DNA of 64,000 nucleotides from Brachycybe producta. Lineage: Eukaryota; Arthropoda; Diplopoda; Playtdesmida; Andrognathidae. Where the stretch lies: positions 528,268-592,267 of the forward strand of contig JAUPFP010000084.1 in assembly GCA_036925085.1 (NCBI GenBank), written 5' to 3'. The notes below the pieces were generated by a model. It was not told the origin of the DNA. It saw only the letters and a program-made list of their open reading frames with translations, and did not search any database. Made by a program: the position numbers and the translations under genes. This document shows, piece after piece, positions 1 through 64,000 of the stretch; within the stretch, counting starts at the first letter, position 1, and each line of letters begins with the position of its first letter.

Positions 1-698
1 ATCTTAAATTTGTATATAGTGTGGAGTTTGAAAATTCATTTTACTTTATTAAAGTTTATGCTTAAAACATTTGTCTTTTTAAAGATATAGTCATGATTTC
101 GACGCTTATCCCGGTCGAGAGAGACCTTCAAGATTGTCTCTCGTCGTTGATGGTCGGCTTAACGATGAATTTCAACACATTCTAGACCAGTACGGAACCA
201 ACGTTCCCAGTTCTGGACATGTCCATGGTGGTTCATCTAGAGGACGTCCACTTGTTTAATTTATTAAATCTCTTCGTACGTCAAAACGTTAGAATTCCTT
301 AGAACTTTTGAGACAAAGTTTTAGAAGAAAACTAGAAGAGTGAGCTCGAACTAAGTCTAGTTTCTAACGCATACTTTCAATTTCTTCTCAGTGTCTTTGT
401 CTGTAATCACTGGTTATTCAGAATTATCTTAAAGATTAAACACAATTAAAAACCACGATTTGATCAGTAATATTGAACGTGTTTTTTTTTTCGCCTTCAG
501 ACATTGAAATCATTTAAAATAATTTCACTTTTCTATTAAAATGTTTAAGAACATTATGATTCATTATTTACTTTTTTTAAAATAATCATCAGTTTTTTCA
601 AATAAAAGATTATTGTGTTTTTATCTAATCTTATGAAATTTACAAAAAAAAAAAAAGTTATTCTGTTTTACATGTGCAAAATTGATAGAAAAATAAAA
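1..698. other. no gene seen
   Basis: Moderately complex sequence at 90-400 with GTCTCTCG/CGAGAGAGAC palindrome pieces, otherwise AT-rich. The 90-400 part could be an old repeat or a conserved non-coding block; no frame longer than a few dozen codons. Confidence 0.4.
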
Positions 699-983
699 AG
701 TGTTATAGAAACTAGAAGGGTAGCTCAATCACTTACGGTAGCTCATCTTTGATAATTAACTTTTTGTAGACAAAAATAACAAATATTGTCTTGAGTCATT
801 TTAAAACTGACATAAAAAGCTTATTTTGAAAGATAACAACGTGAAAATACCCTCTTAAGTGATTGTTCTACTCTTCTAGTTTCTAAAACAAGTTCAAGTT
901 TCTCTTCATTTTGCACCTGAAATAAAGAATAATCAAGAGTTCGAAGGGGGGGGGGCGTTTACACTTTTAAAAACCACCTTAAG
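699..983 (-). mobile_element. FB1 foldback element
   Basis: Left arm GAAACTAGAAGGGTAGCTCA; right arm AAGCTTATTTTGAAAGATAA...TTCTAGTTTCTAAAAC. Outer right end reaches CGTTTACAC...AACCACCTTAA and contains a 10-G run at 946-955. The left arm is truncated. The loop reads in reverse direction (…TCATTTTAAAACTGACAT). Confidence 0.85.
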
Positions 984-1009
984 ACGCAAAATTATGAGTG
1001 TTATGACAA

Positions 1010-1300
1010 ACACTAAAATGTTTAGAAACTAGGAGGGTAGCTCAATCACTTAATAGTATTTTTGTGTTTGATATCTTTCAAAATTAACTTTTTAGCGTAC
1101 ATTTTGTAAAAAAAATATTGGCTCTGCTTAAAGTTGGATCATTTTCAAACTCACATAAAAAGCTTATTTTGAAAGATATCATCATGAAAATATTCCTAAT
1201 TGATTGAGCTAAAATACATTTAAGTTTATTTTTCACTTCTGTAAGAAAATAATCAGAATTGGAGAGGCCCACACGTTTACACTTTAAAACTATCTCTTTT
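1010..1300 (-). mobile_element. FB1 foldback element
   Basis: Both arms are present (GAAACTAGGAGGGTAGCTCA and AAGCTTATTTTGAAAGATAT). Loop CTGCTTAAAGTTGGATCATT in reverse direction. The right-arm CTTCTAGTTTC block is deleted: the copy goes from GATTGAGCTA straight to AAAATACATTTAAG. Confidence 0.8.
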
Positions 1301-1502
1301 TTTGCTCTGTTTCTTTTATTGTAGTGTATTTTATAAAATAACTTTCAGAACTTCACCTATATCTTGAAAGTTTAGCAATAACAATAAACAAAAATAAATG
1401 AAAAAAATTTGTATACGAGCCATTTCAAGAAAAGAAAAGTGTAAATTTCATCATTTTATATAAAAACACACACACACATGATGTAATTTGCAAATAAATC
1501 TT

Positions 1503-1529
1503 CCCCCCCCCCCCCCCCCCAAAAAAAAA
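1503..1529. repeat. C18-A9 homopolymer junction
   Basis: Eighteen C (1503-1520) directly followed by nine A. A near-identical C16-A9 junction is at 45175-45199. Confidence 0.95.
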
Positions 1530-1945
1530 GCCCCATCTACTTTTTAACCCGATGTCTTGCTCTTTATAAACAAACATTTGACATTTTGAAAAATACACAT
1601 CAAGTTTACATTGAAATAAAAACCTCTTATTACATTTTATTCAAAATTGCAACCAAGAAAGAATTTTCCATTCAGTGGTTCAAATAAAACTTGTTAGATA
1701 AACAATTTGTAAAAAAAAATATATATAAAACATTTCTGAAATTTCTCAAGAGGGTATTTTAAAGACTAGAAAAGACATCTCATTGTTACCGCTTGAAAAT
1801 TGGTTGGCATTTTTTCACATTAAAAGTTTCGAGGGGAAGAGAGGGGTCCTTTTTCTCCCCTATTTTTTTAAATTTTCACCCCCTTAATGTTTCATTTTAT
1901 AAGATCTTTTCTATTCATTACTCCTGAGAACCTCCTTAGTAACAA

Positions 1946-1964
1946 CCCCCCCCCCCCCCCCCCC
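1946..1964. repeat. poly-C run (19)
   Basis: Uninterrupted C in otherwise AT-rich DNA. Confidence 0.95.
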
Positions 1965-2299
1965 TCCCCTCCTTACTTTTTATTCAAATGATATTGTCTG
2001 ACTCTTCATATTAACTTTATAGCTCAATTTTTCATTCTAGTCTTTTGTCTGTTATTGCTAAAACACACTTTGAAAAATTTGCATATATAAAAAACCTTCA
2101 CTTTACATAGTGATGTGTGTGTGTGGATCATTATTTGTGGTGGATAATATCCGCATTTCAAGTGAATGCGGATTTAAATGAAAATTCTCATATTTATCAG
2201 AAGAATCACGCAAATTTTTATAATTATTTATTTCAGAACTAGAATAATTAATTTGCTTTAAGTACTTTTAATAATTAATATATTTAAAAATTAAATGTT

Positions 2300-2600
2300 A
2301 AGCTAGTTTTAAAGTGTAGACGCTTCTCAAATTTTGACAATTCTTGTCTTTCAGTAGCAAAATTTAAAATAATTTAATAAACTAGAATGGATAGCTCAAT
2401 CACTTAAAACTATTTTCATTTTGATATATTTTAAAATTAGCTTTTTCTGTTCGAGTTTAAAAATGATCCAACTTTAACAAACAATATTTTTAAATTTTTT
2501 TTAAAAAGTTCATTTTGAAAAATTTCAACATGAAAAATACCCTAAGTGATTCAGTTACCCTTCTAGTTTCTAAAACACTTTCAAGCATATAATAATTTCG
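2300..2600 (+). mobile_element. FB1 foldback element
   Basis: Starts near GTTTTAAAGTGTAGACGC, includes CTAGAATGGATAGCTCAATC and ends ACCCTTCTAGTTTCTAAAAC. The loop AAAATGATCCAACTTTA is in forward direction. Confidence 0.8.
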
Positions 2601-2609
2601 CTCTTATGA

Positions 2610-2895
2610 ATCAGTTTGAAAATCAACAGCTCATAAACCATCTCAAGAAGCTAAATTAAAAGAAACTAGAAAGTGTTTTAGAAACTAGAAGGGTAGCTCT
2701 ATTAATCATTTAAGGCTATTTTCATGTTGATAAATAATCTTTCAAAATAAGCTTTTTTATGCGAATTTGAGAATGATCCAACTGTAAGCAGACGATATTT
2801 TTTAAAATGTTGTCTATAGAAAGTTTATTTTGAACGATATCAACTTGAAAACAGTATGAAGTAATTGAGCTACCCTTCTAGTTTCTCTTAAGAAT
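2610..2895 (+). mobile_element. FB1 foldback element
   Basis: Adjacent to the previous copy. GTTTTAGAAACTAGAAGGGT left arm, loop AATGATCCAACTGTAAGCAG, right arm GAGCTACCCTTCTAGTTTC ending abruptly at 2895. Confidence 0.8.
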
Positions 2896-3599
2896 AATTT
2901 GCGGATAATCCGCAACTTTTTTTTTAAGTTCTTATAACCCAAAAAAAAATTCGTCGGTTGCGCCGTAAGTTTTTTTTTCTAGCCTCCTTTTTTTTTACAG
3001 TGTTATTAATTTTAATAGTTGTTCCCAAAAGTATTATAAAAATGGCGTCCAAACTTTATTAAGCTTTTTTATTGCACCTTCTACTTTCTCATTGAGAAAT
3101 AGAAAAAAAAAGTAGAAAAAAACGGCCAATCACTGACTTTTTTTTCGTTGCTTAATATACCCCTCAAGTGTAATATAGAAAATCTTCAAACGACCTGTCA
3201 AATAATTAATAAAAAAAAACATTTAAGGGTCACCCAGGGGCACTTTTTTAATATAGGGATCATTTTTTGTGTGCTGCTAACTATATAAGGTTGCAGACTA
3301 GAATAGAACCGAAAAAATTTGCATATTCCTGTGAGAATAACTTGTTAAGTATTTTTTTTAGCTTAATTATGATTGTGTGTGTGCGTGTGGCCCCCCAATC
3401 CGCTCTTTTTTTGTATTGTTTAAGAATGTGAATAAAGCTCAACTTTGCTTAAATTTAGTTTTATTATTATGTTGGGTAATTTATGCAACAAAAAAAAAGA
3501 CTAATGAAGAAAGAGATTGCCATAAAAACCAGACTTAAAATCAGGCTCAAAAGTCAATCAATAATCTTTAAAGAACCTAAAAAAAAATTAAGGATTTTT
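2896..3599. other. no gene seen
   Basis: AT-rich filler with T- and A-runs and a short GTGTGTGTGCGTGTG stretch near 3374. Confidence 0.5.
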
Positions 3600-3898
3600 A
3601 ATCCGGTTTTTATGAACAGCTGATTTTTTAACTCAGAGAATTATTATCAGAATGGATAACTCAATCTTTCAAAATAAACTTTTTTATTGACACAAAATTA
3701 AAGAAATATCATTGGGTCATTTTTCATACTCAAATAAAAAAATTTATTTTGAAATATATCAACATAAAAATAGTCATAAGTGATTAAGTTACCCTTCTAG
3801 TTTCTAAAACACGTTCAAGTTTCTCTTGATTTTACACTTGAAAGACAGAATAATCAAAGAGTCCGAAAGGCCCCGTTTACATTTGAAAATCACCTTAA
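3600..3898 (-). mobile_element. FB1 foldback element
   Basis: Left outer end GTTTTTATGAACAGCTGATT; the left arm has lost much of its core. Right arm is complete to CGTTTACATT...ATCACCTTAA. Confidence 0.75.
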
Positions 3899-4466
3899 TA
3901 TAAACCAAATATAATTATTTTGAAACTGGATAAAACAGACTTGAATAATCAAAGTTATGTTATTTTAGTTCATTTATTGATCACTTGGTGGCGTTGGCTG
4001 TCCTTTCACTCATAGCTGAAGGTTTATTGTTATTTCATACATATTGTGTGTAATAACAAGATCTCAATAGGGAGAAGGTTTTAGTAAAAAAAAATATTGT
4101 GTAATTTAATTCATAATTAATAATTTTTAAAAAAATTAATAACTAGTATGAATTAAATTATACAATATTTAATTTACAATAATAATAATTTTTTGAAAAA
4201 TTAATTTTAAAAAGCATATTTTGAATAAATTTGAAAAACATTCTAAGCAGTACCGATAATTAATTTATATTTTATAAAATAAAATATAAATTATATATTA
4301 TAATTAGAATTATATATAATTATATATTTTTTTTAAATTGTCATTTTTCCATTTTTACTTCAAAATTTGTACACAGTATCAAAATTAAAATAAATAAGGT
4401 TAAATTGTTCGCGAACAGTGTTCGGTTCTAGTGTGGACCCGGCTTAAATAATGAGTTATACAGTAA

Positions 4467-4611
4467 ATATGTCGCATCCATTTGGTGTAATTATCCATTA
4501 CACGAAATGTATGTTCCTTTCGCGTTTTGCATCAGGCCAACTTATGTTCATTTCGCGAAATGGACATTCATTTTATGTAATAGACGACTACATTGGTGTA
4601 ATGCGACATAA
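4467..4611. mobile_element. small palindromic foldback element
   Basis: Left ATATGTCGCATCCATTTGG and right CATTGGTGTAATGCGACATA are inverted versions of each other, with further pairing around CATTTCGCGAAATG. About 145 bp. No clear target duplication. Not related to FB1. Confidence 0.55.
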
Positions 4612-5599
4612 TCTATATTTCAAAGTAAACGTTTTTTATTAAAGTTTGAATTGACGTTTTTATTTTCGACCAAAACACCGTGCAGTGGGAAAAAACCTAT
4701 ACTGCCATTTTTTTTTCAAACTTTGTGTTTATTTTCACGGAAAAAACAAAAAAAACCAACGTATCAATATTAAAAAAACACCTTTTATTAGCACTTATTT
4801 ACTAATATATTTTCAATTATTGCTTCTTAAAAGCCTCCAAAGCAAAAAAAAAAAACTTTCTAAAAGCCTCTCCTCCACAAACCCAATATTTACATAAAAA
4901 GTTGTCTCAAAATTATAAGTTTTAGACCTTTTTCTTTATGTGTTAAAGAAAAAAATGACCATTATCAAACACAATTAGATATTTTTTTGGGCTATTAATA
5001 TCCAAACCATATAATTATGTGGGACAAAAAAAGTATATTAAAATAAGTGACAAAAAAAAAACCCAAAACGTTTTATTATTATATTGTTCATTTTATTGAG
5101 TGGAGAGAGAAGAAGAAATTGCTCAAATTTTGATAATAATGACTATTACAAACAAAGAAAGATTATTTTTCATTGTATGTAATGTAAGGTAAGGTAAGGT
5201 AACAAATGGAAAGCAAAAAAAAAAAAAGTAGCTTAGAAAAATGACCATCATAATCATCTTGGACAATTGACTAAAGTGGCTTTGAGTCTTATATGATTAT
5301 TATTACAGCAAACACACACCAAATGGACACTGTGCCAGAGGGTCAATTTGTGCACTGCAGAAATTACCTTGTTTTTTTTTTGTATCGAGATGTTTACAAA
5401 GTGCGAAAAATAAAATCAATTATTTTGGCACAATTACTAAACAATCTTACAAAAAACACAAATTTCATAGTGAATAATGCACATTTTTTTAATAGACTAC
5501 CTTAAGATAGCTGAATAAATATTTATTTTGTACCTCTGGCAATGCTAACTGGATGTTTTCGAAAAATTTGGATGCAAAAAAAAAAAGATTATGTTAAAA

Positions 5600-5780
5600 G
5601 TTTTAAAAAATAAAACATTTTATAGTTCAGTTTGAAATTTAGGTTTTTTCATTGAAATTTCATGAAAAACTATTTTCGTCTTTCTTCAAACTGTCATAAA
5701 AAGTTTATTTTGAAAGATATCATCATGAAAAAAAAACCTTTAGCATTATTACCAACTATTCTAGTTTCTAAGACATTTTA
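5600..5780 (-). mobile_element. FB1 partial copy (right half)
   Basis: Holds TCATAAAAAGTTTATTTTGA, GATATCATCATGAAA and CTATTCTAGTTTCTAAGACA. The left arm is not recognisable. Confidence 0.65.
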
Positions 5781-6635
5781 ATTTTTTTTTTCGTTACGTT
5801 TCTCCAGAAAAACGTTCGCTTGAAAAATATAAATTCTCTCAAAACCGTAGGATGGAGGGAGGGGAAGAAACATTCTATGGAACACAAAAGCCACTGCACC
5901 GTCACGGGGTGTCACACTAGCAAGTTGTTAATTAACTCTAGAAAACTCTAGCCTCAAACCAGTCACTTAATTTGAAAAACAAAAAGATAATTTTGGCTGT
6001 TTTATTATTAATTAATTTATGATAAAAAATTATTATTCTTTGAGTTAATTAATAATCTTAATCAATTGTTTCGGTGTCTTAATGCCGAAATTAATTGTTC
6101 TTTTTTTCGTGCTTAATAAAACAAAAACTAATTTACAGTTGTATAGAAAATATATATGCATTTTACTTGTATGGTTTTAATGGCTGTTAGAATGAGGCCC
6201 CGCCCCTTATCTTAGAGGGCATTGGGACCATTGGCGGAGGGTGGGGAGTGTCTCAAACAATCTAATTTTGTCCAAACCGAATAATAATCATAAGGATGAA
6301 CATAAAGAATAAAAGATGATAGAGAGAAAGAGAGAGAGAGAAAAAAATCCTTCAGAAATTTCTCAATTAATTATTTACTAGAATGAGCATTGTTGAAAAG
6401 TAGAAGAAGCAGAGCAGCTCCAAAATATGAATGAATTGATTTCTTTATGTTTTTGCAAACATTAAGAATTTAGCAGAAAAACATTTGGTCAGAATTTTTG
6501 ATTCGTCAATTTTTTATTAGCAATTTATTATTATTTTTGCTTTTTTTTCAGTTTTAATTGTTCTAATTTAATTTTGTTTATAATTAATAATTAAAAATGT
6601 CGCGCTTCCTTTCTTCGAAGTAAACGTCTCTCTTT
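5781..6635. other. no gene seen
   Basis: AT-rich; a GAGAGAAAGAGAGAGAGAG patch at 6321. No supported feature. Confidence 0.5.
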
Positions 6636-6905
6636 CAGGAGTTAAAATTAAAAGAAACCTAAAAGTGTTTTTAAAAACTAGAAGGGAAGCCCATTTTACT
6701 TAAGGATATTTTCATGTTGTTATATTTCAAAATAAACTTTTAATGTTGATATATTTTAAAATAAGCTTTTTTGTCAGTTTTAAAATCACTTTAAACGCAG
6801 GACAATATTTTTCAATTTTTTTCTTAAATAAAAAGTTTATTTTGAAAGATATCATCAACGTGAAAATACTCTTAAGTGATTCTAGTTTCTAAAACAATTT
6901 TAATG
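6636..6905 (+). mobile_element. FB1 foldback element with internal arm duplication
   Basis: Left arm AAAACTAGAAGGGAAGCCCA. The segment ATGTTGATATATTTCAAAATAA is present twice in succession (about 6713-6740 and 6753-6772). The right arm ends TCTAGTTTCTAAAACAATTT. Confidence 0.75.
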
Positions 6906-7634
6906 TTGTTTTATCTCAATGAAGATTCTGTCTTTCAAATAAGCTGTTTATGTGAATTTGATACAATAGGTGAACCAGTATGGCGTCTATACACTGTGCG
7001 TGTTCTAGTGTTAAGACGCCATGTATGTACACTTAGTTGCTTCATACTCAACATAGTAGTCTTGTTATATTCGCTTTCTTTTCGTGCAAGTTGCACGACA
7101 GATTTACTAGTATTTAATAATTTATAATAATTTAATATTTTACTAACAAAAAAGTCCTTCCTAATTCGTATTAATGTCAATATGGCGAAGTAGAAAAAAA
7201 TCCTTTTATTCGGATGTTAGATTACAGAGTGAATAATATATTTACACATTAAAAGCTTCTAGTATTAAACGCTTATTTTTCTGTTTAAATATTAGAAATG
7301 TATTTCATTTGAAGCAAACATCTATTGACAAAACAGAAAACATTAAAATTCATGTCATTTGCTAGACACTTTTTTTTACAACAATTATTATTTGTTTGGA
7401 GACTGGAAAATCTGGTGTATTGTAAGGAAGCAGATATCAAACAAAACACTTCCTAAATATTAGAAAATATTATAAGTTATTGTTATATGTGTACAGGATG
7501 ACTCAAAATAGTTTCTATAAGAAATGGAACACACAAGACCACTTTTGCCTTCTGAACGACAGAATAAAACAATTGGCTCAATTATAAATAATTAAAGTAC
7601 ACTTTTTGTCATAAGCAACAGCAAGAAAAATTCT

Positions 7635-8010
7635 ACGTGTTAAAAACTAGACTAGTGAATAATTATGTCATAAAATATTTGTATGATGATATCATTATAA
7701 GTAAACTTTTTATGTTCAAAGATATTATCATGAAAATAATTTCAACATATTCACCAACTACTCTAGTTTATAATAAACTTTTTGTACTTGATGATGTTGC
7801 TTCTAAGAAGAAAAAAAAATGTAAACCACTTGTCTGTAAACTTTCTAGTTAAACTCCCTATAAAAATCCCTATCAACATTTCAGTTTTCTGAACATTAGT
7901 AATTAAAAAAAAACTGATGTGAAAAGTTTATTTTCAAAGATAACTTTACATTTATGTATACAATTTTAAAATATTCAGCAAATATTCTAGTTTATAATAA
8001 GCTTTTTTTT
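7635..8010. repeat. two diverged FB1-like fragments
   Basis: 7635-7790 and about 7900-8005 each hold AGTTTATTTT/AAACTTTTTATG core and a CTAGTTTATAATAA ending instead of CTAGTTTCTAAAAC. They look like an older subfamily, shared with 53100 and 59120. Confidence 0.5.
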
Positions 8011-8734
8011 AAAAAAATATTGTTGTAAAAGTGAAATTCCCTATAGAAATCCCTATGAACATTCTTAATAGATTTCAAATGTGATGCAACATGTGTACCA
8101 CTCTGTAGGCCTATATTATACATTTTAAACTTCTGCTAAAGTGTTAAGTACTCGTTTAACCGGTTCCTCGTCATCAAGTTGTATTGAAAACAATAGACAA
8201 ATAAATGTTTCATACTTTTATAAACAATTAAAACTAAATATGCATAAAGATATAGAGTCAATTGCAATAGCCTCTAAAGAGTATATTGAAATAATTTTGG
8301 TAGATTGATAAATTGCGTGACATTATGTAATAAAGTAATAGAAAAAAACAAAAACTCAACTCTGTTCAATATAAACAAGGCATTTTTTCATTTCAAGAAA
8401 TTTGTTGATTTTTAACTCCTCTCCCCCCCCCCCCTTTTTTCGAACCCTCTTTTTCAATGTCATCAAATTGCAATTTGCAACATTGGTTACATATTGAGGT
8501 CCTTTTTAAATTTACAGAAAAAAAAGTGGGTACATTCCAGTGACCCCAGAAAATGATCTAGTTACATCACTCAATAAATGTCTCAGTGTAAACTTTCTAC
8601 TTTTTTTTACAAACATAAAATGTGAAACAGTTGTTTGATAAATAATAGAAAAGTCCACCACAGGTTGCAAGGGCAAATACAGAAATTGTTTCAATATAAT
8701 CAACTATATTATACTATTTTACAAAAAACAGTTT

Positions 8735-9150
8735 AGCACTTGTTTTGTTAAGCACTTCTCCAGTATAGCTTTTTACAAATTTAATACTTGCTAAATTTAG
8801 CCTTTGTCCAATTTACCATTTAAGTTCTTGTTAAGTTTCGTTTAATCCATTTTAAGTTTTACTTAAGCTCTTATCCAGTTTAGCTTTTTTCGAATTTAAT
8901 TATTGCTAAATTTGTACTTTGTCTAACTTATTTGTCAAGTTTAGCTTTTCTTAAATTTAATTCTTGCTCTAATTTAGCTTCTGTCTAATTTAGCTTCTGT
9001 CCAATTTAGAGAAATCAATTAAGTCCTTGTCATCTTCAATCCTTTCTAAGAAAAGTTTTACTTAAGAGCTTTTCCAGTTTAGCTTTTATTCAATTCAGTA
9101 TTTGTCTAAGCTTAGCTTTTATCTAATTTAATGCTAATTCAGTTTAGCTC
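8735..9150. repeat. degenerate minisatellite, TTTAGCTTTTGTCTAA type
   Basis: About 20 imperfect units of 15-25 bp built on (A/G)TTTAGCTYYTGTCYAATT. Related units occur in intron 1 (23640-24390), and the 37320-37720 array has the same rhythm. Confidence 0.6.
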
Positions 9151-9541
9151 CTACTACAATAAAAAAGATGGTCACTTTGGAGCAATTATTCAAAACTCAC
9201 AACATCATAAAAATTGCTTATATTATATAAACAAAACAAAAAAAAATGATCCATTTTTTAGCCATTTTAAAAATTACACCTGGGAGAAAACACAAAAATA
9301 TAAACTTTGAGAGAGAAAATAAAATTGCATTAACAAAATTCATATTTAATATTAATTATATGAATGATTTTTCTGAGTTCTGATAAAGATGGCGTGATGG
9401 ACAATCTCTTTGGTTATTTTGTTGGTGCCAGTTTTTGGAGACAAATATGGGCACCAAGGTCCCCTATTAGATATGATATTTATAGAGGGAGGGGAGGAGG
9501 AGATGGAAGAAGGGTCCTTTATGTTATGTTTTCATAGACAA

Positions 9542-9556
9542 CCCCCCCCCCCCCCC
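9542..9556. repeat. poly-C run (15)
   Basis: Uninterrupted C followed by ACCCCC. Confidence 0.95.
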
Positions 9557-9869
9557 ACCCCCAAATACATTCATCATCTTGTATGAGCCACCACCCACCA
9601 CCATAATACACTTCTCCCTATGGGGAGAAAGAACCCCGGGTCTAATGATTGTCATTAGATTCAATTAAAGAGAATGGTTATTTCGTGTGATGGCGTTAGG
9701 ATTCAGTTGGGGATGACAGAAAAAAGGGGTTCATATTTAAAGGGGGTAAAAATTGGAGGTCTCTATAGGAGGTGGGCAGAAAAAGAAAATTATGGACTCG
9801 ATGACGACTTTCTACCTCTTATATAATATTATATTATTGTATATTTTATACAATATGTAATAGCGTCAT

Positions 9870-9893
9870 CATCATTATTATTATTATTATTAT
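9870..9893. repeat. ATT/ATC microsatellite
   Basis: Short run of CATCATCATTATTATTATTA trinucleotides. Confidence 0.7.
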
Positions 9894-10044
9894 GTATATT
9901 TATTTACAACTCTTTTGAGTATTAAATTTTCCGCTCTTTAATTTCCTTTTTTTTTAGGAATTTCTTTAAAAATCACTAAAAAAATATTATCGATTATGAA
10001 ATAAATTCATATTTTTGTTGCTTTTCATATTTTTTTTTAATATC

Positions 10045-10185
10045 AATGGTATAAAAAAGCTTATTTTAAAAGATAACTACATGAAAATACTCTTTAAGTG
10101 ATGGAGATGCCATTCTAGTTTCTAAAACACTTCCGATTTCTTCTTTGTGTTTTTGCTCCCGAAACACTATCTGAAGCAACTTTAA
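10045..10185. mobile_element. FB1 right-half fragment
   Basis: AAAAAGCTTATTTTAAAAGA through GCCATTCTAGTTTCTAAAAC to a GCAACTTTAAG end. No left arm. Confidence 0.7.
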
Positions 10186-10304
10186 GTATAATTTCAAAGT
10201 TTGAGTTTTTCTGAAGATGGGACTGAAAAATAAATTTATATAATCTTAATAATACCTGAATACATAACCAACAAAACAGAAACCAGAAAAAAAGCTTATT
10301 CTTA

Positions 10305-10835
10305 ATTTCTGCTTTCCTTTGTAGAGGTTCTCACACATTACAATAAGAAATACCTCAAGAACATTTTTGAATTTATACGCTTTCCTATTGGCTGATAACA
10401 TTTAATTCCGCATTGGCAGAACGAAATAATTTAAATATATTTTTCTGTCAATTTTTTTTTCTACATTTGTGACCTTACCCTAAGTTCATTGCATTTATTC
10501 AGCTGAATGTATGCAGAAAAAAAGATGAAATTATTTTTATTTTGCGATGCAGAATTATTACATGCTATATCTATTTTCTACTTATTTCACGCAAATGTGT
10601 GATCCAGGCTAAAAGTTCATTCAGTTTATTTTTACCGAATTATATTTTATCAGCCAATAGGGAGGCGTTTTTGTAACACAGATGCATTAAATTGAGTTAC
10701 AGCTTTTCCTTCTATAAAAATAGGAGAAATAACCATAAATAATTCCTTTTTTCTAAAAATTCAAAAATATCCTTCAAGTGTTTTTTGTTATTGTAATGTT
10801 TGAGAAGCGTTTAAAAGCAAAGGAAACCAGAAATG
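10305..10835. mobile_element. foldback element, second family (FB2)
   Basis: Left TTTCTGCTTTCCTTTG...CACATTACAATAA pairs with right TTATTGTAATGTTTGAGAAG...GCAAAGGAAACCAGAAA. A second inner pair is CCTATTGGCTGATA with TATCAGCCAATAGG. About 530 bp. A related copy is at 16610-17050. Superfamily not determined. Confidence 0.6.
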
Positions 10836-11412
10836 TAGCTGAAACTCGATTTTGATTTTTTCTATTTCTGTTGTCTGCTTCTCCATGTCTGTGGGATCCA
10901 AGCCTTGCCATACTTTCTTTCTTTCCGTAATCCATTAGCAATAATTTCATTCTACTTTCCAATTTTACACACAAAAAAACTGATGTCAAACTGAACTTAA
11001 TCGATTATTGAATATTGAAAAAGGAAATAAAATCAGATATGTGAATAGAAACACCTGACTTAATAGAAAGAAAAAACAACAACTAGGTTTCGAAACCCCA
11101 ACTCCAACCTCCGTCATATATTTTATTATGAAGTCAATTATGGATCTTGACAATGGCCAATGTGAATCATGATCGACACCATTTTTTTATGAAAATTATT
11201 TTTAAAAATACACAAACGCGTGTCAAGTACACACAAATCGGACACATGTTCAATTTTAAAATTAAAACACACTTTAATATTTGCATAAATAATATAAAAA
11301 TAAACAACAGCAGAGTAAACCGCGCCATTTTTGGCGTTTAAGAAAAATCAACCATGTTTGAAAAACAGAGCAGTAACTATAGTTTTATTTTGTTGTCCGA
11401 GACAAGAATAAA

Positions 11413-11578
11413 ACTAGCGCCCCCTTAGTGATATCACTCTACTTATTTTACGCATCAATTTCTGCACCCTTTTAAGCTTTGCGCCCAAAGCAAAAACTGG
11501 CGCTTTCTTGGAATTATCATTCTAATCATTTTATACCCCTATTTCTGCACCCTGATCTTTGCACCAGAGGCAGGTGCC
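11413..11578. repeat. two-unit 83-bp tandem repeat
   Basis: ACTAGCGCCCCCTTAGTG...TTTCTGCACCC at 11413 recurs as ACTGGCGCTTTCTTGG...TTTCTGCACCC at 11496. Diverged; no coding frame. Confidence 0.6.
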
Positions 11579-11699
11579 TCATTCGCCTTACCCTAGGTTA
11601 CAGCTCTTATCAGCAATCATTTAAAAGCTGATTAAGTATTCATAGCTGGGCCAGATCTAAAGCTATGAGCTCTTGCTTAGCTGAGCTGCGCCAATACTA

Positions 11700-12085
11700 A
11701 TCTTTAAAATATCACCCTTATACCTAATACACACACAGCTGATAATTTAAATGCATTTAAATAATAAACGTGTTCTACAGAGCTCTGTGAAGGACAAACA
11801 AACAATATGTCGTTGAATTCAATTTTTTCAGTTAATAATCTGAAAATATTAAGTTAATATTTAAATATAATATGTAAATTATTGACAAAATATTGATTTA
11901 ATATTTCAATTTAAAATATTAGTAATAAAAGAAAATGTTTATTTGGTGTTCATGTCCTTAACTGGATTCCGTATAATTCACCTAAACACTTTTAATTTGA
12001 ATTCATTTAACTCATGTGTGTGTACAAGGTATTAGTGACATATTTCCCACTTTAGTTTCTAAAACACTTTCAAAAGCTAAAAAAA
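11700..12085. mobile_element. FB1 arm split by a nested element
   Basis: Outside 11721-12031 the flanks join as AAAATATCACCC-TTA-GTGACATATTTCCCACTTTAG-TTTCTAAAACACTTTC, a diverged FB1 right arm (AAAATACCCTTAAGTGATTGAGCTACCC...). Confidence 0.65.
11721..12031. mobile_element. PIF/Harbinger-like non-autonomous element, copy A
   Basis: 311 bp, begins TACCTAATACACACAC and ends GTGTGTGTACAAGGTA, with TTA on both sides (11718-11720, 12032-12034). Internal sequence closely matches copy B at 57755-58062, including GTTCTACAGAGC and GTCCTTAACTGGATTCCG. No coding capacity. The superfamily is inferred from the 3-bp TWA duplication. Confidence 0.75.
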
Positions 12086-13900
12086 TTATTGAAATATATA
12101 TAAAAAAGTGTAGGTGACACGTTTTAAATGTGGCCCACCCTACGCAAACGAACTATTTTAATCTGACATTTCAAAATTGGTTAATATTGTACATTTTGTA
12201 CTGTTTCCAGTAAGCGTAGGTGCAAAACGTTCAATTGGATGGGTGACGCGAAAACTTTCTAAAAAAAGTTGCTAACCAACATCCAGGTAGCTCGATTCCA
12301 TGTTATGAGGTTTAAGAGGTTTAAATGTATAGCCTCGCTTCAAGGCTCTTTTATTTTATCAAACAGACATAGATGACACAAACACAAAACACGACAAGAC
12401 AATCTATGTACACACATATGCACGTGCACGCACATATGCACGTGAAATTAGTAACCACCAACCAGAGTGTCATCAACTCTTCAGTGTTTCATAACTTATG
12501 GCTTAGGCTGAGATTCGCCCTCGGGCTTTCCCTCCCCCCCCTCAACTCAGTACAGCTGCAATCAGCTAGACGGCCACGTGGCAGGGAGGAATAATTCCCT
12601 ATCATAAATGATTGTCATTTAGACAAAGTTAAGACAAAGAAAGAATGCCCAGAAGAAAAATGCATCAGTTCTAGCTATTTATTTCTTTAATTCGCTATTT
12701 AAATGGCCAATGGCTATGCTTAATAAGCTAATTAAGAATTCCTTCTAACTACGCTCTGTTCTCTGCAGCTAGCAAGCGTTCAAAATAGACAACGCTTTGC
12801 TCAGCTCTACAGTTTGCTATTGATTCCCACTGAGGTTCATCTTGCTGCTGCACCTTTTCTTTTTCGTGTATTATAGATAAATTCGAAAAGGAAAACGCAT
12901 AAAGGATGGAACTGGATCTTCCACTCACTTTGTAGCATAGAATGTCGTGTGCCCTTCGGGCATACGGGGGCCATAGGCCCATAGCTATTGCACACATAGA
13001 CACCTCAGAAAAAGACAATACGGAAACGCACCGCAAAGCAGAAAATACAAACACACAATTTAGCAAAACAAGACACAAACCCAACAAGAAAAACACATTT
13101 CCAATTCCTTTGCACATAATGTAAGAGGGGTCCATTAGACCTAAATATTGACACAATCGACCAATCAAATATAAAGGTTTTGTTTTTCTTATGCACGTCG
13201 TTGTCATGGAAACAACAAGAATATCTATATGTATGTAGGTATATACCTATATCCACGTGTATGGATGTTCTTGAGGAGGAAGAGGAGGAGGGGGGGGGGG
13301 TGTGAAGGGGGCCATGGGGGTGAAGGGGAGGAGGTCGTATAAATATCCGTCTCTTTCTAAAGACTATCTTGTTTGTATTGCAGGAGGACAATAGACTTTT
13401 TCTTTTGTCCTAGAATGGGAAAAGAGAAGAACTTAGTGAAAAGTTTGACATTTTAGCTTCTTCTTTGGAAACCATCCCACAATTTTGTTCGTTTTTCACA
13501 AATGGCTTCTTGATTTATGAAAAGATGAGACTTTCAATAGACTCATCTATATATATTGATCCTAATAATAAAATATGAGGAGCAAAACTTCAATAAAATC
13601 TAGTCTTTATAAGACAGGCTTAGAAGCCAAGAGGGATATGTGACTTTTTTAATGTAAAAATGGAAGACATGTAAGGGACTCCCACATTTTTGTCAGTGAA
13701 ATGATAATGACAAAATTTGGTCGACAAGAAGAGAAATAAAAGGAAAAAAAGCTGCTCAAAACGTAGAACTATAACATTGATGTCTATGGAAGTCTCTTAC
13801 TTTGAAGTTAATTTACTCAGGAACACTATTTTTGTCATTTATTCCCCTTGGCTTCGAAGCCCTCCCTCATGAAAAAGGACCGATTTGAATCCTGTTGCAT
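12086..13900. other. non-repetitive intergenic stretch
   Basis: One of the least repeat-laden parts of the window, with higher GC at 12500-13350, a G/GA-rich block at 13273-13335 and a 152-codon minus-strand open frame (12749-13207) with no recognisable domain. Could hold regulatory DNA. Confidence 0.4.
12413..12444. repeat. direct repeat CACATATGCACGTG
   Basis: The 14-mer occurs at 12413-12426 and 12431-12444, each holding a CACGTG E-box. Probably chance or microsatellite-like. Confidence 0.5.
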
Positions 13901-13901
13901 T

Positions 13902-13986
<85 letters not shown>
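13902..13986. repeat. (TAA)n microsatellite
   Basis: About 28 pure TAA units, followed by a few TACAAA/TAACAC variants. Confidence 0.97.
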
Positions 13987-13987
<1 letters not shown>

Positions 13988-14219
13988 AAATAATACAAAT
14001 AACACAATGTTTAAGCAAATATTATTTCAAACTAAGAATATTAAGGTTGCAAATGATTGTTATTAATGAACCTACTTTGCATTCATTGTCAATAATAATA
14101 ATAATAGACTGGCATTGATTGCAATTGGTAAATAAACACAAGGTTCCATTTTGAACTACAAACAAAACATGGCTGAGATATCAACAAATATTGCTGTGGC
14201 CATTTTTGTTTTTCAAAAC

Positions 14220-14640
14220 CGAAATTTACAGCCAATTTTCCTTTTTTTAAAAAATAAAACTTGGCTGCCAGTCTGTTTTTGTTTTGTTTAAAAAATAGTA
14301 GAAAATCTGGTTCCTTTCTCCTTCACCAAAATATCCTCCATATTGAGACAGTTGACTTTAAAAATCATAAAATCAGCCGCAATTTTATGAAAAATGGTGA
14401 TGAATTTGTTTTTAAGAAATTAAAATGTCTGCCATTCTTTTTCAAAATGGTTAAACCATGTTTAGTTTAAAAAAATTACAATAATTTTCTTCTTTAGAAA
14501 TAACAATGGCGACGAATTTTTTTCAAATAGAAATGGCTGCCATTTTGTGATTTAAAAATAAAATGGCTGCCATTTTGTGATTTTAAAAAACAAAATGATG
14601 ACACATTTGTTTAAAATAAGTTGTCCGCCTCGTTCTTTAA
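14220..14640. repeat. dispersed AAATGGCTGCCATTTTG repeats
   Basis: The short palindrome AAATGGCTGCCATTT occurs twice in tandem (about 14528-14590), with weaker related copies (TTGGCTGCCAG, AAAATGTCTGCCATTC) through the region. No gene. Confidence 0.5.
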
Positions 14641-15015
14641 CAAATTGTTGACAAAGTTAAAAATCTTAAAATATCACAAAAATAAGGAGACCAATTTATT
14701 TTTATATAAAATCCCCCCAAAAAAAGTGGGTGGAAATCTGTACTGTAGGTGTACTTATTTTAGTTAGAAATCGACATGCGATTGCAACAATAAATAACGA
14801 ACTTAATTTTATTTAATGCACAATCCCTTTCAGTGTTTTTTTTTATTTCCATTCAACAAGTGTTTGAACAGCAGGTTCAAATCCTATTTGGGCTTTGAAA
14901 TATGAATTAGTTGACGTTATGTTCAGTAGCAACACATGAAATTAACTTTGGGCTACCATATTATACAGAGAAGAAAGAGAGGCCTACTTAACATTTTATT
15001 TATAGTGAATTAATA

Positions 15016-15837
15016 CAGTAGAATCACGATTATCCGGAATAAACCGGAGGCGGATCTGGTACGGATCATCGAAAATCCAGATTATCCGGAAAATCAACCC
15101 GGGGGGGGGGGGGGGGGGGGGTTAACTTCCATTCTCTTCTTCACTATTGAGAAGTTCAAAAACACTGATAAACTGAAAAAAAAAAAACATTTATAATATG
15201 ATAAAAACTGGTCCGGATAATCCGAAAAAATTGCTGTTTTTCTACTTTAATTCTCTCATTCACTATTGGTCAGTTAAAAGGTTAAAAAACACTAATAAAT
15301 TAATAAACCTTTTATATTATTAAAAAAAAACCTGTTCGGATTACTCGACGTCCAGATAATCCGAAAAATCGCCGGTTTATAAACACAAATTCTCTTCTTC
15401 ATTATCGAGAAATTAAAATTCAAAAACACGAATTTACTAAAAAAAAAACTAAAAACTAACAATTAATATGATTAACCAGTAGAGTTTAAGTGGAGGTTGT
15501 GATAAAACCTGGTCACAAATACATCATAGATGCCAGCCAAGTGGAATTACGATGAAAAATATTTTAATTTACAGCTTAGCAACGTTTCAGGCACTGTACA
15601 AAAAAACGGGATAATCAGGATTATAATATTAGATGAAAAAACATTATGAAAAAAGCTGATCTGGATTACACATAAATCCGAATAATCCGGAAAATCGCCA
15701 ATTTTATTTACTCTTAATTCTCTCTCTTTCGTTCACTATGGTGAAGTTTAACATTAAAACATCTAAAAACTAAAAAAAGTCTATTACGATAAAAGGCATT
15801 CCGGATAACCGAAATCCGGATAATTGAGATTCTACTG
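15016..15837. mobile_element. Tigger/pogo-like non-autonomous transposon (822 bp)
   Basis: Left end CAGTAGAATCACGATTATCC and right end, reverse complemented, CAGTAGAATCTCAATTATCC form a terminal inverted repeat. TA precedes the left end; CA follows the right. Internally it carries repeated GGATAATCCGAAAA motifs each followed by TTCTCT...CACTATTG and AAAAACACTAATAAA, plus a 21-G run at 15101-15121. The termini match the pogo/Tigger class of Tc1/mariner. No transposase frame remains. Confidence 0.75.
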
Positions 15838-16235
15838 CATATATTGTATTCTATTCAATGTGTACCTGGCAATTTAATAAAAAAACATCCACACAATAGG
15901 AATCTCAGGCTCTCTTATTTTTTTTAATAATTTGCTTTCTATAGTTGAACATAATGTTGACTCAATCTGCACCATATATTTAATATAAATATAAAAAAAG
16001 ATTTATGTAAAAAGGACGTCATTATTATTCTGTCCAGATGAACATTAATAGACCACCTTTTTTTTCAATGTGTCTCTCTCTCTGTGTGTGTTAATAACAA
16101 ATGTCTTTTTTGTCTATTAATATTAACACAAGTTTTCTTCTTCTATAAAGTTAAAATGTAGATCAATTGGTTGAGCAACTCTGCAAAAATTGAGGTTCCT
16201 CCTATTAAGGTGTAACCGGCCCTCCCCCCTTCCCA

Positions 16236-16505
16236 CAAACTCTTGATTCACTCTGTCTTTCAAGGAGCAAAATTAAAAAAAAAACTTGAATATGTTTTAG
16301 AAACTAGAAGGGTCGTTCAGGGTCGTATTTTTTCAATGTTGATATCTTTCAAAATAAACTTTTTATGTCAAGTTTGAAAAATATCACCATAAAAAGTGAT
16401 GGAGAGATTTTTTTTCTAGTTTCTAAAAGACTTTCTAGTTTCTTCATTTTTGTTGTTCTGAAAAACAGGAATAATAGGAAAGTTCGACATAAAACACCTA
16501 AAATT
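16236..16505 (+). mobile_element. FB1 foldback element with shortened interior
   Basis: CTTTCAAGGAGCAAAATTAA, GTTTTAGAAACTAGAAGGGT and GATATCTTTCAAAATAAACT on the left; TCTAGTTTCTAAAAGACTTT on the right. The right inner arm is mostly deleted. Confidence 0.75.
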
Positions 16506-16609
16506 TCTCGTTGAAAAACAATTATTAAATATTTAAAAAACAAGAAAAGTTTTAATTTAAAACTTCATAATTAAAATGTGGCTCACTTGATAGAAAATGT
16601 TGGCCAAAC

Positions 16610-17050
16610 CAGCTGATTAACAATCAGATAAAACACACAAAAGTTTCTTTTCTCGAATCAAAACATTGCGTCATTTATTTAAAAAGCACGCATGAGTTAG
16701 CAATTATTAAATTTAATAAAAATATGCATACATGGCTTATAATTTAATGTTTGTCTAACGAGTGGAAAACGAAATTCTACTGAAAAAACAATTTTTCTAA
16801 ATTCAAGAATTTCATTCTATTTATTTAACAGAAAGTAGACAGAAAAAAAAAGTTGAAATTCTATTTTATTCTGCCATGCGTGCATTACACGTTACGAACC
16901 AATAGTAAGGCGTCCTTGAGACAGATCAATTCCTTATTGGCTTCTCCTTCTAATTTTCTCTTCTCATCTAGAAACTAGAAATTTTTCTTTGAAGTATTTT
17001 TAATTGTAATGTGTGAGAACCCTCAAACGCTAAGGAATGCAGAAATATAG
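16610..17050. mobile_element. FB2-related element
   Basis: AACCAATAGTAAGGCGTCC and TTGTAATGTGTGAGAACCCT...GCAGAAATATAGCTGA match the right half of the 10305-10835 element. The left half is poorly conserved. Confidence 0.45.
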
Positions 17051-17061
17051 CTGATACATTG

Positions 17062-17350
17062 GGTGGTATTAATAATGTTGAGCATGTACTCACTTGCTCA
17101 TAAAGAATCAGGGTAGATGCTCAATTTTCATATAAATAAAGTTGACATTTGAGTGAGTGCTCACAGCCACAAATCATGAGATTGGCCCTTAACCATTCAA
17201 TTCTCAATCTAATGGAGTATGTACACATTTTTAATCGTACAAAGAAATTAAGCATATGCTCGCTCACAGTTTGAGCAGGTACTTTTAACATGAGTAGATA
17301 GATAGTCGCACTTTATTCATAGAAACTCGAGCACATGCTCACTTTTCTAA
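17062..17350. mobile_element. inverted-repeat element with GAGCATGTGCTCA motifs
   Basis: Left GGTGGTATTAATAATGTTGA and right CTAATAATATCACTCT are inverted. Between them the motif (T)GAGCA(T)(G/A)TGCTCAC recurs several times in both directions. About 290 bp. Unclassified. Confidence 0.5.
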
Positions 17351-17989
17351 TAATATCACTCTGTGATTAATTCCTTAAGTTTATTTTTAATTAAAAACCA
17401 AAAATTAAATTATATAATAAGGCATTTAAATTTAAATTTTATTTTTACACAGTTACTTAAATTTGATTTTAAAATGTACAATAAAATTTAGTTGTTGTTG
17501 CATATTAACATAATAAATTGAGGGTTTTTATTGTGTAATTTGTGCACGGGTTATTTGGCTTTTAATTGAATAATGACCACAAAAAAAACTTATTTTAAAG
17601 TTATTACAAATCAACTTATGATAATACAAGATGATAATTATGACTCATAATAATAGTGCCAGAAATATATAATAATTTATATATAGAAATAGAAACGTAT
17701 AAAAAGTGAAAAAAAAAAATAAATCAAATAAATTGACCATTAATTTACTATATAGATTTATTATTAAAAATTAGATATGACAAAGGCACAATAATTAATA
17801 AATTAATAATTAATCAGTACAAAAATTAAAATTTTAATGTCTTTTAAGGCAATGAAACAAAAACTGAAATTCAGACTTTCATATTTATTTCAATACAAGT
17901 TTTATAATAATTAATATTAATAATTAAACTGTGTATAAAGAGAACTAAAAAGTTCCATTTTTGACTTGACACATTGAAAAATACTACAT

Positions 17990-18135
17990 TTAATTTAGGC
18001 TTAAAGTCAAGAAGAAAATTTAGAACTTGGAACTTTCAACTTGAACTCTCTAAAGAAGGTTCCAACATATTTATACCCTGTTTAGAGGGTTCAAATGTTA
18101 AGTTTCCTTCTTGAATTTGAGTCTTAATACTTGGA
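17990..18135. mobile_element. foldback element, third family (FB3)
   Basis: GCTTAAAGTCAAGAAGAAAA...TTCAACTTGAACTCTC pairs with GAGGGTTCAAATGTTAAGTT...CTTGAATTTGAGTCTTAA. Related pieces at 30035-30190, 41370-41480, 42165-42255, 45815-46010 and 47185-47225. Confidence 0.5.
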
Positions 18136-19300
18136 CGGTTTAAGATTAATGTACAAGGCACACATAAATTACTAAATAGAATCAGACATATTTGATTTTA
18201 TTTCTAGGCACTGGACACCCACCACCTTTCCTAGGCAGATATGAGATAGGGTCGCGCCCCACTCATAAGTGCAAGGGGCAGGCCCTCAAAAATGAAGAAG
18301 ATATGCCCTTTAATAGACCTTCTAATAGACACAATTATGGCAATTTAATGTCTAGTGTTTAGGAACTTTAAATTTTTCTATCAATCTTAAGTCAATTCTT
18401 TTCAATTCTATTGCCACATAGAAACATTTTTTCGATCACCCTGTATATAATTGCATTGTTAAGAGGATAATTTAATATTCACTAGAAAGAAAATCTCAAT
18501 AGAGAATATTTTAAGAATAGTCTAGCCTTAATGTGCATTTTTTTTTAAATTGTGAAAAACTGCTAAACTTTAGCAATTACATTTATCTACACAATACGTC
18601 TTTGGTTTCACGAATTTGATTTACCCGGTAATTATAATGAAAAATCAATTATTCTGTATAATTACAAGATTATGTACAAAGAAAACCCCATCAATTTGCT
18701 ACATTAACAAGACCTAAAAAGGCAATGTATAGAATGCCTAAACAAATCTTAACATTAACTAAGTTGTCTCGTTGTTTTAGATCTTTTTTTTACAATGCCT
18801 GAAATGGAATAGGGTTGGCAATTTCACGAAAAAAAGACGACGGGCTTTAAATGGGTCTCTTCGGCCTTATGGACCGGGCCTCAATTTTCTTTTTAAATGA
18901 CCACAGAATTTATGGTATGGCATTTTGAACAATGACTGGTCAACAACTGATTTTTCTATTTTATATCTTGATAATTTGTCTTTTCTTTGCAAATAATTTG
19001 CAAAATATAGGCACAAGTTTTATTTTAAAGCTCATGACTAGAGCGGATTTACATGCAATAAAAGACATGCGAAATATTTATAAAATATGCTCTGAAATAT
19101 TCATTATAAAATTGAAAAATTATTATTTGACTTCAACTTTTCAAAATTTTGTTAAAATTTCTTAAATTTCTCAAAATATCTGCAAGAAATAGGCATTTAT
19201 ATGCTCAATAAAAATGGAAACACAAAAGCAAACATGCAATATGCATATAAATCCGCGATCTTAAGCCCAACTTAAAAACAATTTCTATGAAAAAGCCACT
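18136..19300. other. 3' flank of gfi1/sens, no other gene seen
   Basis: AT-rich. The 3' UTR of gfi1/sens must lie in its upper part. A CACCACCTTTCCTAGGCAG segment near 18220 is the only GC-richer patch. Confidence 0.5.
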
Positions 19301-19306
19301 TTTATT
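19301..19306 (-). promoter_or_regulatory. candidate polyadenylation signal
   Basis: TTTATT on the plus strand is AATAAA in the sense of the zinc-finger gene, about 63 nt after its stop codon. It is the nearest canonical hexamer seen. AT-rich sequence gives many chance AATAAA matches, so a longer 3' UTR remains possible. Confidence 0.4.
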
Positions 19307-19368
19307 GAATTTTCCGAGGCACCAAACAGAATTGTGAATTTTATAATTAATTACATTAATTTAATTAT

Positions 19369-19706
19369 TCATATGGCTAATTGAGTTCTTGATTGATGAG
19401 CGCCATTAGGACACAATTTTGCATAAAAGTCTAAATGACTTGGCGACAAAAGCGCTGTCGATGGAAAACGTCGCATAGAAACGGTGGCGGTGGTGATTCG
19501 CGTTGTGTCAGCGGCCGCATCAGAGTCACGAACGTCGGGATGTTGCGATTCACGATGACGACGTAAATCAACTTTACGCTGAAATGCTTTATCACAAAGA
19601 CCGCAATCGAACGGCTTGTAGCCGGTGTGTTTACGCATATGAGTGATTAAGTTGGACGATTGACTGAACGCTTTGCTGCAAATTGTGCAAACGTGTGGTT
19701 TTTCAC
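19369..19706 (-). CDS. gfi1/sens: Gfi1/Senseless terminal coding exon (fingers 5-6 and C-terminal tail)
   Basis: Acceptor CTTTCAG|GTGAAAAACC at 19707/19706 completes the Gly codon of HTG and gives linker HTGEKP. Finger 5 is CTIC...[13 protein letters not shown] and finger 6 CGLC...[14 protein letters not shown]. After residue 579 comes a 56-residue Ser/Thr/Arg-rich tail ending AI, then TGA at 19371-19369. Vertebrate Gfi1 ends soon after finger 6, so the longer tail is a lineage difference or could mark another splice form. Confidence 0.94.
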
Positions 19707-22700
19707 CTGAAAGTTTTCAAAAAAAAAAAAAAGACCCTTAATAAATTTAAAATAAACTTTAAAAGAAAATAGCCTTACTGCAAAAGAAACTAGAATGTGA
19801 TTTAAAAACTAGAAGGGTAATTCCATCATGATATCTTTTAAAATAATAAGCTTTTTATGTCAGTTTATTATCAATAATTTTGAAAGATTTTGATCAAATA
19901 TGAGAACTTAAGTGGAATATTCAGCTACCCTTTCTAGTTTCTAACAAGAACAAGCTTTGAAAATGTTTCATCAAGTGTCAGCTGATCGCAACAATCTTTT
20001 GCAGCGTGGCGAAAAACAGGAAGAACGCGTGCACAAAACACGCGTTCTCTCCCTCTGAATACACAACATGCACAAAGAAGAAACTTACCCGTGTGAATAT
20101 AGGTGTGTTTTTTCATGTCCGATTTCTGATGAAACCTTTTTCCGCAATATTGACATGGATACGGCCTCGTGTCCGAATGAATGAGTAAATGGGTGGACAA
20201 AGTCGAAGACCGTTTAAAACATTTGCCACATTGTTTACACTGAAACGTTTTAGACGGCGCATGAATCGCCTTATGTTGACTGAGGCTGACCTCATGACCA
20301 AAGGTCTTTTTACAATCAAAACAAACATAGGGCCTCTGTCCAGTATGTGTCCTACGAGAATGGACCTCGAGCCCATGTGGCGTTCCAAACACCTTATGAC
20401 ATTTGGTGCAGGAAAAAGTATGTTCAGGATCATCTGGATTCAAAGTGTCCAAACTGTTGACCGGTAGTGGACAGTGGACGGATGACGGATTGATGGTTGT
20501 TAATCCGTTATCACGATGGTAATAAGGGTGGTAAGCGGCCAGAGAGCGCTGTTGTTGTTGGTGATGGTGGTGGTGGTGGTTGTGGTGGTCATGTGTGGCC
20601 GGAGCTACCAAACGCTTGCCACTTTCACCATCGTCCGAATAAGTCGGAGTTGAACTCCCTTCAGAATCAATTGCTCCCTGAGTTTCATTGTCCAGGGCTT
20701 TGGCCGGTGACCAAATTTTTGATGAAGGTGGAGATTTTATTAAATTACCCTTGATGGATAAATTCAAGGGGCCCACCACAGAGGGCCCCAAACAAGATGG
20801 CGACGGTGGCGAATCGCCTGTGGTTTTGCCATTGATTATTCCTCCACGAGGATTTCCAAATCCCTGATGAAGAAATCCACTAAAGTTGGCTTGAGTTGCC
20901 GGAAGTGGGGACGATGGCAGAAAATGGGATGCTTTTCTGTATTCTGTTTTAATTGACAATAAAAATAATGTTCGTTAATTTTAAAACTCCTTTAAATGTT
21001 GGGTTTAAAGTATAAACGCGCCCTACGAACTCTTCTAGTCTTTCAGGAGTAAAATTAACAAAACCTTAAAATAATTTTATAAACTAGAAGGGTAGCTTAA
21101 TTATTTAAAAATATATTCATATTGATATCTTTTAAAATAAACTTTTTTTTCAAATTCAACTGCCTTAAAAAGTTTATTTTCATAGTTTATTCTAGTTTAT
21201 TCTTTTACTATTCTAGTTTTCAAAAAAAAAATTCATATTTTTTTGCAAAGATACCTCTAAAAACCAGAAAAACTTAAGCAATTTATCTACCCTTCTAGTT
21301 TCTAAAACACTTTCTAGTTTTTTTTTTTAATGTTGCTCTTCTGACAATTTCAAAATCAAGTTATTCATTGAGCATCTTAAGTTGAATTATAATGTAGCCT
21401 CTAAGGGTTTTCACCCCCTTGAGAGGTTGAATGACATCCTCATTACTAGAAGAGTCAGCATGCAAACACGAGCTACAATTAAAGAGACTAGAAGAACTCT
21501 CTCAATCTGACATGTGTTACACCGGCACACAACACAAATTACTAACTTCTGTTAGGCAATAAGCACGTGCTTGCACCGTATAGATAACAATCAAAAGCCG
21601 AACAGCTGATAAAGCTACTCGTTTTTTTGTCCTAAGCTAGCGGAACAAATTATAGACCCAGAGAGACTCATCATAACCTCATAAAAGGGGGTCACAGAGG
21701 GACACAAAATTGGGACTGAGGATGGTCAACAGGTGGTTGATTTCAAACACAAGACACAGAAGAACCCTGTTATCAACTCAAACCCCCACCCCCACCACCA
21801 ATACCCTCTAACCAAACCCTCCTACCCTAAAAGAGTTCAAGCACTTTTCTTACAAACGTCCCCAAACGAGTTAAGAGAGACTGAGGGCTCAAAGGGGGTC
21901 GCGGCCGGGGGTCAGCTCAAAGAATTTCCTTGTTCAGATTTTTTTGAAGCAACTTTCAAAAAAACTACAGGACCACTTTGCGTCGTCACGAAGTGGTTGA
22001 CACGTCGCCTTGCTTCATACAAACCACTCGGTGGCTTGTGTCATGAACTAAATATAAAACTATGGCCTGATGTTGATACCGATTTCACACGAACCACTTT
22101 GCAGTGTCACAAAATGGTTAACGTGGCTTGCTTCACACGAATCACTCCGTGGCTCGTGTGAAGAAAGCCATATAAAACTATGACATAGACGTCGGTTCCG
22201 ACCACTTAGTATGGCCTTAGCCACAACTGACAAACAGGCAGATGTCGCCACATGTGACAGGACTCAACTATTCATCGTAATTGTCGTACAACAAACGGTG
22301 GCTGGTGTGAACACTCCTATGTAATAAATGGTCTGTTAAAAGCGACCACTATTTGTGGCGCCATAAAGTTTTTCGTGTGAAGCCGGCTATTTTTGCTTCC
22401 TTTACTCTTCTAGTTTCTACTTCTTAAAATTATTAGGAAACACGCTAAGATAAATCTAGAAACTAAAAACAACAGAAAACAAATAGCCAAAGTTAGTTAG
22501 AAACTAGAAGGGTAAATTAAAGATCACACCTTTGAACGTAAAACATTTTACTAGTTTGTTAAAACGTCCAACGAAGTAGGCCATTTTTAAACTACCATAA
22601 AACGTTTATTTTGAAAGATAACATCATGCTACACTCTTCTATGCTACTCTCTTACTCTTCCAGTTTCTAACAAACTATGAATTTCTTTTTAAAGTTTATT

Positions 22701-25700
22701 CTAACAAACTTTATACAGTTAATAACCATAAACCAAACTAGGAGTGCGCCACCTGGTGTTAATTTCTATCAAATTGCTAATAGTTAAAAGTGTGTGCTTA
22801 CCATTATTATGTAAAGTTGTTTGAGAAGTCCTAGTAAAAAGCGAAAATCCTAAATAACTAGGAGAGCAAAAAGGTGGACTCCAACAGGGTGGCCTCCAAG
22901 TGACCGGTGGCATGAACGGTTCACACGCCGGCACAAGAGCTGTCATTCGCGGCGAACGAGGTGAAGCGTACGATAAAGGAAAAGTACGACGAAAAGTGAA
23001 CTGAGGCGCGCAAGTGACGGGGTGAATGGTTGTATTAGTGGTCAAGATGGGAGTGACCAAATGACCATCATCTTCATCATCATTATCATTATGCTTTAAC
23101 GATGCTGGTGAAGAGCAATTAGAGGCAGGAGAGGCGCAAGACGAAGTCGCCGATGATGATGATGATGATGATGACGATGAACACTCTTTTTTTATTCTGT
23201 CGTCGCAGAACTGACCACTGTCCACTGCTTCAATTTCAATGTCCACTGAATCATCCTCATCATCATTGATGTCCACTTTGGTGACAATTTCCTGTCCTTT
23301 TTCTCCTCCTTCATCTGATGATATGTAATTGTTGTTGTTGGTGTCGTCTTCTTCTTCTTCTTCTTCAATGTCCATCTTGTGGTCACTCGTGTGGTCACTT
23401 TCACTTGCGTCTGAAACAATTCAGTTAGATTTTTGTCACTTTTTATAATTTTTTTTTTAAATTATTATCTTTTGAATAAATCTGAGATTTTGGAATAATA
23501 ACAATGAAATAAAAAAGGAAACAAAATTCGTAAAACTAACTTGGGTTTGGTTTTTTTTTTTCAAAATGCAAACAAGAAAAATTCGTCATGATTTTTCATG
23601 ATGATGATGCCATTTAATCAAAGGTAACACAGTTACACCTATGCAAACGTTGAATAAAGGCTAAACTAGAAAAGTGCAAACACACTTAAAGCTAAACTAA
23701 CTCTTCTCGATCACTTTCTTTTAGCATTTCTTGTACCAATTTACCACCCTATTGTAACTATTGTAAATTTAGACACAGAAAAGCTAAAGTGGACAACAGA
23801 AAAGAATTAAGAAACTAAAACATCTAATTAGCATTTGTTTAGTTAAAACTCGTTAAACTGAATAAGAGCTAAACTAAACAAGGAATGATTTGGAAAACAG
23901 CGCTAAACTTAACAAAAATAACTAAACTAGAGTTGAACTAAATAATTAACTTCACTAGTTTAGTTAGTTCTTGTCGAGTTTAGCTCGTGTTTAATTTAGT
24001 TTCTGTTCAATTTAGCTCTTTTATCTCGAGTCGAACAAAGGCTAAATTGAGAAAAACGTAACCCTGAGCTGAATATGAAAATCAACTTTTCTAGAGCTAA
24101 ACAAGAGCTAAACACTGAACCAAAAACAAAACAAAAGTTGAACTGAACAATTAACTTTCAAGAGTTTATCTCATTCGTTTAGCTCTTGTTTAATTTAATT
24201 TGTGTATAGTTTAGCTCTTTAGTTTGAATTTAAAAAGAGATTAGACAAGAGCTAAAAACTGAACATAAAACTAAACTAGAGTTCAATTTTTTTATAAACA
24301 TTTAGCTTCTTAAGTTTAGAAATAAACTAAATCAAAGGTAAATTTAAAACAAGGCTAAAAGTAGACAACAACTAAGAGTTGTTGTAGTTGTCCAGTTTAG
24401 CACATTTTTATGCCATTTTGTTCCCATTTTTAAAGTTCCTTTTTCTTATTCCCTAGTTGAAAATGGTGACATAAACCCCCGCCCACTCAATTTTCTCTTA
24501 TAATATTTAATAAATAAATAACACTTTATATTTAAGATTTCTTTACTAATATTAATCCTATGGGAAAAATAAATAACATTTCTCTAATCTTAAAAGAATT
24601 TTTTTTTGAGAAAAATAAGGAAAAAAAAATCTTAAATATAATTTTGAAATGTTTAAATTTGGTGGGAAAAATAATTGAATCCATTTCACACAAATTTTAA
24701 TAATAATCAAGGCCAGAAAAAAGTAATCTCTCCAATTGGAAATTTTTCACCGTCAAAATGAAATATGAAAATTAGGAATTCTTTAAGTAAACTTGAAAAA
24801 TTATCTCTTTTTAAGATGGTTTAATATGAACTATCATCAACGGTCCAAATTCTGATTATTCATGTCTTTCAGAAGAGCAAAATTGAGAAGAAGAAAAAAA
24901 AAAACTAGAAAGTGTTTTAGAAACTAGAAGGGTTTTAAAAGGCAATTTCATATTGAAATCATTCAAAATAAACTTTTTACAGACCAAAAATTAAAAAAAA
25001 ATCGTCTGTTTAAAAGTTGGATCATTTTCAAACTTGACACAAAAAGCTTATTTTGAAAGATAACAACATAAAAGTAGTGACTGAGCTACCTTTCTAGTTT
25101 CTAAAACATATTCAAATACCTCTTCATTTTGCTCCTAAAACATAGAATAACTGATACGTTCTAGATTCGTTAGAAACTAGAAGGCGTAACTCAATTGTAA
25201 TTTCATGTTTATATCTTTTAAAATAAACTTTTTATAGTTTTTATAAGTTTGAATATGACTCAATTTGAAACAGATTGATATCGTTTCAATTTTTGTCTAT
25301 AAAAAGTTTATTTTGAAAGATATCAGAACATTCTAAATGCGAACACTAAAACTGTTCTAGTTTCTAACACTTTCAGATTTCTCTTTAAAAATGAGTAAAA
25401 CTAAGTTAATAAAAAACAACTAACCTGATTCAAATTAAATAAGTCAAGGGAATGTTTACTTTTATTTAAAGAAACCTTTTTTTTTTTTCTACAGATTTGA
25501 AATCCGTGGAAAAAATCACAGCTGTCTTATTGAAATTTCAACCTTATTGTATTTATTTGACTGGACTTTGAAATCTTCTATTTTGTAAAGATTTATTTGA
25601 AACATTTCCTGTATTTTGAGAATTTGTTTTAATAAAATAAGAAAACCGCAAATATAAATATTAAATATTTAGGTTAAGTTCTGTTTTTCTTAAGTTGAGA

Positions 25701-28489
25701 TTTAAGGCGGGTTTCATCAAGTGTAAACGCACCGCAAACCCCGATTATTCTATTTTTCAAGAGCAAAACTAAAAAAGTGTTTTAGAAACTAGAAGGGTAG
25801 CTCAATCACTTATGAGGTATTTTTTCATGTAAAATTAATTTTAAATTGTAAACAACCCTCAAAACTCTGATTATTCTCTCTTGCAAGCAGTTTAATCAGA
25901 AACTTCAAAGAGTTTTAAAAACTAGAAAAAAGAGCTCCACCAATCACTTAAGATGGTATTTTCATGTTGATATCTTTCAAAATAAGCTTTTTATGTCAGA
26001 AAATGACTCAAAAACGCGTATTTTGAAATATATAAAATTGAAAATACTCGTATGCGATTCAGAGCTATAGCCATTCATTCTAGTTTCTAAAACAATTTCT
26101 TTTTACTGTTTGAACTTGTGAAACATGTGCAAAATGAAACATATGCAAAGAATTCGAAAATCAGCTCTTTATATAACTTGACGTTTTTTAGATTTGTAAC
26201 TCAATGGACCTTTTGTCTTATTATCTTCCAAATTAAAAGCTGACGATTTTTATTAACTTAAAATGAAAGCAGTCGTCAAATAAAATTGTGCCACTTTGAA
26301 ATGCGGAAACATTTTCTTTAAATAGGTACTTTTGAGAATTATTATTATTATATTACGTAAAATCCGTCACAATGGACTACTTTTAAGCAATTATTTGCTC
26401 ATTTGGATGCGCGACCAGCTGGTTTTTTTTTGTTTTAATCTGCAAAGAATCTGCGTATGGTTATTCACATTAAGGAGAAAAAAAAGCTCAAAGTAAACTT
26501 TACGATTGCTTAATTTTCAAAACCTCCAATTATTTAAAGGTTTTGTTTCAATTTATTAATTCAACTATTCAAAAAATTCAACATTTAAGCTCAAATGATT
26601 TTTTTTACAAGAAGAGTGTTAAGTTTATTAAAAACTAGGAAAGTCAAGAAATGAATTTTTGAAAATAACTTAATGAAAAATCACTTCTCAAAATCACATT
26701 TTTGAAAATTCATTCATTTAGCAGCCATTTTTTTAGTCTCTTTAAAAAAAAGTTCCAAGTAAACTTTTTTATGATTGCTTACATTCATTTTTCAAAACTT
26801 TTAAAAGTAGAAAATTAATAAATTTTGGTTTCATATTTTTTATTTCAATTATTAAAAACCCTAAAGAAATAATTATTTTACAAGAAATGTAATGTTTGTT
26901 ACAAACTAGAAAAGTCAAGAAATAACATTCAAAAGTAATTCACATTTTTGGAAAATTCTTTCATTTAGGAGCCATTTTAGCCTCTACATAAGACCTCTTT
27001 TAAAAAGGTCAAAGTAAACTTTATTATATAAGAAGAAATTCTAAGTTTGTTATAAACTAGAAAAGTCAACAGATGACGTTAAAAGTAATTTCCTGAAAAA
27101 TCACTTCTCAAAATAACAGTTTTTTTGGAGGAGGGGGGAGGGGGGAGTAATCAATTCAATTACGAGCCATTTAGCCTCCTAATTAAAAGATTATCAACTT
27201 GTTTAAAACTGAAGTTTAATATTTTAAGAAGTTTTAATATGTTTAAGTTTAATAATTACCAACTTTGAAATATCATGAAACGTTTATTTTTCACCATATT
27301 GTGTGATTCAACTATTTTTAAATGATTATTTTACTTTTCTAATTTCTAACAAATTTTGAATACCTTTTTAATTTAAATGGTATTCAAAATTTGTTAGAAA
27401 TTAAATTTAAATACAAGGTTAATCCATTTTTAAAATAGACATTTCGAAAAAATCAACCTTTTTATTCCTATTGAAAAAACTACTGGCGGATAAAATTAGG
27501 AAAAATATGTTTGTCAGATTTATTTTTTCCCAATTTTCGTCCAAAAAAGGTAGACGGAATGAAAATTGACAAATTTCAAATTTGTCACAAAAGACTATTT
27601 TTATATAAATGAACATACAAAAAAGGTTCAGCTTTCCGTTCTAGTTTCTATCACACTTTCAATTTCTCCTTAACAACATTAACGACTAGAAATCTTTCAA
27701 AATTAACATAAAAAGACAAAGACAAATTTAAAAGATATAAAAAAATATGAAAACATTCTTTGTTTGTGGTTTAGTAACCCTTCTAGTTTCTAAAACACAT
27801 TCAAGTTTCTTTTAATTTCGCACCTGGATGGGCGTTTACACTTATTAACTACACTTAAGAGCAATTAAAAAAGTGTTTTAGAAACTGGAAGAGTAACTGA
27901 ATCTTTTCAGACTCTGCAATTTTCGTTTTTCGCATCAAATTGGACTCAAAAACTAATAAAATCGTCCTGAAATTTATAATTCCGGTTAAGAGTTTATTTG
28001 CTTTTTCTAAGATGTCAACATAAAAATAACCTTAAATGGTTTCATTATCCTTCTAGTTTCTAAAAATACATGCCAGTTTCTTTTAATTTTGCTCCTTAAA
28101 GACAAGACTAATCGGAGCTCAAGAGGCGTTTATTAGGGCATTTAAGAACAACTGAGAAGTGTTTTAGAAACTAGAAGAGTAACCTTCACCTTTCCAGGTC
28201 CAAACAGAAATTTATAATACGAGATTATCAGTTCAATTTACTCTTCTAGTTTGAGAAATACTTTCAGTTTTCTTCTTGGATGGGGTTGCTATTTTCTTTA
28301 GTCTAAAAACGCAAAGTTCATTTCAATTTTGTTTCCTTTCATTTGCATACTTAATTTACATAAATATAATTAAAAATGCTTACCATTATCATTGTTGACG
28401 TCCACTTCATGATTATTATTATTGTTATTATTACTTGATGATCCAAACACATTCCTCTGAGGTTTCTTCACTAAGAACGACTTTGGCAT
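19369..28489 (-). CDS. gfi1/sens: Gfi1/Senseless-family SNAG + six C2H2 zinc-finger transcriptional repressor (whole gene)
   Basis: Spliced CDS of four exons: 28489-28384, 23410-22802, 20943-20089, 19706-19369. Lengths 106+609+855+338 = 1908 nt, 635 residues plus TGA. All introns are phase 1 with GTAAG donors and CAG acceptors. Visible domains: SNAG motif [10 protein letters not shown] at 1-10; acidic Glu/Asp stretch about 48-100; IKKE (SUMO-type) at 108-111; Ser tract 113-122; PLNLS (CtBP-type) at 297-301; His/Gln tract about 355-371; C2H2 fingers at 417-438, 446-466, 474-494, 502-522, 530-550 and 558-579; 56-residue tail. Known of the family: nuclear DNA-binding repressors; in vertebrates SNAG recruits LSD1/CoREST, and members specify sensory neurons, hair cells and blood lineages. 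The six-finger set with [38 protein letters not shown] and QRKVDLRRH is diagnostic of Gfi1/Senseless/PAG-3. Orthology is firm; function in this animal is inferred. Confidence 0.95.
19707..20088 (-). other. intron 3 of gfi1/sens (382 bp) with an FB1 copy
   Basis: Phase 1, GTAAGT...CTTTCAG, splitting the linker between fingers 4 and 5. Nearly half of this short intron is an FB1 foldback element (19780-19955). Confidence 0.9.
19780..19955 (+). mobile_element. FB1 element inside gfi1/sens intron 3
   Basis: AAAACTAGAAGGGTAATTCC, GATATCTTTTAAAATAAT, TTTTATGTCAGTTT and CAGCTACCCTTTCTAGTTTC are all present. The element is short because part of the loop and inner right arm are lost. Confidence 0.8.
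20089..20943 (-). CDS. gfi1/sens: Gfi1/Senseless coding exon 3 (CtBP-type motif and fingers 1-4)
   Basis: Acceptor AAAACAG|AATACAG at 20944/20943; donor CACACGG|GTAAGT at 20089/20088. Codon 239 is split G|AA. It encodes PLNLS at 297-301, a match to the PxDLS class bound by CtBP co-repressors (the same variant is known in ZEB proteins), a phosphorylatable-looking [11 protein letters not shown] segment, a His/Gln run, and zinc fingers 1-4. Finger 1 has a H-x4-H ending (HSRRTH); fingers 2-4 have H-x3-H. Linkers are HTGQRP, HAPSKT and HSDTRP. The frame runs on into the intron with a non-family sequence, so the exon must end at this donor. Confidence 0.94.
21010..21350. mobile_element. FB1 copy plus second right arm in intron 2
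   Basis: CTTTCAGGAGTAAAATTAA, AAACTAGAAGGGTAGCTTAA, GATATCTTTTAAAATAAAC, then two successive CTAGTTT right-arm ends (about 21190-21230 and 21290-21320). Confidence 0.7.
21973..22210. repeat. 121-bp tandem repeat in intron 2
   Basis: Units start CCACTTTG at 21973 and 22094, with a third start (CCACTTA) at 22202. Shared landmarks are ACGTGGCTTGCTTCA, CACT(C)CGTGGCTYGTGT and ATAAAACTATG. It resembles the CCACTTTT/CCACCAAAA elements at 32010, 35550 and 39605. Confidence 0.65.
22490..22790 (-). mobile_element. FB1 subfamily element next to the exon 2 donor
   Basis: GTTAGAAACTAGAAGGGTAA...AAACGTTTATTTTGAAAGAT...CTCTTCCAGTTTCTAACAAA, then GCGCCACCTGGTGTTAATTT ending about 15 bp from the splice donor. 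The same GCGCCAYCTGGTRWTA tail follows FB1-like arms at 35980 and 36290. Confidence 0.7.
22802..23410 (-). CDS. gfi1/sens: Gfi1/Senseless coding exon 2 (acidic and Ser/Pro-rich linker)
   Basis: Acceptor TTTCAG|ACGCAAGTG at 23411/23410; donor AATG|GTAAGC at 22802/22801. Encodes residues 36-238 plus one base of 239. It opens with an acidic Ser/Asp/Glu/His segment, then EEEEEEDD, several Asp/Glu blocks, IKKE, a ten-Ser run coded by a TCA/TCG microsatellite, and a Ser/Pro and aromatic-rich end ([21 protein letters not shown]). No folded domain is recognised; linker sequence is poorly conserved in this family. The exon is supported by its open frame, phase match on both sides and canonical sites. 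Confidence 0.85.
23640..24390. repeat. degenerate two-strand minisatellite in intron 1
   Basis: Many imperfect copies of GAGCTAAACTRAACAAGAG and its reverse complement (TTTAGCTCTTGTTTAATTTA) alternate, so the tract can form multiple hairpins. Unit about 20-25 bp. Confidence 0.6.
24855..25160 (-). mobile_element. FB1 foldback element in intron 1
   Basis: Near full length: CTTTCAGAAGAGCAAAATTG, GTTTTAGAAACTAGAAGGGT, loop TCGTCTGTTTAAAAGTTGGA, right arm TTTCTAGTTTCTAAAACATA and TTTTGCTCCTAAAACATAGA. Confidence 0.85.
25160..25395 (+). mobile_element. FB1 foldback element in intron 1
   Basis: GTTAGAAACTAGAAGGCGTA, TATCTTTTAAAATAAACTTT, AAAAAGTTTATTTTGAAAGA, GTTCTAGTTTCTAACACTTT. Confidence 0.8.
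25693..25830. mobile_element. FB1 solo left arm in intron 1
   Basis: Complete outer end (AAGTGTAAACGC...GATTATTCTATTTTTC) through GTTTTAGAAACTAGAAGGGT and CTCAATCACTTATGAGGTA, then stops. Confidence 0.75.
25850..26100 (+). mobile_element. FB1 foldback element in intron 1
   Basis: CTCTGATTATTCTCTCTTGC, CAATCACTTAAGATGGTATT, GATATCTTTCAAAATAAGC and CATTCTAGTTTCTAAAACAA; arms diverged in the middle. Confidence 0.75.
26490..27180. repeat. ~260-bp tandem repeat, about 2.6 units, in intron 1
   Basis: Unit landmarks AAAGTAAACTT at 26490, 26757 and 27011, AACTAGRAAAGTCAA, AAAAATCACTTCTCAAAAT and GAGCCATTTTAGCCTC recur in order. The third unit is internally shortened and carries a GA/G-rich patch at 27127-27148. 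Confidence 0.65.
27690..27850. mobile_element. FB1 right-half fragment in intron 1
   Basis: TAGTAACCCTTCTAGTTTCT and AACACATTCAAGTTTCTTTT, outer end GGGCGTTTACACTT. Confidence 0.65.
27855..28280. mobile_element. two FB1 copies head to tail near exon 1
   Basis: 27855-28146 runs from GTTTTAGAAACTGGAAGAG to TTTTGCTCCTTAAAGACAAG and GGCGTTTATTAGGG. 28150-28280 is a shrunken second copy (GTTTTAGAAACTAGAAGAGT ... TTACTCTTCTAGTTTGAGAA). Together they end about 100 bp inside the exon 1 donor. Confidence 0.7.
28384..28489 (-). CDS. gfi1/sens: Gfi1/Senseless coding exon 1 (SNAG motif)
   Basis: Encodes residues 1-35 plus the first base of codon 36. It starts [15 protein letters not shown], a SNAG motif very close to the MPRSFLVK start of vertebrate Gfi1, and continues into a Ser/Asn-rich stretch. 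This ATG was chosen because SNAG must be at the extreme N-terminus. No in-frame ATG is seen in the bases just upstream (the open frame extends only through a TTG), and the start has G at -3. The donor reads AATG|GTAAGC at 28384/28383. The seven-Asn run is a short AAT-type repeat. Confidence 0.92.
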
Positions 28490-28550
28490 TTCTACTTCTT
28501 TGAGACTTTTATGACAACCTTTTTTTTGTGATAGTTTTTTTTTTAATTTC

Positions 28551-28581
28551 AAATTTGCATAAATTAAAAATATGCAAATTT
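28551..28581 (-). promoter_or_regulatory. perfect inverted pair of POU-octamer-like sites upstream of gfi1/sens start
   Basis: AAATTTGCAT at 28551-28560 and ATGCAAATTT at 28572-28581 form a perfect 10-bp inverted repeat around an 11-bp AT spacer. Each arm holds ATGCAAAT, the classic POU octamer, and TGCATAAATTAA across the first arm also resembles the POU4/Brn3 site. It lies 62-92 nt 5' of the ATG, so it is in the proximal promoter or the 5' UTR. Mammalian Gfi1 is known to act downstream of POU4F3 in hair cells; binding here is inference. Confidence 0.4.
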
Positions 28582-29737
28582 TTCTAACTACCTTAAAAAC
28601 ATTTGCTCCCCTTCTCTTCTTCTTCTTCTTCTTTATATTTTATAATATAAAATGTAGATCACAAATTTTTTTTAGTTTGTAATTTGAAGAAAAATGTTGA
28701 TTTTCAGTGATTTTCAGTGACTTCAAAATCCGATTTAAAATCCGATAAAAATACGCGACACTTAAATGTCATTTATGAGATACTTAAGTATCATTTAAAA
28801 TATAACTGCGATGTTAGCAACAATAAATAAGTATCAAGGGAATATTAACATTCAAAGTTAAACACCCCAACAACCAAAAAAGCCCACCTAGAACTCAATG
28901 AAAAAAGACCCTTTTTTACTCTTTCGAACGCTTTTCTTTGATTCCAAAAACCCCAAAACCACGAACTTAATCAGAGAGAAGAACAAAAAATTACCATTAA
29001 ATGAGATATAAGAAAAGTTCAAAATTCACGATCACCCACAAACTGACACACAAGTTTGCTTGTTCTCTGAGCAACAACTCTCTAACACGAGTTTCACCTG
29101 ATTGAAATCATTTTTCTATTACACATCGATTTTTCTATGGCCAACACACACCTGTACAATATACCTGGTGAAAAAAAATTCAAACCGAACATCCTCCTAA
29201 CCTCCCCCCCCCCCCCCAATCCATCAAGGATTTTTCTTTTTCAAAAAAAAAGTACTATGACGTCATCACCCAAACCATACAATGCAAATAAAACCTTCAA
29301 AGACAGACTGCGATTGGTTCATTGACGTTCATAAGTTGTCTGTCATTTTATGCTATACATTATATTCCATACAGAACATAAAACATAGTATAAAACGACA
29401 ATGTTTAAAAGATCGATATTTGATCCAATAGTTGTGGTGGTTTTTCTTTTCGAGTGGCCAATCAGAGGTTGCCATTTTTTTTTTTTTAGTATGTGTGTTT
29501 CCAAGAGTTTCATTCCAATGATGGACATAAAAAGTAGAAACACAAATCCCCATCTATGCTTCTGTAGTCATGCAAAATATCCATCCACAATATGTTGTCC
29601 AAAAAAAAAAATTATAATAGTTTATTATATAACATTTGCATACAATTACATTTTGTAAAATAAAATTAACATTTAAAAACACGTGCAATTTTTAGGGGGT
29701 TTCTCTCATTAGGTGATTTTTTTTTTCTTCGAACTCT
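28582..29737. other. 5' flank of gfi1/sens
   Basis: Apart from the candidate sites listed, the stretch is AT-rich with a TTC tract (28616-28633), a C-run near 29204-29216, a GTGGCCAATCAGAGG CCAAT-like box near 29453, and no open frame of substance. A 5' non-coding exon could lie here but cannot be placed from sequence alone. Confidence 0.5.
28636..28644 (-). promoter_or_regulatory. possible TATA box for gfi1/sens
   Basis: TATAAAATA in gene orientation, about 150 nt before the start codon, next to a TTC/GAA-rich tract. It fits a TATA box by sequence only. No initiator was identified and such matches are frequent in DNA this AT-rich. Confidence 0.2.
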
Positions 29738-30040
29738 TGGGTTATTTTCTGTCTTTTCAGAAGAATAAAATTAAGAGAAACTAAGAAATTGTGTTTTAGA
29801 AACTAGAAGGGTCAGAATCAATTAAGGATATTCTCTCGTGTTGATATCTTTTAAAATAAAGCATTTTATGCTCAGTTTGAAAATGAGACATTATTTTTCT
29901 TTTGATTTTTTTTTGTCCATAAAAAGTTTATTTTGAAAGATATCAATATGATAATACTATTAAGCTACCATTCTAGTTTCTAATACACTTTCAATTTCTG
30001 CAAAGTCATCTGAAACACAAGAATAATCACACTTTGAAAA
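29738..30040 (+). mobile_element. FB1 foldback element
   Basis: TTTTCAGAAGAATAAAATTA, GTTTTAGAAACTAGAAGGGT, CTCAGTTTGAAAATGAGACA, AAAAAGTTTATTTTGAAAGA, CCATTCTAGTTTCTAATACA. Confidence 0.85.
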
Positions 30041-30190
30041 CTTTGCTTTAACTTGAACCCTTTAAGAAGGGTTTCAACCATACAAAACCCATATTTTGTT
30101 TGAAGAAAAAAAAAACCCCCATCAAATAGCGTATTTTCTATGTTAGAACTCCTTGCTGAGAGAGTTCAAAGTTGAAGTTAAACTTTTAAT
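30035..30190. mobile_element. FB3 foldback element
   Basis: TTTAACTTGAACCCTTTAAG...GGGTTTCAACCA pairs with GAGAGAGTTCAAAGTTGAAG. Confidence 0.45.
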
Positions 30191-31990
30191 TCCCCACCCC
30201 AACCCCATAACAATAAAGTTTTATTTTTTTTAGAAAACTGTGCATTTTACACAGTTGAAAATAAACACAATTTTAAGTTATATTATGAATGGAATTGTGG
30301 ATTTTGTTTTAACAAAAATTTAAATGATTTTCTTAGAAAATATAAGTTTTAAATCGATTTATTATTAATAATTTTTAAAATGCTTATCTTTTTAAACATA
30401 AAAATAGTACTTTTAAAATTCTAACATTTAACAAAATAACTAGTAATAAAAACAGCTAAACAGCCCTATAATTAAAACATATAAAAAATAATTAATTAGT
30501 TATGATATGTGATATGTACAAAAATCATTTGAAAAAATATATTACAATAAAGAAAAAAATCGTTCACTTCTACGCATGTGCAAAAATGCTGCCACAGACC
30601 TAACATCTCTACAATACAATTCATGGTATTGTAACAGTGCATATGTGTAGTATTGCATTACTCCTACATAACTTCATAACTGTTCTTAAAGTGCTACCAA
30701 CTTTTAAGTAGGAGCAACAGCAATATGTAACATATGCAATATATTAAAAAGCAAACCTTTGTATTGCTTCTACATTATTTGGAAATATAAAAGCTTTAGA
30801 CTGTTCTGAAAGTGCTGCCAGCAGTAAGTAGGAGCAACGGCAAACCCCCCCCCCCAAAGAAAAACCACACTTCTGAGGTTATTACGAATCTATGACCCGT
30901 GCCATCATTATAGCAAATTAAACCAGTGTTTTATGCAAGTAAAGCCAAGGGGAGGGAAAATTACGAACATTTTGTCCACAAACTTCGGCCTTTTTATATT
31001 TACCATCTGTTTCGTATACAAAAAAATTAACCAAACACAAAAAAAAGAGGTTAAAGACAGATTCACTTACCTTTAGCTTTAATTTCTTAAGAGGAGGGTG
31101 AGTTGAAGGCTAGGGTTCAAACGCAATATTATTGCTTTAAAAATGTTCTTACTCTCGTAGACCTGCTGTCACTTTTATAAATCACTCCAAAAAAAGCAGA
31201 AAAAAAGTCATTCCACTCTGATATTAGGAGAAAGGACCCCAATGAAGAAGAAGACGACACCAATTGCAGAAGAAGAAAAAAAAAACAGCAGCAGTGTGGC
31301 CCCACCCCACCTTCTCACCCCGCTCAAACTTGGGTCTTCCTCCCACCCCCCGGAGCCCATTAAATAAAGACCACGGACGGATGAACACGGCACGTGTGCA
31401 AGGGGGGAATTCTAGTCTTGTAAAACACAAGTGTGTTCGATCCGAATGCATCAAACCGTATCTATAATAGAAAGAAAGAAAGACAAAAAAAATGGGGATT
31501 AATAATAGTTAGAGGATGATTTAATTGCTCACCGTTTAATGCATCAGTGAATCAGATGTATACAAACATAAAAAGCTTCCTATAATATTGCAATGCATTT
31601 ACACACAATCACCCTCAGTCCCCCCTTACCCTCCTACTTTTTTATAACCTCCCCCCCTACTCCTCATCTATTTTCTATAAAGGTCTATCATCATCATCAT
31701 CATCATCATTATTTAAAATCTTTATTCAAAAATCATTTATATAAACAGATATAACATTGTTTATTAGTAATTTCGACAACAAATGATATTAAGGTGTGTG
31801 TGGGGTTGGTGGTGCACCTGGAGTTACTCAAGTGTGGCCGCCGCGTTGTTACAACTAATATCTCCCCCAACACCTTTATTTTGTTGGGGGGGGGGCTCTC
31901 AAAATTGCTAAACATAATGAGAACAATAGGGCTTTCTTTTTTTGGAACCTTTAGTCTCTGGACCACAGGTTTCGTTTTGTGTTCAAAGTC
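30191..31990. other. no gene seen
   Basis: AT-rich with direct repeats TAAGTAGGAGCAACRGCAA (30707 and 30825), a C-run at 30844-30854 and a GC-richer patch 31290-31420. No supported frame. Confidence 0.5.
31687..31712. repeat. (ATC)n microsatellite
   Basis: Eight or so ATC units ending in ATTATT. Confidence 0.8.
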
Positions 31991-32009
31991 CAGGCCAAGA
32001 AAAAAACGC

Positions 32010-32310
32010 CAAGGGATTATACAGACCACTTTTGGTGGTCGATTTCGACTGCAAAATAAAGTCCGGTTGGCGCCGAAAGCGACCACTTCGAATATTACCA
32101 TAAAAAATACGAACGTACAATACAACCATGGTTCAAGAACAATTCAACTACGCTCCGATAAAAATGCAATTACAATGCAACCACATTTCAACTACATTGC
32201 AACCACATTGCACCCAAGTTGCAACTACAAGTAACCACAGCCCAACCACCTGCAACGTCATTTGCAGTCAAAATAAACCACCAAAAGTGGCCCGTGTGCC
32301 AAGATTCTCA
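32010..32310. mobile_element. CCACTTTTGG inverted-repeat element, largest copy
   Basis: Left GACCACTTTTGGTGGTCGAT, right CAAAATAAACCACCAAAAGT then GGCCCGTGTGCCAAG. The interior has CAACCACATT/CAACTACATT-type units in tandem. Related copies at 35550-35705 and 39605-39745. No target duplication resolved. Confidence 0.6.
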
Positions 32311-32479
32311 ATCGTTTAAAATTTAATATTTTAGAAACAATAAATTCTATATATTTAAAATTGTTCATATTTAAATCTACATATTTAAAATATTTTAATT
32401 GTTAAAATAATAAAACAAATTAGTAAATTTTTTTATTTAATAAATGGTTTTAAAAATCCTTTCATTAAAAATTACCAAA

Positions 32480-32700
32480 ACTAAGTAGAAAATGAAAGTG
32501 TGTTAGAAACTAGAATGGTAGATGAATCATTAAATAGTAGGCCTAATTTTATTTTGATATATTTCAAAATTTTCAAAATTTTCAAAATTTCAAAATTTAG
32601 ACACAAATTTAAAAAAACTCATTTTAAAAGCTTGAGACATGAAAATGTCTCAATGTGATTGAGCTACGCTTCTAGTTTCTAAAACACTTTTAAAAAACAT
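32480..32700. mobile_element. FB1 foldback element
   Basis: TGTTAGAAACTAGAATGGTA left, GATTGAGCTACGCTTCTAGT right; the middle has a TTTTCAAAAT slippage repeat in place of the loop. Confidence 0.75.
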
Positions 32701-33813
32701 TTTCATTTATAACATTTATTATTTCTAAAATAATCAATTTCAAACATAATATTTTCAGTGCGCTAGAGACCTTTTCATAAGAATTGCAGTTCAGTTCCTA
32801 AGCGCATTTAAAGCGGTTCGGAAAGTATGAAACACTGTTCATGTCAAAAATTTAATTAATCGTTCATCAATTGAATCACCAATTATTATTATTATTATTA
32901 TTATTATTGTAAACATACCTTGGTATAATTTTGACGTAAATAGCACCTCATACATTGCAACCATCTCTAGACGATTACTATGTATGAATGAGACACCGTT
33001 TATGTCAAATTTTTTATTAATTGGTAAAGAAAAAATTAAGTATTGATATAGATACTGTATATTTTCAAAATAAGGTAGGCCTACAAGAGGCTTAAAAAAA
33101 TTGCGCCACCTAGTGGCGACTTAATGCACGCATTTATTAATATAAAAATGTTTCTCTTTCTCTCTCCTTCCATCCATCCATTCTTTAGTGGGCGCGTGTT
33201 GCAAAAACACGCAGACACGCGACCGGATGTATGGTTGGCGGTTTCCAGTGTCAACACACACGTGTGTTTTCCTATTATGCCAATCAATGGATGAAGAGAC
33301 TAGAAAGACCTCAATAGAGAGATAGCAGCAGCAGCACCTTTCATATAAATACAAGTCTATAAAATATAATGGTGGCTGTTGCAAAATTGTAATAAGAGAG
33401 TTCAGGACACAAAAAAAAAGTTCCAAAATTCTAATAATTGAACCCTTACAACCCCCCTCAATAAAAATCCCCTCTCTATTATTCAGATTATTACTAAAAC
33501 AACAATCTCTGAGCATTATGTATGTAGGCCATATTGTAATAAAAATTGTTATTGTTATATTGTAATTCAATGCAATTATGAGTTGACAGCAATTAAGGGA
33601 TTTTGTTTTTGTATTTTGTCTGAGGTGAATTGCGGAAAAACGACAAAAAGTAAAGAGGGGTCATGTGGCCCCCGTCCTCCTTCCTACTCTATAAAAGGTC
33701 ATATTGGCGATCAAAATTCTCACCAAAAATAATATGATTATTTCCGGGTTGAGAGACTCGAAAGGGCCCCCTACTCCCCACCGCCCCTTCATCAAAAGCA
33801 ATAATAACAAGAC
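32701..33813. other. no gene seen
   Basis: Holds the ATT microsatellite and a GC-richer piece near 33190-33270; a 149-codon minus frame (33121-33570) is low-complexity and unsupported. Confidence 0.45.
32886..32909. repeat. (ATT)n microsatellite
   Basis: About eight ATT units. Confidence 0.85.
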
Positions 33814-34300
33814 AGTCTACAGGGTGTTTAAAAACATTTGTAACACATTTGACACATTCCAATCACTTGTCATAAATCTCTCATAAAACTTTCAGAAGGG
33901 CAAAATTAAGAAGTTTTTTTCATATGTTTTAGAAACTAGAAGGGTAGCTCAATCACTTAAGAGTAATTTTCATGTTGATATCTTTCAAAATAAGCTTTTT
34001 AGGTGACCTAGTAAAACAAAAGCATACCAGTAGTATATGATACAAGTCTACAGGGTGTTTGAAAATATGTATAACACATTTGACACAATAAAAATCACTT
34101 CTTCTAAAGGTTAATTCTTTCTTTCGAGAGCAAAATTCAGAGAAAATTTAATGTTTTAGCAAATGTGCAACAAAAAGTTTCTTTCGAAAGATATCAACAT
34201 GAAAATACCAATTATGTAATTAAGCAACATTTCTAGTTTCTAAAACACTTATTTTCTTCTTAGTGTTTGCTTCAAAAACTGCAGAATAACCAGAGTTTGA
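33814..34300. mobile_element. FB1 left arm and right arm separated by a duplicated ACAGGGTGTTT segment
   Basis: GTCTACAGGGTGTTTRAAAA...TAACACATTTGACACA occurs at 33816 and again at 34047. The first is followed by an FB1 left arm (33885-34000), the second by CGAGAGCAAAATTCAGAG and an FB1 right arm ending TTCTAGTTTCTAAAACACTT. Looks like a tandem duplication later eroded. Confidence 0.65.
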
Positions 34301-34312
34301 AAATTAGCTGTT

Positions 34313-34495
34313 TCTAAAAACACCTTAACAAACTGAAAGTATTTTAGAAACTAGAAGTGTAGCTCAATCACTTAAGGCTATTTTCATGTTAATATATTTT
34401 AAATAAAGCTTTATATAAAAAGTTTAATTTGAAAGATATCAGACATGAAAATACCCTTAAGTGATAGTGTAACCTTTCTAGTTTCGCTTAATTAT
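34313..34495. mobile_element. compact FB1 with minimal loop
   Basis: TTTTAGAAACTAGAAGTGTA, AATATATTTTAAATAAAGCT then directly TATAAAAAGTTTAATTTGAA and CCTTTCTAGTTTCGC. The asymmetric loop is lost, leaving a nearly pure hairpin. Confidence 0.8.
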
Positions 34496-34793
34496 GTTTC
34501 CGATGTTCATAAACCATCTTAATGTTTCTTTAACATTAAACAATAATATTATCAACATGAATCCAAAATTGAAATCTGGTCCTTTCATTTCCAATTTTGA
34601 TCTAATTTTCAAACAAGCGCATTGTTTTTGAAACACGTTGTACTAACAGGGGGTCCTTCATTTCTTTTAATAAAAGGTCTATTATAAATTTTGGTTTTTA
34701 ATAGCACCAAATAGGGCCCTTTTTATTGGTAGCAAATTTACTTCTATAAGGTCCTTTCCTAAAGAACAGTAAAGAATAAAATTATCGATTGGA

Positions 34794-34794
<1 letters not shown>

Positions 34795-34856
<62 letters not shown>
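34795..34856. repeat. (TA)n microsatellite
   Basis: 62 bp of pure TA. Confidence 0.97.
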
Positions 34857-34860
<4 letters not shown>

Positions 34861-35549
34861 GCTACCCATCATTAATTTTAATTAGACGCAGAGTTTTAAT
34901 TGGTTTTGCAGCAAATCCATTTCCGATTTGTTGTTGCCCAATCTCTCCTCCTTCTCCTTCTTTTATAATATATTTATTAAAAAGACACACAAAATCCCCA
35001 TTATATTTTAAATTGTTTTTCTGTTTATTTATGTTTTGTTAACAAAAACAACGATAAACATTTTCAAATGAAAGGTTTATTTTTTAAAATAAATAAATAC
35101 AAAAAAAAAAAAAAGGAAACCTACAAATTGCTTTTCTTTGCTTTTTTTACCCTCCTAGTATATATGTTATTTTCTGTGTGGGTATTATTAGGTGAAGGTA
35201 GAGAAAGATCTACATCAAAGACAATTTGTGAGAAAATGACCATATGTTCTAAATCATCGCCCATAAAAAAATACAGCTATAACTATATAGTATCATCTGC
35301 GCATGCGCATTTCAATTTTTTTTGGGGGGGGCAATTTATTGCCCTCCCCTCCCCCCTTTCCATGATGCTGAGTTTCCTCCAATTATGCAACAAATCCGAT
35401 ATTCCTTTTTTTTGTTGCAAATTTAGTGGTGGTTTTAAGTTAATATTTTATATTCGAATCAAAATGGCCGCCAAATCATCTTAAATTACAATTTTCTTTT
35501 CAAAATAAATAAAAAGCTGGAATAATGCAGTTTTCAATTAAAGAGACTA

Positions 35550-35705
35550 AGGCCCTTAGCACACAAGACCACTTTTCGACTGCAAAATCAATTCGAGTTG
35601 TCGTCAAAACCGACCGACCACCTTCCAATTAAGTCTTACTATAAAAATACATTGCAACCACAGCTCAACCACCTTCGACTTCAGTTTGCAGTCGAAAAAA
35701 ATAAA
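35550..35705. mobile_element. CCACTTTT inverted-repeat element
   Basis: AGCACACAAGACCACTTTTC...CGACTGCAAAAT on the left; CAACCACCTTCGACTTCAG and GCAGTCGAAAAA on the right. Second member of the 32010 family. Confidence 0.55.
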
Positions 35706-35914
35706 AACTTAAAATACCGTTGAAAACGAAATTTAGACAATTTAAATAATTTTATTCAATTTATTTGACAGAAAAAATCTGAATTTATTTTTATAAAAAA
35801 ATTTCAAATTAGATAAATTTTATTTTTAGTCGCGTTTTCAGTCAGCGTTTTCAGTATGTGTGAGACATTGGTCTCATTACAGGAATGCATTTTGTTGCAT
35901 CGTGTGATTTTTTT

Positions 35915-36320
35915 ACTCTTCTAGTTTCGAAAAATTTTAAAAATTTATTTTGAAAGTCGATTCTAACAAACAGAATAAATTGAAAGCGCCATCTGGTATT
36001 ACATTAAATAGTAGTCTGGTGACATTTTGTGTCAAGACAAAAAAAAATGGATTTGCTAAAAACTAGAGGAGTATTTTTTTTTTTTACAAATTTTAAAAAA
36101 ATAATTTAGATTTTCAAATACTCATAAAATGTTTATTTTGAAAGATATCATCATGAAACTTCTATCAAGTGTTTCGTTAACTCTTCTAGTTTCTAACAAA
36201 CTTTAAATTTCTTTTTGAAGTCGATTCTAACAAGCCAAAAAAAATATCAATAACCCGCAATATACTAACTAGATGTAAATTGAAAGCGCCACCTGGTAAT
36301 AATTTCTATAAACTAGCAAA
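35915..36320 (-). mobile_element. FB1 subfamily with GCGCCACCTGGT tail
   Basis: Arm TTACTCTTCTAGTTTC...AAAGCGCCATCTGGTATTAC, then AAAAACTAGAGGAGTAT, AATGTTTATTTTGAAAGATA, AACTCTTCTAGTTTCTAACA and AAAGCGCCACCTGGTAATAA. Same type as the copy beside exon 2. Confidence 0.7.
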
Positions 36321-36979
36321 ATAAAATAACAGTCAAGAAAATAAATCAATAAAGGGGCTATCGCATTTCGACGGTCATTATTCGAACTGTAATTATCGGC
36401 CCATTATCTGTGCCTCAGTGTTATTCCAATTTGTGTAAGTTTATTGAAGGCAGTCATTGGAAAAAGCTATAAAAATCCCCCCTCCCCCCTTCCCATTGGA
36501 GAAGGACCACAGATTGCAAAATTCTCACCCTGAAAAAAGAAAAAGATGGCATGCAATTTGCAGAGAAGTAAGTAGTAGTTTCTGAATGCATTTTGCAGTT
36601 GGAACCAAAAATCCAGGCTACATAATATAAAATGGGCCTTCAAGAAAAAAACTGATTGGATAGATCGATATTTAAGGCCACGCCTCTTTTTGTCCTACGC
36701 ACGCCTTTCTTCAATGTTCTCAATTCCATCCTATATATATATATATATTATAGTAGCTCCATATAAAAGACCCCCCTACTCTTTAATATATATTTCTATT
36801 ATTGCTCAAATTGTAACTGGTTCTAAAAATATAATAATCTTTAGAAGAAAAAAAGAAACTATAAAAAATTCCATTAACAATTTGTGAATTTCTAATGATG
36901 TAATTTTATTTCATTATTTCTCTTTTGTTTAATTTCAGTATTGATTTTTTTCCTCCAATAAAAAAGTCAAGACTTTTGA

Positions 36980-37190
36980 AAATAATAAAAAAAATGCAAT
37001 GTGTTTTAGAAACTAGAAGAGTAAATGCATCGCTTAAGATGGTTTATAAACAGCTGATTTCTGAACTGTTCATCGATTATTTATTTTCAAACTCTGATAT
37101 AAAAAGCTTATTCTTTAAGCTTTATTTTTAAGTGAATGAGCTGCCCTTCTAGTATCTAAAATAATTTCAAGTTTTTTCTTGAAGTTTTTC
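36980..37190. mobile_element. FB1 foldback element, rearranged
   Basis: GTTTTAGAAACTAGAAGAGT, then an outer-end sequence (AAGATGGTTTATAAACAGC) out of its usual place, then ATAAAAAGCTTATTC and GAGCTGCCCTTCTAGTATCT. Confidence 0.65.
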
Positions 37191-37319
37191 AGAAAAAAAG
37201 TGTTACAAATTATTAATTAAAGGTATTTTTCATGTTTATAAATATTAATATAATAAATTGCTTCATATTTTATGTTTATTTTACAATTGTGTTCAAACTG
37301 AGATGAAATACGCTAAATT

Positions 37320-37720
37320 TTTGGCGTTTATTCAGCTTGACGAATGTTTAGTTAAGCGTTTATACAGCTTGTTCAATTTGGCGTCTGCTCAATTACAAGC
37401 GCCAAAATGAACGTTTGTTCACTTGCACAGTTTGGCGCTTTTTCACTTCGGCATTCGTTGAATATGGTATTTGTTCAGCTTGCCGTTTGTACATTTTGGC
37501 GCTTGTTCAATTCAATTGGGAGCTTATTCAGCTTCGCGTCTGCTCAATTAGGCACTTGTTTAGTTTCGCGTTTGCTCAGTTTTGGCGGTTTTTTTTAGTT
37601 TGGCGCTTGTTCAGTTTTGCATTTGTTAAATTTAACATTTGTTCAGTTTGGCGTTTGCTCAATTAGGCGCTTGTTCAGTTCGGCGTTTGCTGAGTTTGGC
37701 GCTTAATTGGTCACCTCATT
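37320..37720. repeat. minisatellite, GTTCAGTTTGGCGYTTGYTC type
   Basis: About 20 or more imperfect 15-bp units, commonly paired into 30-bp (GCGCTTGTTCAGTTT / GGCGTTTGCTCAATTA). Several short frames overlap it but all are repeat translations. Confidence 0.75.
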
Positions 37721-38354
37721 TTTATTCAGTTAGAAAACTAATCTATAAATTAGAAACAGTTAAAACCGTGGTCGTCGTCGTCGGCATCATAAAAAGCAAT
37801 GCAGACAAATTGAGATTTGGATTTAGATTAATCAATACGTGGTGTTGTCCATTGTGTACATTATTTTCTTGTACAAACAAAGACGTCATCACAAAAGATG
37901 ACTATTGTTATTCATTTTACTGGTTTTCTATATATTTTTATTGATTTCGTCTCTTCAATTTTACAAGAAAACAAGACACAAATCGAATAATTTTCTAGTT
38001 TTTTCACCTCTTCTTAACAATAATGCACAAAATATCAGTGCAATATTATGGATATTCTTTTTTTAAACAAATATAAAGATTCAAAAACACAATGTTATTA
38101 TTTATTTAAAAATAGAAACAATCAATTTTAATTGATAATACATTTTGAATCATTTTTTGTAGCATTAGCAAAAAAAAAAGCTACAATAAAATATTAACAA
38201 GCGGCCCCTTGACAACGGCAATCACTGATAGCATGACTACTACAGGGTGTTCACAAATTATAAGTTTACTCAAATTTAGTTTGTATTTTCTTTCATTTTT
38301 AACAATTGGATTTTTATTTTAAAAAAAAACACACATAATGTGAGTAACACTAAA

Positions 38355-38655
38355 AAGAAATTGAAAGTTTGTTAACAACTAGAATACCTTACTTAATAGT
38401 ATTTTCATGTTGAAAATAAAATAAATGAAAATAAATGAAAAATTTCAAAATAAAACTTTTTAATTTAGACAAATTAAAAAAACAATTTTCTGCTTAATTT
38501 TCAAACATTTTCAAACATAAAAAGCTTAATTTGAAATATATCAACATGAAAATAATTCTTCTAGTTTCTAAAGCTCGCTAAAGTTTCTCTTTATTTCGCA
38601 ACTTGAAAAACAAAATAAGAGTTAGAGGCGCGTTTACACTTTAAAACCACTTTGA
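38355..38655 (-). mobile_element. FB1 foldback element
   Basis: GTTAACAACTAGAATACCTT, ATAAAAAGCTTAATTTGAAA, ATTCTTCTAGTTTCTAAAGC, outer end GGCGCGTTTACACTTTAAAA. Confidence 0.75.
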
Positions 38656-38664
38656 TTAAAGAAA

Positions 38665-38982
38665 TCTTCTAGTTTTTAAAACAATTTCAAAGTTTCTCTT
38701 TAATTTTCTTAGTAAAAGAATAAAAAAAGTTATCTTTCAAAATAAACTTTTTTTAAATAAACAATTAAAAAAATAACTGCGTAAAGTTTAGTTATTTTCA
38801 AACTGTCATATAAAAAGCTTAATTTAAAAAATGTCATTATGTACCCTTCTAGTTTCTAAAAAAAACTTTTCACAGTTTCTTTTTTAATGTTCCTCCCCTT
38901 TTGAAATAAAACAAAAATAACCAAGAGGTCAAAAGGGAAGGAGGCAACCCCCCCCCCCCGTTTACACATTCAAACCCACCTT
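38665..38982 (-). mobile_element. FB1 copy with 13-C run
   Basis: TATCTTTCAAAATAAACTTT, ATAAAAAGCTTAATTTAAAA, ACCCTTCTAGTTTCTAAAAA. The outer end GTTTACAC is preceded by a C run at 38948-38960. A stray right-arm piece (TCTTCTAGTTTTTAAAAC) lies at the left. Confidence 0.7.
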
Positions 38983-39604
38983 ATTATATATAATTTGTGT
39001 ATTTTATTAAGTAATATCAAACAAATTATGATATCAAAATGTGTTTTCATTTTGAACAACACATTCTAAAAATAAAAAAGTAGATAAGACACCTTTTTCT
39101 CTCTCTCTCTCCATAATTCAATATTCATCCATGTGTCCGTATGTATTTCGCGTGCATTTTGACGATCGAGATTGGTAAAAATTGGTAGAGGTTTGATTAT
39201 GGGGGTCTTAAAAAATAGAACAGCAAAAAACGAAAAAAAAAACAGATTCGACCAATCAACACATGCAACCCCCACCCCTCTCCCCTTCTAACCACCCCTT
39301 AAATCCTATCCATCTAAATAGCCATAATATCAATGTATATTGAGAGATAGAAAGAGAGAGAGAGAGAAAAAGGGACAGTCGTCGTCCAGTTGGTTTTTCC
39401 GTGACCAAACAACATCACATTTGGAGACACACACAGAATAGAAAATAAAAGTATTTCAAAATTGTGTCCGTGCAGCACGCATTTTCATCATTATATATAT
39501 ACACCTATAGGTCACCTCAAACCACCCACCCTTTACTCTCCTCCACGATCCCCCATTTTAATATAAAGTGGCGCAATGAAAACGCGTCAATTTTGTTATA
39601 AAAG

Positions 39605-39745
39605 ACGAACAACGCAGACCACTTTTGGCAGTTGTCGCTAAAAACCGACCACTTCGAATCTTTTCTATACACAGCCCGATCTACCTTCGACTTAATTTTA
39701 TAATCGGAATCGACCACCAAAAGCGGTCTGTGTGCCAAGGGCACT
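39605..39745. mobile_element. CCACTTTTGG inverted-repeat element, short copy
   Basis: AACGCAGACCACTTTTGGCA...CCGACCACTTCGAATC at left and CGACCACCAAAAGCGGTCTG, GTGTGCCAAGGGC at right. About 140 bp. Confidence 0.65.
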
Positions 39746-39749
39746 AAAA

Positions 39750-40046
39750 CAAACTCTGATTATCTTTTATTACAGAAGAATAATTAAAGAAAAACTTGAA
39801 AGTGTTTTAGAAACTAGAAGGGCGCCTTAATCACTTAAAGAATATGTTCATGTTGATATCTTTCAAAATAAACTATTTATGGCCATTTGAAAATGACCGA
39901 ACTTTAAATTGACGGTATTTTTTTTTTAAATGTTTGTCTTTAAAAAGTTTATTTTAAAAGATATCAACATGGATTTACTCTCTTAAGTGGTTGAGCTACC
40001 GTTCTAGTTTCTAAAACATATTCATTTCGATTAAGAAAAAATAATC
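39750..40046 (+). mobile_element. FB1 foldback element
   Basis: CTCTGATTATCTTTTATTAC, GTTTTAGAAACTAGAAGGGC, CCATTTGAAAATGACCGAAC, AGTTTATTTTAAAAGATATC, CCGTTCTAGTTTCTAAAACA. Confidence 0.85.
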
Positions 40047-40347
40047 AAGAGTTCGAGCAAAATTAAGAGAAACTTGAAAGGTAGCTCAATCACTTAAAGG
40101 TATTTTTCGTCTTGTTAATATATTTCAAAATAAACTTTTTTTAAGGACGAAAATTTTAAAAATATTGTCGGCTTAAAGTTGCTTCATTTTTCAAACTCAC
40201 GTAAAAAGTTTATTTAGAAAGATATCAACACGAAACTACCCCTTAAGTGATTAATTTACCATTAGGTTTCTGTTCATTTTGCTCTTTAAAAACAGAATAA
40301 TCAGAACTCGAGAGTAGTTTACACCTTTAAAATTGAAATCACCTTAA
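40040..40347 (-). mobile_element. FB1 foldback element with arm deletion
   Basis: Directly follows the previous copy. AGAGCAAAATTAAGAGAAAC is joined to GGTAGCTCAATCACTTAAAG, so the GTTTTAGAAACTAGAA block is missing between short GAAA repeats. The right arm reaches ATCACCTTAA. Confidence 0.8.
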
Positions 40348-40631
40348 ATTTCAAATGTGTAATTTATTTGATAGTTTTTTTTTCCGAGTCTTTGGGGCAA
40401 TTGAATGGAAGGCGCGTTTTAGGTGCGCCTCTCGATATATATAAAAATCCCACCTGCGGCCCCGGGCACAAAAAATATGGTTCCCAATCGGCATTAAAAT
40501 TTCAATGCGTCGAATCCTCTCTTCTATTCAAATGGAGAAAAAATCCTCCCCCTTTTCCACAAACATCAATCTATTAAATCTACTAATAAATGCTTTATTT
40601 TCGTCTATTTTTTGTGTGTCTTTGCCTTTAT

Positions 40632-40870
40632 CGATTGTGGCTCGCGAGCCTCACGTTGCTCACTTTAATTGCTATAATGGGATTTATTATCCGTTTTTTT
40701 TGTGAAATAAACACATTAAAATGAAATAAAATCTTTAAATTATTTCATTTTTCTCTATTTTATTTATTTAGTTTATTACTTTTTATTTTTAAAAAATATC
40801 AACTATATAGGGCTCGGATATTTATGCAATATCATCGAAATGTTTCTCAATCTGTGGCCCAAGGATCAAT
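40632..40870. mobile_element. possible hAT (Buster/Charlie-like) remnant
   Basis: GTGGCTCGCGAGCCTCACGT at 40637 and TTTCTCAATCTGTGGCCC at 40844 resemble the subterminal GCTCGCGAGCC motif and the TTCTCAACCTGTGG end of many hAT elements. The first motif recurs at 41236 with about 50 bp of flanking similarity. Confidence 0.35.
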
Positions 40871-41134
40871 TGTTAAGTAACAACTCCGTTTATATCAAAC
40901 AATAATACTTTTTTTCTAATAAAAAACACCCGTTAGAGGTTAGAACTTTCTAGTTGACAACCGATTATAACCAGACATCTAGCCTCTATTTTGCATTTTT
41001 ATTAGAAAAAGTATAATTGCAATTACTCTAACGATGATTATTACTTTAGAACTGGCACTATGACCACAAAATGAGAAAAATATGGCATAAAAATCCGCTC
41101 CATTGAAAATAATTTTAACTCAGAAGCAGACTGA

Positions 41135-41290
41135 GAGAAAACATGAAAATAGCCTTAAGTGATTGCGCTACCCTTCTAGTTTCTAAAACACATTTTGCTC
41201 CTAGAAGACAGAATAACTCATTTTTTTTATTGATTGTGGCTCGCGAGCCCAACGTTGCACATGTTAATAGTTATAATGAGATTTTTTCTA
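41135..41290. mobile_element. FB1 right-end fragment next to a GGCTCGCGAGCC repeat
   Basis: AAAATAGCCTTAAGTGATTG and CTACCCTTCTAGTTTCTAAA end at about 41220; ATTGTGGCTCGCGAGCCCAA follows at 41230, a direct repeat of 40632-40688. Confidence 0.55.
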
Positions 41291-41369
41291 TCTTCTTGTT
41301 ATCATAAGAAAATAAATTAATTATTTCGTCTATCATAACAAAAAAAAAACAATGGTTTTATGATTAGTA

Positions 41370-41480
41370 ACATTAAATATCTTAAAGATGTTTTAGGTCC
41401 AAATTCAAGAAGAAAACCTGGCAGCACTTGAACTTCAACTTGAACCCTCGAAACAAGAGTTTCAACACAAAATAATGTTT
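41370..41480. mobile_element. FB3 fragment
   Basis: AATTCAAGAAGAAAACCTGG, ACTTCAACTTGAACCCTCG, CAAGAGTTTCAACA. Confidence 0.45.
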
Positions 41481-41526
41481 TATTGAGTAGACAAGTCATA
41501 CTTTGCGTCACAATAATATACTTCCA

Positions 41527-41926
41527 TTTCCACTACAAAAATTAACTGCAGTTAAAAAGTTAACCACAGTTAATTTTCCTAGTGGAAACAAATGTGGTTA
41601 CATTAACGATGGTTAAATTTCTGAACAATAGAGTTAACTCAACTGCATTGACACAGTGTGGTTAACCATCTTACTGAATGGTTAAATATGTCACTTCCTG
41701 TGTTTTCAAACATATTTAGTCTACAAACAACATGGCGGATACTGAGAGCCACTTAATTTTTGACTGAAAATGTCACAAAATGCACAACAGTTTAACAGGA
41801 AGTGACACAAAATTATTTAAATGAAAATCATTAAAAATGGAAACACACAAAAGTATCACTTCTAGTTTATCTGCAGTTAACTATAACCGTGGTTATTGTA
41901 ACTACAGTTAACTTTCGTAGTGGAAA
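41527..41926. mobile_element. TTTCCACTAC inverted-repeat element (400 bp)
   Basis: Left TTTCCACTACAAAAATTAACTG; right end, reverse complemented, TTTCCACTACGAAAGTTAAC. The interior is dense in GGTTAAC/GTTAACC and CTGCAGTTAA palindromes. Related sequence forms the 47577-48400 duplication. Superfamily unknown. Confidence 0.65.
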
Positions 41927-42164
41927 CGAAGATACAATAAAAAGCTTGTGACGTCAGAGGGGTTGACGACAAATTTAGATTTGTGTCATTTAGTCTAATA
42001 CCAAACAGGGATAATATTTTAAAAAATATGCACAACCTCTTTAAAATTTTTGATTTAATATTCATAAATGTTCTATTAGACTAAATGACATAATCCTCAA
42101 TTTTTTGTTTGTCAACCCCTCTGACGTCATAAGCTTCATCTTACTGTAAGGTAATAACTATACA

Positions 42165-42255
42165 CTGTATACACTTTGAATTGGGGTTTTCTTTTCTGTG
42201 TCACAACCCTACACAGAGGGTACAAGTTGAAGTTTTTCTTCATGTATTTGTACCT
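42165..42255. mobile_element. FB3 fragment
   Basis: TGTCACAACCCTACACAGAG, GGTACAAGTTGAAGTTTTTC. Confidence 0.35.
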
Positions 42256-42954
42256 TCAGAATATTTATGAAATCAAGTTAATAATATACAGAGAAAAAGA
42301 GAGAAACAATAAGGTTCAGAATATTAATTAGAAAGAAGAAGAAGAAGATGATGATGATGAAAAATGTAACATAATATATCATTATTCATTATATTTATAT
42401 ATGAAAATAGGTTGTTGTTGTTTGGTTGTAATATTTCTAATCACGTTATACACACACACACCATATTGAATATTTTTTTATTGTGTTTGTTTTAGTCTTA
42501 AGTTACAATCATAATAATCTACACAAATGAAGTTATAAAAGATTAATAAGTACATAACAAAGTCATTATTATTCATAATGCATAATTCTGACTCAAAATG
42601 CATTATAGAACAACTTTTTCTATCTCTCTATCTCTCTATTCAAACAAAAGATTTTGCATTCAAAGTTTTAATTAACATTTCTGATCAACATTTAATTTCC
42701 GTCTTGTTTACACCATAATCTATTTTTCTCCCAGACCACCCCCCCAATACCCCATTATCTCATCCACCCTCATTAATATTCCCGCCATAAACAAACTCAT
42801 CTTAAACACCCACAATACACCATCATAACTAAATGAATTTTGTATAAATTCCGATATTAGGGTTCATATTTTATAATAACTTAAGTTTAAACATGATTAT
42901 CTTATGAAGCAATCTAAAAGCAACAACATTACGAAAAATGACCCCATAAGTGGT
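42256..42954. other. no gene seen
   Basis: AT-rich; GAA/GAT trinucleotide patch at 42340-42362. Confidence 0.5.
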
Positions 42955-43440
42955 TATTATTCTGTAATCAATCTTTATGAAGCAAAATAGAAGAGAAAAT
43001 TGAAAGTGTTTTAGAAAACTAGAAGGACAGTTCAATCATTTTAAGGTACTTATCATGTTGATATAATGTATTTTAAATGAATTACATGTTTTTAATTTTC
43101 ATGTTGATAACTTTCAAAATAACATCTTTATTAAATAAAATAAACGTCTTAAAGTTGGGTCATTTTCAAATTTGACATAAAAAAGCTTATTTTGAAAGAT
43201 ATATCAACATGAAAAATACCCTTAAGTGATTCAACTACCCTTCTAGTTTCTAAAACATTCTTAAGTTTCTTTTCATTTTGCATTCTGAAATACAGAAATA
43301 AAAAATTTGATCAGAGTTCGCGAGGCCGCCGTTTACACTTAAAATTCTAAACCACTTTAAGTGATGTTCAACTACTGTTCTAGTTTCTAACACAATTTTA
43401 ATTTCTTCTAATTCTATGTTTCTATTTTTTAAAGACAAAA
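42955..43440 (-). mobile_element. FB1 element with duplicated left inner arm, plus extra right arm
   Basis: GTTTTAGAAAACTAGAAGGA; the CATGTTGATA segment occurs twice (about 43049 and 43099). Loop CTTAAAGTTGGGTCATTTTC, right arm CTACCCTTCTAGTTTCTAAA to CGTTTACACTT. A second right-arm end (CTGTTCTAGTTTCTAACACA) follows at 43376. Confidence 0.8.
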
Positions 43441-44549
43441 AATCAGCTTGTTCATTAAACCATATCTTTAATTATAACTTTCTAAAATTATGATGTTTGT
43501 CAATAATAAATCATCATTTTTTGTCATTATTTCTGTCAAAATAAACTTAACCAAAAAACAAATAGTAAACAATATTTAAGCAATCAAATATGTCAAATTT
43601 GACAATTTCTTATTTCTATCCTAATGAACAAAATCACCCAACCTCCCCTTCTATAATTTTGCATATATTAATCACTTGGTCATAATTAAGATTTCATTAT
43701 TAACATATTTTTTGTTTATTATATTGTGTCAACATCTTTTAATAATAATTATAAATATGATGAATTTAGAAGAAGTTTCGTCAATTAAATAAGCTTGACA
43801 TAGATCAAAATTAAATATTCATAACCATTGTTCTTATTACAAAGAAAGGAAGATAAGGGATGTTTGGGGGAGGAGGAGGAGGAGGAGGAGAAAAAAGAGA
43901 GAAAAGTTGAAACATGGTCATAATTAATTAATAATTCGACACCATAACTACTCATTAATTATTCTTATGGAATAAGTTACACGTGTTCTATTGATTGGTT
44001 TTACTCTCTCTCTCTTTCTGTCTATCTATCTTCACCACCCCTAAAAATAGAGGGGATTAATTTGTGATTTAGAAGGGGGGGGGGGAGACCCAATAAGGGG
44101 GCGTGAATTTGTCTCCCTCTCTGACCACTCTAGTTTTTTATTATGTGGTCCCAACTATAAAAAAACACCTTTTGGTTGGGGTTTTTTTCTCTATTCAACA
44201 ATAGAAAAACTCTTGGAAAAAAACCACCAAATTATCAGCTGTGTCTATTTTTTTTCTATTGTTACAACAAAAAAATAACCCCCCTAAGTTGTCAATAATA
44301 TTAATAATAAAAATATTAATAATAATAATATTTGATATAAAAAGTCATTAAGGAGAAATAAAATAAGTGTCGAATTTTATTGAACACCTGTTAAATAATT
44401 TCTTTATTATCTAATGACGTCATTTTAATGACGAATTTAGAATGAAATGAAAACTTATACATGGAAATTATCAATTATGATTTCATAAATATGTTTCAGA
44501 ATGCAAAATCAATATATTGCAAAATACATTATATTGCAAAATATACAGC
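43441..44549. other. no gene seen
   Basis: AT-rich, (GGA)n-like patch at 43870-43890, TCTC tract near 44006, G11 run at 44075-44085. Confidence 0.5.
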
Positions 44550-45030
44550 TGATTTCATGTTGATATTTATCTTTCAAAATAAACTTTACATAGACAAAAA
44601 TTCAAAAAAAAAATGTCTGCTTAAAGTTGGGTCATTTTTTCAAATTGGCATAAAAACTACTCTTCTAGTTTCTAAAAACACTTTCAAGTTTCTCGTAATT
44701 TTGCTCTTCTGAAAAATAAAATAATCAAGAGTTCCAAAGAAGTTTTACACTTTAAAACCACCTTAAGAAACTAGAAGAGTAATAACTCTTCTGAAGAAGA
44801 TTGATATATTTAAAAATAAGCTTTTCATGAACAAAAAGTTTATTTAAAAATATATCGAACATGAAAACAATTTTAAGTGATTTATTTACTATTCTAGTTT
44901 CTAAAAGACTTTTTGTGACAGACATCAAAATACTTTAAACTAAGCTGAGAAACAAATTTTGAAAGCGTTTTAGAAACTAGAACTGTAAATAAAAGATAAT
45001 TTTAACGTTGATATCTTTAAAAATAAACTA
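44550..45030 (-). mobile_element. cluster of three partial FB1 copies
   Basis: 44550-44768: TTCATGTTGATATTTATCTT to AAAACCACCTTAAG with loop CTGCTTAAAGTTGGGTCA. 44769-44915: AAACTAGAAGAGTAATAACT to TATTCTAGTTTCTAAAAGAC. 44945-45030: solo left arm GTTTTAGAAACTAGAACTGT. The first two abut exactly at CCTTAAG|AAACTAG. Confidence 0.75.
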
Positions 45031-45174
45031 TCTCGATCAATTTCAAATTCTTCAATTTCGTTTTTCACTTCAAGTTGAACCTAAACGTAATGTCACACAA
45101 AGATAAAATAAATCGTCCGATAATGTTTCAAAATAAAATATTCAATTTAGACCTTGGTTTATATAAAAAGCACG

Positions 45175-45199
45175 CCCCCCCCCCCCCCCCAAAAAAAAA
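45175..45199. repeat. C16-A9 homopolymer junction
   Basis: Same arrangement as 1503-1529. Confidence 0.95.
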
Positions 45200-47269
45200 G
45201 ACAGGCTCACCTGGTTCAAAATCCCTTTTTTATGTGTGGTTACATTAGGTTTTATGTAATGACGCAAACACACACTTTTCTATTATTTTTTTCTCTCTCT
45301 CATTCTCTCAGTTTATTTTCTCTTTCTCTTATTCTCTCTCTATCTTTCTATCCTAGAGAGGTGATTTATTATGAGACTCTTGCATAGGAAATTATTGGGT
45401 TTAACTATTGTCACTGAAAATAGAAGAGAGATGAATAAATTATTCACTATTTTCGTGGCAAATCACCAACATCCCACCTTGTACCGTTCCCACACCTTTA
45501 AAATACGAGAGAGATCTCTGCAATTCTCCCCTCAAAAAACCCACCTTAACCCCCCACCCTACCCCCTCTAAGCCCCACCACCCTCATTTGCCCCTAAAAA
45601 CCCATAAGGGGTTATTGGTGCCCAAAACCATTTCAAAAATATACACACTATCAAAATAAAATTGATTCTAAAATTTATTTTGACGTCATTTTCTTGAAAA
45701 CTATTTTCAAGAAAAACAAGAAGAAGAAAAAAATCTTATTTGTTACAAAGTTGTTAATCAGTTATTCTGTAAAGTCACTAGTCAATTTGAAAAACTACCA
45801 ATATGATAAATCTGCACAATGAAGTACGGTGTTTAAGGCACAACTTCAAAATAGAAACAACCTTTGTATTTTGAACTTCAACCCTCCGAGTAGGGTTCCA
45901 ACAACATACAGTAGTAGTAAAGCACTCTCTTCAAGTATACACTTTAAAATGTTTTTTTTTTTATGCTGGAACCCTGGTAAGAGGATACAATTGATGTTTC
46001 CTTTAGAAATTTGGAAATTATATATTTTATACAAAATGAAAATCTAGATATTGAGCACATCAGAGTAAAGAAAATAGAAAAGTAGTTTCCAGAAACAAGA
46101 TGGTCTCGAAATTATGATAGCTCCGCTTACCCTTCTCCAGAAAGGAATCATGTAATCCAGACATACTTGCTTTCTCGAAAAGATTAAATTCAATATGGCC
46201 ACTTTTAATATGAAGATCAGAATCTAAAGACGCCACGTTTGCACCAATGACCACCTAATATGTGAGGCTCTCTTCTTTGGCTTCGAGAAGAAAACGACAA
46301 AATCAAGCATATCCGGAAATTCTTTTGAAAAACAAAAACCAAAAGACTAGAATTACTGTCTTTACAGCATAATGAAAGTAGTCTTTATGCGTCAATAAGG
46401 TATTTTACATACTGCTAAGAATTCTAGTCATTTTGCAAAGTTACACTCAAAATTGATGGTTTTGCAGAAATTGACTAGTAAATATGTAGAATGACTGATT
46501 TTTCACTTTGATAGTAAAGGGAATAGAATAATATCATCACTCAACCATTTCATTGTTAAGTTTCAAACAAGAAAATAAAAAATCACCACTTTGAAAAATA
46601 CACTTTTTGCTCAGTCTAGCAAATAATTTGGGACACTTTTTGTTTTTCAACTTGTCTTAAGAGACATCCAATTTTATTGTATTTTTTGTTGAAAAATCCC
46701 TCTTCTTCTCTTCTATTTTATACTTTTTTCAATGAATATATAGACACAAAAAATTATTTATGTCTTACATCTGTAACTTGTACATTGTTATTTAGTAGAA
46801 AAGACCTTTTTAAAAACGAAAAGGTGGCATTTATTTTTCATAAAAAAATACGAAAAACTCATAAAAAGTCCCATTTATTCAGAGATAGAAAAAAACCCTA
46901 CTTATATATAAGTATAAAAGGACCCTTTGCTCTATACATGTATATGTTTCAAAATGTACTTTATTATTATATATATCAACCTCGAAAATCCATTCCAGAC
47001 TCGAGGTTTCGTCTCTGATCCACTGAAACGACTACTAAATCTTAACCCAAAGGCGCCCAAACTCAACACATTGACACCTTACTGTATTATTTACTGAGTT
47101 AGAAGATTTTTTTGGGAGAGTAGGAGGGTGAAGGAGGGTTAGGATTGAGGGTAGATGGAGAAAAATACATTTCAAGGGGTTTTTTAGGCTCGAATTCAAG
47201 AAACAAAACAAAAAACTTGGCACTTAATAAGCCAAGATCACACATTCAGAAAAAAATTTGACTTAAAAT
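45200..47269. other. no gene seen outside the FB3 element
   Basis: CT-rich tract at 45290-45350, C-rich patch 45537-45600. A 113-codon plus frame at 46677-47018 is K/Y/F-rich and looks random. Confidence 0.45.
45815..46010. mobile_element. FB3 element
   Basis: GAACTTCAACCCTCCGAGTA, GGGTTCCAACA and the opposing GGAACCCTGGTAAGAGGATA. Confidence 0.4.
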
Positions 47270-47512
47270 TGGTTTATGAACAGCGGATTATCGAACTCTT
47301 GGATTATTTTCTATCTTTCAATTTTAATTTTTAAAATAAACTTTTTAAATAGATAAAAACAAAAAAAAAATATCGTCTGCTTAAAATTCGGCCATTTTCA
47401 AACTCACCTAAAAAGCTTATTTTGAAAGATATAAAAAAAACCACGAAAACACTCTTAAAATAATTAAGCTATTCTTCTAGTTTCTAAAATGCATTCAAGT
47501 TTCTCAAAATGT
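47270..47512 (-). mobile_element. FB1 foldback element
   Basis: GGTTTATGAACAGCGGATTA, ATCGTCTGCTTAAAATTCGG, AAAAAGCTTATTTTGAAAGA, GCTATTCTTCTAGTTTCTAA. Confidence 0.75.
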
Positions 47513-47576
47513 CAATAATTTCATTGTGTTTATTTCGCAGAAAATAGGCAACATTTCTAAACCACAATTTCATTAT

Positions 47577-48400
47577 AAAAGTTAACTGCGATTAGATAAC
47601 CAAGATAATAGTTAACTGTAGTCAAGTTTTAAAATATAATTTGGTGTGTGTTTTTGTCCATTTATAAGTTAGCCACCATGTTGTTTGTGATATTTTAACC
47701 ATGTTGTATCAGTACAGTTATGTTAACTGCATTGTAGAAAATGATTAATGGTTAATTTTAGGGATTGGGAGACATTCGAATGCTCGAATCCCGCGAATCT
47801 TGAAAAATATTCGAGATTCGAAAACTCGAATCTTCGCGCTTTTATCGTCTTTCGAATCTTTCGAATCCTAACTTCCTAAAAAAAACCTGCTAAAAACTTT
47901 GGTAAAATTAGTTTTAACTCCATTGACGTCCAATAGAAAGCGGTTCACTAACAAAAAAACCGGCGATTGTTGCAACCCGGATCACCACTATCACCTTGTG
48001 GCTCACCCAGAGTGCCACAGAGAGATTTGAGAACTTTTTAGGATTCGGATTCGAGAACCTTTTAGGATTCGTCCCACCTCTACTGTAGTTAATTTAATCA
48101 TGGTAGTTTTTTTAAATGTCATTTAAATAAAACCATATCATAAATGTTCCAAAATGAAACAATACTCAACTTTTTAATGTTTTACCTGAATAAAATGTTA
48201 ACTGCGATTAGATAACCAAGATAATAATTACAGTCAAGTTTTAAAGTATACTTTGGTGTGTTTAGTATGTATCCTGTTTGTGATGTTTTAACCATGTTGC
48301 ATTAATGCAGTTAACTGCATTGTAGGAAAATTGAACTATGGTTAACTTAACCATGCTTGTTATTTAAAAAAAAACATTTAAACCAAACAAGACTAATGAC
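47577..48400. repeat. direct duplication of a GTTAAC-rich element, one copy interrupted
   Basis: GTTAACTGCGATTAGATAAC at 47581 recurs at 48199. Both continue through CAAGTTTTAAARTATA, TTTGGTGTG, TTTTAACCATGTTG and GTTAACTGCATTGTAG. The first is split by the 329-bp element at 47759-48087, the second is not. Confidence 0.8.
47759..48087. mobile_element. hAT-like non-autonomous element (329 bp)
   Basis: Flanked by GTTAATTT at 47751-47758 and 48088-48095. Left end TAGGGATTGGGAGACATTCG; right end reversed TACAGTAGAGGTGGGACGAA. The interior is rich in TTCGAATC/GATTCGA palindromes. An 8-bp duplication and a TGGGA terminus suit hAT. The uninterrupted second repeat copy is the empty site. Confidence 0.75.
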
Positions 48401-49632
48401 AAATGTGAACCAACCCACAACTTTTTTTACTGTTTCATGTGTTAATAGAGAGATGAGTTTATATTTGAGCTGACCATTTGAAAAGTGTAGTAGTTTGGGG
48501 AGGGGAGGGGGGCCATTTCATAAAATATTTTGAATATACCTAACATCATGGTCTACTTGATATCATAATAAAGACACAAAAACACAGTTAGTTTTTGGAG
48601 AACTAAATAAAAAGATTTATTGAAGTGAGTGAAGGGTTAAAAGGAAGATAAAAATGTACAAGCCTAAAATAGAGAGAGGGGAAAAAGCAAACATCATCTG
48701 AAGTGTTCACACATCAAGCGCAAAATTCATATTCACTCAAGCGTAATGTGAAAATGAACCCATAGGCCCAGTTGTAGGCCTTCTAGTATTTATGTGGCAG
48801 AAAAACTAGCTCTACAGACAATGTAGGTGTAGATTTCTAGAATTTTGAGCTAGAATCTACTAAGGAGGCAAGGGTACACACGATCCAGTCTGAATTGTCC
48901 GTCCTGGCTCTTTAAAGTCAAAATTGATCCTGTTATTTTGGTGGATAAACCACAATTTTATGCAAATAAAAATGTGTATTATATCACAAAAAGCTTAAGT
49001 AATTAATAACTTCACTCATTAGAAGCATTAACAGAAAATGTAAAATCAAAATGACTTAGTATAAGAAACCTTATATATAGAGAGATCTTTCTAATCAAAA
49101 AGGGGTTTTAAACAAATAAGCAAAATTATGCAAATTTCCAAAAAAAAAAATTATATAAATTTGTGCATTTTTATTTTGAATTAAAGTGATTAATATTCGG
49201 CACATTTGGCACTAATTAACCAACCTCTGGAACTAATTAACAGAGCAAGTTAACGACTTAGGACAATAGTTTTATTGGGATGATGACGTCACAGAGCAAT
49301 AAAAAACCAGGCTTTACTGCTTAGTTAACTGCTGCAAAAACTCCAATGGAAACCAATTATTACTGTAGACTACTAACAAAGCTGCATCTTCCAGAAATCT
49401 GAGCTAATCTAAGCTGTCATCGCTGAACAGCTGTATTTTCTTTGATTTATATAGGGGGGAAAAAAGGGTCCTTAGTTAAACCATCACATCCTAAGATCTC
49501 TTTCTCATTTTCACATACCCACAACAACATCCCCTCTCTTCCCCACCTGAAACACATTCACATTTAATAAAGTTCCTTTGAAACCAAACCACGCAGAGAC
49601 TGAGAGAAAGAGAGATTGAGAAAGAAGAGATT

Positions 49633-49672
<40 letters not shown>

Positions 49673-49690
49673 TTGAAAGAGATTGGGAGG

Positions 49691-49757
<67 letters not shown>

Positions 49758-50269
49758 AACAAGGTTCTAAAAATCTCTTCAATCCCTTTGGCAAAATCCA
49801 CCACCGAGATAGGATATGATATAACACACAACTAATAACTACTATCATCATCATCATGTTATGATTTTTCTTCTTTTCTCATTTGACACACCTTTTTGTC
49901 AAAATCTCAATCATAAAGATGTGATTTTTCTTCTATCATATCACAAGAGAGAAAATCGTGCAAAATACAAAACATTCAGAGGAAGAAAAAAAAAAAACAC
50001 AATCCTGCAAAATCACAAATAATAAAAACCAACAAAGTTTAAACAAATTTATTAAACAAAAATATTGATAATTAATACAAACTTCAAATGCTAACAATTA
50101 TTATTAGTTTTTTTTTACTACATTGTTTTTTTTATTGTATAATTTGAACGATTAATTATTATTCCAGTTTACAACCAGCCAAAAAGTGATCCAAATTTCT
50201 ACCAATACATTTATTGTTGTACGCCACCCTTTCAAAAACAAATGAAACAAAATGAATTTTTCTCGTTTT
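48401..50269. other. intergenic DNA with GA microsatellite
   Basis: 48600-49000 is of average complexity (GTTCACACATCAAGCGCAAA onward) without a supported frame. The rest is AT-rich plus the microsatellite. Confidence 0.45.
49635..49754. repeat. (GA)n microsatellite in two blocks
   Basis: 49635-49668 and 49694-49754, separated by CAGATTGAAAGAGATTGGGAG. Its translation gives a Ser/Leu repeat that is not a gene. Confidence 0.95.
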
Positions 50270-50569
50270 TATAAGCAAAATTAAGAGAAATTTGAAAGTG
50301 GTTTAGAAACTAGAAGGGTAGCTCAGTCACTTACTAGGGTAATTTTCATGTTGATATTTTTCAAAATAAACTTTTTGTAAAACTAAAATTAAAAACTATC
50401 GTCAGTTTAAAATTAAATCATTTTCTGTCATAAAAAGTTTACTTAAAAAAATATCAACATATAAATTGCCTTAATTGCTTGAGCTACCCTTCTAGTTTCT
50501 AAAACACATATATCTCCTGAAAGACAGAATAATGAAGAGTTGACGAGAGGCCTTTTTAACCACCTCAAG
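50270..50569 (-). mobile_element. FB1 foldback element, good reference copy
   Basis: AGCAAAATTAAGAGAAATTT, GTTTAGAAACTAGAAGGGTA, GATATTTTTCAAAATAAACT, TCATAAAAAGTTTAC, GAGCTACCCTTCTAGTTTCT, CTCCTGAAAGACAGAATAAT, ending AACCACCTCAAG. Confidence 0.85.
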
Positions 50570-51687
50570 GTGGCTGGATGACCGACTAACCACTAAAGTA
50601 CTATTAAAAAAAGCCCTTACCATGCAGTTAAACCCTGCATTTGCTTAATATGCATTGCACACTTGACGTCATCTGCAATGTTGTCATCGACAAGTCCTAC
50701 ATTTATTATAAATATATATATATTAATAAAATATATATATATTAAAAGAGTGAGAAAATAAAATGTCATTTTTATGCAAAAACACACAAAAATGTCATTT
50801 TTTTTATCAATTTCCATTTTTTCGAAGTTCTTAATTTTAGAAATAGCAAAACTACTAACGTTCACAACTTAGTTTGCATCCATTTGCACCGTTTGGAGCT
50901 TGGCACCAATAACGATTGTTAATCTTCGGAAAATTTGATCAATAAACAAAGTTACAACAACAAACAACAAACATTTATGGGTGCAATTGGAAACTTATGC
51001 TTTAAAGAATCTGGAAAGGAGAATTTGCTTCACTTTTTAGACTTTAACAGAAAAAAAGAGATTTCCGGATGTGCTTGATTTTTCGCCATTTTCTACTCGA
51101 ATATGAGGCCAATAGAGGATTCCATAAGTGCAAAGATGATGTCATCAGCTACACTTTTTCATATTCAATATAATCTACTCGAGAAAAAAAAAATAATGAT
51201 TGGGTATAAATTATTCTTTTCTCGAGAAGGGTAGGTGGCGCTACCATTTTTATTGGACATCGTTTCTTTGCGCCTGAAACACACATGCGGAATTCCGTGT
51301 CGGAAAATCATGACAGATTATTTAAACGAGAAAATTTTCCGCCAGAAAAAGAACATGTAGTTTATTTTTTCCTTTTCCTAAGTAAAATTCCGCATATATG
51401 TGTGTGTGTGTTCCAGGCTTAAAAGGGAAACTCCTTTTTCCTGTTTTTTTTTAGCTTTTTCTTATGTTTCGAAATGCACCCTTTTATTTTCCATTGGTTT
51501 TCATCCATTTTACTAAATTATATGTACCTGAAATATTCCATAGTCATAACTACCATCAGTATTAAACCTGTTAACAGCTTGGGTGTTGTAATTACTTTCT
51601 CCTTCCGCAATACACAAATCTATTTCGTTTAAATTTAGTTTAAATTCAGTAAAAGAAAAACATGTTGTTTTTATATAAAAGCAACCA
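50570..51687. other. no gene seen
   Basis: Possible diverged repeat at 51270-51420 with inverted GCGGAATTCCG/AATTCCGCA motifs. Otherwise unremarkable. Confidence 0.4.
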
Positions 51688-51695
51688 GAAAAATG

Positions 51696-51899
51696 ACAGG
51701 CAATTAGAAATCGGGACATAGAAGTTGGCTCCGCCCTTGTTATGACGACCGGCAACTTCTAATTGGTTGGTTATGTAGTCCAACGTCACATGCTCCGCCC
51801 TTTTCAACGTCGAACCAAACAACAAACCAATTAGAAGTTGCCGGTCGTCATAAAAAGGGCGGAGAAAAATTCTGTATGTCCCGATTTCTAATTGCCCGT
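51696..51899. mobile_element. 204-bp foldback transposon with 8-bp target duplication
   Basis: GAAAAATG at 51688-51695 and 51900-51907. Arms of about 75 bp: left ACAGGCAATTAGAAATCGGG...GACGACCGGCAACTTCTAAT, and its near-perfect reverse complement on the right. The 8-bp duplication suggests hAT. Arms are so similar that the element looks recent. Confidence 0.8.
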
Positions 51900-52019
51900 G
51901 AAAAATGTGTTTTACAAACAGCCTGCCTGCTTAGAGGCTAGATGTTAGACTAACATCTGTTAATGATTGCCAATTGTTAATTACTACCAATTAGCAATTA
52001 TTAAGACTCATATACTTTT

Positions 52020-52270
52020 ATATTAACAGAGTTCTACAGAGGCCCGTTAAGGACAAACCAAACAATATTTCGAAATTCAATTTATTCATTTAATTTAAGT
52101 GTATAATGGATTCGTGTTTAACAAGCTATTGATTTAGTCTTTTGAATATATTTAAATATTAAAGTGTAATGAAATCAATTTTAACTTGTTCATTGGTCCT
52201 TAACTGAATTAAATGCCTGTAAAACCGCATTATTTCAGATTGCGTTAAATTATTAATTAATTAATTACAT
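52020..52270. mobile_element. diverged third copy of the PIF/Harbinger-like element
   Basis: AGAGTTCTACAGAGGCCCGT, AAGGACAAACCAAACAATAT and GTCCTTAACTGAATTAAATG match copies A and B in order. Its ends are eroded. Confidence 0.55.
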
Positions 52271-52494
52271 GAGGTTAGATCTTCACGAGGAACTTTGTGT
52301 TTAAGTAATTCTTTTGCAAGATGACATCTTTCAAACACTTTGCATTCGCAGCCAATTGAAATTAACAAAATGGCGAATGCAATCAGATTCAAAAAGTTGG
52401 CTGCAAAACAAAAACAAGAAAAGACAAAAAATAACTAAAAATTCTCAAAAATTGTTAAAAATTCACATTGCATATAGGGAAATAGGAAACCATT

Positions 52495-52758
52495 TAAGAT
52501 GGTTTATGAATACTTTTGATTATTCTGTCTTACGGAAAGACAAATTTTTTGTTAAAAAAACTAGAAAATGTTATAGAAACTAGAAGGGTAGTGTAGTTCG
52601 ATCACTTAAGACTATTTTCAAATTGATTATCTTTCAAAATAAGCTTTTTATAAACAAAAATTAAAAACTATATCACCTGTTTAAAGTTGGAGGTTCCTTT
52701 TCAAACTGCCATAAAATGCTTATTTTGAAAGACGTCAATGTAAAAAAAAGCCTTAAGG
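52495..52758 (-). mobile_element. FB1 foldback element
   Basis: TTAAGATGGTTTATGAATAC, TATAGAAACTAGAAGGGTAG, ATCTTTCAAAATAAGCTTTT, GCTTATTTTGAAAGACGTCA. The right arm stops at GCCTTAAGG. Confidence 0.8.
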
Positions 52759-52889
52759 TAGCTTTATAAGTATTTATTTCGTTTAGGTCCTCCCAGATGG
52801 CGCGCCTGTGTCGCTATTATGTTCTATAGGAGGTTTATTCCCTTCCTTATCCGCTGTTTTGAGAAAATTTATATTTTTCAACCTAATGT

Positions 52890-53390
52890 TTTTTTTTTTC
52901 AGGAGAAACATTACGAAAAAATCCTGTAAGTGTTTTAGAGGCTAGAATAGTTGGCGATAATGCTAAAAGTTTTGTCATGATGATATCTTTCAAAATAAAC
53001 TTTTTATGTTGTCAGTTTGAAAAAGGTGAAAATAGCTTTTTTATGAAATGTTAATAAAAAAAACGAATAAACGGGACATTTTCAAACTGAACTATAAATT
53101 GTTTATTTTTTAAGATATTGCCATGATAAAACTTAACATAATCTTTTACCATTCTAGTTTTGAAAACAATTTGAATGTTTTTAAAAAAAATACAGTTTGC
53201 TTGACGTTTTTGCGTCCAAATTTTACAAAAACGTCTAAAAAGCAAAGATTATCCACTGCAGTGGCGCCATCCAGTGGGGACAAAAGCAAAATAGATGTCT
53301 ATAGAACCACCCTTCTAGTTTCTAAAACATATTCAAATTTCTCTTTAATGTTTCCTTCAAGAAAGTGTCAAAGAACACACTTAAATCACT
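52890..53390 (-). mobile_element. FB1 subfamily copy plus FB1 right arm
   Basis: GTTTTAGAGGCTAGAATAGT, GATATCTTTCAAAATAAACT, TTTTACCATTCTAGTTTTGA (52890-53172), then GTGGCGCCATCCAGTGGGGA and a separate right arm CACCCTTCTAGTTTCTAAAA (53310). Confidence 0.65.
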
Positions 53391-53647
53391 TTGACTTATT
53401 TTTACCTAATCTTTTCATCAAATTTGGATGTAAAAAAAAGCAAAAATTGCTTTTTCTAAAAGAACTTAATCAACTTTAAATCAACTTCAAAAGATGATAA
53501 AAGAAGAAAAAAAATTGTTTCTCCGATTTGAATCTGCGATTAAATTGCATCCAAAATTGAAAATAATAAAAAAAACATCTTAATTCCTCTCACTCTTGAA
53601 TTTTCCAAAATAAACAATTTGATAGAAATTCGTTATTTGAAAAGTGA

Positions 53648-53664
53648 GGGGGGGGGGGGGGGGG
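53648..53664. repeat. poly-G run (17)
   Basis: Uninterrupted G; G-quadruplex-capable. Confidence 0.95.
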
Positions 53665-54234
53665 AGTTTTTTTCTTCTTTTTTTCCGGATTTGGGAGGTT
53701 TAAACGATTTTTAGTGCGTTTTAATAAATGTTCTTTCGGGCATTTAATTGGAAATTTGCGTTACTCTCAAATGTTCAATCATGTTCGAAATAAAAAGTAA
53801 ACAAGACCCTCTTCTCCCTCTTTTTTGAAACAAAAACCCCTAAAAAAAAGTGTTTTCTTAATCTGCCCTTTCCTCTTCTTCAAAGGACCCTCTTTTCTAG
53901 CCTCCTCCTCCCATCAAAAACGGATTAAGTTTATATTCTGGAACTAATTATAATGGATGACCACACTCTTTGAAGAAGAAGAGTTCAATAGGAAAAGAAT
54001 TCTCAATTTGGAATAAAATACACACAAATTGATCGAAAAATAATTTTATACTGTATAATCGGAATAAATACACAAAAATAAACGACTTTCCACTTTTTAA
54101 AAAAAATCTAATTTTGTTTATAATAATTTTAAAAAAATCTAATTTTGTTTATAATAATTTAAAAAAAAGGTAATTATATAAGATTTGGGGTCTGGAAAAG
54201 GAAAAATAAAAAAACGCCCCTAAAATTCAGAGCA

Positions 54235-54530
54235 AAGATTTAAGATTGGTTTATGAATTGCTGATTTTAGAAAATTTTCTGATTATTTGATGAGTAAAAA
54301 TGAAGAGAAACTAGAAAGTGCGTTAAAAACTAGAAGGGTAGTTAGCTCAATCATTTAAGAGTAATTTCACGTTTGATGTATCTTTCAAAATAAACTTCAA
54401 GTTGGATCATTTTCAAACTATTGCATAAGAAGGCTTTTATTTTGAAAGATATTTAACGTGAAAATATTCTTAAAGCGATTCAGTTGCCCTTCTAGTTTTT
54501 AAAACAATTTCAAGTTTCTTATAAGGTTGT
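54235..54530 (-). mobile_element. FB1 foldback element, first of a head-to-tail triplet
   Basis: TTAAGATTGGTTTATGAATT, TTAAAAACTAGAAGGGTAGT, loop AAGTTGGATCATTTTCAAAC, GTTGCCCTTCTAGTTTTTAA. Confidence 0.8.
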
Positions 54531-54832
54531 TTACGGACAGTTGATTTTCGAACTCTGTATTTTAGGAAAAAAAAATTAAGAGAAACTAGAAAGTGTTTTA
54601 GAAACTAGAATAGTGGCTCAATCACTTTAAGGTATTTTCTTGTTTTTATCTTTCAAAATAAATTTTTTATGTGAGTTTGCAATTAACCCAACTTTACGCA
54701 ATGAAAACATATTTAAAAATATTTGTCTAGAAAACGTTTATTTTAAACGAAAATGTGTCCCTTAAGTGATTGAGCTACCCTTCTAGTTTCTAAAACACTT
54801 TTTAAAAATCAGCTGTTGATAAAGCATCCTAA
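54524..54832 (+). mobile_element. FB1 foldback element, second of triplet
   Basis: TTTACGGACAGTTGATTTTC, GTTTTAGAAACTAGAATAGT, GTGAGTTTGCAATTAACCCA, GAGCTACCCTTCTAGTTTCT. The loop is inverted relative to its neighbours. Confidence 0.85.
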
Positions 54833-55130
54833 GAGAAACTGGAAAAGTGTTTTATAAACTAGAAAGATAGTTTCAAAAACTTTAAAAGAATATTTTCATG
54901 TTGATTATCTTTCAAAATAAACTTTTTACAGACATAAATTTGAAAAAAAAATCGTCCGCTTAAAGTTTTAAAATTCACTTAAAAAGTTTATTTTGAAATA
55001 TATCAACATTGAAAATATCTTTTAAATGATTGAGCTTACCCTTCTAGTTTCTAAAACACTTTTCCAAAGTTTCTCTTAATTTTACTTGTCTGAAAATCAA
55101 AATAATTAAGAAAGTTCGAGAGGTTACACA
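54830..55130 (-). mobile_element. FB1 foldback element, third of triplet
   Basis: GTTTTATAAACTAGAAAGAT, ATCGTCCGCTTAAAGTTTTA, AAAAAGTTTATTTTGAAATA, TTACCCTTCTAGTTTCTAAA, ending GTTCGAGAGGTTACAC. Confidence 0.85.
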
Positions 55131-55744
55131 ATTATTAAAATTAACTAATTGTGCAGATTAGCAGCTTAATTAGTGATTTTGTTCCGAATTCGCATTGCCT
55201 GACTGACTGACTGGACCAATGGAATCTGGACTTACCAATGGAAACCTTCTTCATGATGCTGGTTCTAGTGGTGGTCATTATCTTCGTACTTGTGATCCTT
55301 CTACTCTCTTGATTGAGTGAATATTTTTTTCTACCCTGGCTATTTATATAGAAAATATAGAAATCCTGTTCGGATTTATTATTATTCAAAAGGCGAACTT
55401 CACAATTTTTTTTTGTTGTTGTTTGTTGTTAACTGTCATTTCTAGTTTTTGTCTTTCTTTCTTCCCTCCTTCATTATGTGTTTATGTGTCACACACACAA
55501 TAAATAAATGAACTTCCATTCCTTTTGTTCACACAATCGTGAATTATATAATATAAATAGAGAATTATTTTTTAAATTTTTATTTCTCTTATTGTAATTT
55601 CCTTTAATCCGCTTTTTATATGAAAAGAAAAAAAAACTGGGGACACCACACACACAGTCAATTCTGGCTTGTCAATCATAGACGTGACAAGAGACACATT
55701 TGTTCACATTCTAATAATGATGAGAAAATTAACAATTAGTTATG

Positions 55745-56035
55745 CTCGTTTATAAACAGCTAATAATTCTGTCATTCAGGTGCAAAATAAAGAGAAATTC
55801 TGAATGTGTTTTAGAAACTAGAAGGATAACTAAATAACATACGGCTATTTTCAAGTTGTTATCGTTCAAAATAAGCTTTTTATGCAAATTTCAAAATGAT
55901 TCAACTCTAAAAAGACGATATTTTTATAATTGAAAGTTTTATTTTGAAAGATAATAAATTAAAAATATACTTAAGGGATTGGAGCTGCTCTTCTAGTTTC
56001 TAATACACTTTCAAGTTACTGTTGTTTACGAACAG
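55745..56035 (+). mobile_element. FB1 foldback element
   Basis: AAACAGCTAATAATTCTGTC, GTTTTAGAAACTAGAAGGAT, CAAAATGATTCAACTCTAAA, TTTTATTTTGAAAGATAATA, GCTCTTCTAGTTTCTAATAC. Confidence 0.85.
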
Positions 56036-56308
56036 ATGATTTTCAAACACTTAATTATTCTGTATTTCACGAGCAAAATTAAGAACGACTAGAACGTTAT
56101 TTTAGAAACTAGAAGGGTAACTAAATCACTTAAGACTGCATTTTCACGTTGATTATCTTTCAAAATAAACTTTTTTTTGAAAGCACAACAGAATAATACC
56201 CTTAAATAATTGAGCTACCCTTCTAGTTTCTAAACCACATTCAAGTTTCTCTTCACTTTGCACCTGAAAGACAGACGATTACAATTTTTAAGTTTAAAAC
56301 CACCTTAA
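56024..56308. mobile_element. FB1 copy lacking the loop
   Basis: Overlaps the end of the previous copy. TTTTAGAAACTAGAAGGGTA, ATCTTTCAAAATAAACTTTT runs into TTGAAAGCACAACAG without a loop, then CTACCCTTCTAGTTTCTAAA to TTAAAACCACCTTAA. Confidence 0.8.
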
Positions 56309-56659
56309 ATCATAATTTTTATTTAAAAATAAGACACATTTAGAAGTTTAATTTGAAACATTTAGACCTTTTTTTTTGTTATTTTAAAGTCTAAAATACT
56401 AGAATTATACGTGTAGAAAAGAAAAAAAAAGTTCGTTGCACCAAAATTTGCATCTAATGTAAAACAAGTCTTGAAACGACGCGACAGATGTTCACATAAA
56501 AAAGTGAGCTGATGACCTAAAATGACCGCTAAAAATCCTTTCATGGATTTTACAATTTTAGCCCACTTTCAATTTGACTTAAAATGTAGGCGAGTCACCA
56601 CAATTAGCTTCATTTTTATTATACACACTTGTAAAAAACATTAAATACCTTGAATGACA

Positions 56660-57040
56660 CTATTTTATGATCATATCTTTCAAAATAAACGTTTCAATTT
56701 TAAAGTTTCTAACAACTTTGTAATTACTTTTAAAAGGGGGGGGTGGCTTGGTTTTAAATTGTAAACTGTAAACGGGCCACTCTTCTAGTTTCTAAAATAC
56801 TTTCTAGTAGAGACCAACAATGTGCAAAAAATTGAAGCCCAGCCCAGCCCAGCCCATGAGACTTTATACCAGGCCCAGCCCACCAGGCACACAAAGCCCA
56901 TGAAGCCCACCAGCCCAACATAAAAATGCCAGCCCAAGCAAAGCCCAGCCATTGGGCTGGGCTGGGCTTTTGCAAAAGTCCACCGGGTCCATGGGCTTTA
57001 TGTAGGTCTCTACTTTCTAGTTTTTCTTTAGAACACTAAA
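56660..57040. mobile_element. degraded FB1 copy carrying a nested insertion
   Basis: ATATCTTTCAAAATAAACGT at left; the right arm CCACTCTTCTAGTTTCTAAA is followed by the 56809-57011 insertion, then resumes AGTTTTTCTTTAGAAC. Confidence 0.65.
56809..57011. mobile_element. 203-bp AGCCC-rich foldback element with 10-bp target duplication
   Basis: ACTTTCTAGT flanks both sides (56799-56808, 57012-57021). Ends AGAGACC...GGTCTCT, then inverted GTGCAAAA/TTTTGCAAAAG. Interior is (AGCCC)n on one side and GGGCTGGGCT on the other, making a GC-rich hairpin in AT-rich DNA. A 9-10-bp duplication is typical of Mutator-like elements; that assignment is inference. Confidence 0.7.
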
Positions 57041-57316
57041 GAAACTAGAAGAGTTATTTCACAATAGTTTCATGTTGATATCTTTCAAAATGAACATTTT
57101 ATAGAGAGAAATTAAAACATCGTTTGCTTAAAGTTGTATTATTCTCAAACTAACACAGAAAACTTATTTTGAAAGATATCAACATGAAAATAATATTGAG
57201 TGATTGAGTTACCCTTCTAGTTTCTAGAATATATTCAAGTCTCTCTTCATTTTGCACTCAAAAGATAAAATAATCAAGAGTTCAAAGGACATTTACACCA
57301 TTTAAAACCACCATAA
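57038..57316 (-). mobile_element. FB1 foldback element
   Basis: AAGAAACTAGAAGAGTTATT, GATATCTTTCAAAATGAACA, loop CGTTTGCTTAAAGTTGTATT, GAGTTACCCTTCTAGTTTCT, ending TTTAAAACCACCATAA. Confidence 0.85.
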
Positions 57317-57663
57317 TATATAATAAATAAGAGAAAGACTTTTTTTTTCAACCTTGCACCTGAGAATTTTTTTTTTCTCTTTCAAAATTTCATAAACTTT
57401 CACTACAAAAAGAAGAAGAGGCCATGGACACCTAGAAAAGGTCATGGTCAGCTGACCTCAGACCCACACGCGCACCTGGCCATTTTTCGTGAGAAAACTG
57501 AAGAGTTAAAAAAGGGGTAAAAATAAAGAAACCAAAATTAAGAATTCAAGAGAAGACATCAAATGTCAAAAATGATTTATCAAATAGAAAATATTACGTA
57601 AAATTCTAACTGTAAAATTTAATATTTTCTAAAAAAAAGAAAAATTTGTAGACAAAATTTATT

Positions 57664-58335
57664 TTAAGGTGGTTTTTTAAAGTTGTGAAACGCGTCTTCA
57701 ATTCTTTTAGGTGCAAAATTAAAAAAAAACTAGAAGGGTAGCTCAATCACCTAATACCTATAGTACTCACACGTCTGATAATTTAAATGCATTTAAATAA
57801 TAAACGTGTTCTACAGAGCCCTGTGAAGGCCAAACGAACAATATGTCGTCGAATTCAATTTATTCAGTTAATAATCTGAAAATATTGAGTTAATACTTAA
57901 CTATAATTTATATAAACTATTGATTTAGTATTTCAATTTTAAGATATTAATAATAAAGTCAACTTTTTATTTGGTTCGACATGTCCTTAACTGGATTCCG
58001 TATAATTCACACCTAAACACATTTAATTTGAATTCATTTAACTCATGTGTGTGTGCAAGGTATAAGGGTATTTTCATGAAACTATCGTTTAAAATAAGCT
58101 ATTTATAGACAAAATTTTAAAAATATCGTCTGCTAACAGATGAATCATTTTCAAACTCGTGTAAAAAGCTTACTTTAAAAAAGTGTTAGAAAGTAGAATC
58201 ACTTAATTGTAGTTTCATGTTTGATATATTTCAAAATAAACTTTTCATAGAACTAAGTTGTTGTATGAAAAGTTTATTTTGAAAGATATCAAAACAATTA
58301 AATAATTGAGCTACCCTTCTAGTTTCTAACCACCT
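57664..58335 (-). mobile_element. FB1 element(s) interrupted by the PIF/Harbinger-like element
   Basis: Outer left TTAAGGTGGTTTTTTAAAG, AACTAGAAGGGTAGCTCAAT, then copy B, then AAGGGTATTTTCATGAAACT, loop CGTCTGCTAACAGATGAATC, a second left arm (GTTAGAAAGTAGAATCACTT) and final right arm CTACCCTTCTAGTTTCTAAC. Two merged FB1 copies seem likely. Confidence 0.75.
57755..58062. mobile_element. PIF/Harbinger-like non-autonomous element, copy B
   Basis: 308 bp between TAA duplications (57752-57754, 58063-58065). TACCTATAGTACTCACACG start, GTGTGTGTGCAAGGTA end. High similarity to copy A over the whole length. Inserted in CTTAAGGG of an FB1 left arm. Confidence 0.8.
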
Positions 58336-58849
58336 TATGTATATATTTGAATCTCTGCACCGGTGTGGTCTTAACAAAATTCACGATAACCTCCTCCTCC
58401 TCCACCCCACCCCCAAAAAACTTCCCATAAAACATTTATAGTTTATTATTGAATATTTCTCATTTTATAAATATAGAAAAAAAAGCATCAATATCACATT
58501 TTATATTTTGTCGTCTTCAAATTTCCGCTTTATCGAATATTTTGACACCCACCTTCCTTCCTCCTTTTATTATTATTGCCAATTTTAAAAGAGAAAATAG
58601 CTCAAATTGTAGTAAAAATGTAATAAGAACCAGAAAGGTAAAAAAAGAACAATTTTTGATATTGTGTTTATAATAATATATTAATAAATAATAAAACCGA
58701 CTAATTTTAAATTGAATGGAGGAATTTTCATAATTGCCACAAAATAACCTAAAAGTGGAAAATCAATTATTCCAGAAATTCACTAGTCAATCTTGTAAAA
58801 CTACCAATTACTAGCATTTTAGGCAATATGCAATATATATAACGCATTA

Positions 58850-59150
58850 AGGTGGTTTAAAATAATTGTAAAAACCCGCCAAACTCTTTAATTATTTTTG
58901 GCTTTCAGGTACAAAATGAAAAGAAATGTGAAATGTTTTAGAAACTAGAAGGGTTGCTGGATTACTTAAGAATATTTTCATATTCGATATCTTTTATAAT
59001 AAGTTTTTTTTAATCTTTTTTAATAAGTTTTTAAACAGAAGTTATTTCTTATTTTTCTAAAAAAAAGTTTATTTTGAAAGATTGAAAATAACGACGAAGT
59101 AATTCAGCTACCATTCTAGTTTATAATAAACTTTAAATTTCTCCTTAGCC
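58850..59150 (+). mobile_element. FB1 foldback element
   Basis: Outer left TTAAGGTGGTTTAAAATAAT, GTTTTAGAAACTAGAAGGGT, AAAAGTTTATTTTGAAAGAT, CTACCATTCTAGTTTATAAT. Confidence 0.8.
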
Positions 59151-59679
59151 TATGAATACTAAAATCGAGCGATTTGTTATAAATTGACTATAGTTACTTT
59201 GCAAAACAATTGATTTTACACTTTGCCGTCCATTATATGCAGTATATATTTGTATAAAATAATAAAAGAAGAAAAGAGAAAACCCCACGGATCGTTCATT
59301 ATTCAACATTATTTTCATTCTCATCTCTAATTCTTTTCTAATAAAATTCTATTCTTTACTAGAATAAAAATGACAATATAAAAAAAATCCAATAATTCGG
59401 TGCTTTTTTAGCCTTGGTTATCTTTTTAAACAGAGCTTTATTATATTTATTGCAACTTAACTCCACCTACAAAAATGCGTTTTCTACTCTCTATTTATTG
59501 AGACAAAAGATCTGTGTGTCTGATATCACCTTTTGTGATACAAAATAAAACACAATATTCGATTTTGAAGCTACAATTTGTAACTATATAATAGTGTTTG
59601 CAGAGTGTTCCAGAAGTCAGGTATCATTGTTGGAAGATCATAACTAAGTCATTAGATAGGACGTCGAGATCCTTGCGGA

Positions 59680-59955
59680 ATGGTCTCAGGACTGGCCTGT
59701 GGAATGGTCTGCAAAATGGCCCGAGGAAAAGCCTGGAAAGGAATTGTGGAAAAGCCTGTGGAATGGTCTGTAAGATAGCCTGAGGAATGACCTGTGGAAG
59801 GAATTGTAGAATAACCTGAAGAATTCTCTGTGGAATGGCCTGAAGAATGGCCTGTGGAATATCCTTGCCAAAAGACCAGTGGAAAGGATTGTTGAAAGAC
59901 CTGAAAAATGGCCTGTGAAATGGCTTGAGGAAGGGATTTTGGAAGGACTTGTCTA
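59680..59955. repeat. degenerate 15-bp minisatellite, GGCCTGTGGAATGGT type
   Basis: About 18 units of GRCCTGWGGAATG with variants GAATTGTGGAAAA. Period 15 keeps one frame open on each strand, giving repetitive PFHRPFxRxF or GxWNGLxN peptides; no start context or similarity supports a gene. Confidence 0.75.
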
Positions 59956-60049
59956 CATCAGGAACAGTTTTGGACACACTGAGCACGTTCTTGTGAATAA
60001 TGGCGCCATCTATAAAAAGTAATAAAATAAACTAGTACAAAAAGAAACA

Positions 60050-60202
60050 ATGACACTCGCTTAACGATAGGAGGAAAGCTCTTATCCTGAAAATCGTATC
60101 GTTAACCGAATCATCATTGAAATAAATGTACTTATATTGGTTTCGTCAACTACATTATAGCGAGGTATCGTTCTCATATGTAACGTTAAGCGAGGTATGA
60201 CT
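60050..60202. mobile_element. possible Tigger-like miniature element (about 153 bp)
   Basis: TGACACTCGCTTAACGATA at the left and CGTTAAGCGAGGTATGACT at the right are imperfect inverted repeats; the internal AGCGAGGTATCG repeats the motif. AGTCATACCTCGCTTAACG resembles Tigger-type ends (CATACCTCG). Confidence 0.45.
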
Positions 60203-60667
60203 TTACTTATGATCAATGCCAGACATTATGAGACATTCTGTATAATGAAAACCTTGCTACCCATTATCCTTTTAAACTTTACAATAGAAGGTATATCATA
60301 TAAATGCTTTATTATGTTTCAAATTGAACAATTAAGGGAGGGGGGTGAAACTTCAAAGAGAGGGGCGATCCCCGGGGAGGGGGATGAAGGGGAGAACCGA
60401 GGGGAATCTTCCTTTTTTTAATAAATTCAACTCATTGTAATCATCTATAAAATTATTACTCTTCTTTTGTGTTTAAAACTCATCCGTATAATTTTGCAAA
60501 AGTAACAAAATATCTTGTATTATGAACAATTTCCGTCTTTAACAATATAGTAGATACGTGAATTTATAATATAAAATCAATTAAAGATGCTATAATTAGT
60601 AACTATCAATTAATTTAACTAAATTCTATTCATTAGTTGACAATAATAGGAAATAGAATTATCAAAC

Positions 60668-60958
60668 TCACTTAGAACTCTGGTTATTCTACGTTTTGGA
60701 AGCTACACTAAAGAGAAATTGAATGCCTGTTAGAAACTAGAAAGGTAGCTCAATCATTTAAAGGATATTTTCATGTTAATATATTTCAAAATAAGCTTTT
60801 TATGTCAGTTTGAAAGTACAACCCAACTTTAAGCAGACGACATTTTAAAATATGTTTTCTATAAAAATTTATTTTGAAAAATATCAAAACATGAAAATAC
60901 ACTTAAAAGTGATTGAGCTACCCTTCTAGTTTTTAAAATACTTTCAAGTTTCTCTTAA
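60668..60958 (+). mobile_element. FB1 foldback element
   Basis: CTCTGGTTATTCTACGTTTT, GTTAGAAACTAGAAAGGTAG, loop CCCAACTTTAAGCAGACGAC, GAGCTACCCTTCTAGTTTTT. Confidence 0.85.
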
Positions 60959-61305
60959 AGTGGTTTTAAAGTGTAAACTTCTGTCAAACTCTGGTTTTAT
61001 TCTGTCGTTCAGATACAAAATGAAGAGAAACTTGAATGTGTTTTAGAAACTAGAAAGGTTAGTCGCAATCACTTAATGGTATTTTTCATGTTGATAATCT
61101 TTCAAAATAAGCTTTTTATAGAAGATCAGTTTAAAAATGATTCACCTAGAAATAGGTGACATTTTTGAGTAAATTTTGTCTATAAAAAGTTTATTTTTTA
61201 AAAAATATCAAAATGATAATATCCTTAAATAATTGAGCTACTCTTCTAGTTTCTATAAAACCCTTTGCAGTTTCTCTTAGTTTTCCTCTTAAAAAATCAT
61301 CCAAA
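60957..61305 (+). mobile_element. FB1 foldback element with clear outer end
   Basis: AAAGTGGTTTTAAAGTGTAA, GTTTTAGAAACTAGAAAGGT, ATCTTTCAAAATAAGCTTTT, TATAAAAAGTTTATTTTTTA, CTACTCTTCTAGTTTCTATA. Head to tail with the previous copy. Confidence 0.85.
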
Positions 61306-62139
61306 ATAACTACTAACTTTCTAAAAAAGATTTAGGTATTGTGCACATTGCCTAAAACGTCATTCATCAGGCAGAATGACAATGAACTCGACATTTTTTC
61401 TCTCTCGCCAAATTGACTAGTTGTTGTGTACAATGACTAATTTCTGCCAATTTTGGCGGTAACCTTTTAAGATTAATATTCTTATCTCTGTGTCTCTCCC
61501 TTTAAACGTCAGAAGAAGAAAAAGTAATTTAGTTTTCATTTTAGAAAAAAAATAAATAAATGTAAAGTGTGTGTAATGCTGCGTAATGTGTTACAAGGGG
61601 GAACTTGTGGTGTATTGCGGTGATAGCCAATTACAAGGCGCGAGTTTGCATGTAAAACGACCATAAGATGAAACTACAACAAAAAAATGTTATATATATT
61701 TCATCATTACAATTGTATTTTGTATCTTTTTTTCTTTCTTTAACATATATTTCCCCAAAGACATACATAACGTAAGTGTATTTATGCGTGCCTATATGTA
61801 TATTTGCCCAATTGCCCATTATTCAAAACAACTGTCCATTTTTTGCCATTTTTTATTTTGCCAAAAAAAAAAACATTTATATTCACAAACTGACATCCAC
61901 ACTTATCATATATAACATTAGATATGCAAAAATCATGTTAAGAATTTCTTTTTGTTTCTATTTTTTCTAGTATTCTTCCATAACTTGAATAACTTCTTCC
62001 TGAGAAACTGTTTTACATTTTCTTTCTTTTTCTTAAATTAGAATGTCATAACTTTTCTTTTACCTATTTTTGTAAATTTTATTCAAAATGAATGTAAATT
62101 TATCTGCATTTTGAAATAAAACTCAAAGAGGGGAAAAAA
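61306..62139. other. no gene seen
   Basis: AT-rich, low complexity. Confidence 0.5.
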
Positions 62140-62390
62140 CGAAAGCGTTTTTATTTTGGAAACTAGAAGTGTAAATGAATCGCTTAAGTATATTTTCATG
62201 TAGCAGGTTTTTAGCAGTTTTTTTAAATGTTTTTAGACTTTTTTAGTCCAACTTGAAGTGAAAAAAGATGGAGAATTTTAAATAAATCTAAAATAATTTT
62301 AAGTGGTTCTTTTTCTCTTCTAGTTTCTTAAAACACTCAATTTCTTCTTACTGTTGCTTATTAAGCAGAAAATCAGAATAATAAATTTCA
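62140..62390. mobile_element. diverged FB1 copy
   Basis: GGAAACTAGAAGTGTAAATG, CGCTTAAGTATATTTTCATG; right TTTCTCTTCTAGTTTCTTAA. Confidence 0.65.
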
Positions 62391-62435
62391 AATTTTCATT
62401 TATAAACGTATATCAAATATACAGTAAAAGCCTTT

Positions 62436-62555
62436 AAAGTAATTCATTTACTCTTCTAGTTTCTAAAACATTTATAAAGTAATTCGTTTACTCTTCTAGT
62501 TTCCAAAACATTTATAAAGTAATTCGTTTACTCGTCTAGTTTCTAAAACATTTAT
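62436..62555. repeat. three exact-period 40-bp tandem units of an FB1 right end
   Basis: AAAGTAATTCGTTTACTCTT then CTAGTTTCTAAAACATTTAT, starting at 62436, 62476 and 62516. Units differ at only a few bases (C/G in TTCATTT/TTCGTTT, CTCTT/CTCGT, TTTCT/TTTCC). A partial fourth (AAAGTAATTTAT) and another right end (CATCTTCTAGTTTCTAAAAA) follow. Confidence 0.9.
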
Positions 62556-62639
62556 AAAGTAATTTATAAAGTAATTATCGACCCATCTTCTAGTTTCTAA
62601 AAAAAACACTTATTGAAAAAACACACAAGAGAAAACTCA

Positions 62640-64000
62640 AAAAATTCTACATCCATTGTTTTTATTATTCATTTGCATAATTTACAATTTAATTGCTTAT
62701 AAAAACAAATACTTAAATTAGATTTTTATGCTTTTTTTATATATAAAAATTTCATTCAAAAATTAAGTTGTTGTTAAATATTCTATAAAAAAAGACCAAT
62801 AAATTTCATCCCAAACTCAAAATAAACTATCTTTTCTTAAAGATAATGATGATTATTTAAAAAAACAAAGCTTAACAAGAAAGTTCATAAACACAATTAA
62901 GCTTTAATTATGGTCACAATTTAGTGTGTTAAACAAGAGATAATGATGTTTAAAAACAAGAGATCAATGTTTATTTTTTCTTCTCCCATTTTATCTTTCT
63001 TATATAATATACAATATAATATATAATGAAAGATTTTACGAGTCTATTAGAAAAGAGAGAAATGCTTTTAATAGACCGTAAGGAGGAGGAGGAAGGGGCC
63101 CTCAAGTCATAATAAAAACAACTTGTTTCTCAACGTCCCTAATTATATCTCAGGAAATCTTTTAATATTGATCAAATTGCACAACTTAAAAAGGGTAGAA
63201 AAGGTGATTTGGAGGATGAGGGCCACACAAAGGGCCAATTTACAAGAGAAAATGCCTTTACACACACATTTGCACGTTTATAAAAGCATAAAAAGATTCA
63301 CCAAAAGGGTCCTAACTAAATATTGGCTCTCAAATCTTTTTTTTTTTTTTTGGGGGGGGGGGTTAAATTTATAGTTGTCATCACTTGGTAAGAATAACGA
63401 GAAGAAAACTGAGGGGCCAATTTGTGGCCCCCCACACTAGCTACATTAGCAAAGAGAGACGCGACATGAACGAAAATCATGTTCGATATTCATTAAGATT
63501 CACAAAGATTCACAACCACATCATTTTATATAGCAAGTCATTTCCCTTTTTATCCGCGTTGCACTGGACATTAAGAATAGAATTGAAATCTGAAAATCCA
63601 TTAAAAACGCGGATAAAAAGTAAAATGGCTCACTGTACCATACGAGATTCAATAACACACCCTTGTGTCTTGTCCCGCTTGGACATTAACTACCAAAGTG
63701 AAAATAAAACGGCCCAGGAAAAGATATTTGCTCGGCCCTATTGAGCAACAAACAAAAAACCGGCCTCGAAACTTCATTATAAAATGGGTCCATCATCGGC
63801 CTTCAAACTAAGCGGCCATCCCGAAAAAAATGCCCAATTTCCCCAATAGGAAAGTCCGCCCCCTGTTACATCATAAAAGAGGCTCACGGTGGCCCTGTTC
63901 ATCAAAAAGGTTAGCCAACTCAGAGAAACCGAGCTTGAAAAGCGAAGTTATTTCGAAGATTGAAGAAAACAAGAGCGAAAAAAAGGACAGAAAAATCATT
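62640..64000. other. no gene proved; GC-richer terminal end
   Basis: 62640-63050 is AT-rich. 63380-64000 is less repetitive and GC-richer, with repeated GGCC and a 119-codon plus frame (63385-63744) lacking a recognisable domain. It may be the edge of a neighbouring gene's promoter, but nothing here proves that. Confidence 0.35.

What the first reader, a model, noticed from the sequence alone, without database searches (positions are those of the whole stretch)
699..62610. One foldback transposon family (FB1) repeated about 50 times and shaping the whole locus
The pair GAAACTAGAAGGGTAGCTCA / TGAGCTACCCTTCTAGTTTC, each followed inward by GATATCTTTCAAAATAAAC, recurs every 1-2 kb. Arms of about 130 bp enclose a directional ~60-bp loop. 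Two outer-end types are seen: TTAAGGTGGTTTTAAAGTGTAAACG and TTAAGATGGTTTATGAACAGC. No copy codes protein. Ends with TTAA suggest piggyBac- or Kolobok-type mobilisation, but this is inference. I do not recognise it as a known family.
Basis: partly seen in the sequence, partly recalled or inferred. Interest (0 to 1): 0.75.

Follow-up and report, generated by a model that had tools for sequence, protein, structure and literature searches.

The report
Old TTAA-inserting palindromic MITE family
The repeats are old, non-coding, hairpin-shaped DNA transposon copies that inserted at the four letters TTAA, an ordinary kind of genome parasite that is unusually dense here.

Summary
A profile built from the copies finds 67 fragments covering 13,439 bp (21%) of the window, and none in the reversed or shuffled window. 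The 20-base core occurs exactly 3,766 times in this 295-Mb eukaryotic genome, suggesting roughly 25,000 fragments. The element is a palindromic MITE of about 370 bp: arms of about 155 bp, a directional loop, and a sharp outer boundary TTAA|GRTGGTTT with two end types.

Among 30 loci with an FB end at an arm's internal TTAA, three hold an insert between two halves of an older FB1, and removing insert plus one TTAA restores a continuous FB1; a fourth fits less well. The inserts revealed a related family, FB2; one FB2 in this window interrupts an FB1.

Purine ends at TTAA fit Kolobok. They do not fit piggyBac: three of the four intact local piggyBac groups, where ends could be read, show TTAACCC. 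No transposase with FB ends was found, so Kolobok membership is unproven. Arms decay independently (no sign of gene conversion). The mechanism is ordinary; whether the family is already named could not be tested (no Dfam or Repbase).

The parts
657..978 (+). FB1 copy, A end at 978/979
   Evidence: 220 bits
979..1275 (-). FB1 copy abutting the previous one
   Evidence: 167 bits
2302..2642 (-). FB1 near full length, A end left, B end right
   Evidence: 188 bits
2645..2886 (+). FB1 copy abutting the previous one
   Evidence: 191 bits
3664..3894 (+). FB1 half with A end
   Evidence: 142 bits
5598..5898 (-). FB2 partial copy
   Evidence: FB2 214.6 bits against FB1 69.9
6626..6912 (.). FB1 pieces (2 rows)
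   Evidence: 78 and 89 bits
7604..7813 (+). FB1 fragment
   Evidence: 53 bits
7911..8005 (-). FB1 weak fragment
   Evidence: 16 bits
10034..10167 (+). FB1 fragment
   Evidence: 85 bits
16205..16489 (-). FB1 copy
   Evidence: 142 bits
19781..19985 (+). FB1 fragment between reading frames of the zinc-finger gene
   Evidence: 74 bits; frames
20998..21346 (-). FB1 pieces (2 rows) in the zinc-finger gene region
   Evidence: 110 and 48 bits
22479..22699 (-). FB1 fragment in the zinc-finger gene region
   Evidence: 82 bits
24827..25166 (-). FB1 copy
   Evidence: 209 bits
25169..25386 (+). FB1 copy abutting the previous one
   Evidence: 106 bits
25710..25830 (-). FB1 fragment
   Evidence: 80 bits
25838..26168 (-). 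FB1 near full length, A/B ends
   Evidence: 147 bits
27029..27373 (-). FB1 fragment
   Evidence: 38 bits
27540..27831 (.). FB1 pieces (2 rows)
   Evidence: 37 and 63 bits
27853..28131 (-). FB1 copy
   Evidence: 115 bits
28140..28184 (+). FB1 weak fragment
   Evidence: 26 bits
29727..30042 (+). FB1 copy
   Evidence: 180 bits
32476..32692 (+). FB1 copy
   Evidence: 112 bits
33889..34017 (+). FB1 arm and part of loop
   Evidence: 97 bits
34109..34485 (-). FB1 pieces (3 rows)
   Evidence: 16, 83 and 118 bits
35903..36241 (+). FB1 pieces (2 rows)
   Evidence: 20 and 76 bits
36988..37198 (+). FB1 fragment
   Evidence: 83 bits
38342..38643 (-). FB1 copy with A end
   Evidence: 121 bits
38665..38945 (-). 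FB1 pieces (2 rows)
   Evidence: 19 and 86 bits
39724..40058 (+). FB1 copy
   Evidence: 217 bits
40056..40326 (-). FB1 copy abutting the previous one
   Evidence: 157 bits
41140..41219 (+). FB1 single arm
   Evidence: 64 bits
42939..43064 (+). FB1 fragment
   Evidence: 56 bits
43095..43332 (-). FB1 copy
   Evidence: 152 bits
43353..43443 (-). FB1 weak fragment
   Evidence: 27 bits
44548..44744 (-). FB1 copy with A end at about 44763
   Evidence: 103 bits
44766..45054 (+). FB1 pieces (2 rows)
   Evidence: 67 and 45 bits
47328..47512 (-). FB1 fragment
   Evidence: 95 bits
50255..50554 (-). FB1 copy, well preserved hairpin
   Evidence: 211 bits; DNA fold z -9.0
52496..52756 (+). FB1 host copy (B end at 52496) interrupted at its internal TTAA by FB2
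52757..53314 (+). FB2 copy nested in the FB1 arm; right-hand TTAA missing
   Evidence: FB2 268 and 121 bits; sequence
53315..53365 (-). remaining arm of the FB1 host after the FB2 insert
   Evidence: row 53301-53365, 33 bits
54285..54532 (-). FB1 chain, member 1 (B end at 54243)
   Evidence: 156 bits
54525..54802 (+). FB1 chain, member 2
   Evidence: 189 bits
54826..55124 (-). FB1 chain, member 3, starts near an internal TTAA of the arm
   Evidence: 185 bits
55750..56023 (+). FB1 copy
   Evidence: 183 bits
56023..56278 (+). FB1 copy abutting the previous one, A end at about 56305
   Evidence: 178 bits
56661..56808 (-). FB1 fragment
   Evidence: 39 bits
57040..57299 (-). FB1 copy with A end at about 57313
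   Evidence: 174 bits
57689..57756 (-). FB1 weak fragment
   Evidence: 29 bits
58063..58333 (-). FB1 pieces (2 rows)
   Evidence: 60 and 91 bits
58851..59148 (-). FB1 copy with A end
   Evidence: 147 bits
60665..60964 (+). FB1 copy whose right arm stops at an internal TTAA
   Evidence: 214 bits
60960..61307 (-). FB1 copy starting at that TTAA (A end)
   Evidence: 217 bits
62101..62383 (-). FB1 fragment
   Evidence: 72 bits
62422..62564 (-). 40-bp tandem array made of an FB1 arm piece
   Evidence: TRF 62435-62564, period 40, 3.2 copies; FB1 rows of 23 and 15 bits

Best explanation
FB1 is an old, very abundant, non-autonomous DNA transposon: a palindromic MITE of about 370 bp that moved by cut-and-paste into TTAA, duplicating the TTAA. 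A transposase supplied in trans, most likely of the Kolobok superfamily, recognised the ends GRTGGTTT...AAACCAYC. Shown here: palindromic anatomy, common boundary, TTAA as target, nested insertions with TTAA on both sides, and a second family (FB2) with related ends and core. Inferred: cut-and-paste itself, the Kolobok identity of the enzyme, and that both families used the same enzyme. Chains of abutting copies probably arise from later insertions into TTAA sites inside earlier copies, followed by small deletions and local tandem duplication; copies then decay independently.
For: Sharp boundary: the end queries began inside the TTA, yet TTA is conserved and conservation stops beyond it; 40 of 74 ends keep TTAA exactly, and -3 T is present in 58 of 74. 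Nested insertions: 30 of 50 genome-wide matches of 'arm cut at its internal TTAA + FB end' were read; 23 of 30 have the FB1 core upstream. In L046, L056 and L059, with insert and one TTAA removed in a script, the host gives one continuous FB1 hit (184.5, 147.5, 209.1 bits; halves apart 35.6 and 126.7, 26.7 and 98.8, 51.9 and 135.1); L057 gives a hit to model 158 only (78.3 bits, left half 59.6, right half not significant). FB2: 20 of 20 fetched copies share the end, 19 of 20 hold a core motif. In the window FB2 interrupts an FB1. Ends GG or GA: Kolobok has 5'-RR and YY-3' with TTAA duplication (PMC9587614, passages). Arms decay alone: identity within an element 0.864, between elements 0.867, p 0.70, 61 palindromes, a few of them units of the same arrays.
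Against: No transposase carrying FB ends was found: THAP (PF05485) gave 106 matches; I read 5' flanks of two multi-copy groups (4 copies), where the shared sequence does not start with TTAAGRTGG. The left TTAA was in the search pattern, and the right one in the motif I scanned with, so only the host's resumption is independent. A blind scan of the 30 loci for the host arm resuming at model 108-136, with no TTAA asked for, gave 5 rows: TTAA at L056 and L059, TTGA at L060, neither at L045 and L065; it missed L046 and L057. TSD TTAA with end GG and TSD TA with end AGG cannot be told apart at one palindromic site; the conserved -3 T favours TTAA. The right end of L059's insert stops at an inner TTAA, short of the full end. 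Many chain junctions are not at TTAA.
Confidence: 0.75

Rival explanations
1. FB1 is a piggyBac-mobilised MITE.
For: Same TTAA target; the genome holds piggyBac genes with open frames of 559-624 codons (93 matches).
Against: I grouped the intact genes into four by score and frame length. Two groups show paired ends TTAACCCATT and TTAACCCTTTCAG (L097/L098, L099/L100); one shows a right end that reads TTAACCCTTT inward, by eye, its left end not seen (L076). FB ends read TTAAGRTGG. In the fourth group (L101/L102) no matching pair of ends was found in the stretches read.
Confidence: 0.1
2. The chains and arrays show a replication or recombination product (foldback-driven template switching, rolling-circle or satellite growth), not transposition.
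For: Tandem arrays with periods of about 300 and 330 bp in L026 and L019; a solo-arm array, L035, whose whole unit was found at one place among the 42 listed matches; many chain junctions off TTAA.
Against: Copies with a common boundary lie on many contigs (45 listed places on 18 contigs); nested inserts leave empty sites that can be restored.
Confidence: 0.08
3. A host-maintained hairpin with a function, such as a small-RNA precursor or regulatory element.
For: Stable hairpin: z -9.0 against shuffles for one copy folded as DNA.
Against: No Rfam family at gathering score in the window; weak hits are to many unrelated miRNA hairpin models, each far below its cut-off. Arms of one copy are no more alike than arms of different copies.
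Confidence: 0.04

Closest known systems
T2-MITE / Kolobok non-autonomous elements of Xenopus (PMC6004289, passages seen)
   Same: TTAA target, purine-purine ends, non-coding copies of great number, MITE-borne tandem repeats.
   Different: T2 ends are AGGRR; FB1 ends are GRTGGTTT and the element is nearly all palindrome. No transposase with FB ends found.
piggyBac MITEs
   Same: TTAA target site duplication.
   Different: FB ends do not start with CCC; in this genome piggyBac ends could be read in three groups and do.
KolobokP (PMC9587614, passages seen)
   Same: Kolobok ends; solo units; tandem multimers.
   Different: KolobokP has long terminal direct repeats, and that paper reports finding none in arthropods or vertebrates; FB1 has inverted arms.
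Drosophila FB foldback and Galileo (recalled; Galileo papers seen only in search listings)
   Same: Long inverted arms, small middle.
   Different: Arms here are about 155 bp, with TTAA target; Drosophila FB makes longer target duplications (recalled).

Membership tests
MITE (non-autonomous DNA transposon) | Short, non-coding, terminal inverted repeats, high copy, target duplication | tested here: met
   About 370 bp; longest stop-free stretch of the consensus 41 codons; 3,766 exact cores; TTAA duplication
Kolobok superfamily | TTAA target site duplication | tested here: met
   three loci clean, one partial; caveats
Kolobok superfamily | Termini 5'-RR and YY-3' | tested here: met
   GG or GA after TTAA; FB2 GG
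Kolobok superfamily | Autonomous element with DDE/E transposase and matching ends | tested here: inconclusive
   106 THAP matches; flanks of 2 multi-copy groups read, no FB ends; no Kolobok transposase profile was at hand
piggyBac superfamily | TTAA target site duplication | tested here: met
piggyBac superfamily | Ends of the local piggyBac type (TTAACCC) | tested here: not met
   TTAACCC in 3 of 4 intact groups, one of them by its right end only; FB ends GRTGG
PIF/Harbinger (Tourist) | 3-bp TTA or TAA duplication (recalled) | tested here: not met
   Fourth base conserved and empty sites restored with TTAA
Drosophila FB foldback | Arms built of short direct repeats (recalled) | tested here: inconclusive
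   The tandem repeat scan of the window lists only scattered short arrays inside FB1 copies; not tested copy by copy
Drosophila FB foldback | Target duplication longer than 4 bp (recalled) | tested here: not met
   TTAA
Named family in Dfam/Repbase | Sequence match | not testable with these tools
   No such library at hand

The most novel reading that the evidence does not exclude
FB1, FB2 and kin form a lineage of palindromic TTAA elements whose own arms carry several TTAA sites, so each copy is a landing pad for the next. Such self-nesting would build chains and seed satellites, making the family grow locally without an autonomous partner nearby.
Probability: 0.1. Interest if true: 0.5.

Novelty: new member of a known kind. 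Interest (0 to 1): 0.28.

Why it matters
It turns a guess about TTAA mobilisation into a supported target duplication, and gives ends and a second related family. With these one could look for the missing transposase and date the bursts. For annotation it warns that about a fifth of this locus is transposon-derived hairpin DNA, which miRNA and repeat finders could misread.

Tried and rejected
Arm homogenisation by gene conversion: rejected, within-element identity equals between-element identity. Preference for inserting into its own copies: in the window 8 of 21 ends abut other FB1, 5.6 expected from random TTAA sites, p 0.16, so not shown; the 8 include 37036, which lies inside an FB1 row and may be an artefact. 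Loop direction tied to end type: of 7 elements one tied, 5 agree and 1 disagrees, and the agreement is opposite to how I had joined ends and loop in my model, so no claim is made; the six 'B..A' rows are biased by the model and not used. Coding interior of FB2: 20 of 40 listed hits were read 300 bp inward; 19 of 20 hold an FB2 core motif and L080 carries another insert before the core; longest stop-free stretches 43-90 codons, so no sign of a gene. L035 tandem unit as a clue to an autonomous element: only C9 matches the part outside the FB1 arm at length. miRNA homology: weak hits to many unrelated hairpin models, none at gathering score; no paper in the held library has 'mir-9746'. Core 20-mer in prokaryote genome contigs and viral contigs: 0 exact matches each. 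Literature: six searches; none of the listed titles and abstracts named this family, and sequences cannot be searched in text. Two papers were seen as passages (PMC6004289, PMC9587614); all others only as listings.
Full report
The window is the end of a 592-kb contig (C84:528268-592267) of a 295.3-Mb eukaryotic genome in 442 contigs. On the minus strand at about 19.4-23.4 kb it carries reading frames of a C2H2 zinc-finger gene. Gfi-1 (2kmk) matches at 116 bits over 55 residues, though longer multi-finger chains score higher; the Gfi-1/senseless reading also rests on recall. The host is probably an animal; I did not identify it further.

Observation. The core 20-mer occurs 45 times at up to 3 mismatches, none in shuffles, and the inner motif 64 times. 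A profile built in three rounds from the window and loci L001-L044 finds 67 non-overlapping fragments in the window, 13,439 bp or 21%; the reversed and the shuffled window give none. In six further 10-kb samples the counts were 12 (next to the window), 0, 0, 2, 2 and 9, so density varies strongly by region. The exact core occurs 3,766 times in the genome and 9 times in the window, where the genome average would give 0.8. Scaling by the ratio of fragments to exact cores in the window plus those six samples (92 to 14) gives about 25,000 fragments and 4.9 Mb, 1.7% of the genome; this is rough.

Anatomy. The consensus is about 370 bp. From outside in: TTAA, then either GGTGGTTTTAAAGTGTAAACG (A) or GATGGTTTATGAACAGCTG (B), a shared part around CTCTTGATTATTCTGTCTTTCAG, the core GAAACTAGAAGGGTAGCTCAATCACTTAAGG, then GATATCTTTCAAAATAAAC and the loop. 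TTA was not in the end queries, yet it is conserved, and conservation falls off outside it, in 46 A and 28 B ends. The loop is directional: 25 forward, 26 reverse, 10 undecided of 61. One copy folds as DNA with z -9.0. The core arms average 92.5% identity to consensus over 61 palindromes, 90.7% over the 17 in the window; since loci were chosen by good matches, the true mean is lower. Left and right arms of one element are no more alike (0.864) than arms of different elements (0.867), Wilcoxon p 0.70: no sign of arm-to-arm gene conversion.

Target site. A pattern joining the arm up to its internal TTAA (AATCACTTAA) to an FB end (GRTGGTTT) has 50 exact matches in the genome. I read 30 of these; 23 of 30 have the FB1 core directly upstream. 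L050-L052 share a flank, as do L053 and L054, so they are not independent. In three loci on different contigs the host FB1 clearly resumes on the far side: L046 (insert of 560 bp), L056 (composite of 1,138 bp) and L059 (297 bp, its right end stopping at an inner TTAA). With the insert and one TTAA removed, each gives a single continuous FB1 hit. L057 (531 bp) has TTAA followed by a stretch like the host arm, but its far half is not significant by itself. The left TTAA was in the search pattern and the right TTAA in the motif I scanned with, so the host's resumption is the independent evidence. A blind scan for resumption without asking for TTAA found L056 and L059 with TTAA, L060 with TTGA, and L045 and L065 with neither; it missed L046 and L057. 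A further case lies in this window: FB2 at about 52757-53314 inside an FB1 whose arm stops at the internal TTAA; on the right the TTAA and some 15-20 bp of host arm are missing.

FB2. The inserts in L046, L057 and L067 are a related family with ends like TTAAGGTGGCTTTATAGATATTTATTTTG and a core GTGTTTTAGAAACTAGAATAG...GATATCTTTCAAAATAAACTTTTTATG. A 63-base query gave 1,515 candidates, of which the best 40 were scored; I read 300 bp inward from 20 of the 40. All 20 share the end, 19 hold at least one core motif, and L080 carries an FB3 insert before the core; longest stop-free stretches are 43-90 codons.

Which transposase. TTAA target and purine-purine ends are stated Kolobok features (PMC9587614 and PMC6004289, passages seen). 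The genome holds piggyBac genes (93 matches). I grouped the intact ones into four; two show paired TTAACCC ends, one a right end of that type with the left end not seen, and in the fourth no pair was found. THAP domains, usual in Kolobok transposases, give 106 matches; in two multi-copy groups, two copies each, the shared sequence does not start with FB ends. The remaining THAP matches were not examined. So FB1 works like a Kolobok MITE, but membership is not proven.

Chains. Among 198 retained fragments in the window and L001-L044, 57 neighbouring pairs lie within 40 bp, L022 left out. Some junctions are exactly at TTAA; others are not and look like deletions or local duplication, as in the arrays of L019, L026 and L035. 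Insertion into its own copies is not significantly above what its TTAA content predicts in this window (8 of 21 against 5.6, p 0.16).

Verdict. A real, abundant, old TTAA-inserting palindromic MITE family with at least one sister family. The kind is known; whether this family has a name could not be tested.

Noticed in passing
window about 51698-51892; L009, L018, L035, L070, L080, L103: A separate palindromic family (FB3) with ends near ACAGGCAATTAGAAATCGGGACRAACAGAAGTTGGCTCCGCCC; 29 end matches in held sequence at up to 3 mismatches; nested in FB2 in L080.
   Followed up: partly
window 19369-23420, minus strand: Zinc-finger gene, probably Gfi-1/senseless type, with FB1 fragments between its reading frames.
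   Followed up: partly
L011 about 1360-1860: An FB1 copy flanked on both sides by the same inverted outer sequence (GGTGGGTCCAGACAAGAACAG), joined at an inner TTAA of the FB1 end.
   Followed up: no
L026, L019, L035 (C9:5.902 Mb): FB1 turned into short tandem arrays (about 300 and 330 bp periods, and solo arms with an unrelated piece of about 45 bp).
   Followed up: partly
G000 C1 6141124, 12714159, 13384735; C26 525118: Four piggyBac genes with the same score and open frames of 620 codons, which may mean recent activity.
   Followed up: partly
G000 C2, C6, C18, C19, C20, C23, C92, C95: A multi-copy THAP-domain element: 10 matches of similar score; the two compared are 98.7% alike over 636 bases, the shared part starting TTAGACTATTACTCTACTGG.
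   Followed up: partly
L021 and L022 (C190, C115): Two contigs carry the same copies at the same positions; likely retained haplotype or duplicate contigs.
   Followed up: no
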